Shown piece after piece: positions 1 through 35,765 of a stretch of DNA of 35,765 bases; the stretch's first letter is position 1, and each line of letters begins with the position of its first letter. The DNA lies in contig JAJDTA010000057.1 in NCBI GenBank assembly GCA_022827405.1, positions 1-35,765 of the forward strand. The letters are read 5' to 3'. Source of the DNA: Acidimicrobiia bacterium. Lineage in GTDB: Bacteria; Actinomycetota; Acidimicrobiia; Acidimicrobiales; Bin134. The position numbers and the translations under genes were made by a program. The notes under the pieces were generated by a model, which made no database searches, was not told the DNA's origin, and saw only the letters and a program-made list of their open reading frames with translations.

Positions 1-1
1 C

Positions 2-151
2 AAGGGCTTGATGTGGTTGGACGAAGCGGTCATCGAGGGCGAGTACGAGGGCCTGAGGATTGCTGGCCGTGAGAATCTGCCGGCGATCGGCGACCTCTGG
101 GATCAATCGGTCCTCGAAGAAGTCTTCGATGGGGCGACTACCCTGTACTGA
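2..151 (+). CDS. C-terminal end of a probable ABC substrate-binding protein (partial)
   Basis: An open frame enters from the left edge and stops at 149-151, leaving 49 residues that end in DGATTLY. The fragment is acidic and helical-looking and has no diagnostic motif. The next two genes on the same strand are an ATPase and a permease of the nitrate/sulfonate/thiamine-precursor (SsuABC/ThiXYZ) type, and such operons usually carry the substrate-binding protein beside them. I therefore infer the tail of an NMT1/THI5-like or SsuA-like periplasmic protein. The fragment alone does not prove this. Confidence 0.45.
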   Translation, partial: KGLMWLDEAVIEGEYEGLRIAGRENLPAIGDLWDQSVLEEVFDGATTLY

Positions 152-241
152 GACAGCTCCGACTGAGGCGGCGCCACAGGTTTCGTTCAACTGAGCTTGA
201 GAGCGCCAGCGGGGGACGCATTGGCCGACAGTGGAGGGAAT

Positions 242-1054
242 ATGACCAGCGCGGACCGGCCTGGTGACGCCAGGGACGCCGCCGAGGCAAATCCGGGCGC
301 CGCGATCAGCCTCATTGGTGTGTCGAAGGTCTTTGAGGTGCGCCGCGGGCACTCGGTTACCGCGCTGGAAGGCTTCGATCTTCGTGTCGGCGACGGCGAG
401 TTTGTGGCCCTCATCGGCCCGTCTGGCTGTGGCAAGTCGACTGCTCTGCGACTCATAGCCGGACTCGACGTCCCCAATGCGGGAACGGTCCTGAACTTTG
501 CTGAGCCCCCTCACAAATTGGTCAAAGCAGGAGGGATTGGCATGGCGTTTCAGGATCATGCCCTCATGCCTTGGCTCAGCGTGCGGTCAAACGTTGGACT
601 TCCGTTCCGCATCCGAGGGGAGGCCGTCGACCGGGACAAGGTAAACGAGCTGATCGAGTTGGTGGGTCTCACCGGCTTTGAGAAGGCCCGACCGAAGCAC
701 CTATCGGGAGGAATGCGCCAGCGCGTGTCCATAGCCCGTGCGTTGGCGTTGAATCCCACTGTCTTGCTGCTTGACGAGCCGTTTGGGGCGCTGGACGCGG
801 TCACCAGGCGGGCCCTCAATCTCGAGCTCCAGCACTTGTGGTCCCGCCTGAAGATCACGACCGTCCTTGTTACCCACTCGGTGGAAGAGGCAATGCTGCT
901 GAGCGACCGGGTTGCCGTCATGTCCCAGCGGCCCGGCCGGGTCATCCTGGAAAGGGAGGCGCCGTTCCCACGACCGCGCTACAAGGACGTCTCCCAGAGC
1001 GCCGAGTTCAAAGCCCTCCACGACGAGCTGATCGATGCGCTTGACTCTCAATAG
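242..1054 (+). CDS. ABC transporter ATPase, SsuB/TauB/ThiZ-like
   Basis: This is the cytoplasmic ATPase that powers import through the permease encoded next. From the ATG at 242 the protein has 270 residues, the usual size. Walker A is GPSGCGKST (59-67), the Q-loop is at about Q104, the signature is LSGGMRQ (154-160), Walker B is LLLDEP (about 175-180) and the H-loop His is about 212. The region around the Q-loop (DHALMPWLSV) is typical of nitrate/sulfonate/taurine importers. An in-frame TTG at 197 would add 15 residues, but GGAGGG lies just ahead of 242, so I prefer 242. The 3' end overlaps the permease start by 20 bases, indicating coupling. The substrate is unknown; a sulfonate, a vitamin precursor or another small organic anion is possible. 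Confidence 0.9.
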   Translation: MTSADRPGDARDAAEANPGAAISLIGVSKVFEVRRGHSVTALEGFDLRVGDGEFVALIGPSGCGKSTALRLIAGLDVPNAGTVLNFAEPPHKLVKAGGIGMAFQDHALMPWLSVRSNVGLPFRIRGEAVDRDKVNELIELVGLTGFEKARPKHLSGGMRQRVSIARALALNPTVLLLDEPFGALDAVTRRALNLELQHLWSRLKITTVLVTHSVEEAMLLSDRVAVMSQRPGRVILEREAPFPRPRYKDVSQSAEFKALHDELIDALDSQ

Positions 1055-2582
1055 CAGAATCAGTCGGATCGGTCTGGGCACCCTCGGAGCCGCTGGTTTC
1101 TTGACACTCTGGGAGGCCACGGGGCGCAACGGATGGCTCGGGCGCACCTTCCCGCCGTTGTCCGATGCATTGCAAGCGATCAGTGACAAAGATGAGGTAA
1201 TCAGGCGAGCGGCGGCGGCCACTCTGGAGCGGGCCGCGTGGGGGTATCTGTTAGGGGCGCTCATCGCCATCTCGTTGGCAGTGATAGCCCTGCTCGTGCC
1301 GCGGCTGGAGAACAGTACCTACACCGGAGCAGTCGTGGTTCACGCCATTCCGGCCATCGCGCTTGGACCGGTCATCTACGCCTTGGGATGGACGTCGCAG
1401 ACACCGGTCCTGTTCGCGCTGATGTTCGTGTTCTTCACCATCCTGGTCGCGGCCGGTGCAGGGTTTCGGAGCAGTTCCCAATCCGCCAACGATGTGTTCT
1501 CGGCTTTGGGCTCGAGCAAGTTCACCAGGTTCCGCCTCCTCCAAGTGCCCACTGCCGTCCCCAATTTGATTGACGGCCTTCGAGTCGCCGCACCGGCCGC
1601 GGTGTCGGGAGCGGTGCTGGGCGAGTGGTTCGGAGTTGAGCGCGGCCTCGGCGTGCTGCTGCTTAACTCAATGCGGAACTTCCAAGTCGAGCAACTCTGG
1701 GCCGTCGGAGTGGTGCTCATTCTTCTTGCCGGCGGTGCCTACGTGCTGCTCGGTGCAGTTGAGCGGATTGTGGAACGGGTCTTCGGCCGGGTCGTGGCCG
1801 TCGGCGGGGCCCACACCGATCGATCGGGAACCGAACAGGGATGGGCTCGCTCTGCTGCCACCCAGTTGTGGGTCGTCGTGGCGCTGATTGCTTGCTGGTG
1901 GCTCTGGATTGAGATTGAAAACGTTCCCGAGCTCATTGCCCCGTCGCCGTACGACACATTGCAAGCGATCATCGACGATCCAGGGCTCTACTTCGAGTTG
2001 ACGCTCGTCACATTGTCCTCGGCCATTGGCGGTCTCGCCATCGGGCTCTTCCTGGGCATTGTCCTGGCCTTGATCAGCTCGCTGTCGCCGATATTGCGAA
2101 ATTCGCTGGCCCCTATCGTGGTCGTCATGCCGACCGTCCCCATCGTCGTGCTGATCCCGCTGATCGCCCGTATTGCAGGGTTTTCCCAAACCACGGTTTT
2201 GATCGTTGCCGGACTCATCGCCTTTTTTCCGGTCTATGTATTCGCCCTCTCAGGGCTGCGGGCCCGCCCTCCAGGAGCAGACAGCGTGTTCTCGGCCCTC
2301 GGCTCGCCGGGTTGGCGGCGGATTACCTTCTTGGCCATTCCCTCTGCCGTGCCCAACGTGCTGACCGGCATTCGCATCACCGCCTCCATCGTCTTCCTCG
2401 CCGCTCTGACCGCTGAATGGCTGATGGGTTCCGACGGCCTCGGCTTTCACCTAAGTACTCGGCGGGCCGCATTCGAGAACTCCGAGGCTTGGGCGGCGAT
2501 TGTGTTTGCGGTGGTGTTCGCCGTCATTACCTATCAAGCGGCTAGCGCGCTGGAGCGCTGGGGAAAGGAACGCTGGGCATAG
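1035..2582 (+). CDS. ABC transporter permease with two fused SsuC-like domains
   Basis: The 515-residue membrane protein contains two BPD_transp_1 (SsuC-type) halves in one chain. Each half has several hydrophobic helices and its own EAA loop, the contact point for the ATPase: residues about 152-176 (DVFSALGSS...) and about 417-441 (SVFSALGSP...). The two loops and the following GEWF/AEWL segments are clearly alike, so this is an internal duplication joined by a hydrophilic linker at about 255-275. Usual SsuC-type permeases have one domain of about 260 residues and work as homodimers; here one polypeptide could form the whole pore, as in FbpB- or ThiP-type permeases. It overlaps the ATPase gene by 20 bases. 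The substrate is not identifiable. Confidence 0.88.
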   Translation: MRLTLNSRISRIGLGTLGAAGFLTLWEATGRNGWLGRTFPPLSDALQAISDKDEVIRRAAAATLERAAWGYLLGALIAISLAVIALLVPRLENSTYTGAVVVHAIPAIALGPVIYALGWTSQTPVLFALMFVFFTILVAAGAGFRSSSQSANDVFSALGSSKFTRFRLLQVPTAVPNLIDGLRVAAPAAVSGAVLGEWFGVERGLGVLLLNSMRNFQVEQLWAVGVVLILLAGGAYVLLGAVERIVERVFGRVVAVGGAHTDRSGTEQGWARSAATQLWVVVALIACWWLWIEIENVPELIAPSPYDTLQAIIDDPGLYFELTLVTLSSAIGGLAIGLFLGIVLALISSLSPILRNSLAPIVVVMPTVPIVVLIPLIARIAGFSQTTVLIVAGLIAFFPVYVFALSGLRARPPGADSVFSALGSPGWRRITFLAIPSAVPNVLTGIRITASIVFLAALTAEWLMGSDGLGFHLSTRRAAFENSEAWAAIVFAVVFAVITYQAASALERWGKERWA

Positions 2583-2632
2583 GGGAGTGATGTGCCCAAG
2601 TCAAAACAAAACCACATAAGGAGTGATTTGAA

Positions 2633-3589
2633 ATGAAACTGGCTATCCAAACGCCCCCGGAACACACTGACTTCTCCCGCTTGCGCGACCTTTGGCAAGC
2701 GGCCGATCAACTGGGCTTCTCGGCCGGATTCACCTTCGACCATTTTGTGCCCCTCAATCCCGGTCCCCGACCAGATTTGGGTGGAGTGCCGTCTGGCCCC
2801 CAATTTGAGGGCTGGGTCGCCCTCGCGGCGCTCGGAGCGCTCACCTCTAACCTTCAGGTTGGCACCTTGGTAACTGGCGTCACCTACCGCCACCCCGCGC
2901 TGTTGGCCAAGATGGCCGTCACGCTCGACCACATCACCGGCGGTCGGGCCATTCTCGGAGTAGGCGCCGCGTGGCACGACGCCGAGCACGCCATGTATGG
3001 AATTGACTATCCGGGGGTCGGGGATCGCATGGAGTTGCTGGAAGAGACTGTCGAGGCCTTCCAGTTGCTGTGCAACCCGTCTGAACTGGTTAGCCATTCG
3101 GGCCGTTTCGTCGAGTTGAACGACGCGGTCTTCGATCCCAAACCGCTGCGGCCCGAGGGAATTCCAGTGCTGATCGGAGGGGGAGGTGAGCGCCTTCGCC
3201 GGATCGCGGCCCGCTGTGCCGATTGGTACAACGGGTTCTGGGCTCCATGGGAGTGGGGGGAGGTCAACGAGCAACTAGACGCAAACTTGGCCCGCTACGG
3301 CCGCCAGCCCGCCGACCTCATGCGCACCGCTTTCGTGTTCTCGGAACTGTCCGGAGACCAGGCGGCAGGCGACGGCATGGTGGCGGCGTTCCAAGCCAAT
3401 CGAGGCGGTACGACAGAGGAAGTGCGCTCCCGAGTCATGGTGGGCTCTCCCGATGACATGATCTCGGTGCTGCGGGCATACGAGAACGCTGGAGTGGAAA
3501 TGGTGATCTTGAACATCCGCCCCAGTCAGCAAGTCGAGCACGTGCAGTCATTCGGCGAGCAAGTGCTGCCCGCAGTGAGCAGCGATTGA
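2633..3589 (+). CDS. Luciferase-like oxidoreductase, probably F420-dependent
   Basis: The 318-residue protein belongs to the luciferase-like monooxygenase TIM-barrel family, whose members use F420 or FMN. Typical stretches include the N-terminal AADQLGFSAGFTFDH, the segment LGVGAAWHDAEH, and PVLIGGGGERLRRIAARCADWYNGF, which normally holds the cofactor phosphate. The general look is that of the actinobacterial F420 type (Rv1855c-like) rather than SsuD, but I cannot settle the cofactor by eye. The start ATG at 2633 has AAGGAG about 10 bases upstream. It follows the permease by 50 bases on the same strand, so it may act on the imported compound. Confidence 0.85.
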   Translation: MKLAIQTPPEHTDFSRLRDLWQAADQLGFSAGFTFDHFVPLNPGPRPDLGGVPSGPQFEGWVALAALGALTSNLQVGTLVTGVTYRHPALLAKMAVTLDHITGGRAILGVGAAWHDAEHAMYGIDYPGVGDRMELLEETVEAFQLLCNPSELVSHSGRFVELNDAVFDPKPLRPEGIPVLIGGGGERLRRIAARCADWYNGFWAPWEWGEVNEQLDANLARYGRQPADLMRTAFVFSELSGDQAAGDGMVAAFQANRGGTTEEVRSRVMVGSPDDMISVLRAYENAGVEMVILNIRPSQQVEHVQSFGEQVLPAVSSD

Positions 3590-3624
3590 TCGTCCGCTTC
3601 CGACTCCAGTAGCGGAAAATCTAA

Positions 3625-3652
3625 ATATGTGCTGTAGCGCTATATATGTAGA
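3625..3652 (+). promoter_or_regulatory. AT-rich promoter/operator candidate of the toxin-antitoxin pair
   Basis: A short AT-rich patch in GC-rich surroundings lies directly ahead of the antitoxin gene. It contains the perfect 8-base palindrome TAGCGCTA (3635-3642), flanked by two direct copies of ATATGT (3625-3630 and 3644-3649). Ribbon-helix-helix antitoxins commonly bind such short repeats to repress their own operon, so autoregulation is a reasonable inference. Confidence 0.4.
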
Positions 3653-3661
3653 GTGGTGGGC

Positions 3662-3916
3662 ATGAAGACGATCTCGATCACCATTCCCATCGAGCTCGAT
3701 CACCGGGCTGCCGAAGAGGCCCGCCGGCGTGGCATATCCAAATCGGAGCTAATCCGCCAGGGATTGGCCGAAGTCTTGCCGGAGCCTGAGCCGTCTCCTA
3801 TGCCTGAGATCGATAGCTCGATGACCACCGCGGAGGTCTTGCGCAGATTTGGGGGTTTTGGAAGCCCCGGAGCAACAGCTGGTGATGACATCGACGCAGT
3901 CATCTATGGCGAGTGA
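3662..3916 (+). CDS. Ribbon-helix-helix antitoxin, VapB/CopG-like
   Basis: The small protein (84 residues from the ATG at 3662) has the N-terminal strand-helix-helix pattern of a CopG/RHH fold: KTISITIPIELDHRAAEEARRRGISKSELIRQGL. Its C-terminal half, rich in Pro, Glu and Asp, is the sort of tail that wraps and inhibits a PIN toxin. A GTG at 3653 in the same frame would add three residues; the ATG is preferred because its sequence matches the expected RHH N-terminus. The stop overlaps the toxin start by four bases (GTGA), so the two are translated together. Expected role: neutralise the downstream RNase and repress the operon. Confidence 0.82.
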   Translation: MKTISITIPIELDHRAAEEARRRGISKSELIRQGLAEVLPEPEPSPMPEIDSSMTTAEVLRRFGGFGSPGATAGDDIDAVIYGE

Positions 3917-4323
3917 AGTTCGTCGACACCAGTTGGTGGGTGGCTATCACGCTTCCGAATGACTCCCGCCACGGCGACGCCAGCGGGATGATTCACCACA
4001 TCGGTTCATCTGAACGGATATTGACGACCAACCTCGTGTTGGGGGAAAGCTGGACACTGCTTCGACGTCGCGACGTTCACCCGGTGGCCGTCGACTTTTT
4101 GGACCGGATCGAAAAGCTGCGGCTAAACGGGACGCTGACTGTCCACTGGGTCACTCCCGAGCAAGAGGCCCGAGCCTGGAATTGGCTGCGCCTCCACGAT
4201 GAGCGGAACTATTCCTTTGTGGACGCCACCAGCTTCCAGGTCATGCGCGACCGTCGAATGCGAGAAGCGCTGGCCTTCGATCAGGATTTCGCGGCCGCCG
4301 GTTTCATTGAGCTGCGGCCCTAG
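3913..4323 (+). CDS. PIN-domain toxin ribonuclease, VapC-like
   Basis: The 136-residue protein starts at GTG 3913 inside the antitoxin stop. PIN-domain nucleases cut RNA (often tRNA) with Mg2+ held by conserved acids. The visible set is D5 (FVDTSWW), N40/E45 (TTNLVLGES), D104 (SFVDATS) and D123/D125 (AFDQDF), so the active site looks intact. Length and order match VapC-type toxins. The pair sits between an ABC/oxidoreductase operon and a convergent monooxygenase gene. No mobile element is visible nearby. Confidence 0.85.
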   Translation: MKFVDTSWWVAITLPNDSRHGDASGMIHHIGSSERILTTNLVLGESWTLLRRRDVHPVAVDFLDRIEKLRLNGTLTVHWVTPEQEARAWNWLRLHDERNYSFVDATSFQVMRDRRMREALAFDQDFAAAGFIELRP

Positions 4324-4349
4324 CGAATACCAGGAGGCAACAGGCCAGG

Positions 4350-6215
4350 TCAGGTGATCTTGAGGTCGTCCCACTCCACCTCGGTGCAGAGGCGGTGGTA
4401 CTCGGGGCCGTACCAGGGGGCGCTCATCTGAAGCCGGTTGTGGGTTGAGTTGACGTAGTAGTTGTTGCCCGGTGACCCCATCTCGTGCATGAGCAGGAGC
4501 TTGGAGGCCTCCTTGTCCAGGGCCTCGTTGTAGCGCTCGTAGGCGTCCATGGTGACCTCCACGCTGGACTTACCTTCTTCGAGCATGCGCACGATCAACT
4601 GGGCGGCGTAGCCCGACCAAACCTGATACCAGATGGGAAGGCCCGTGCCGCCCGACAAGGGCTGGGAGTTGGGGCCGTACAGCATGAACATGTTGGGGAA
4701 GTTCGGCACCATCATGCTGATGTAGGCCCGGGGGCCGTCCTTGGACCAGAAGTCGTGCACGTTCAGGCCGTCGCGGCCGATGTAGTCGGCCGGGTACAGG
4801 AACTGGACGATCTCGAAGCCGATGGCGGTGATGACGGTGTCCACCTCGTGGACGGTCCCATCCTCGGTCTCGATGCCCTCAGGGGTGAACCGGACGATCG
4901 GATCTGTGATCAGCTCCACGTTGTCGCGGGTGAGGGCCCGATACCAGCCGTTGTCCACCACGGGACGCCGGGAGAAGGGCGCGTAGTCGGGGATCAGCCG
5001 GTCGACGAGGTCGGGGTCGTTGTCGGTTTGCTCGTGGATATAGTTGGTGAGGAAGGAGCGAAGCTGGTCGTTCACCTCGTTCCAATAGCCTCCTTGGGCC
5101 TGCCACTCCTCGTCGGGAACGAGCTGGTCGTGGGTCTTGAACAGCGCGGCGATGGCCATGTAGCGCCACCAATTCCAGTAGCCCGGGAAATTGTCGAGCA
5201 GCCAGCGCACTTCGGGCTCGATGGGCTCGCCGTACTTGGGCCGAGGGCTGATCCACTGCTTGGAGCGCTGGAAGACGTACACCTGCTCGGCCTCTTCGGC
5301 GATGGGGGAGAGCAGTTGCACCCCGGTCGAGCCGTTGCCGACCACGGCGATCCGCTCGCCGCGGTAGTCGTAATCCTCGGGCCATTGCGATGGGTGGATG
5401 GTCCGACCGGGGAAGTCCTCGAATCCCTCGAAATTGGGGGTCCTCTGGTTGGCGAAGGCACCGACCGCGTTGATCACCACGTTGGCCTCGATGGTCTCGA
5501 TGCCGTCGGGAGTACCGGCCTCAAGCACCCAGACATCGCGGCTCTCGTCGTAGGTGGCCCGTTTCAGATCGTGGTCGAATCGGGTGTTGTCGTACATGCC
5601 GTACTTGCGCGAGATGTGGAGAAGGTACTCCCGCACCAGCTGGCCCTTCCCGAAGTACTCGGGCCACGGGTAGTTCTTCTCAAAGGCGAACTCGTAGGTG
5701 ATTGAGATGGTGTCCACCCGGATATCCGGGTAGCGGTGCCGGCTCCAGGTACCGCCGGGCTCAGACCGGCGCTCCAGGATCACATAGGGGATTCCCAGCA
5801 ACTCCATCTGGATGCCCGCCGCCAGCCCGCTGAACCCGCTGCCGATTATGGCTACCTGGAACCCTTCGGGCAGTTCGGGCTTGCCATCGGTCCAGTCGAC
5901 CGTCCAGGGGAAGGGCTTGAAGGCCATCAGCTCGCGCCGCGATTCGAACTCCAGGTCGCCCATCTCCTCTTTGGTGGCGAAATCCATAAGCTGGCGAAGG
6001 CGCGGCATCGGCGGCTCGTCGGGCATTCCCGGCCCGGCGTTCTCTTCCAACCAGGCCACGGTCTTGGTGATGAGCAGCTCTCGCTGGTCGTCGTCGAGCT
6101 CCAGCATCCGCGGCAGTGCCTCGATCTCCGGGTCGTCGGTGTGGTGGAACAGCGCCACCCGCACCGCGTCCAAATCGGCCAACTCCACTGCTCGTCTTAT
6201 GAACTCGGAATCCAT
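4350..6215 (-). CDS. Flavin monooxygenase, Baeyer-Villiger type, HAPMO-like
   Basis: The 621-residue protein inserts one oxygen next to a ketone using FAD and NADPH. An N-terminal extension of about 115 residues precedes the first Rossmann motif GSGFSG (125-130), as in 4-hydroxyacetophenone monooxygenase, whose length it matches. The BVMO fingerprint FPGRTIHPSQWP is complete with its His, and the second nucleotide motif GNGSTG follows. The other fingerprint reads GGTWSRHRYPD, with Asp where Gly or Met is more usual. It converges with the toxin gene, 26 bases away, and lies 53 bases behind the M23 peptidase gene on the same strand. The ketone substrate is unknown. Confidence 0.88.
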   Translation of the reverse strand: MDSEFIRRAVELADLDAVRVALFHHTDDPEIEALPRMLELDDDQRELLITKTVAWLEENAGPGMPDEPPMPRLRQLMDFATKEEMGDLEFESRRELMAFKPFPWTVDWTDGKPELPEGFQVAIIGSGFSGLAAGIQMELLGIPYVILERRSEPGGTWSRHRYPDIRVDTISITYEFAFEKNYPWPEYFGKGQLVREYLLHISRKYGMYDNTRFDHDLKRATYDESRDVWVLEAGTPDGIETIEANVVINAVGAFANQRTPNFEGFEDFPGRTIHPSQWPEDYDYRGERIAVVGNGSTGVQLLSPIAEEAEQVYVFQRSKQWISPRPKYGEPIEPEVRWLLDNFPGYWNWWRYMAIAALFKTHDQLVPDEEWQAQGGYWNEVNDQLRSFLTNYIHEQTDNDPDLVDRLIPDYAPFSRRPVVDNGWYRALTRDNVELITDPIVRFTPEGIETEDGTVHEVDTVITAIGFEIVQFLYPADYIGRDGLNVHDFWSKDGPRAYISMMVPNFPNMFMLYGPNSQPLSGGTGLPIWYQVWSGYAAQLIVRMLEEGKSSVEVTMDAYERYNEALDKEASKLLLMHEMGSPGNNYYVNSTHNRLQMSAPWYGPEYHRLCTEVEWDDLKIT

Positions 6216-6268
6216 ACCCGGAAGTTTGGCAGAGCCAGGTTGGATTTCTTTAGTCCTCAGAGGGGCGT

Positions 6269-7294
6269 CTAGCCCAAAGCCTCCGAGAACAACGCGGTGT
6301 ACACCTCGCGAGTCTCCTCGGCCGACAGACCCGCACCGAGATACAAGTTGTCGATGTGGAGCTCCCAGTGGAGATGGGGGTCTTCGTAGAAGTCCCCGTT
6401 GGCTGCCGCATGCGTGCCGCGATTCCCGATCTCGCCCACCCGCTGTCCGGCTCTGATGGTTTGACCGACACGGATTTCGGGATCTACTTCGTGAAGATGG
6501 GCGTAAACGGTCACCACGTGGCCCATGAAGGGGAACACGCCGTGGTCGATCACCACAAAATTGCCGTAGAGCGTCAGCAGCGTGAAGGGGGGCGTTCCTC
6601 CCAGGTCCTCGCCGACCCTCAACAACTCGTCTCGGTCATCAGGATCAGGGTCCTGGTAATTTCCCACGGCCAGCACTACCCGACCGTCCAGGGCAGCCAC
6701 CGCCGAACGGCCAAGGGCGAAGCACTGAAAGTCCACCCCCTGGTGAATTCCAAATCGGTAAGCGCGGGGAGCGTTGGGCATCAGGTCGGGATGGGGGAGC
6801 GGAGACATGCAATCACTGGGATAGATCGTGACGGGCGCCAAGGCAGCAGCCATTGCCAGGGCCTCCTCATAGGTCGGCGGCTCTTGGTCCAAAACGACAA
6901 CGGCAGGATTGGGAGATGCCTCAGATGCTGTGGCCGTCGGGTCGGTGCCTGTTCCCGGGGTGGTCGATGACTGATCCTCCGCGGATTCTGAGGATGTCGA
7001 ATTGGTTGGCGACTGCTCACTTGTGCCGCCCGTTGAATCAGACGCTGCTCCTTGGTCGGCCGCGGTCGACTCGGCATCCGATAGGGGGGCGGAAGCCGTC
7101 GAGTCGGCCGCATCGGCCGGGGGTTGACGAGCGGTGTCGCTGCTGGAGTCGTCCGAGGTCCACACCTGGGCGAGCAGAACTCCCAGTACAAACCCCACAG
7201 CAAGGAGAGCCAGCACCGCGAATCCCCTGGGAGAGAAGACGTGCCTTCTGACTGAGCTGACCAGCTTCCAGCAGCGGCGAAAGACGGCCTTCAT
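6269..7294 (-). CDS. Membrane-anchored M23 (LytM) metallopeptidase
   Basis: Read from the ATG at 7294 the protein has 341 residues. It has a basic N-terminus, one membrane helix (about 24-44), a long Ser/Thr/Asp/Ala-rich linker (about 46-135) and a C-terminal peptidase_M23 domain. Zinc ligands are visible: H184 and D188 in HQGVD, and H307/H309 in HLH. A further His lies in YAHLHE (266/268). The catalytic set is complete, so it should be an active cell-wall endopeptidase rather than a degenerate EnvC-like activator. The domain sits outside the membrane. The frame is open upstream to 7744, but that part lies antisense to secG and lacks family similarity. It is divergent from secG. Confidence 0.85.
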   Translation of the reverse strand: MKAVFRRCWKLVSSVRRHVFSPRGFAVLALLAVGFVLGVLLAQVWTSDDSSSDTARQPPADAADSTASAPLSDAESTAADQGAASDSTGGTSEQSPTNSTSSESAEDQSSTTPGTGTDPTATASEASPNPAVVVLDQEPPTYEEALAMAAALAPVTIYPSDCMSPLPHPDLMPNAPRAYRFGIHQGVDFQCFALGRSAVAALDGRVVLAVGNYQDPDPDDRDELLRVGEDLGGTPPFTLLTLYGNFVVIDHGVFPFMGHVVTVYAHLHEVDPEIRVGQTIRAGQRVGEIGNRGTHAAANGDFYEDPHLHWELHIDNLYLGAGLSAEETREVYTALFSEALG

Positions 7295-7396
7295 TATTGG
7301 GTCAGGGTAATTGTCTGGAAGCTCAAAATCGCGGATCCGCTCGGTGGGACCATACAGGTGGGTCAGCGGTGCGGTGGGGCGGTAGCATTGGCCGCT

Positions 7397-7630
7397 GTGA
7401 CCATTGCGCTTGTGGTGATCGACGTGATTTCCGCGCTGGGGCTGTTGTTCTTGGTGCTGCTGCACAGCGGCCGAGGCGGCGGCCTGTCTGACATGTTCGG
7501 CGGTGGGTTCGGCACCCAGGCGGCCGGATCGACGGTCATCGAGAAAAACCTCGACCGGCTCACCATCGTGGCCGCGTTGATATTCGCCTTCTCCACGCTG
7601 GCGCTGGCCCTGTTGCTGGATTCCAGCTAG
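7397..7630 (+). CDS. secG: Protein-export membrane protein SecG
   Basis: The 77-residue protein has two hydrophobic segments around the conserved loop VLLHSGRGGGLSDMFGG. That loop is diagnostic for SecG, the small subunit that helps SecYE translocate proteins across the cytoplasmic membrane. The start chosen is GTG 7397, giving the expected short N-terminus; an in-frame GTG at 7358 would add 13 residues. No strong ribosome-binding site is visible for either. The gene is followed after seven bases by an acyl-CoA dehydrogenase, an odd partner for a secretion gene, and is divergent from the M23 peptidase. Confidence 0.9.
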   Translation: MTIALVVIDVISALGLLFLVLLHSGRGGGLSDMFGGGFGTQAAGSTVIEKNLDRLTIVAALIFAFSTLALALLLDSS

Positions 7631-7637
7631 CCGCCGG

Positions 7638-8744
7638 TTGGACTTCGCGCTCAGCTCCGAATTGCTGGCTCTGCGCGACCGGGCGCGAGCGGTAGCCGCC
7701 GCTGGTGTGAACCGTTTCGGACGCCACAACGACTCTTGGATCAACGGCTACTCCAAGGAGTTTGCCCGGATCATGGCCCAAGAGGGCTGGATCGGCATGG
7801 GATGGCCCACCGAGTACGGGGGTCGGGCCCGGCCGCCCATCGAGCGGCTGATCGTGGCCGAGGAGATGATCAGCGCCGGCGCCCCGGTGGCCGCCATGTG
7901 GTTCGCCGACCGCCAGATGGGGCCGACGCTTATCGCCTACGGCACAGAGCAGCAAAAGGCCGAGTTCCTACCCCAGATGCTGGCGGGGGAGAGCACTTGG
8001 TGCATCGGCATGAGCGAGCCCGACGCCGGATCCGACCTGGCCTCCATTGGCACTCGGGCAATTCGCGACGGCTCCCACTTCGTGATCGACGGCCAGAAGA
8101 TCTGGACCAGCTTCGGACATGTGGCCGACTACTGCTATCTGATCTGTCGCACCAGCGACGAAGGCCCGCCCCATCGGGGAGTGAGCGAAATCATCGTGGC
8201 AATGGACACTCCCGGCATCGAAGTGCGCCCCATCACCGACCTGATCGCCAACCGGCACTTCTGCGAGATTTACTTCACCGGCGTGCGGGTGCCGGCCGAG
8301 AATCTGGTGGGAACCGAGGGCGACGCCTTCAAGCAGACCATGGCGCAGTTGGCCCACGAGCGCGGCGGGATCGACCGATTGGTGTCCAATCGGGCGCTGT
8401 TCCTCCACGCCCGCTCCCAGGCCAACCGGGACGACCCCCGGGTACGCCAGGAGATCGCCCGGCTGGAGAGCGAGTACCGGGTGGGCCGCCTGCTGGTGTA
8501 TCGAGAGGCTCTGGGCCAGGCTCCCGCCGGATTCAGCGCAGCCACCAAGGCCTTCTGCACCGAGCACGAGCAGCGGGTAGCCCAATTCGCTGCTGCCACC
8601 CTTGGCCCCGCGGCCATGCTCGACGACGAGTGGACCAGGGGGATCTGCTACGCCTCCTCGTACACCATCGCTGGCGGCACCTCCAACGTCATGCGCAATA
8701 TCCTGGGCGAACGGGTATTGGGGTTGCCCCGCGAGCCCCGCTGA
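7638..8744 (+). CDS. Acyl-CoA dehydrogenase family protein
   Basis: The 368-residue flavoprotein belongs to the family that oxidises acyl-CoA to the 2,3-enoyl-CoA. Typical stretches are WPTEYGG, the FAD-binding MSEPDAGSDLAS (125-136), DGQKIWTSFGH and the C-terminal GGTSNVMRNILGERVLGLP. The position where many family members carry the YEGT glutamate has no acid here. E241 in HERGG is a candidate base by analogy with isovaleryl-CoA-type enzymes; this is inference. The start is TTG at 7638, seven bases after the secG stop. It could work with the convergent acyl-CoA synthetase at 8773-10443. The substrate is unknown. Confidence 0.87.
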   Translation: MDFALSSELLALRDRARAVAAAGVNRFGRHNDSWINGYSKEFARIMAQEGWIGMGWPTEYGGRARPPIERLIVAEEMISAGAPVAAMWFADRQMGPTLIAYGTEQQKAEFLPQMLAGESTWCIGMSEPDAGSDLASIGTRAIRDGSHFVIDGQKIWTSFGHVADYCYLICRTSDEGPPHRGVSEIIVAMDTPGIEVRPITDLIANRHFCEIYFTGVRVPAENLVGTEGDAFKQTMAQLAHERGGIDRLVSNRALFLHARSQANRDDPRVRQEIARLESEYRVGRLLVYREALGQAPAGFSAATKAFCTEHEQRVAQFAAATLGPAAMLDDEWTRGICYASSYTIAGGTSNVMRNILGERVLGLPREPR

Positions 8745-8768
8745 ATTCCTCCCAAATGAGTGGAATTC
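8743..8768. terminator. Possible bidirectional hairpin between convergent genes
   Basis: GAATTCC (8743-8749) and GGAATTC (8762-8768) form a seven-base perfect inverted repeat with a 12-base loop. It lies exactly in the 28-base gap between the two convergent stop codons. There is no T-run on either side, so an intrinsic terminator is only a guess. Confidence 0.3.
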
Positions 8769-8772
8769 GCTA

Positions 8773-10443
8773 CTAGCCCTTAGTGCTTCTCCTACGGCGA
8801 CGCTGGGGGCCGCGGTCGTGGGTTTCGGCGTCCACTCCCTGCTCGCGCAGCACCATCTTGCGGACCTTTTCCGACGGAGTCTTCGGGAGCTCGTCGACCA
8901 CGCGGAGATAGCGGGGCACCGCGAAGGCCGGTAGCTGCCTGTCGGCGTAAGCCCAGACCTCCTCGGCGCTGACCTCGACACCCTGCTCGGGTACCAAGAA
9001 GACCATCACCTCGTCTTCTCCGGCCTCCTGGTCGGCAGGGACACCGATGGCAGCGACTTCGGCAAGGGCCGGATGGGAAACCAGACCCTGTTCAACCTCG
9101 TACGACGAGATGTTCTCACCCCGCCGCCGGATTGCGTCCTTCAGGCGATCTACAAAGTAGTACCAGCCATCGGCGTCGCGGCGGAGTCCGTCGCCGGTGT
9201 GGAACCACAGGTTTCTGAAAGCCTCGGTCGTTTTGTCGGGCATGCCGAAATACCCCTGGCAGGTGGTCCACGGATAGCGGCCCCGGACGACGAGCTCGCC
9301 CACCTCGCCGACCGGCACCTCTTCGTCGGTGTCGGAGTCGACCAGGCGGATATCGAACCAGTCGGCGTTGAGGAGTCCGGCGGCGCCCGGTGGGCGATCG
9401 ACGCCATAGGGCGTGAGGATCGGCATGCAGGTCTCGGTGAGGCCGAATACCTCGACGAAGGCCTCGACGCCGAAGCGCTCCTTGAACTGTTCGAGGATGG
9501 AGCTGGCCGTGGGTGCCGCAAAGATGCAGCGCAAGTGGTTATCGGCATCGTCGGGTCGGGGCTCCTGCTGCCAGACAAAGTCCATCATCACGCCGACAAA
9601 GTTGGTAACCGTCGCCTTTGCTGCCCGGATCTGGTCGGTCCATTCCGATGCACTGAAGTGCTCATGCACCACGTAGCGGGCACCGGCGATCAGCGCCGGG
9701 TAAGCCGCTAGGAACTGCGAGTTGCCGTGGAACAGAGGGCCCACCGACATGTAGGTGTCGGCTTCCGTCAGCCGGGTCAACGACACGCACTCGTCCGCGA
9801 ACAGGTACATGTGGGCGTGCGGCATCATGACGCCCTTCGACAACCCGGTCGTGCCCGATGTGAAGAAGATTGACGCGAGGTCGCGAGCCTCCACATCGGG
9901 CAACTCGGTCTTTGGGGCGGTGAGGAGCGAGGCCCACGGGCTGGCCTCATAGCCAGCAGCCCTTAGCTCGGAGATCGCGGTGGCAACCCCAGCATCATCT
10001 CCGACGACGATGTAGCGGCGGATGGACGTCACCGCGTCGGGGACGTCCACGATGCGCTCCACGAACTCCGGCGCGACGACAGCCAGCACCGGCGCCGTTG
10101 TGCCGACCTGATGGGCCAAAAAAGACCCTCGATAGGCCGTATTGATTGGCACCTCCACGAGCCCGGCGACTGACGACCCCAACCACGCGAGGATGTACGC
10201 GGAGCAGTTCGGGATCATGATCAGGACCCGGTCGCCCGGCTGGGCCCCAGCAGCCAGCATTCCCGAGCCGACACGCTCGGCCAGATCGAGGGTTTCGGCA
10301 AACGTGTACGACTCGCCGGACCACGGCACGTCGAGATAGGTGCGGTGCGGATGCCGAGCGGCGCGGTCTCGAAGCACCCGAGGAGAGGTCCATGACGCCC
10401 GATCTGGATAGGTAGGCGAGTACTCGTCGTAATGCTGAGTCAT
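8773..10443 (-). CDS. AMP-forming acyl-CoA synthetase (ligase)
   Basis: The 556-residue enzyme of the ANL superfamily activates a carboxylic acid with ATP and CoA. The phosphate-binding loop is TSGTTGLSKG (195-204). The hinge and A8 region reads HTGDGLRRDADGW then DRLKDAIRRRGENIS. The catalytic lysine of the C-terminal domain is in PSEKVRK (K527). The sequence resembles CaiC-type or general ATP-dependent acyl-CoA ligases. It ends in an unusual short basic tail (RRRRRSTKG). Its 5' end is 51 bases behind the cold-shock gene on the same strand. The acid substrate cannot be read from the sequence. Confidence 0.88.
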   Translation of the reverse strand: MTQHYDEYSPTYPDRASWTSPRVLRDRAARHPHRTYLDVPWSGESYTFAETLDLAERVGSGMLAAGAQPGDRVLIMIPNCSAYILAWLGSSVAGLVEVPINTAYRGSFLAHQVGTTAPVLAVVAPEFVERIVDVPDAVTSIRRYIVVGDDAGVATAISELRAAGYEASPWASLLTAPKTELPDVEARDLASIFFTSGTTGLSKGVMMPHAHMYLFADECVSLTRLTEADTYMSVGPLFHGNSQFLAAYPALIAGARYVVHEHFSASEWTDQIRAAKATVTNFVGVMMDFVWQQEPRPDDADNHLRCIFAAPTASSILEQFKERFGVEAFVEVFGLTETCMPILTPYGVDRPPGAAGLLNADWFDIRLVDSDTDEEVPVGEVGELVVRGRYPWTTCQGYFGMPDKTTEAFRNLWFHTGDGLRRDADGWYYFVDRLKDAIRRRGENISSYEVEQGLVSHPALAEVAAIGVPADQEAGEDEVMVFLVPEQGVEVSAEEVWAYADRQLPAFAVPRYLRVVDELPKTPSEKVRKMVLREQGVDAETHDRGPQRRRRRSTKG

Positions 10444-10494
10444 GAGACGTGCCCCGGCAAGGAGGTTCTACGGCGAGGTCACCGTGTGGATTGT

Positions 10495-10692
10495 TCAGAT
10501 GACTCGCACGTTTTGCGCTTCCTCGCCCTTGCGGCCTGGGGCAACGTCGAACTCGACTGTTTGGCCTTCGTTGAGGGATCTGTGGCCCTCACCGGCGATG
10601 TTCGAATAGTGGACGAAGACGTCATCGCCGCCGTCTCGCGAGATAAAGCCGTAGCCCTTCTCATTGTTGAAAAACTTGACAGTTCCTTGCAT
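10495..10692 (-). CDS. Cold-shock domain protein, CspA family
   Basis: The 65-residue single-domain protein has both nucleic-acid-binding motifs: KGYGFI (12-17) and VFVHY (25-29). Such proteins bind single-stranded RNA or DNA and act as RNA chaperones. The usual Trp in KWFN is Phe here (KFFN), which is common. The N-terminus MQGTVKFF fits the family start exactly. The upstream region on its strand (10693 to about 10800) may hold a long leader, which is typical for these genes. Confidence 0.93.
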
Positions 10693-11032
10693 GTCCTCAT
10701 GCTCTCGTTGGAGTCGATCTTGTGACCTACTAGTCCAAGACTGTAAGGCGGCGTTAGGCCGTAACTACTAAGCCAGACCAACTTTGCGCGAATTCTCTGT
10801 GCAGTGTTCACCCTCACCGAGTCGATCGGCCTCGGCCCTGATACAGCCTCCTGTGACCCCATTGCCACCGTTGTGGTGGGCGAGCTCACCGTCAAAGACA
10901 TCACCCGCTCCCAGCTGATCTGATGGGGTTCGACACTTGCCAACGAGTCGCTAGCGGTGAGGTCGGCATTATCATCTACGGGCAAGCACCAAGGGACTTG
11001 AGCGTGCGGCATCGAACGAGACGGGAGGCGAC
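10693..11032. other. 340-base divergent intergenic region
   Basis: This stretch separates the cold-shock gene (leftward) from the first amidohydrolase gene (rightward). It must hold both promoters, but I see no convincing -35/-10 pair. It contains a short coding-like frame at 10804-10923, listed separately. The AACC(A/G)TATATA motif found elsewhere in the window is absent here. Confidence 0.5.
10804..10923 (+). CDS. Possible small protein or gene remnant (39 codons)
   Basis: From GTG 10804 the frame encodes 39 residues ending TVKDITRSQLI before TGA. About 80 percent of its codons end in G or C, well above what non-coding DNA here shows, so it looks translated now or until recently. No ribosome-binding site is obvious, and the open frame upstream extends only to a stop at 10762. 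I do not recognise the sequence. It may be a small protein, the 3' end of a decayed gene, or chance. Confidence 0.25.
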   Translation: MFTLTESIGLGPDTASCDPIATVVVGELTVKDITRSQLI

Positions 11033-12286
11033 GTGGGGAGACGGCAGCCAGCCGAGCACCGGGCGCCGAGTGCCGATGAGCGAATGGTGGTCGTGTCCGC
11101 TGACACCCATGGAGGGGCCGACCTCATTGGTTATCGCTCGTATCTCGAACCCGAGTTACACGACGATTTCGACGCCTGGGCAGATGACCGCTCGCACCAG
11201 TGGTCGGACTTGCAAGGACCCGACGCCGACCGCAACTGGAACAGCCGACGGCGACGAGCCGACTTAGAGGCCGACGGGATCGTGGCCGAAGTGGTTTTCC
11301 CCAACACCAGCCCGCCGTTTTGTCCCGACCCGCACCTGGTGGGGACCCTGCCGGCCAACCAGGACGACTACCGGCGCCGCTGGGCGGGGCTACAAGCCCA
11401 CAACCGGTGGCTGGTTGACTTCTGCGAGGAGGCAGCCGGGTTTCGGCGGGGGCTCATTCAGGTGCTCCCCAATGTGATCCAAGACGCCGTGGCGGAGATC
11501 AAGTGGGCCATCGAACAGCCCGGCATATGCGGAGTGCTGTTGCCGTCGATACCCCCCAACACCCTTGAGCCGCTTTATCGCCCGGTTTACGACCCCATCT
11601 GGGAGCTGTGCGCCCAAGCGGAGTTTCCGGTGGTCACCCACGCCGGGGGAGGGGCGCCCACCCTGCCTGACGATCCCGCCACCATGCCGGTGCTGATCTA
11701 TGAACACGGCTTATGGTCGCATCGCACCCTGTGGCACCTGGTTCTGGGGGGAGTGTTCGAGCGCCATCCCGATCTGCGCTACGTGATCACCGAGCAGGGC
11801 GGGCCGAGTTGGCTGTCGCGGCTCAAGATCGCGCTCGACAAGAAGTTCGACACCTTGGTCGACCCCAAAAAGCAAACGGCGCGCTTCGACCACAGCGAAA
11901 TGGTTTCCCGGTCGATGTTGCCCTCGGAGTACATCGCCCGAAATTGCTGGCTAGGGGCCAGCTTCTGCCAGCCCCACGAGATGCCCTATCGCCACCATGT
12001 CGGTGTACACCGCATCATGTGGGGGAGCGACTTCCCCCATCTAGAGGGCACCACTCCCCACAGCCGAGAGGCGCTGCGGGCAACATTCGCCGAGGTCTCC
12101 GGCGACGAGCTGCGGGCCATGTTGGGCACCAACGCCGCCATGCTCTATGGGTTCGACCTCGACGTGCTGGGCGGCCGGGCCGCCACAGTGGGCCCGACAC
12201 TGTCGGAGCTGTCCGAACCCCTCGACAATGTGCCCGCCGACTCAACCTCCTACGCCTTTCACGCTGAGTACATAGCCACGTACTAG
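11033..12286 (+). CDS. Amidohydrolase family 2 (ACMSD-like) protein
   Basis: The 417-residue protein is a metal-dependent TIM barrel of the Amidohydro_2 family, which includes decarboxylases (ACMSD, resorcylate decarboxylase) and hydrolases. Metal-site landmarks are SADTHGG near the N-terminus, the His in VVTHAGGG and the Asp in WGSDFPHLEG. The glutamate of the common DSHxxEP pattern is missing, unlike in the two other amidohydrolases of this window. The GTG at 11033 has GGGAGG four bases upstream; an alternative is ATG 11084, whose product starts MVVVSADTH. The reaction is unknown; a C-C cleavage or decarboxylation is as likely as hydrolysis. Confidence 0.82.
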   Translation: MGRRQPAEHRAPSADERMVVVSADTHGGADLIGYRSYLEPELHDDFDAWADDRSHQWSDLQGPDADRNWNSRRRRADLEADGIVAEVVFPNTSPPFCPDPHLVGTLPANQDDYRRRWAGLQAHNRWLVDFCEEAAGFRRGLIQVLPNVIQDAVAEIKWAIEQPGICGVLLPSIPPNTLEPLYRPVYDPIWELCAQAEFPVVTHAGGGAPTLPDDPATMPVLIYEHGLWSHRTLWHLVLGGVFERHPDLRYVITEQGGPSWLSRLKIALDKKFDTLVDPKKQTARFDHSEMVSRSMLPSEYIARNCWLGASFCQPHEMPYRHHVGVHRIMWGSDFPHLEGTTPHSREALRATFAEVSGDELRAMLGTNAAMLYGFDLDVLGGRAATVGPTLSELSEPLDNVPADSTSYAFHAEYIATY

Positions 12287-12383
12287 CGACGCCATTGCGC
12301 TATCGGCCGAAGGCCTCGGCATGGTCGAATACAGGTTTTTCGTGCCTTGACCGATTAGGGCGACGCTGTTATCGTCCTCCGCA

Positions 12384-12414
12384 CTGACTACCATTTGAAT
12401 GGTATATACGGTTT
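12384..12414 (+). promoter_or_regulatory. Shared-motif site A ahead of the BVMO-SDR genes
   Basis: Reverse-strand reading of 12401-12414 gives AAACCGTATATACC, which matches the motif found at three other intergenic sites. In the direction of transcription a weak -35 (CTGACT, 12384-12389) and a weak -10 (TACGGT, 12407-12412) are 17 bases apart, the same layout as sites B and D. Just upstream ACCATT-TG-AATGGT forms an imperfect dyad (12390-12403). A start of transcription near 12419 would exclude the ATG at 12399 as start codon. Confidence 0.45.
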
Positions 12415-12464
12415 ATCGCCATGGGCTGTGGTTGCGTCCGTACTCAAGAACAGGTAGTGGAACA

Positions 12465-14075
12465 GTGAACGAACCAATTTCGGAGAGCGTAGACGTAGTA
12501 ATTATCGGTGCAGGCTTCTCCGGCCTTTACTCAATCTGGAAGCTGCGGGATCAACTGGGGTTGTCGGTGCGCGCCTTCGAAGCCGGCGACGGCGTGGGTG
12601 GCACCTGGTACTGGAACCGCTATCCCGGAGCAAGGTGCGACGTCGAATCGTACGGATATTCATTTTCGTTCGACCCAGAGCTGGAGCAGGAGTGGGTGTG
12701 GACGGAGCGCTTTCCCCCCCAGCGGGAGATCGAAGCCTATTTGAACCATGTCGCCGACCGCTACGACCTTCGTCGCGATTTAGAGCTCGAGACGCGGGTG
12801 ACCGCCGCCACCTTCGACGAGGAAACCGCCCGCTGGACGGTAGAGACCGATACGAACAAGACCGTGAACGCTCGATTCTTAGTAACGGCCGTGGGCTGTC
12901 TGTCGAAACCGAAGGATATCGACATCGAAGGTGTCGACAGCTTCGAGGGCCCGACGTACCGGACCTACGAATGGCCCAAAGAAGAGGTCGACTTTAGCGG
13001 CATGCGGGTTGCCGTTTTCGGCACCGGGTCGACCGGTATCCAAGCAATTCCCGAGATTGGGAAGAAGGCTGCCCACCTCACGGTATTTCAGCGCACTGCC
13101 AACTACAACGTCCCGGCGCGCAACCATGTCCTTACTCCCGAAGAGATTGCAGAATGGAAGTCGAACTACCGCGAGTACCGCCAGGCCGCGGCGGTGTCAG
13201 GGGCGGGCGTTCCGCTGCCGGACCCGAAGCCCTCCGCACTGGCCGCCCCGAAAGAGGAGAGAGACGCGGCGTATCAGTACGGATGGGACACCGGACACAT
13301 CCCTACGATTCTCTTCTCGTACGCAGACATGCTGGCCAGCAAGGAGGCGAACGAGACCGCGGCGCAGTTCATACGCGACCAGATAGCAACCATCGTTGAA
13401 GATCCCGAGACGGCCCAGATGCTCACTCCTACCGACCATGCCTACGGGACCAAGCGGCCGCCGCAGGGAGACGACTACTACGAAACCTTCAATCGCGAGA
13501 ATGTCCGACTCGTAGACTTGCGAAAGACGCCTGTCGAGCGGATCACCCCTAGTGGCGTGGACACGATTGACGAATCGTTCGAGTTCGACGCGATCGTTTT
13601 CGCGACGGGGTTCGACGCCATGGTGGGTGCGCTGAACGCAATCGACATACGAGGACGCGATGGCGCACTGTTGCGCGATGTGTGGCGCGATGGCCCGGAG
13701 TCGTATCTCGGTATCAGCGTCGCCGGATTCCCGAATATGTTCACGATCACGGGCCCGGGAAGCCCCTCGGTCTTTTCCAACATGGTGGTGTCGATCGAGC
13801 AGCACGTCGACTGGATCGGTGATTGCATCGCGTTCCTGGGCGACCGCGGCGCGAGCGGCATCGAGGCGACGGTCGCGGCCCAGGACGAGTGGGTCCAACA
13901 CGTCCGGGAAATTACCGAAGGCACCCTCCATACCGAGGCTGAGTCGTGGTACTCGGGGTCCAACGTACCGGGCAAGCCGCGGGTGTTCATGCCGTACATA
14001 GGCGGCGTCGGGGCATACCGCATCAAGTGCGACGAAGTAGCGGCTGGCGGCTACGAGGGCTTCGAACTCATTTGA
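12465..14075 (+). CDS. Baeyer-Villiger-type flavin monooxygenase, CHMO-like
   Basis: The 536-residue FAD/NADPH enzyme resembles cyclohexanone/phenylacetone monooxygenases, which convert ketones to esters or lactones. The first Rossmann motif is GAGFSG. The fingerprint GGTWYWNRYPGARCD is intact, and the second nucleotide motif is GTGSTG. The classic BVMO signature reads FEGPTYRTYEWP (160-171), with Arg166 in place of the conserved His. The start GTG 12465 is chosen because the alternative ATG 12399 lies inside the probable promoter (site A) and adds a sequence unlike the family. The SDR gene follows after 19 bases, a pairing known from cyclohexanol and cyclopentanol degradation. Confidence 0.87.
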   Translation: MNEPISESVDVVIIGAGFSGLYSIWKLRDQLGLSVRAFEAGDGVGGTWYWNRYPGARCDVESYGYSFSFDPELEQEWVWTERFPPQREIEAYLNHVADRYDLRRDLELETRVTAATFDEETARWTVETDTNKTVNARFLVTAVGCLSKPKDIDIEGVDSFEGPTYRTYEWPKEEVDFSGMRVAVFGTGSTGIQAIPEIGKKAAHLTVFQRTANYNVPARNHVLTPEEIAEWKSNYREYRQAAAVSGAGVPLPDPKPSALAAPKEERDAAYQYGWDTGHIPTILFSYADMLASKEANETAAQFIRDQIATIVEDPETAQMLTPTDHAYGTKRPPQGDDYYETFNRENVRLVDLRKTPVERITPSGVDTIDESFEFDAIVFATGFDAMVGALNAIDIRGRDGALLRDVWRDGPESYLGISVAGFPNMFTITGPGSPSVFSNMVVSIEQHVDWIGDCIAFLGDRGASGIEATVAAQDEWVQHVREITEGTLHTEAESWYSGSNVPGKPRVFMPYIGGVGAYRIKCDEVAAGGYEGFELI

Positions 14076-14094
14076 CGAGAGCAGGACAAGCTCG

Positions 14095-14847
14095 ATGAGG
14101 CGACTTGAAGGACGCAGGGCGCTGGTAACGGGCGGTGCGAGTGGGATTGGAGCAGCGATTGCCCGCCGGTTGGCCAGCGAAGGGGCACATGTGGCCGTAA
14201 CCGACATCGCCGAGGATGACGGCCGGCGAGTAGCGGCAGACATCCGGGACGATGGAGGCCATGCGGTGTTCATCCGGCTCGACGTTGCCGATCAACAGCA
14301 GTGGATAGAGGGAATCGCGGCCACCGTCGAGCAACTTGGCGGGCTCGGCATCTTGATCAACAATGCCGGGATTGGATTCGACGAATCGATCGAGGATTGC
14401 TCTTTGGAGCAGTACGAGACCACGGTGGCGGTAACCCAGACGTCGGTGTTCCTCGGTATGAAATTCGCCGCTGAGCACCTCAAGAATTCTGGGCACGGGT
14501 CGATAGTCAATATCTCGTCCATCATGGGGGCATCGGGTGGCTTCGGAACCTCGCCCGGTTACCACGCGGCGAAGGGCGCAGTCAGATTGCTCACCAAAAA
14601 CGCCGCCCTGCTCTGGGCGACATCGGGTATCCGAGTCAACTCTGTGCATCCCGGGTTCATCGACACGCCGATCATGGATCATGTTCGGGGCACCGAGATG
14701 GAAGAAGCGCTCGTTGCGCTCACCCCGATCGGCCGCCTGGGTCAGGCCGAGGAGGTTGCGGCTGGCGTCGCCTACCTGGCAAGTGACGATGCCTCGTTCT
14801 GCACCGGGTCAGAGCTCTATATCGACGGTGGGTATCTTGCTCGATAG
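14095..14847 (+). CDS. Short-chain dehydrogenase, cyclic-alcohol dehydrogenase-like
   Basis: The 250-residue NAD(P)-dependent oxidoreductase has the cofactor motif TGGASGIG (12-19), NNAG (89-92), and the catalytic Ser142, Tyr156 and Lys160 (YHAAK). The C-terminal YIDGGY is typical. The overall look is that of cyclohexanol/cyclopentanol dehydrogenases and related classical SDRs. It directly follows the BVMO gene on the same strand, so a natural reading is alcohol to ketone (this enzyme) and ketone to ester or lactone (BVMO). The exact substrate is not visible. Confidence 0.86.
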   Translation: MRRLEGRRALVTGGASGIGAAIARRLASEGAHVAVTDIAEDDGRRVAADIRDDGGHAVFIRLDVADQQQWIEGIAATVEQLGGLGILINNAGIGFDESIEDCSLEQYETTVAVTQTSVFLGMKFAAEHLKNSGHGSIVNISSIMGASGGFGTSPGYHAAKGAVRLLTKNAALLWATSGIRVNSVHPGFIDTPIMDHVRGTEMEEALVALTPIGRLGQAEEVAAGVAYLASDDASFCTGSELYIDGGYLAR

Positions 14848-14989
14848 CCACCGTTGTTCGCGCAGGCGTCATCTCTCACAAAACTAGTTCTATCATTTCG
14901 GCTCCAGTTGACTCCTTCCTCTGGCTGGCAGGTGGTGACTGGCCGCCGTGCTCGGCTAAATAGGGCGGGCAAGTCCGATTTCAGGCCGC

Positions 14990-15019
14990 TTGATTTCCCT
15001 CTTATCTATATATATGGTT
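14990..15019 (+). promoter_or_regulatory. Shared-motif site B, promoter of the transporter operon
   Basis: In transcription direction a -35 TTGATT (14990-14995) and a -10 TATGGT (15013-15018) are separated by 17 bases. The -10 lies inside CTATATATATGGTT (15006-15019), whose complement AACCATATATATAG matches the motif at sites C and D. The rest of the intergenic stretch 14848-15141 shows only the short frame listed next. Confidence 0.5.
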
Positions 15020-15051
15020 GACAGAATGAAGCTCAGGGGGTGGAGCTGGTT

Positions 15052-15138
15052 TTGAATGACGCTGATGTCGCCAGTGTGGGCCTCGGGGGTGAGGAGGGGA
15101 GTGGCGCGGGCGGTGCTCTCAGGGCAGGTCGGTGCTGA
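15052..15138 (+). CDS. Possible leader peptide ahead of the transporter operon
   Basis: A 28-codon frame starts at TTG 15052 (or GTG 15040, 32 codons) and stops three bases before the LivH-type ATG at 15142. GGTGGAG lies upstream of the TTG at good spacing, while the main gene has only a weak ribosome-binding site of its own. Translation of this frame could deliver ribosomes to it. The peptide is Gly-rich, with no run of branched-chain codons that would suggest attenuation. It may be chance. Confidence 0.2.
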   Translation: MNDADVASVGLGGEEGSGAGGALRAGRC

Positions 15139-15141
15139 CCA

Positions 15142-17898
15142 ATGAGCGACGTTCTCCAGTTCGCTCTCATTGGGCTCGCCCTAGGCTCGCTCTACTCTCT
15201 TGCGTCCCAAGGGCTGATCGTGATCTACCGGGGATCAGGTGTCCTGAACTTCGCGCACGGCGCCATTGGAATGTTCGGCGCCTACGTCGCTTGGGAGGTC
15301 CGCACCGAGAACGACCTCACGTGGTCGCCGTTTCCTGGCGAGCATTCGTTCCTGGTGGCGTTGATCATCGGTGTGGCCGTGTCGGCTGCGCTCGGGGCAC
15401 TAGCCCACCTTCTTGTGATGCGTCAGCTTCGGCACGCTGCGCCGCTGGCAAGGGTGGTCGCAACCCTCGGAATCCTGATTGTCCTCCAGGCAGGTGCTGT
15501 CATCCGGTATACGTCGAACGTCATATTCCCTCCGGTGGAGCTGCCAAACGAGCAGGTGCACTTCTGGGATATCACGATCACCGTGGACCGGTTCATCCTC
15601 GTGGGCGTCGCTGCTGTGCTCACCCTGATCCTGTGGGCCCTGTACCGCTACTCCCGATTCGGCCTCGCCACCTCGGCTGTGGCCGAGAACCAGCGGGCGG
15701 CTTCGTCCATCGGTCTTTCCTCAGACATGGTCGCGACGATCAACTGGGGGCTTGGATCTGCACTTGCCGGTCTCGCCGCCATCCTCGTCTCGCCGATCAT
15801 CACCCTGTCGGTCAACGGGATGACCAATGTAGTGCTCGCAGCCCTCGCCGCGGCCCTCGTTGCGGAGTTCCGATCATTCCCCATCGCTTTCGCCGCCGGG
15901 ATGGCGATCGGGATTGGTGAGAGCGAACTCACCCGCTACGTCGACCAACCAGGCGTTCCGAAGGCGCTGCCGTTCGCGGTCATCGTCATCATCTTGCTCG
16001 TCAGGGGCAGGGCGTTGCCGGTACGAGGCCACTTTCTCCAGCGTTTGCCGCGGGTGGGACTCGGGCGGATCAGCTGGCCCGGCCTGATCATCGCCATCGC
16101 AGGAGCCGTCATCCTCACGATTTCGGTCCCCCTGGTGTGGCAGGACTCGCTAGTGATCACCTTCGCGACCGCGATCGTGCTCCTTTCAATCGTCGTTGTG
16201 ACCGGTTATGCCGGCCAGCTTTCACTGGGACAATTCGCGATTGCGGGCTTCGGTGCCTGGGTGGCGGGCCGCCTTGTCCATGCCCAGGATTGGCCCTTCA
16301 CCGCGGCCATAGTCGTGGGGGCCCTCGCCACCATACCGCTCGGAGCTCTTTTCGCATTGCCGGCGGTGCGCGCCCGGGGCATCAACCTTGCGGTACTCAC
16401 GCTCGGCCTGGGCGCAGCCCTCGAACTCGTGCTGTTCAACAACGCCAACTACACGGGCGGCTTTTTCGGCACCTTGGTCGGGCGACCCTCATTCTTCGGG
16501 TTGGACATCACATCAACCACCCACCCCGGTCGCTACGCCCTGGTCTGTCTCGGCTTTCTGGTAATCCTGACTCTTGCGGTCGCGAACATGCGACGCGGTC
16601 GAGCCGGCCGGCGACTGATCGCGGTGCGCGCCAACGAGCGTGCCGCCGCCGCCCTGGGAATCAACGTGGTCGGCGCCAAGCTCTTCGCCTTCAGCCTCTC
16701 TGCTGGTATCGCTGCCATCGGCGGCACGCTGCTGGCGTTCCGCAAAGACACCATCCTGTTCAACACCGAGTTCACCAATATCACGTCCATCATCCTCGTG
16801 GGTTGGGCCTTCGTCGGCGGCATCGGTTACCTGGTCGGACCCGTCCTCGGTTCGACGTTCGTAGCAGGGAGTATCGGAACTCGGATTTCGGACTCGCTGT
16901 TTTCCTCGGTTTCGCGGTGGGTTCATCTGATCGGCGGCGTAACAGTGGTGTTGTTGGTGCTGTTTCACCAAAACGGAATCGCCAGTGATTTCGGGGAACT
17001 CGCCAAAGCAGTCCGAGAGCGAATCCGCGGGTTGCTGCGGCGCGGTCGGTCGTCCGATGTGGCCGAGGTGGAGCTGCCCGACGTAGCTCGTGAGCCGATC
17101 AAGCCCAAGACGCTGGTCGTGAAGAACCTAACGGTGCGTTACGGCGGCGTGGTGGCGGTCGATGAGGTGTCATTCACCGTCGAACCAGGGCAAGTAGTGG
17201 GTCTGATAGGCCCAAACGGAGCAGGCAAGACGTCTGCGATCGACGCGATCACCGGGTTCACCAAGGCGACAGGAGAAGTCCAGTTCGGTGGAACTGACTT
17301 CACCCGCCTCGGCCCGGCACGGCGATCGCAGCTCGGTCTGTCCCGGTCATTTCAATCATTGGAGTTGTTCGAGGACGCGACGGTTCTGGACAATCTGCGG
17401 GCGGCGTCGGATCCCCGTGATGGCCTGTCGTATTTGCGGGACCTGGTTTATCCGGTGAATCCACCCTTGCCTGGGCAGGTTTTGGCCGCGATTCGCGAGT
17501 TCGACCTCAGCGAGGACCTGCACCGCCCCGTAGAGGACCTGTCCTATGGCCAGCGTCGGTTGTCGGCAGTTGCCCGGGCTGTAGCGACCAATCCGAGCGT
17601 GTTGCTGCTAGACGAGCCGACCGCAGGGCTTGGCGACAGGCAGACCGCGGAGTTCTCGCACCTTTTGCGCCGCATTGTGGAGGAGTGGGGCATCGGGGTG
17701 TTGATTGTGGAGCACGACATGAGCTTCGTAATGGAGGTCTGCGACTACATACACGTGTTGGATTTCGGCCGCAAGATCGCCGAGGGCACGCCGACCGAAG
17801 TGCAACGCGACCAGCGGGTGATCGCCGCATATCTCGGTGAACCAGAACAGAGTGATGATCCAAGCGAGCTCAAAGAGCCGCGGGTGGGAGCTACATGA
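15142..17898 (+). CDS. Branched-chain-type ABC transporter: LivH-LivM-LivG fusion
   Basis: One 918-residue polypeptide carries three normally separate subunits. Residues 1 to about 290 are a LivH-type permease (QGLIVIYRGSGVLNFAHGA). About 310-620 is a LivM-type permease (TGYAGQLSLGQFAIAGFGA). About 650-900 is a LivG-type ATPase with Walker A GPNGAGKT near 690-697, signature LSYGQRR and Walker B VLLLDEPTAGLG. Such fusions occur in some actinobacteria. The stop overlaps the livF start by four bases (ATGA). With LivF and the lipoprotein at 21278 it makes a complete HAAT-type importer. Family substrates range from branched-chain amino acids to amides and aromatic acids; the catabolic neighbours suggest a carboxylate rather than an amino acid. 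Confidence 0.92.
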   Translation: MSDVLQFALIGLALGSLYSLASQGLIVIYRGSGVLNFAHGAIGMFGAYVAWEVRTENDLTWSPFPGEHSFLVALIIGVAVSAALGALAHLLVMRQLRHAAPLARVVATLGILIVLQAGAVIRYTSNVIFPPVELPNEQVHFWDITITVDRFILVGVAAVLTLILWALYRYSRFGLATSAVAENQRAASSIGLSSDMVATINWGLGSALAGLAAILVSPIITLSVNGMTNVVLAALAAALVAEFRSFPIAFAAGMAIGIGESELTRYVDQPGVPKALPFAVIVIILLVRGRALPVRGHFLQRLPRVGLGRISWPGLIIAIAGAVILTISVPLVWQDSLVITFATAIVLLSIVVVTGYAGQLSLGQFAIAGFGAWVAGRLVHAQDWPFTAAIVVGALATIPLGALFALPAVRARGINLAVLTLGLGAALELVLFNNANYTGGFFGTLVGRPSFFGLDITSTTHPGRYALVCLGFLVILTLAVANMRRGRAGRRLIAVRANERAAAALGINVVGAKLFAFSLSAGIAAIGGTLLAFRKDTILFNTEFTNITSIILVGWAFVGGIGYLVGPVLGSTFVAGSIGTRISDSLFSSVSRWVHLIGGVTVVLLVLFHQNGIASDFGELAKAVRERIRGLLRRGRSSDVAEVELPDVAREPIKPKTLVVKNLTVRYGGVVAVDEVSFTVEPGQVVGLIGPNGAGKTSAIDAITGFTKATGEVQFGGTDFTRLGPARRSQLGLSRSFQSLELFEDATVLDNLRAASDPRDGLSYLRDLVYPVNPPLPGQVLAAIREFDLSEDLHRPVEDLSYGQRRLSAVARAVATNPSVLLLDEPTAGLGDRQTAEFSHLLRRIVEEWGIGVLIVEHDMSFVMEVCDYIHVLDFGRKIAEGTPTEVQRDQRVIAAYLGEPEQSDDPSELKEPRVGAT

Positions 17899-18677
17899 GC
17901 GCCGTCGATAGCTCGTCAAACTCAGACGGCGCCACGGCGCCAGCCCCGGTGCTTTCTGCATGCGGCATCACGGCGGGTTATGGCTCCCAGCCGATGATTC
18001 ACGACATCACTTTGGAGGTCCGCCCCGGGGAGGTCGTGGCTATTTTGGGCGCTAATGGCGCCGGCAAGACAACGACATTGCTCGCTCTTTCCGGCGAGTT
18101 GCCCATTATGGATGGCGAGGTCCGCCTCCACGACGAGCCGACCACAGCGCCGCTTTTCCAGCGGGCTCGCTCGGGCCTTGCGTTCATTACCGAGGAGAAG
18201 TCGGTTTTCATGGGCCTCACCACTCGCCAGAACCTCAAGATCGCCGATGTTGACCTGGAGCGGGCCTTGGAATTGTTCCCTGAGCTCGACAAACGCATCG
18301 ATGTCATCGGCGGCCAGCTCTCCGGGGGCGAACAGCAGATGCTCTCGGTGGCACGCGCCGTGTGCCGCGACCCCAAGATCCTCCTGGCCGATGAGCTCTC
18401 GCTCGGACTCGCCCCTCTTATCGTCAAGCGCCTCCTGGAAGCCGTTCGCACAGCCGCTGGGGATAACAATACCGGCGTACTCCTGGTCGAACAGCACGTC
18501 CAACAGGCCCTCCGCTACGCCGACCGCGCCTACGTGCTGCGACGAGGCCGCATCGAACTAGAAGGCACCGCCGCCGAACTTCAAAGCAGGCTCTCGGAAA
18601 TTGAAGCCAATTACCTCGCCTCGGGAACACAGGACGAGCCAAACCCGAAGCAGGACACGCGGAAGGACTCTCATTGA
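17895..18677 (+). CDS. livF: Branched-chain-type ABC transporter ATPase, LivF-like
   Basis: The 260-residue second ATPase of the HAAT importer has Walker A GANGAGKTT (about 52-60), signature LSGGEQQ, Walker B ILLADELSLGLAP with the LivF-typical SLGLAP ending, and the H-loop in VEQHVQQAL. A Ser/Asp-rich N-terminus of about 20 residues precedes the domain. It overlaps the upstream fusion gene by four bases and the downstream thiolase/hydratase gene by four bases (TTGA). Uptake and a first CoA-ester step are thus translationally linked. Confidence 0.92.
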   Translation: MSAVDSSSNSDGATAPAPVLSACGITAGYGSQPMIHDITLEVRPGEVVAILGANGAGKTTTLLALSGELPIMDGEVRLHDEPTTAPLFQRARSGLAFITEEKSVFMGLTTRQNLKIADVDLERALELFPELDKRIDVIGGQLSGGEQQMLSVARAVCRDPKILLADELSLGLAPLIVKRLLEAVRTAAGDNNTGVLLVEQHVQQALRYADRAYVLRRGRIELEGTAAELQSRLSEIEANYLASGTQDEPNPKQDTRKDSH

Positions 18678-21058
18678 ACGCATCCTCAGGCCAGAAGACG
18701 TCGGCCAACGGGGCCGTGCTCGAGTCGACCGCGGTAATCGTCGGAATCGGTCAGGTGTCGGAGCGAATCGGCGACGACGGCTACCAGTCCCGCTCGCCAG
18801 CCGATTTAGGAGGAGATGCTGCCCGCGCGGCCCTGATCGATGCCGGGGTGTCAGCGGCAGTAATCGAGGTGGTGGCGGCAACTCGACAGTTCGAGGATTC
18901 AAATCCGATGGCAGTGGCGCCGTTGGGGAGGCCCGACAACTACCCGCGGGCGGTGGCGGCCCGCATCGGCGCAGAGCCGGCCCATGCCATTCAGGAAATT
19001 GCGGGCGGCCAGTCACCTCAGAGGTTGGTCACCGAGTTGGCGGAACGGATCGCCCGAGGCGACTGTTCGGCCGCATTGATCGTCGGTGCCGAGGCAATCT
19101 CAACGGCCCAGGACCTCCAGGGTCGTGACGACCGGCCGAGTTGGAGCGAGACGATCGGTGGGCAGCTCGAAGATCGCGGCTACGGAATCGCCGGGATGCT
19201 CTCGCGGGTCGAGACGATGCACGGTCTGACCACCGCTCCCGCCATGTATGCATTGTGCGAGAACGCCCGGCGCGGGGCTAAGGGCATGTCCTTTGAGGCG
19301 CATCTCCAAGAGATGGGCGAGTTGTTCTCCCGTTTCAGCGGGGTTGCCGCGTCCAATCCCCATTCCGCCGCTCCAACCGCCCGCTCGGCGGAAGAACTCA
19401 TCACCGCGACCGACAAGAACAGGGTCATCGCTCACCCCTATACGCGCTACGTGGTCGCGCGGGAAAAGGTCAACCAGGGTGCCGCGGTCCTCATGATGTC
19501 GGTGGCCAAGGCGCGCGAGCTGGGCATTGCCCCCGATCGGTGGGCGTTCCTGCACGGACACGCCGATGCCCACGAGCCGCCCTTGCTCCAGCGCATCGAC
19601 CTCGGCGCCTACCCCGCCGGGGTAGCGGCCATCGAGCACGCCCTCCAAATCGCCGGCATCTCACTCGACGAGATCGGCGCCTTCGACATCTACAGCAGCT
19701 TTCCGATCTCTGTCCTTGCGCTATGTGACGGTTTGAACCTTGCCATCGACGATCCTCGCGGTCTGACCCTCACGGGAGGCCTGCCGTTCTTCGGAGGACC
19801 AGGCAACAACTACTCACTCCATGGGATCGCGGAGGCCGTCTCCTTCGTCCGGGAAAACCAAGGCACCAGAGCACTGGTTGCGGCCAGCGGGGGAGTGATG
19901 TCCAAGTGCAGCGTGGGTATCTACTCCGGCGAGCCTGCTCGGTGGCAGCCAGATCGCAGCGCCGACATCCAGGCGCGACTTGACGCCAACCAGAAGGAGG
20001 AGCTCGCCCGCCATCCAGACGGGCCGGCCTTTGTCGAGACCTTCACGGTGGCCTATTCCCGAGACGGCGCGGAGGGGATTGTGTTGGGACGGCTCGCCAG
20101 CAACGGCCGCCGCTTTCTTGCTACGAGTTCGCGAGACGACGAGGAGATGGTCCACCTGCTCACCTCGGACTCGCCATCGGGGGCGGAGATCTACGCGCGG
20201 TCCTTCGGCTGGGGAAACCGGGTGGCCACGACCCCGGGGGAGATGGATCGCCGATTTCCACCTGACCCGGCCGGATTCCGCGACAGCTACGAGCACATAC
20301 TGGTTCGGCGCGACGAGCACCTGCTCGAAGTAACAATCGACCGGCCTGAGGCTCGAAACGCGCTCACGCCGCAGGCCCATGAGGAACTCGGGGGCGTCTT
20401 TGACGCCTTCTTTTCTGATGATGAGTTGTGGGTCGCCATCATCACTGGAGCCGGCGACGCCGCCTTCTGCGCGGGCGCAGACCTCAAGTACGGGGCATCC
20501 GGCAAGCCCGTCTGGGTCCCCAAGTCGGGATTCGGTGGCTTGACCAACCGTCGGTCGATGCCGAAGCCCGTAATCGCTGCGGTGAACGGTTACGCCTTCG
20601 GCGGAGGCTTCGAGATCGCTCTCGCTTGTCACCTGATAGTGGCCGATGAAACGGCCGAATTCGCTCTTTCCGAGGTCAGGGTCGGGATGTTCGCCGCGGC
20701 CGGCGGCGTCGTAAGACTGCCCAGAGCGATTCCGCGGCATCTGGCCAATGAGATGATTCTGACGGGACGTCGCGCCGGGGCTGAGGAATTGCACCGACTC
20801 GGATTCGTGTCGAGGATCGCTTCAGAGGGCAAGGCACTTGAGACCGCCCGGGAGCTTGCCTTGGAGATCCTCGCAGTGTCACCCACATCGGTACGCGTTT
20901 CGCTGAAGGCGATGAAGGCGGGTGACGAGATCACCGATGCGCTCGACGCCATAGACGCGGGAGACGACTCCATTGACGACCTGCTGCTGTCCGCCGACAT
21001 GGTTGAGGGCATGACCGCCTTCGCAGAACACCGCAAACCCCAGTGGAGAAATCGTTAG
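18674..21058 (+). CDS. Fusion of a thiolase-like protein and an enoyl-CoA hydratase
   Basis: The 794-residue protein starts at TTG 18674 inside the livF stop. Residues about 18-425 are a thiolase-like domain, followed by a small domain (about 450-515) like the extra C-terminal domain of thiolase-like type 1 proteins. Residues about 540-790 are a crotonase. The thiolase part has no nucleophilic Cys at the usual place: IAGGQSPQ (109-116) stands where NxxCxSG is expected, and YSSFP replaces the HEAF region. The crotonase part keeps the oxyanion-hole segments FCAGADL (598-604) and GYAFGGG, and both hydratase glutamates (E647, E667). I expect a working hydratase and a thiolase domain with binding, scaffold or altered activity. 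The gene lies inside a transporter operon. Confidence 0.85.
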   Translation: MNASSGQKTSANGAVLESTAVIVGIGQVSERIGDDGYQSRSPADLGGDAARAALIDAGVSAAVIEVVAATRQFEDSNPMAVAPLGRPDNYPRAVAARIGAEPAHAIQEIAGGQSPQRLVTELAERIARGDCSAALIVGAEAISTAQDLQGRDDRPSWSETIGGQLEDRGYGIAGMLSRVETMHGLTTAPAMYALCENARRGAKGMSFEAHLQEMGELFSRFSGVAASNPHSAAPTARSAEELITATDKNRVIAHPYTRYVVAREKVNQGAAVLMMSVAKARELGIAPDRWAFLHGHADAHEPPLLQRIDLGAYPAGVAAIEHALQIAGISLDEIGAFDIYSSFPISVLALCDGLNLAIDDPRGLTLTGGLPFFGGPGNNYSLHGIAEAVSFVRENQGTRALVAASGGVMSKCSVGIYSGEPARWQPDRSADIQARLDANQKEELARHPDGPAFVETFTVAYSRDGAEGIVLGRLASNGRRFLATSSRDDEEMVHLLTSDSPSGAEIYARSFGWGNRVATTPGEMDRRFPPDPAGFRDSYEHILVRRDEHLLEVTIDRPEARNALTPQAHEELGGVFDAFFSDDELWVAIITGAGDAAFCAGADLKYGASGKPVWVPKSGFGGLTNRRSMPKPVIAAVNGYAFGGGFEIALACHLIVADETAEFALSEVRVGMFAAAGGVVRLPRAIPRHLANEMILTGRRAGAEELHRLGFVSRIASEGKALETARELALEILAVSPTSVRVSLKAMKAGDEITDALDAIDAGDDSIDDLLLSADMVEGMTAFAEHRKPQWRNR

Positions 21059-21277
21059 GCAATTGTCATGACCGCACCATTGTCGTATGCCCGATCCCCC
21101 TTTCATCGGAAGAGATCACAGCCGGATTTGCAAGCAGAGACGAGCGCTGCCGCGGCGTCCCTCTTTGCGATGAAGGTGCCCGACGGCGGCGAGAGAAGAA
21201 CTGAAACGGACTGCGGAGGCAGCACGCCGCCGCGGGCCAACGCAGTAACCAGAGCATTGAACAGGAAGGAATGCGAA

Positions 21278-22609
21278 ATGAAGACTTCAAGTAGACGATG
21301 GGTAGTGCTCATCGCGATCCTCGCTGCGCTGTCGCTTTTCGCGGCAGCGTGCGGAAACGACGACGACGCCGGCCCAAGCAGTGGTGACGGAGCACCTGCT
21401 GTCGAAGATGGTGACGCCGAACCCGCGCCCGACGACAGCGGCGACGCCGAACCCGCGCCCGACGACAGCGATGACGCCGAACCCGCGCCCGACGACAGCG
21501 GCGAGCCGACCGGCGAGCCGATCAAGGTGATGTCGATCGCTCCCCTGGAGTCAAACCTCCCTACGTACCCAAACATTGCCGGTGCCGCAGAAGTGTACGA
21601 GCAGTACATCAATGACCGAGGCGGCATAGCCGGTCACCCGCTAGAGGTCATTGTCTGTGATTCAAAGGGTGATCCCAATGGGGCTGCCACGTGTGCACGC
21701 GAGGCCGCCAGCGAAGGGGTGGTGGCCTTGGTCGGCCACTTCGAGTACGACATGTCAGTGGCGGTTCCCATCTTCGAAGAAGCTGGTATCGCCATCCTCG
21801 GCAGTTGCTGTCCGGTCACCCCCGCGGAGTTTTCGAGTCCGGTCAACTTCATTTTCGGCTCGACGAACGCCATGCAGCACGCCGCGGTATTCAAGATGGC
21901 CGACGACGGGTGCCAGGCACCATCCATCGTCTATCTCGAAAACTACTTCGACTATCTGAGCGGGCTCGCTAGGCAGTCAATGGAGCACTACGGGGTGTTT
22001 GAGGACAACATGAGATTTACCTCGGTCCCGGCTGCGGTAGGCGATTACAGCGCGCAAGCGGCCGAGATCTCTGGAGCCGACTGCGTCTGGTTGTCCCTGG
22101 GCGCGGCCCACACCGGAGCTTTCCTCGCCGGCATGCGTACTGTTGGCAATGACGCCCGCCCCTACGGAGCTCAGGGCAACCTGACTGTCGAAGTAGCGGA
22201 GTCGTACTCTGAACTCACCGATGGTGGCGTCGTGCTCAACGCTTATCCAAACCTGGTTGATCCCGTTTGGGACGAGTTCCGGGCTGCGCTCGAGGACTAT
22301 GACGCACCGGAAGTGGAGTACAACAGTCTCTCGGGCCTCGGCGTCTGGGCTGCGTATGTCGCATTTACCGACCTCGCTGAGTTGGTCGACGGCGACATAA
22401 CAGCAGCGTCGTTCCTGGAGACGGTCCGGGCTCAGGATGCCTACCAGTCGATGTGGGGTCCAACGATTGACCTCTCGGTTCCAGAGGGCCCGATGCCTGG
22501 GTTCCCGCGAGTTCTGAACTTCGAAATCACCTTCGATGACGTCTCCAACGGTGTCCTCTTGCCGACTGGCGAGTTCATCGACTTCTCCGACGCAGTGAGT
22601 GGCGGCTGA
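21278..22609 (+). CDS. Branched-chain-type substrate-binding lipoprotein
   Basis: From ATG 21278 the protein has 443 residues, with AGGAAGGA eight bases upstream; the longer open frame from 21068 is not family-like. A basic start and hydrophobic stretch end in a lipobox-like FAAAC (Cys25), so the mature protein should be tethered to the outer face of the membrane. A flexible acidic linker follows (residues 27-79), containing three 10-residue repeats. The rest is a Peripla_BP_6 (LivJ-like) fold: INDRGGIAGHPLEVIVCDSK is typical. It closes the transporter operon and supplies the ligand-binding subunit. Confidence 0.9.
   Translation: MKTSSRRWVVLIAILAALSLFAAACGNDDDAGPSSGDGAPAVEDGDAEPAPDDSGDAEPAPDDSDDAEPAPDDSGEPTGEPIKVMSIAPLESNLPTYPNIAGAAEVYEQYINDRGGIAGHPLEVIVCDSKGDPNGAATCAREAASEGVVALVGHFEYDMSVAVPIFEEAGIAILGSCCPVTPAEFSSPVNFIFGSTNAMQHAAVFKMADDGCQAPSIVYLENYFDYLSGLARQSMEHYGVFEDNMRFTSVPAAVGDYSAQAAEISGADCVWLSLGAAHTGAFLAGMRTVGNDARPYGAQGNLTVEVAESYSELTDGGVVLNAYPNLVDPVWDEFRAALEDYDAPEVEYNSLSGLGVWAAYVAFTDLAELVDGDITAASFLETVRAQDAYQSMWGPTIDLSVPEGPMPGFPRVLNFEITFDDVSNGVLLPTGEFIDFSDAVSGG
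21413..21502 (+). repeat. Three tandem 30-base repeats in the lipoprotein linker
   Basis: Units at 21413-21442, 21443-21472 and 21473-21502 are identical except for the last codon of unit two (GAT instead of GGC). Each encodes DAEPAPDDSG or DAEPAPDDSD. The near-identity at DNA level suggests recent slippage or duplication; the product is an extended acidic spacer between the lipid anchor and the binding domain. Confidence 0.95.
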
Positions 22610-22794
22610 CCGACTCGCTCGCCGGGAGCAAATTCTCCGTCTCGCGCCGTGAAGCGAATCGGCGCAGAGAAAGCAAACCATCCAGATGACAACGGGAGTC
22701 GCTGAGAGCGTCTCCCGGGCAACGACGAATAAGGCGATCTCCGTCGAAAGCGTTCCAGCCCGGGAGGCGCCCTCCGCCTCCTTGTCGCGGACCC

Positions 22795-22826
22795 TTGACA
22801 ATGGTCCGCAAAACCATATATATCGA
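22795..22826 (+). promoter_or_regulatory. Shared-motif site C, promoter of the amidohydrolase-FAH operon
   Basis: A perfect -35 TTGACA (22795-22800) is followed after 17 bases by ATATAT (22818-22823), or after 16 by TATATA, as -10. This overlaps AAACCATATATATCGA (22811-22826), which recurs base for base at 29581-29596. A repressor or activator bound here would contact the -10 directly. The rest of the intergenic stretch 22610-22846 shows nothing clear. Confidence 0.6.
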
Positions 22827-22846
22827 CTAGAGGGATTAGGGCTCGC

Positions 22847-24100
22847 ATGGTCAACAACGAGAAAGAGGATCAGATGAGGATCATCATTGATGCCGACTCC
22901 CATATATGCGAGCCCAAGGACATCTTCACGAGTCGGATGCCAGCGAAATACGGCGATTTGATCCCTCAGGTGAAGCATGTAAAAGAGACGGGAACCGACC
23001 ACTGGTTCGTTGGCGATCGCATAGTGTGGATGGTCACGTCTAGCGTTGTGTTCAAGGGTGCGGATGGTTCATACGAACGACGTGCGACAGTCGACGTGGG
23101 CGAGGGTGAAGATTCGGCGTGGGAGTTGTTCCCAAAGCGATTCGAGGAACAGCATCCGTCGTCTTTCGATCCGAATGAGCGCGTGAAAGTCATGGACGAG
23201 TTCGGAATCAGGGCAGCAGCGACCTACCCGAATCTGGGGTTGGTCAATCCTGATGTCTATCTGGCCGGCGGCCACGATGATCGCGGCTACCAGCGAGCGG
23301 TTGTAGAGGCATACAACGACTGGGTTCTGACCTGGGCCACTGAACAGCCGGGGCGGTTTATTCCGCTAGGCAACGTGCCCTATTGGGACATCGACATGGC
23401 CGTGGGCGAAGTCGTGCGGTGCGCCGAGATCGGTATGAAGGGGCTGGTCATGAGCGGGGTGCCGGAGAGACATGGGTGCCCTTCCTTCTCCGATACGGCG
23501 TGGGACCCGATGTGGGCGGCAGCCCAGGACGCGGAGTTGTCGATCAGCTTCCATGCAGGGGGAGGAGAGTTCGACCGCGGCGAGTATCACACGCGCATCA
23601 TGGGCTCTCAGATCATGCAGATTGCATCGACAGTTGAGGCGTTCATCGGGAACGCGGTTACGGCTATCGATGTTCTCCTTTCGGGAGTGCTTCAGCGATT
23701 TCCCAATTTGAGGTTCGCCATAGTGGAATCAGGAGTGGGTTGGGTGCCCTTCGTTTTGGAGGCTCTCGACGAGCACTACAAGCGTTTTGAACCGTGGCGG
23801 CAAAGGCCGGAGATGAAATCCGACGAGTTGCCCAGTGATCTGTTCCGGCGCCAGATGTTCGTGAACACCTGGTACGAGCGACTCCAAGAACAGTCGAAGG
23901 CGACCCTGCCGGTGGACAACTTGATGTTCGAGACCGACTATCCGCATCCGACCTGCTTGTTCGGGGATGAGATCGAAGACGCGATTGAGAATCGAATGAA
24001 GTCATTGGACGAGCAAGACAAGGAAAAGGTGTTGTTCAGGAACGCAATGCGATGCTTCAACTTGGGCGAGGATTTCCTCGCGTTGGGCGCGCCAGCGTGA
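22847..24100 (+). CDS. Amidohydrolase family 2 (ACMSD-like) protein
   Basis: The 417-residue metal-dependent TIM barrel has the N-terminal DADSHICEP (15-23), in which His19 and Glu22 are expected metal ligands. A middle His lies in SFHAGGG and a late Asp in FETDYPHPT. Two starts are possible: ATG 22847, with TTAGGG upstream, or ATG 22874 (MRIIIDADSH), with AGAGGA upstream. Both lie downstream of the promoter at site C. The next gene follows by 36 bases. The family covers decarboxylases and C-C or C-N hydrolases, so the reaction is open. It is the first gene of an operon with a small barrel protein, an FAH hydrolase and an SDR. Confidence 0.85.
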   Translation: MVNNEKEDQMRIIIDADSHICEPKDIFTSRMPAKYGDLIPQVKHVKETGTDHWFVGDRIVWMVTSSVVFKGADGSYERRATVDVGEGEDSAWELFPKRFEEQHPSSFDPNERVKVMDEFGIRAAATYPNLGLVNPDVYLAGGHDDRGYQRAVVEAYNDWVLTWATEQPGRFIPLGNVPYWDIDMAVGEVVRCAEIGMKGLVMSGVPERHGCPSFSDTAWDPMWAAAQDAELSISFHAGGGEFDRGEYHTRIMGSQIMQIASTVEAFIGNAVTAIDVLLSGVLQRFPNLRFAIVESGVGWVPFVLEALDEHYKRFEPWRQRPEMKSDELPSDLFRRQMFVNTWYERLQEQSKATLPVDNLMFETDYPHPTCLFGDEIEDAIENRMKSLDEQDKEKVLFRNAMRCFNLGEDFLALGAPA

Positions 24101-24136
24101 GTGATGGATAGCCGGGATGCGCCAGGGGAGGCGAAC

Positions 24137-24487
24137 GTGAAAGACAATGTGAAGCGCGTCATGGTGTTCAGCAACGCCGTGACTGGTCGTGACGAGGAGT
24201 TCAACGACTGGTATGACAAGCGCCACCTCCATGATGTGATTGCAGTGGACGGCATCCGGTCCGCTCGACGCTTCGAACTACTCGAGGGAAGTCCGATGAC
24301 CCGAGGCGGTCCCAGCGCCCACCTGTATCTCGCGGTCTATGAAGTTGCAGGCGACCTAGGAGAAGTCGCCGCCGAATTGGCAACGCGACGCGAGGACGGC
24401 CGCATACCTGTGACCGATAGCTACGACATATCGACAACAGTCAGCTCGGTGTGGGTGCCCCGAGGCCCGGGTGTCGTGGCCCCATGA
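24137..24487 (+). CDS. Small dimeric alpha/beta-barrel (EthD-like) protein
   Basis: From GTG 24137 the protein has 116 residues; GGGGAGG five bases upstream supports this start over the in-frame GTG 24101 and ATG 24104. The N-terminal pattern VKRVMVFSNAV, FNDWYDKRHLHDVIAVDGIRSARRFEL is that of ferredoxin-like dimeric barrels (EthD/Dabb class). Such proteins often sit in catabolic operons, where their role is usually unproven. It lies between the amidohydrolase and an FAH-family gene. A comparable small-barrel/FAH pair occurs at 32504-33741 on the other strand. Confidence 0.7.
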   Translation: MKDNVKRVMVFSNAVTGRDEEFNDWYDKRHLHDVIAVDGIRSARRFELLEGSPMTRGGPSAHLYLAVYEVAGDLGEVAAELATRREDGRIPVTDSYDISTTVSSVWVPRGPGVVAP

Positions 24488-24530
24488 TTGCGGTACCGCC
24501 TCAAGGCCGCACACCCCGACGGGAACCGCT

Positions 24531-25562
24531 TTGAAGCTGGTGACCTTTCAACCAGCCCGAGCGGAGCCGCGTCTCGGGATTCTCGACGGCGAAACAGTCG
24601 TGGAGCCAGGACCCGTCCTTCGCGCGGACGAGGCAATGCGCGGCGGGGAGACAGCCGGGGCGAGAGCGCCTGCGGTTGCCGACGAAATGGTTGCCTTCTT
24701 TGAAAGCGGAGAAGAGGGGAAAGGCCACGCACTGAGAGCGCTCGACATTGCTCGGACTCATCGGGAAAGCGGCAATCGACTCATCGACGGCGACGGGTCC
24801 CCGGTGGTCCATGACCTCAGCGGCGTTCGACTGCGTGCACCGGTGCCGCGCCCGCGGCGGGTGCGCGACTATCTCACATACCGGGATCACGCGACCGGTG
24901 GCGGATTGTCGATTCCTCCCGCGTTCGAGGCAATGCCGATCTGCTACCAGTGCAACGCCGAGTCGATCGTCGGGCCCGGGGAACCACTGCTGTGGCCGTC
25001 GTTCACAGATCAACTGGACTTCGAACTGGAGATTGGATTCTTCACTTCGCGGGGAGGACGGAACCTGTCCCCAGCCGAGGCGCAGGGACATATTGCCGGG
25101 GTGACGATCTTCAACGATGTCAGCGCCCGCGACATCCAGGTGTTTGAGATGACGTTGACCATCGGCCCGTCCAAGGGGAAGGACTTCTGCACCGCGATGG
25201 GTCCTTGTGTGCTGACCATGGACGAAGTTGACGAGTGGTCTATTGAGATGAGCGCATCGATCAACGGCGAGTTGTGGGCGTCAGGGACCACGGCAGGGCG
25301 TCAGTTCTCGTTTGCGGAGGTGCTGGCATGGGCTTCGCTGGATGAAGATGTCTATCCAGGTGAGTTTTTTGCCGTGGGGACAGTAGGTGGTGGCTGTGGG
25401 TATGAGCTCGACCGCTGGATCCAGCCCGGTGACATAGTCGAGCTTGAGGCATCGGGCGTCGGGGTGCTGAGCAATCCGGTGGGCGAGAAGCAGACCCACC
25501 GCGACGGTGTTGGCCTGGCGAGTTACCAAGGCTCGCCAGAGGTGCATCCCAGCCATGGTTGA
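24531..25562 (+). CDS. Fumarylacetoacetate hydrolase (FAH) family protein
   Basis: From TTG 24531 the protein has 343 residues and begins LKLVTFQPA, the typical N-terminus. The open frame back to 24471 adds 20 residues unlike the family. FAH enzymes use a divalent metal to hydrolyse C-C bonds of acylpyruvates or to hydrate or decarboxylate related 2-keto acids. The metal triad is visible as the two Glu of DFELEIG and the Asp of FNDVSARD. SKGKDFCTAMGPC is the standard substrate-side motif. It lies between the EthD-like gene and an SDR gene in the same operon. The natural substrate is not readable, but a keto-acid product is expected. Confidence 0.85.
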   Translation: MKLVTFQPARAEPRLGILDGETVVEPGPVLRADEAMRGGETAGARAPAVADEMVAFFESGEEGKGHALRALDIARTHRESGNRLIDGDGSPVVHDLSGVRLRAPVPRPRRVRDYLTYRDHATGGGLSIPPAFEAMPICYQCNAESIVGPGEPLLWPSFTDQLDFELEIGFFTSRGGRNLSPAEAQGHIAGVTIFNDVSARDIQVFEMTLTIGPSKGKDFCTAMGPCVLTMDEVDEWSIEMSASINGELWASGTTAGRQFSFAEVLAWASLDEDVYPGEFFAVGTVGGGCGYELDRWIQPGDIVELEASGVGVLSNPVGEKQTHRDGVGLASYQGSPEVHPSHG

Positions 25563-25607
25563 GCGCTTGGCCGATGCCTGCACCCCGAGGGATGTCCTCG
25601 AGGCGAG

Positions 25608-26393
25608 GTGAGCTCACGCACCTACGCCATCACCGGATCTGCCTCTGGTCTCGGGGCCGAAACTCGTCGCCTGTTGCTTCAACAAGGGCACCGCGTGATC
25701 GGCATCGATCTTCGCGATGCCGAGGTGTGCGTCGACCTCGCCGACGCAGCTGATCGTCGCCGGGCAATCGACAGGGTGGAGGAACTCTCAGCCGGTCGAG
25801 TGAACGCGGTGATCGCGTGCGCCGGAATCAGCGGCGGCACGGGGAGACCAGAACCCATCGTCAGGGTCAACTACTTCGGCACCATCGACATCCTCGAGGG
25901 ATTGCGGCCGCTGCTCGCCCGGTCCAGCGAACCGCGGGCGGTCGCAGTCACATCTGTCGCCACCCTTACGACGGGGTCCGACGATCCTGTGGTTCGCGCC
26001 TGTCTCGACGGAGACGAAGAACGAGCTGTTGCTGCGGCTGTGACAGCTGACCACAACTTGGGGACTGCGGCATACGCCGCTTCCAAGCGCGCCCTGTCGA
26101 TTTGGACCCGGCGGAGGGCGCCCGCAGCCGACTGGGCGGGCGCGGGCATCGCACTGAATGCCGTTGGCCCGGGTCTCATTGCCACACCGATGACGGAATA
26201 CCTCCTGGCACCGGAGAGACGCGCCCAAACTGAGGCTGACGTCCCTATGCCGTTTGGCGGAGTCGGCGAGCCGCGTCACGTCGCGTCCCTTCTCGCCTGG
26301 CTGACCAGCATCGACAACGGGCGGGTCACGGGGCAGGTGATTTTCGTCGACGGGGGCTACGACGTCCTCCATCGCGGCGAGGACATTTGGTGA
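25608..26393 (+). CDS. Short-chain dehydrogenase, 3-alpha-HSD/carbonyl reductase-like
   Basis: The 261-residue oxidoreductase starts at GTG 25608. The nucleotide motif is TGSASGLG (9-16). IGIDLRDAEVCVDL, VNYFGTIDILEGL and the catalytic Ser116/Tyr156/Lys160 (YAASK) give it the look of the 3-alpha-hydroxysteroid dehydrogenase/carbonyl reductase group. The C-terminus FVDGGYDVL is standard. It likely interconverts an alcohol and a ketone in the pathway of its operon; a steroid substrate should not be assumed. The stop is one base from the stop of the opposing CoA-transferase gene. Confidence 0.84.
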   Translation: MSSRTYAITGSASGLGAETRRLLLQQGHRVIGIDLRDAEVCVDLADAADRRRAIDRVEELSAGRVNAVIACAGISGGTGRPEPIVRVNYFGTIDILEGLRPLLARSSEPRAVAVTSVATLTTGSDDPVVRACLDGDEERAVAAAVTADHNLGTAAYAASKRALSIWTRRRAPAADWAGAGIALNAVGPGLIATPMTEYLLAPERRAQTEADVPMPFGGVGEPRHVASLLAWLTSIDNGRVTGQVIFVDGGYDVLHRGEDIW

Positions 26394-26394
26394 C

Positions 26395-27585
26395 TCAGTT
26401 GATAATGCCAGCGTCTCGCAGACTGGCAATGTCGCCGGCCGATCGGCCCAGTTCGGCCAAGATGGCGTCGTTGTCCGCCCCGCGGAGTGACGCGGTCGCG
26501 GCGAGCGTTGCGGGGGTGGCCGAGAAGCGGGCTGCGGGCCGGGGTTGGCGGATGGGCCCGGCGAGCGGATGTTCCCAGATCTGGAGGGTCTCGTTGTGGA
26601 GCACTTGCGGGTCAACCAGAGCTTCCTCCGCGTCGAGCACCGGTCCGCAGGGGACGTCTGCGGCTATGAGCCGCTCCAAGGCCTCGGTGACCGCGATGGC
26701 GGAGAATGCATTGGCCACCAAGACGCCCAAGGTGGCGAAGTTCTCGGGGTCTGCGATTGCCCCGTCGCGAAAGCGCGGATCGTCGATCCATTCTGGGTGT
26801 CCAAGCGCCTCAAAGAGGCCATGGCGCTGCTGGTCGGTGGCCACGAAATAAACGATCTTGCCGTCGGCGCATTCAGTGAGGTTGTAGACGGTTGACATGA
26901 GGATTCCGGGAGAGGCGTCTGCGGCTAACACCGTCTTGTCCACCATCCCGTCGGGCCAGAAAAAGCTCATGGCGGCATCAAGCATCGGGACTTCGATGTG
27001 TTGACCTCCTCCTCCCTGCTCTCTGACCAACAATGCCGCGGTGATCGCCTGGGCCGCGGTAAGCGCGGTGCTCTTGTCGGCATACAAATTGCGGACCAGA
27101 TCCGGAAACGGAATCTCAGGGTTGAGCTGCCGCGAGATCATGCCGATGAGCCCTTGGATCACTGGGTCGAGAACAGGCCGTTCGCGATAAGGACCCGTGC
27201 TGCCGAACCCCGATACCGAGCAGTAGACGATGTCGTTGTTGAGTTCCTTGACCGTGTCGTAGTCGATTCCCAATCTCTCCACGACGCCCGGCCGGAAGTT
27301 CTGAACGACGACATCAGACTTGACGGCCACCTCAAGCACGATCTCCCGACCGGCGTCGCTGGCCATGTCCACAGCAAGGCAACGTTTGCCCCGGTTGTTG
27401 TTCAGATAGAACGCCGAGAGCCCTGCTTTGGAAAAATATGGCAGGCGGGAGGCGTCGCCGACGCCCGCTATTGGCTCAACCTTGATCACGTCAGCGCCCT
27501 GGTCGGCAAGGATCATTGTGGCCAGCGGACCCGACACTATTTGGCTGAGGTCGAGCACCTGCACGCCGGAAAGTGGTCCGGGCAT
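26395..27585 (-). CDS. CaiB/BaiF family (type III) CoA-transferase
   Basis: The 396-residue enzyme moves CoA between carboxylic acids without ATP. The N-terminal SGVQVLDLSQIVSGPLA and the segment ADVIKVEP are typical, as is VVVQNFRPGVVERLG. The catalytic Asp is D170 in NLYADKSTALT. Length matches the family. It is the last gene of the leftward amidohydrolase/SnoaL operon, 55 bases behind the SnoaL-like gene, and runs tail-to-tail into the SDR gene. It would activate a pathway acid to its CoA ester, perhaps one made by the neighbouring amidohydrolases. Confidence 0.9.
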   Translation of the reverse strand: MPGPLSGVQVLDLSQIVSGPLATMILADQGADVIKVEPIAGVGDASRLPYFSKAGLSAFYLNNNRGKRCLAVDMASDAGREIVLEVAVKSDVVVQNFRPGVVERLGIDYDTVKELNNDIVYCSVSGFGSTGPYRERPVLDPVIQGLIGMISRQLNPEIPFPDLVRNLYADKSTALTAAQAITAALLVREQGGGGQHIEVPMLDAAMSFFWPDGMVDKTVLAADASPGILMSTVYNLTECADGKIVYFVATDQQRHGLFEALGHPEWIDDPRFRDGAIADPENFATLGVLVANAFSAIAVTEALERLIAADVPCGPVLDAEEALVDPQVLHNETLQIWEHPLAGPIRQPRPAARFSATPATLAATASLRGADNDAILAELGRSAGDIASLRDAGIIN

Positions 27586-27640
27586 CAGAGTCCTTCCGTC
27601 AACTTAAGCGCCCCAACCGCCTAGTAATAGGAGTTGGGAG

Positions 27641-28210
27641 TCAGCGCCACGGTGTGAAGGATCCCGCGCGGAGAACTTTGTCGGGTCGGGGTCCGTGAAC
27701 CCATCGGTAGTACCGGTACGACAGGCGCCATCGGTCATTCTCAAATCGGAACCGCTGAAGACAGTCGATGATCGGAAGCGGTTCTACTTCCAACAGATCA
27801 TCGGGAGAATCGGAATCGATCTGAGTTCTGTTGTCGAAGTAGACCATCCAATGAAGACACTCGACCTCGGTGTCGGACAGCATCTCCCACTGGAAATTGG
27901 TGAGGATGTGCGTGCGCCAGTAGCGGTGATCGGAGGGCAGCGTCTCTACCTCTCGTTCCTGTTGGGCACGGTGCTCCTCTATTCCCTCGACCCGCCTCAC
28001 CGTGGGGGGGCTCGCCACATCATCGACAATCTCACGTACAAAGTCATCGGTGACGTATTCGAGTTCGTCCAGCACGCGGCGATACTCTCCTAGCCGGTAC
28101 ATGCCGGCGATCAGGTTGGAGCAGGCCATGAACGCTCGCAGCTCGCGGTCGGTCGGCTCCTTGCCCATCTCCGGATGCGGCAACCCGAAGTACTCGCGCA
28201 TTTCCATCAT
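27641..28210 (-). CDS. SnoaL/NTF2-like or dioxygenase-beta-like small protein
   Basis: The 189-residue protein starts at ATG 28210, which overlaps the upstream amidohydrolase stop by four bases. The pattern of an N-terminal helical part, VTDDFVREIV, then several strands (THILTNFQWEMLSDTEVECLHWMVYFDN) and the ending FRFENDRWRLSYRYYRWVHG resembles the cone-shaped NTF2/SnoaL fold shared with ring-hydroxylating dioxygenase beta subunits. No dioxygenase alpha subunit is present. The role could be isomerase, hydratase or accessory; I do not recognise a specific subfamily. Confidence 0.6.
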   Translation of the reverse strand: MMEMREYFGLPHPEMGKEPTDRELRAFMACSNLIAGMYRLGEYRRVLDELEYVTDDFVREIVDDVASPPTVRRVEGIEEHRAQQEREVETLPSDHRYWRTHILTNFQWEMLSDTEVECLHWMVYFDNRTQIDSDSPDDLLEVEPLPIIDCLQRFRFENDRWRLSYRYYRWVHGPRPDKVLRAGSFTPWR

Positions 28211-29496
28211 GGATTCCTACTTCTTTCTGTGGTGAACGCGTTCTTTGCGGAACTGTCATGGACAAGGGCATCCATCCAGGATGGATCGACGGTGTGCCGG
28301 AACAGCCGGCTGGCGTTGCCGTGCATCATCAGTGCAACCTCTTCAGCGGTCGCGTCGCCCATTTGGCGGTGGAGGATCTCTTGGGTGTTGGGCCAAGTGC
28401 CGTCGCCGTGCGGGTAATCCGACTCGACGAGGAGGTGGTCGACGCCGATGTAGTGCCGAAGAGCGATTCCAGCCGGGTCGTCGAGGACGCAGAAATAGAA
28501 ATTGCGCTTCAGCACCTCAACGGGTTCGACGCCCTCGCCGACCCATGTGCCGAAGAACTCGTGGTACTTGAACGAGTGCTTCAAGCGGTCGATCAACCCG
28601 GGGACCCAGGAGACGCCACCCTCGGTGAGAACAATCCGGACTTCGGGGAACTTCAGGGGGATCTTGGAGTACACCCAGTCCACGGCGGCGTGCCAGGCGC
28701 TCATCGGGAACAGTGCTGCGGCTACGTCGGGGGGCGCGTCGGGCGATGTCGTCGGAGTGGTCGACGACGATCCGACATGGAGGCAGATGACCGTCTCGGT
28801 TTCCTCGCATGCGGCGATGAGCGGGTCCCAGTGACCCGAGTAGAGGCTTGGGTATCCAAGCTTGTGGGGCGACTCTGTGAACGACAGCGCCTTGAAGCCT
28901 CGTTCGGCGTTGCGCCGCACCTCACCCGCGGCCACAGATGGGTCGTTGAACCAGGTGATCTGGCAGGGGATCATCCGGTCGGGGTAGGTACCACACCACT
29001 CTTCGAGGTACCAGTCATTCCAGGCCCGCAAGGTGGCTAGTCCCAGGTCTTGGTCTTGCAATTCGGAGAAGCGCTGCCCCGCAAACCCCGCCAGCATCGA
29101 CGGGAAGCAGATCGACGCGTAGACGCCGTTGATGTCCATATCGTGGATCCGGGCGTGGATGTCCCAGCACCCCCGGCGCATGTCCTCGGTGCGGGCTGGC
29201 TCCACCGTGTATTCCGCGGGAGGGCGACCGGCGACTGCGTTGAGCCCAATGTTGGGCAGTTCTATGTCCTCCATTCGCCAAACCTGTCGGCCGTCGTCGC
29301 GTTCGACCATCATCGGTGCCCTGTCGGCGAACTTCGACGGCAAGCGACCGGCGAACAGGTCGGGAGGCTCGACGAGATGGTCGTCGACCGAGATAATCGG
29401 GAAGTACCGGTGACGCGGCTCAGGCTCCGGGAGGAAAGTGACCGTGTCGGTGCCTTCGGTGCGGAATGCGTCGGCGATTGATTTCTCTTCTGTCAC
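28207..29496 (-). CDS. Amidohydrolase family 2 (ACMSD-like) protein
   Basis: This third metal-dependent TIM barrel has 429 residues from GTG 29496. GGAG lies eight bases upstream, and the longer frame to ATG 29553 adds a Cys- and Gly-rich stretch not typical of the family. Metal-site landmarks are ISVDDHLVEPPDLF (His and Glu ligands), the His of CLHVGSSS and the Asp of VESDYPHGDG. It heads the leftward operon with the SnoaL-like and CoA-transferase genes, behind the promoter at site D. The DxHxxEP pattern groups it with the amidohydrolase at 22847 rather than with that at 11033. Confidence 0.84.
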   Translation of the reverse strand: MTEEKSIADAFRTEGTDTVTFLPEPEPRHRYFPIISVDDHLVEPPDLFAGRLPSKFADRAPMMVERDDGRQVWRMEDIELPNIGLNAVAGRPPAEYTVEPARTEDMRRGCWDIHARIHDMDINGVYASICFPSMLAGFAGQRFSELQDQDLGLATLRAWNDWYLEEWCGTYPDRMIPCQITWFNDPSVAAGEVRRNAERGFKALSFTESPHKLGYPSLYSGHWDPLIAACEETETVICLHVGSSSTTPTTSPDAPPDVAAALFPMSAWHAAVDWVYSKIPLKFPEVRIVLTEGGVSWVPGLIDRLKHSFKYHEFFGTWVGEGVEPVEVLKRNFYFCVLDDPAGIALRHYIGVDHLLVESDYPHGDGTWPNTQEILHRQMGDATAEEVALMMHGNASRLFRHTVDPSWMDALVHDSSAKNAFTTERSRNP

Positions 29497-29580
29497 CGAT
29501 TCATCTCCGCATCCACCAGTGCCCCCATCGGCGCGATCCTCGCACTGTTGCATTTGAATGGAGCAGGCCCAGCACTCCCT

Positions 29581-29611
29581 AAACCATATATATCGAATAT
29601 CTGAATTTCAA
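29581..29611 (-). promoter_or_regulatory. Shared-motif site D, promoter of the leftward amidohydrolase operon
   Basis: On the minus strand a -35 TTGAAA (29611-29606) and a -10 TATGGT (29588-29583) are 17 bases apart. The -10 lies inside the complement of AAACCATATATATCGA (29581-29596), the same 16 bases as at site C. Layout and -10 hexamer are the same as at site B. The gene start lies about 80 bases downstream. Confidence 0.55.
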
Positions 29612-29661
29612 GAGTGGTTCAATGTCAATCGTGCCCAGCAATAGAGGGGGCGGTGGCTTGC

Positions 29662-30342
29662 TCACGATGGTGACTCGACGATATCCACCACTCTGCGGAA
29701 GAAGCGCGCGGCGGTTATTCCGTCAAGTGCACGATGGTCGAGCGCGAGCGTGAATGACGAGACTGTCCGCACCTCAATTTGCCCGATCTCCACAACCGGT
29801 ACTTCGCGGGCCGAAGCCACGCCGAGGATGGCAGGCTGGGGCGGGTTGGGGGTCGGGAACCCGCCGTGGATCCCCAAACCGCCGATGTTGCTGATGGTGA
29901 AGTTCGCCCCGCGAAACAACTCGGGGTTGGCAGCCCCCGACCGGACTGCTGTGACGAGTGTGTCGAGTTCGGTAACGATCTCCGTAAGCTCGCCACTGGT
30001 TGATCGGAACACCGGCACCACCAAGCCACGAGGCGAGTCAACCGCTATGCCGACGCCAGGATCGTCGGTGAGCCGGCGTCGAAAACCCGAGTAGTCGAGC
30101 TCAGCGGCGACTCTCGGGTGCTCGCGCAAGGCCACGAGTACCGCGTGCACCACAACGGCGTTGAAGGTCGCCGGCAGACCGTCAGCGCGCATAGAGGACA
30201 CCTGTTCAAGGGCGGCATCGACCCGAACGTCGACGAATTGGGCCGCAAGCGGCGCGATCGCCTCCGACATGCGGCGCGCCATGGCGCGCTCAACCGGGCT
30301 TAGCGGTTCCCAGCCCTCAGCGTCGACCGCACTTCCACTCAC
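29662..30342 (-). CDS. E2 acyltransferase catalytic domain, stand-alone
   Basis: The 226-residue protein is the catalytic core of a dihydrolipoamide acyltransferase (2-oxoacid dehydrogenase E2), which passes the acyl group from lipoate to CoA. The active-site motif is DHRALDG, with H203 and D207. SPVERAMARRMSEA at the N-terminus and NFTISNIGGLG are typical. A normal E2 also carries a lipoyl domain and a peripheral-subunit-binding domain in the same chain. Here the lipoyl domain is a separate gene just upstream, overlapping by four bases (GTGA), and no subunit-binding domain is evident in either. The start is GTG 30342. It is the last gene of the operon. Confidence 0.88.
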   Translation of the reverse strand: MSGSAVDAEGWEPLSPVERAMARRMSEAIAPLAAQFVDVRVDAALEQVSSMRADGLPATFNAVVVHAVLVALREHPRVAAELDYSGFRRRLTDDPGVGIAVDSPRGLVVPVFRSTSGELTEIVTELDTLVTAVRSGAANPELFRGANFTISNIGGLGIHGGFPTPNPPQPAILGVASAREVPVVEIGQIEVRTVSSFTLALDHRALDGITAARFFRRVVDIVESPS

Positions 30343-30587
30343 GCGTCCACCTCAATGACGAGTAGCGGTGCGCCGATGTCGACCCATTGCCCCACCGACA
30401 CCAGAACCTCGGAGACGGTGCCCGACCAAGGACAGGTCACGTCGACGACAGCCTTCTCTGTCTCCACTCGGAAGATGTCGGCGAACTGCTCAACCCGATC
30501 GCCGGGGGAGACGAGCACCGCCTCGATCAACGCCTCGGCGAGGCCCTCCCCGAGATCAGGCAGGTGGAATGTGCGGGTGTCGCTCAA
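30339..30587 (-). CDS. Free-standing lipoyl domain protein (E2 N-terminal part)
   Basis: The 82-residue protein starts at TTG 30587, overlapping the E1-beta stop by four bases (TTGA). It begins MSDTRTFHLPDLGEGLAEA, as E2 proteins do, and is just one lipoyl domain with the modified lysine K45 in VETEKAVVD. The frame is open much further upstream to 30866, but that part lies antisense-free within E1-beta and is not family-like. It should act as a swinging-arm carrier between E1 and the separate E2 core, much like GcvH in the glycine cleavage system. Confidence 0.85.
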   Translation of the reverse strand: MSDTRTFHLPDLGEGLAEALIEAVLVSPGDRVEQFADIFRVETEKAVVDVTCPWSGTVSEVLVSVGQWVDIGAPLLVIEVDA

Positions 30588-31582
30588 TGGGATGTCTCCC
30601 AAACCGCGGATACGACGTCGTCGCAGGAGGGGAAGTACGCCTGCTCCCTCGATGCGGCGGGGATTGGTCGATTCGGTGCAGCCACGACGCGTACCGGACT
30701 CTGGAGGGCGGAAAACGCACCGGTCGCAACCCTGGCCGCAACCTCTGACGCTAGTGAGCAGCGCTGGATCTCCTCCGACACGATCACCACACGTCTCAGC
30801 CGCTTCGCCGCGGCCAAAATGGCGGACTCGTCGAGCGGTGCCAGGCTGACAAGGTCGAGCACGCATGCTTGCGTTCCCTCCGCCTCCAGCTTGGCGGCAG
30901 CCTCAAGCGCGAGCGCCACCGAGGGACCCCAAGCAATCAGCAGAACATCGTCGCCTTCGCGCACCACGCGAGCTTGAGTCGGATCGATGCCGTTGACTTC
31001 CATATCGGAGCTGATCCGGCCCCGTCGGTACAGGCGCTTCGGCTCCAGAAAGATGTAGGGCTCATCGCTGCGGATGGCCGAGAGCAGCAGCGACCTCGCA
31101 GTCTCGGCATTTGAGGCTGCTACAACGCGCAGGTCGGGCGTGTGGCAGAAGTACGCCTCCGGGCTTTCAGAGTGGAACTCCGCACCCCGGATTCGGCCTC
31201 CGAACGGGATGCGAACGACGATCGGCATAGCGCCCTGCTCGGAGATCCGTGCGGGGAACTTTGCCACATGGCCAAACAACTGGTTGAGAGCGGGATAGAT
31301 GAAACCGTCGAACTGGATCTCGATTATGGGGCGAAATCCGTTTAGCGCCATGCCGACTGCGACGCCCGCGATCCCGGCTTCGCCGAGCGGGGTGTCGAAA
31401 ACTCGATCGGAGCCATAACGCTCCTGAAGGCCACGGGTAATGCGGAAAACCCCGCCCAGCTTCCCGACGTCCTCTCCGAACACGACGGTGCGGGGGTCTT
31501 CGGCCAGGGCATCGTCGAGCCCTTTTGTGATCGCGTCGCCGAGGTTGACGCCGCCGGGCCGCGCAGTGGTCATCTCAGACAC
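30584..31582 (-). CDS. 2-oxoacid dehydrogenase E1 component, beta subunit
   Basis: The protein (332 residues from GTG 31582; ATG 31573 is equally possible) is the transketolase-like beta subunit of a thiamine-diphosphate E1. GEDVGKLGGVFRIT and the cofactor-activating Glu68 in DTPLGEAGIAG are diagnostic, with GGRIRGAEFHSESPEAYF further on. With the alpha subunit it decarboxylates a 2-oxo acid and loads the acyl group on the lipoyl protein. It overlaps the alpha gene by eight bases if GTG is used, and the lipoyl gene by four. Confidence 0.92.
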   Translation of the reverse strand: MSEMTTARPGGVNLGDAITKGLDDALAEDPRTVVFGEDVGKLGGVFRITRGLQERYGSDRVFDTPLGEAGIAGVAVGMALNGFRPIIEIQFDGFIYPALNQLFGHVAKFPARISEQGAMPIVVRIPFGGRIRGAEFHSESPEAYFCHTPDLRVVAASNAETARSLLLSAIRSDEPYIFLEPKRLYRRGRISSDMEVNGIDPTQARVVREGDDVLLIAWGPSVALALEAAAKLEAEGTQACVLDLVSLAPLDESAILAAAKRLRRVVIVSEEIQRCSLASEVAARVATGAFSALQSPVRVVAAPNRPIPAASREQAYFPSCDDVVSAVWETSH

Positions 31583-32507
31583 CGAACTCTTCAGCGAACT
31601 CAGCCGCGGCAGAGCGAATCTCGCCGTAGACCCGCTCCCTTATGATCTCGACGGCGCTGTCTTCCATGGCGCCCAAAGAGACGCAGACTTGAGCAAATCG
31701 GTCGATGGGGTCGTTGCGCCTCCACACCTCGAACTCGTGGTCGGGTCGGTAGAGCGAAGGGTCGTCAGCGGTTGTATGGCCACCCAGTCGGTAGGTAACA
31801 GCCTCGATCAGGCTCGGACCGAGTCCCGCTCGCGCCGCAACGGTCGCATCGCGGACGGCAGCCGCCACGGCCAGCACATCGTTGCCATCGACGCGTACTC
31901 CTCGGAAGCCGTAGCCCTCGGCCCGCACATATACGGTAGATGAAGCGGTTTGGCGGGCGAATGGGGTAGAGATCGCCCAGCCGTTGTTCTCGCAGAGAAA
32001 GACCACCGGAGCGCGATACACGCCAGCCATATTCATGGCTTCGTGGACCTCGCCCTGTGAGGCGGAACCTTCACCGAAAAAGGCGAGGGTGACTTGATCG
32101 CCCCCTCGGGCCCGGTCGGCCATAGCCCATCCAACGGCATGGGACAGTTGCGAGCCAACCGGCACGGCATAGGGTGCAAAGCGGCACGCTCGCCAGTCCC
32201 ATGTGCAGAGCTCGTGTCGCGAGTAAAACCGCAGCATGTCGCGCACAGACACGCCCCGATGTAGTGCCACACCCGGCTGGCGGTACGAGGGAAACACCAT
32301 GTCATCGTCACGCATGGCCCAGACAGCACCGATCTGAGCGGCTTCTTGCCCTTCCGCTTGCCCATACCCCGCTACGACACCTTGCCGCTGCAAGGCAACC
32401 GCGAGCTTGTCGAACTGACGCGCCCGCTGCATGGCCTCGAGCAGCCTGATTGCGGAGTCGGGTTCAAGGGCTTCGGTCGGCTCCGGCCCTGTTAAGCGGG
32501 AGTTCAT
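31575..32507 (-). CDS. 2-oxoacid dehydrogenase E1 component, alpha subunit
   Basis: The start ATG 32507 has GGAG a few bases upstream and overlaps the FAH stop (ATGA). The protein has 310 residues, while the open frame continues upstream to 32804 in unrelated sequence. The thiamine-diphosphate motif spans GEGSASQGEVHEAM to NNGWAIS (145-180). GEG instead of GDG is typical of branched-chain 2-oxoacid E1 alpha subunits, as are PSYRQPGV and YRLGGHTTADDPS. The likely substrate class is a branched or otherwise substituted 2-oxo acid rather than pyruvate; this is inference. No E3 gene is in the window. Confidence 0.91.
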   Translation of the reverse strand: MNSRLTGPEPTEALEPDSAIRLLEAMQRARQFDKLAVALQRQGVVAGYGQAEGQEAAQIGAVWAMRDDDMVFPSYRQPGVALHRGVSVRDMLRFYSRHELCTWDWRACRFAPYAVPVGSQLSHAVGWAMADRARGGDQVTLAFFGEGSASQGEVHEAMNMAGVYRAPVVFLCENNGWAISTPFARQTASSTVYVRAEGYGFRGVRVDGNDVLAVAAAVRDATVAARAGLGPSLIEAVTYRLGGHTTADDPSLYRPDHEFEVWRRNDPIDRFAQVCVSLGAMEDSAVEIIRERVYGEIRSAAAEFAEEFGV

Positions 32508-33445
32508 CCGCCACTCCTGGAGCTCACAAACCGATTCCGCAGCACACCGAGCCCGCTGACTTCCAGCTCGACGACATCGCCCAGGTTTGGCACGCGTCCA
32601 AGCTCGAGACCACATCCCCTTGGAACAGTGCCGGCCGCTATGAAGTCTCCTGGGTACAGCGTTTCCCCGCTGGAGCAGTACGAAACCAACTCCGGCAGCG
32701 TCCAGGTCATCGAGGAGGTGTCGCCCTCTGTCCACGTCTCGCCGTTTACGCGCACCGCGTAGGTCAGCTCCCGCTCGTCGGCAATCTCGTCGACCACCAG
32801 CCAAGGACCGAGGACATTCCCCGTGTCGAAGTCTTTGCCCTTCGCTGGCCCCATTCCGAGCTGCATCTCCTCTGCTTGGCGCGCCCGAGCCGAGACATCG
32901 TTGAAAACGCAGTAACCCCCAATGAGCGCCTTCGCCTGTTCTGGAGTGACGTCTTTGCCCTCGCGGACGATGACAACGCCGAACTCGAGCTCGAAGTCGA
33001 GTTCGTCGGCATACGGCGGGCAGACCACATCGGCTCCAGGTCCCACAACGGTCCGCCGATTCCCCTTGTAGTAAGCGGGGATGGTGCCAATGGCGTCGGT
33101 CTTATTGGCAACACCGATTGCCGCAAACCCCGCGCGCATGTGGTCCAAGAAACTCGGGATGTCGCGAATCGAGTTCGGTACGGGGACAGGAGCCAACAGG
33201 GCGACATCATCTAGCGGGGTGACAAGGCCAGGAGGAAGGGCATCTGCATCGAGTTCGGCCTCATTTACCAGGGTGGAGAGCCAAGCGTGCGCATCGTCGT
33301 CGCCGGCGACGGAAACGACATCGTCGACGAGTTCTGGGCCATTTAGCACCAGCGCGGCGTGTGCAATCGGGACGATCTTGTCGCGCCCGACCATGGCCCC
33401 CGCATGGGGCTCCCCTGAACTGGAACAGAACGTCACTAGCTTCAT
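32504..33445 (-). CDS. Fumarylacetoacetate hydrolase (FAH) family protein
   Basis: The 313-residue protein from ATG 33445 begins MKLVTFCSSSGEP. The metal-binding Glu residues are in DFELEFG and the Asp is in FNDVSARA; GPAKGKDFDTGNVLGPW follows. Clearly related to the FAH protein at 24531, but not close. It overlaps both neighbours by four bases: the small barrel gene ahead and E1-alpha behind. FAH enzymes commonly release pyruvate or another 2-oxo acid, which would be the natural feed for the E1 enzyme encoded next. That link is inferred from the coupling. Confidence 0.87.
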   Translation of the reverse strand: MKLVTFCSSSGEPHAGAMVGRDKIVPIAHAALVLNGPELVDDVVSVAGDDDAHAWLSTLVNEAELDADALPPGLVTPLDDVALLAPVPVPNSIRDIPSFLDHMRAGFAAIGVANKTDAIGTIPAYYKGNRRTVVGPGADVVCPPYADELDFELEFGVVIVREGKDVTPEQAKALIGGYCVFNDVSARARQAEEMQLGMGPAKGKDFDTGNVLGPWLVVDEIADERELTYAVRVNGETWTEGDTSSMTWTLPELVSYCSSGETLYPGDFIAAGTVPRGCGLELGRVPNLGDVVELEVSGLGVLRNRFVSSRSGG

Positions 33446-33741
33446 GGTGCGACCTGGATTCCTCGGTCGAAGCGCCAATCCTGCTTGATCCCCTTCAGGC
33501 CCGCCGTACTCAGCTCATGGGCCACCTCAACATGACGCGGATCGCGCCGGTATGCCTCCAAGGCGGCTGTGTCGGCAACCGCCACTATGAGCATTCGGGC
33601 GTTCTCGTCGGTTGGTGATCGTCCGACCGCGACCCACCGAACACTGGGGATTTGGTCCAAAGACGACAACAGAGCGTCCAGACGAGCGCCATTTCTGGCA
33701 TCCAGTTCGCTGAAGTCGAGCGCGACGGTGTGAAGCAACAT
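33442..33741 (-). CDS. Small dimeric alpha/beta-barrel (Dabb/EthD-like) protein
   Basis: From ATG 33741 the protein has 99 residues (ATG 33747 or 33756 are alternatives). MLLHTVALDFS, PSVRWVAVGRS, MLIVAVADTAALEAYRRDPRHVEVAHEL follow the strand-helix pattern of the stress-response dimeric barrel fold. It is the first gene of the leftward FAH/2-oxoacid dehydrogenase operon and overlaps the FAH gene by four bases. A small-barrel gene also precedes the other FAH gene (24137), so the two families recur as a pair here. Activity unknown. Confidence 0.65.
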   Translation of the reverse strand: MLLHTVALDFSELDARNGARLDALLSSLDQIPSVRWVAVGRSPTDENARMLIVAVADTAALEAYRRDPRHVEVAHELSTAGLKGIKQDWRFDRGIQVAP

Positions 33742-33813
33742 GGTCATGTCCCGCAACGTATTACGCCATGCTGATTCCCCACCGACACCTCCAGATCGCT
33801 TTAAATAGTTTTA

Positions 33814-33843
33814 CTATGCAATCTGTATATCTAGTTAGCATAG
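33814..33843. promoter_or_regulatory. Inverted repeat in the divergent promoter region
   Basis: The 217-base gap 33757-33973 between divergent operons contains an AT-rich patch with the inverted repeat CTATGC (33814-33819) / GCATAG (33838-33843), 18 bases apart. It encloses CTGTATATCTAG, a weak relative of the shared TATATA motif. It may be an operator for one or both directions. The rest of the gap holds a 30-codon frame (33877-33969) without coding bias. Confidence 0.35.
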
Positions 33844-33973
33844 ATTAGGCTGCACTACAACCAGAAACGGAGAGTAATGGTCTACCATTTGCAAATCGGG
33901 TTGCCGTGCCGTGGCGGTGGGCTGCTAATGCAAAGTCGACACCCTCACCGACCTCTGATTTCGGGGTGAGAAA

Positions 33974-35035
33974 ATGACGAGAATCCTCACAGTGGGGTGT
34001 GGCGCGATAGGGTCGACGATCCTGTCTTATATGACCAGAGGGGATCGTGACATCGTTGCTGTCGATCCCTGGTCTGCTCATGTCTGGCACGTCCAGGACC
34101 ATGGAATGCGGATGGAGTCTGTGAGCGAGAATTTCCAGGTGAGGCCTCGGCTCGAACTCCTCGACTCGCTGCCGCCGGGCAAATTTGATGTTGCCCTTGT
34201 ATGTGTCAAAAGCTACGACTCTGTGTGGGCGACGGATTTTGCCGCGATGCGGCTGGAGGATGACGGCATCTTGTGCTCTGTGCAGAACGGACTCCACGAA
34301 TCCGCCATGATGGAGAAGTACGGCGCTCAGGTTGTGGGGTGTGTAGTCCCAATGGCAGCCGAGATCTTTGCGCCCGGGAACCCGCGAAGAACAAGCGGCG
34401 ACGAATGGGCATCCCTGGTCTTTGGCGAATTGTTGCCGGGCAGTTCCGATGTCCGGCCGAAGCAACTCGCCGAGCTCTTCAGCGCCCTTGGTCCTACCGA
34501 GTCGACCTCCGACATCTGGGGTGAGCTATGGGGCAAGTTCGTGCTGAATGTCATGTCAAACGCAGTGGGCGGACTAGCCGACCTCACAACCCGACACCTT
34601 TGGACCGAGCCGCAATCGGTGGGGTGCATTATCGCGCTCGGTCACGAGGCCGCCATTGTGGCACAAGCCGAGGGACAATCCCCTGTTCCGGTGTTGAAGT
34701 CGATAACCCAGGATCTCCTACTCGGGGCAACGTCGACCACCACTCAGCAATGGGCGGACACCGCGGAGATCCTCCACGCAATGGGCGAAAGTCGCGATGG
34801 AGCCCGGGAAAACCTTCCGTCGCTACTCCAGGACCTTCGGAGGGGCCGGCGAACAGAAATCGATTACCTGAACGGGGTAGTCGTCAGCAAGGCCGCCAAA
34901 CATGGGATCGACGTTCCGGCCAACAGGGCCGCAGTTTCAATAGTTCAAGAGATCGAGCGAGGACACCGTCATCGGGGTCCTCTCGCGCTCGAGGCGCTGA
35001 GTACGATCGTTCGTGATGCGTATGTCTTGTGCTGA
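33974..35035 (+). CDS. Ketopantoate reductase (ApbA/PanE) family protein
   Basis: The 353-residue NADPH-dependent reductase has the Rossmann motif GCGAIG (8-13) and CVKSYD. The full catalytic pattern of the family is visible: N105 (QNGL), K188 (ELWGKFVLN), N192/N196, S283 and E295 (RRTEIDYLNG). It is about 50 residues longer than biosynthetic PanE, and the catabolic setting suggests a 2-oxo or 3-oxo acid other than ketopantoate. GGGGTGAG lies just upstream of the ATG. The regulator gene follows after 45 bases on the same strand. Confidence 0.85.
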   Translation: MTRILTVGCGAIGSTILSYMTRGDRDIVAVDPWSAHVWHVQDHGMRMESVSENFQVRPRLELLDSLPPGKFDVALVCVKSYDSVWATDFAAMRLEDDGILCSVQNGLHESAMMEKYGAQVVGCVVPMAAEIFAPGNPRRTSGDEWASLVFGELLPGSSDVRPKQLAELFSALGPTESTSDIWGELWGKFVLNVMSNAVGGLADLTTRHLWTEPQSVGCIIALGHEAAIVAQAEGQSPVPVLKSITQDLLLGATSTTTQQWADTAEILHAMGESRDGARENLPSLLQDLRRGRRTEIDYLNGVVVSKAAKHGIDVPANRAAVSIVQEIERGHRHRGPLALEALSTIVRDAYVLC

Positions 35036-35080
35036 GCTTGGCCGGTGCCATCAGGTACTGAGCGTTGAAGGGGTGGGTAC

Positions 35081-35765
35081 ATGACGGACACGGTGAGTTC
35101 TCGAAGGCTTGAGCGGCCGAAGAAGACCGCGACCATCTTGGCGCAACGCATCGTAGAGATGATCACCGAGAATGGTTACTCCGCAGGTGACCAGTTGCCC
35201 TCGGAACGCGAGATGATCGAAACCTACGGGGTCGGTCGCCCCACCCTACGCGAGGCACTCCGGTTTCTTGAGCTCCAGGGGATTCTTCGGATTAAACCTG
35301 GACGCGGGGGCGGCCCGGTGGTCGTTGCACCAACCGGGCAATATCTCGGGAGCACGATCACGCTTCTCTTGCATGTGACCAAGGCACCGTTTCGATCCAT
35401 AATCGAAGTACGTGAGGCGATTGAACCACACGCAGCCGCGCTTGCGTCACAAAACGCCAGCGCGGAACAACGACGCCTGCTGGTGGAATCAGTCGACCGA
35501 ATCCGAGAGGTCCACCTCGACCAAGCCGCTTTCCTGGCAGAGAATGAGAACTGGCATGAGTTGGTGGCCGCCAGCTCACAGAACAAGCTGTACGCCTTTT
35601 TGGTCTCATCACTCCATGGAATGACCGACGGTACTGCCTTCGGCGTCCACTTCTCTGAAGAGGAGCGTGCTGGAGCCTGCGACATCCACCAGAGAATCAC
35701 CCAAGCCATAATTGCCGCTGACGCCGACGCCGCTGCTCGCCTGATGCGCAACCACGTGGCGAACT
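35081..35765 (+). CDS. GntR-family regulator, FadR/FCD type (partial)
   Basis: The frame from ATG 35081 (GGGGTGGG upstream) runs off the right edge after 228 codons. The N-terminal winged helix-turn-helix is clear: GDQLPSEREMIETYGVGRPTLREALRFLELQGIL (about 38-71), then GRGGGPVV. The FCD ligand-binding domain follows, with the RE/H residues expected to hold a metal or acid ligand (VREAIEPHAA, NWHELV, HQRITQA, RNHVAN). Such proteins sense organic acids and mostly repress catabolic operons from AT-rich operators. It is the only regulator gene in the window and the best candidate for the shared TATATA sites, though this is inference. Confidence 0.9.
   Translation, partial: MTDTVSSRRLERPKKTATILAQRIVEMITENGYSAGDQLPSEREMIETYGVGRPTLREALRFLELQGILRIKPGRGGGPVVVAPTGQYLGSTITLLLHVTKAPFRSIIEVREAIEPHAAALASQNASAEQRRLLVESVDRIREVHLDQAAFLAENENWHELVAASSQNKLYAFLVSSLHGMTDGTAFGVHFSEEERAGACDIHQRITQAIIAADADAAARLMRNHVAN

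Follow-up and report, generated by a model that had tools for sequence, protein, structure and literature searches.

An operator-like motif over predicted promoters of an accessory catabolic island in an Acidimicrobiia bacterium

The 35,765-nucleotide contig of an Acidimicrobiia bacterium analyzed here (the window) carries four copies of the motif AACCRTATATA, which lies on the predicted -10 boxes of sigma-70-type promoters belonging to a BVMO/SDR operon, a branched-chain-type ABC uptake operon, and two amidohydrolase operons. We consider it probable that a single transcription factor specific to the cluster, most plausibly a repressor, uses the motif as its operator over these predicted -10 boxes. 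A sequence-only reading had proposed a single regulon joining the same operons, and a cluster-specific regulon over the island operons is well supported by the presence of four of the five exact copies of the assembly on this contig and by a match at one promoter in another family. The four near-identical sites would probably let one protein switch the breakdown and uptake operons jointly. Because the motif covers the predicted -10 at sites B, C, and D and at the promoter in the other family, and because both orientations occur, the bound protein would most likely repress by blocking RNA polymerase; a pathway compound may then release it, turning on uptake and breakdown together. The features are listed in Table 1.

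Table 1. Positions of motif copies, promoter candidates, and associated features in the window
Feature	Position	Strand	Remarks
Accessory island	10906..35765		Contains sites A-D; left junction near 10798-10906; extends past the contig end on the right
Alternative operon A promoter candidate, TTGACC-N17-TATCGT	12347..12375	+	1 found, 0.9 expected in shuffles
Inverted repeat TACCATT-TG-AATGGTA	12389..12404		Abuts site A
Site A AAACCGTATATACC	12401..12414	-	27.7 bits; ahead of BVMO (12459-14075) and SDR (14095-14847)
Site B promoter candidate, TTGATT-N17-TATGGT	14990..15018	+	Spacing confirmed; missing from consensus scanner output
Site B AACCATATATATAG	15006..15019	-	31.3 bits; ahead of LivHMG, LivF, thiolase-like/ECH, and substrate-binding protein genes
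Inverted repeat GCGGACCCTTG-A-CAATGGTCCGC	22787..22809		Over -35 (TTGACA) of site C promoter
Site C AAACCATATATATCGA	22811..22826	+	33.0 bits; ahead of AH_C (22847-24100), EthD-like, FAH-like, and SDR genes
Site D AAACCATATATATCGA	29581..29596	+	35.2 bits; ahead of AH_D (28207-29493, minus strand), SnoaL-like, and CoA-transferase genes
Site D promoter candidate, TTGAAA-N17-TATGGT	29583..29611	-	3 promoter-like sites found in region, 2.1 expected
Possible degenerate fifth site GCTAACTAGATATACAGATT	33820..33839	-	12.0 bits; weak; divergent promoter region FAH2-odh / ApbA-GntR
AATGGT-CT-ACCATT	33876..33889		Fits FadR-subfamily TKGT-N2-ACMA; candidate operator for the operon that includes the GntR gene
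FCD/FadR-type GntR, candidate regulator	35081..35765	+	Gene cut by contig end

The four copies were confirmed at 12403-12413 (-), 15009-15019 (-), 22812-22822 (+), and 29582-29592 (+). All are non-coding according to a gene list made in this analysis, in which non-coding DNA amounts to ~7% of the window, although for sites A and D this assignment depends on the choice of start codon. Markov models of order 1-3 predict only 0.001-0.003 exact copies per window and, if window composition is assumed, 0.12-0.30 per genome, in agreement with the claim that such an AT-rich 11-base word should be very rare by chance. When one mismatch is allowed, the window still contains four matches. In 100 dinucleotide shuffles the average was 0.08, and no shuffle gave as many as four. 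Short as the word is, these figures make it scarcely credible that the repeats arose by chance.

The 3.77 Mb assembly contains five exact copies of the motif, four of which are on this contig, which represents <1% of the assembly (P ~4e-8 for at least four of five). The fifth, on contig C167, is located within a long open reading frame, as are all four one-mismatch copies detected elsewhere in the assembly, one of which is also on C167. Across the genome, the sites are enriched at the promoters of a single functional cluster only. Since the only other exact copy is inside an open reading frame, AACCRTATATA is not a common -10 style, and the assembly-wide counts show that it is not frequent ahead of unrelated genes, as a general sigma-70 -10 element would be. 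A genome-wide -10 style was rejected on these counts, and the proposed regulon was not refuted by this check. The alternative that the motif is a mere -10 box form (TATATATGGT) used by the general sigma factor, with no regulator of its own, is unlikely. It would account for the TTG-N17-TATGGT arrangement at B, D, and the site in the other family and for CTG-N17-TACGGT at A, but not for the near confinement of the motif to the island, nor for the extended promoter pattern giving 46 matches in 397 genomes of the order against 72 for the reversed control (hand-summed). The window contains eight TAYGGT words, of which two (sites B and D) have TTG at N17 spacing. In a matrix built from the sites, the conserved AACC/GGTT bases extend past any single hexamer, and the GGTT strand runs with transcription at A, B, and D and is reversed at C, an orientation that favors a protein site over a promoter hexamer.

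The sequence-only reading also placed a -35 exactly 17 bases before a hexamer within three motif copies, with a weaker version at site A. All four spacings exist, but at site C the N17 hexamer (TTGACA-N17-ATATAT) is a poor -10, and TATATA at N16 is a better one. The placement of site A on a -10 is similarly qualified: CTGACT-N17-TACGGT is present there, but another promoter candidate lies upstream, with TG preceding its -10, which ends 28 bases before the site A motif. The longest open reading frame at site A has its ATG at 12399, within the site, but the BVMO matches its counterpart in the other family from shortly after a GTG at 12459; comparison with the same genome led us to prefer 29493 over 29553 as the start of AH_D. 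A promoter consensus scanner listed site D and neither B nor C. Leave-one-out matrix runs, with the site from the other family added, recovered B, C, and D, the margin for B being small (20.4 bits, with site C read on its reverse strand at 17.5), whereas site A was absent from the best six places and is an outlier. The right half-sites are weak, and so the dyad is imperfect. The score of the possible fifth site is reached at two places in 160 kb of other contigs of the same genome and exceeded within the window, outside the island, at 3618 (14.2 bits).

Sites C and D are identical over 16 bases, which might suggest that the four copies are duplicated promoter DNA within the island, maintained without selection. 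We regard this as highly improbable: flanks beyond ~16 bases are dissimilar, orientations differ, and a close match occurs at the corresponding promoter in another family. A misbinned contig was considered for the left part of the window, since assembly contamination is 5.34%, and was rejected on the basis of DNA matches: positions 4348-10798 mostly show 85-94% DNA identity to same-genus genomes, with one stretch at 73%, and positions 1-3577 match genome G006 at 85%. For the right part, the tetranucleotide profile shows correlations of 0.75-0.93 with pieces of its own and same-genus genomes, and also of 0.85 with contig C38 of the genome from the other family and of 0.79-0.82 with pieces from other families; as it correlates with its own genus and other families alike, tetranucleotides do not settle the origin of the island.

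Much of the cluster is present in G077, a 3.8 Mb genome from another family of the same order, where the best-conserved proteins are 68-87% identical and those of the odh genes 33-57%. With up to one mismatch, the motif occurs at one place in the whole G077 genome, ahead of the corresponding odh-amidohydrolase operon. There, TTGCCC-N17-TATGGTT precedes MhpD-like-FAH2-E1a-E1b-lipoyl-E2-AH_D, in the TTG-N17-TATGGT layout seen at B and D; the proteins encoded right behind it are only moderately similar to those of the window, which counts against the match, with identities of 45% (FAH2), 55% (E1a), 57% (E1b), 55% (lipoyl), and 33% (E2), and 86% for AH_D. The matrix from the four window sites ranks this site first on its 99-kb contig at 23.9 bits, with the next independent place at 8.4, and the probability that a random G077 match would fall on a cluster promoter is ~7e-4 (with a rough promoter area of 10 x 250 bases). 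The reversed-motif control gave two one-mismatch matches against one for the motif, so the count itself is not above background and the G077 site is supported only by its place and its extended match.

Conservation in orthologous promoters is mixed: the window motif is present at the odh-AH_D promoter of G077 and absent from its BVMO/Liv and AH_C promoters. These two and the SDR promoter carry a different motif, ATCTnACGT-N3-ACGTnAGAT, which occurs at ~8 places in G077 and nowhere in the window, and one G077 promoter region has both motifs (C38:47651 and 47904). The different motif is a possible operator replacement. Rather speculatively, the same cluster with the same GntR may be controlled in each of the two lineages by its own cluster-wide operator, the two being unrelated: AACCATATATAT at four window promoters and ATCTnACGT-N3-ACGTnAGAT at the ~8 G077 places. 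The region with both would then preserve an intermediate stage in the replacement of operators across the whole regulon, through a regulator swap or a change of specificity. The comparison may represent natural operator turnover across a whole cluster, with the regulator gene kept and most operators changed.

The protein encoded at 35081 has a GntR winged HTH (PF00392, 1.2e-16) and an FCD domain (PF07729, 1.7e-21). It and the neighboring ApbA have been kept with the cluster in G077 (72% and 71% identity), and no other regulator was recognized among the cluster genes of the window, part of whose open reading frames were scanned with profiles. We tentatively name this GntR as the likeliest regulator of the motif, while giving about the same chance to a regulator encoded outside the window, either unlinked or past the contig end; in that case the 35081 protein would act on AATGGT-CT-ACCATT ahead of its own operon and on the ACGT motif of G077. 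FadR-subfamily proteins usually bind TKGT/ACMA, in which GT and AC are 2-3 bases apart (PMC4494728). The GT-N2/3-AC core is contained in the 33876 site and the G077 ACGT motif and is mostly missing from the window motif: the full TKGT-N2/3-ACMA form is found at none of sites A-D, site B having a partial form, TGGT-TG-ACAG, which weakens the link to the GntR. The TKGT-N2-ACMA form occurs at three other window places besides 33876. An outside regulator is also favored by the recognition stretch VGRPTLREALR, which is identical in the window and G077 GntR proteins, so that one binding form is expected of both. On the other hand, the window motif and the GntR occur together in both clusters and the ACGT motif in G077 only, and the same source describes NanR and BioR as exceptions within the FadR subfamily and states that proteins 60-70% identical may bind distinct motifs.

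Same-order and class-wide searches turned up no third genome carrying the cluster. AH_C relatives reach 42% at best in 21 same-genus genomes and 50% in Mycobacterium sp. 4858, and a class-wide draw of 395 genomes returned AH_C from its own genome only. Outside G077, AH_D relatives in the 397 genomes of the order reach 61% at best. GntR relatives in three other genomes are 43-48% identical, and the 3.6-kb pieces around them lack TATATA and hence the motif. Among named loci, with genes of at least 38% identity listed, none has a similar cluster, the nearest being L051 (BVMO 57%, thiolase/ECH 38%); 92 of 94 loci examined lack the exact motif, and the two that have it are both from the genome itself. 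Among the literature matches listed, titles retrieved with the motif letters were all on unrelated subjects, and none by title described such a BVMO/amidohydrolase/GntR cluster. The uncharacterized catabolic island gains a testable regulon with operon membership, a control site, and one candidate regulator.

Compared with known systems, the proposed regulon resembles the catabolic regulons of FadR-subfamily (FCD) GntR proteins such as HypR, LldR, PdhR, and GlcC in its cluster-encoded FCD GntR, its several operons, and an operator that overlaps the -10, as is the case for HypR at its own promoter (PMC6608401). It differs from the TKGT/ACMA operator of that subfamily in the form of the window motif, AACCATATATA, and its weak right half. 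NanR is the best NCBIfam model for the 35081 protein, although at 105.6 bits it is below the cutoff of 260, and the NanR operator consists of (GGTATA)3 direct repeats (PMC8012715). Site A holds one TGGTATAT, the sole TGGTATAW in the window, but GGTATA is not repeated at any window site and is absent from B, C, and D. The TTGnnn-N17-TATGGT layout of sites B and D and of the site in G077 is that of sigma-70-type promoters, from which the window motif is distinguished by being longer, island-specific, and, at site C, reversed.

The four AACCRTATATA sites claimed by the sequence-only reading are all present in the window, and they are its only exact copies. Allowing up to one mismatch adds no further place, whereas the count averaged 0.08 over 100 dinucleotide shuffles without reaching four in any of them. 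Markov models predict 0.001 to 0.003 exact copies in a window and 0.12 to 0.30 in the whole genome, the latter computed with the window's composition. The assembly as a whole comprises 3.77 Mb in 237 contigs, with 95.67% completeness and 5.34% contamination. It contains five exact copies, the fifth lying on contig C167 within a reading frame whose translation looks, by eye, like that of a phytoene/squalene synthase; the probability of at least four of the five falling on the window's contig is about 4e-8. With up to one mismatch there are nine places genome-wide versus 11 for the reversed control, and the four one-mismatch places lie in a hopene-cyclase-like frame on C167 (by eye) and in long ORFs on contigs C56, C195 and C229. 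AACCRTATATA could have been the genome's general -10 style, and this was checked on the assembly: because the copies beyond the window sit in reading frames, it is not a common -10 style in this genome.

Table. Features of the window and of C38, the 99-kb cluster contig of the related genome G077
Feature	Position	Genes or content	Basis
Site A	12401-12414 (-)	Ahead of flavin monooxygenase (BVMO-like) and SDR	Pfam
Site B	15006-15019 (-)	Ahead of fused LivHMG and LivF (names by eye), thiolase-like/enoyl-CoA hydratase fusion, periplasmic binding protein	Pfam
Site C	22811-22826 (+)	Ahead of Amidohydro_2 protein, EthD-like, FAH-like, SDR	Pfam; EthD-like by eye, no Pfam match; FAH-like below cutoff; SDR by eye
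Site D	29581-29596 (+)	Ahead of Amidohydro_2 protein, SnoaL-like, CoA-transferase	Pfam; SnoaL-like by eye, no Pfam match; CoA-transferase below cutoff
Regulator	35081	GntR and FCD domains; gene truncated by contig end	Pfam
Left junction of accessory island	10798-10906		Same-genus genomes G012, G003 and G006 (three compared) match up to, not past, it
Inverted repeat at site C promoter	22787-22809	GCGGACCCTTG-A-CAATGGTCCGC	
Shared word, site A and D regions	12392-12402, 29551-29561	CATTTGAATGG	
VapBC-like pair	3662-4330	Small genes like ribbon-helix-helix antitoxin and PIN-domain toxin	By eye
ATCTnACGT-N3-ACGTnAGAT	C38: 47904, 54075, 59641, 68854, 68991, 80610, 96185, 97539	Eight places	Score of at least 19 bits

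Read in the direction of transcription, the promoter-like sequences proposed at sites B (TTGATT-N17-TATGGT) and D (TTGAAA-N17-TATGGT) are present. At site A the proposed CTGACT-N17-TACGGT exists, but a better fit to consensus, TTGACC-N17-TATCGT with TG ahead, lies at 12347-12375 on the plus strand; 0.9 promoter-like sites of this kind are expected in shuffles of that region. A consensus promoter scanner listed site D and did not list sites B and C. At site C the motif is reversed in orientation, with TATATA at N16 after TTGACA, and this reversal speaks for a putative protein-binding site. The inverted repeat that has the -35 of the predicted site C promoter at its centre is possibly a second operator. 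The word common to the regions of sites A and D occurs nowhere else in the window. Across 397 genomes of the order, the pattern TTG-N18-TATAYGGTT gave 46 matches in 38 genomes and its reversed control 72 (summed by hand); not exceeding the control, it looks like background outside the window and G077 clusters.

On its left side the contig truly belongs to the genus. The acyl-CoA synthetase (8773-10443) reaches 95% identity in genomes of the same genus. Window positions 4348-10798 align with G012, G003 and G006; identity is mostly 85-94%, with 73% in one stretch, and the alignments to G012 and G003 have a gap at about 6.9-7.4 kb. The match stops at about 10.8 kb, directly after a cold-shock-like gene (by eye), its last 107 bases being 78% identical in G006. 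Past the junction, the next 15.7 kb of G012 gave no window protein match by tblastn at 1e-10, and only short pieces among the tblastx matches listed. Hence the cluster that runs from about 10.9 kb to the end of the contig is an accessory island, in which all four sites lie. A search of the window for tRNA genes found none. The VapBC-like pair sits in a stretch (3578-4347) without alignment to G006, and the promoter stretch ahead of it contains the best place outside the island, 3618 (14.2 bits), for the site matrix described below.

Much of the cluster is present in G077, which belongs to another family of the order. Among 298 genomes of the order searched at E ≤ 1e-120, the thiolase/ECH fusion (18674-21058) was found in the source genome and two of the 297 others, G077 (about 76-77% identity) and G136 (47%); the 32 kb of G136 that were compared showed no other close cluster gene. 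G077 counterparts include the amidohydrolases behind sites D (86%) and C (82%), SnoaL-like (83%), LivHMG (81%), FAH1 (78%), LivF (76%), GntR (72%), its neighbor ApbA (71%), SDR (70%), BVMO (68%), the binding protein (68%) and EthD-like (63%), together with the odh genes E1b (57%), E1a (55%), lipoyl (55%) and E2 (33%), and FAH2 (45%). The first amidohydrolase (11033), second SDR and CoA-transferase had no close counterpart in the G077 stretch compared.

Orthologous promoters were compared in one genome, G077, and there conservation of the motif comes down to one promoter. With up to one mismatch, the 3.8 Mb of G077 contain one AACCRTATATA place versus two for the reversed control, so the number alone is background. 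The site precedes an MhpD/FAH-like gene (by eye) by about 40 bases, in the layout TTGCCC-N17-TATGGTT, and this gene opens a close-packed run ending with the counterpart of the site D amidohydrolase. The order FAH2-E1a-E1b-lipoyl-E2-amidohydrolase is common to both genomes, and in the window site D stands directly ahead of the amidohydrolase. Judged from this arrangement, the location of the G077 site, unlike its count, appears not to be background. A 20-column matrix built from the four window sites ranked it first on the G077 contig (23.9 bits; next independent place 8.4), and reached at best 13.3 bits in 160 kb of other contigs of the source assembly. Leave-one-out runs recovered sites B, C and D, and not A.

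AT-rich stretches of the G077 contig contain a second repeated sequence, the inverted repeat ATCTnACGT-N3-ACGTnAGAT, which recurs across the related cluster, mostly ahead of genes. Its symmetrised matrix was built from seven of the eight places, only 59641 being independent; the best scores elsewhere were 1.8 in 40 kb of G077 and 12.1 in 160 kb of the source genome's contigs, and the repeat is absent from the window (best score 8.2). Genome-wide in G077, seven of 21 copies of ACGTNAGAT lie on the cluster contig, one of them within the LivHMG coding sequence, and the reversed control occurs once in the genome; the P value of about 7e-7 is too favorable because two of the seven copies are arms of one site. 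Both motifs occur in the promoter region of the MhpD-like operon. C38 also carries, at 64868-65335, a gene that looks MerR-like by eye.

The recognition stretch VGRPTLREALR is identical between the GntR proteins of the window and G077. The window motif may be bound by this GntR protein as an exception to the rule for its subfamily, or by another protein, and we give the two readings nearly equal weight because of how the sites compare with the FadR-subfamily operator, described in PMC4494728 as TKGT/ACMA with GT and AC separated by 2-3 bases. The full form was found at none of sites A-D, whereas it occurs at 33878-33887, upstream of the ApbA-GntR operon, and three more times in the window. The inverted repeat of G077 includes GT-N3-AC.
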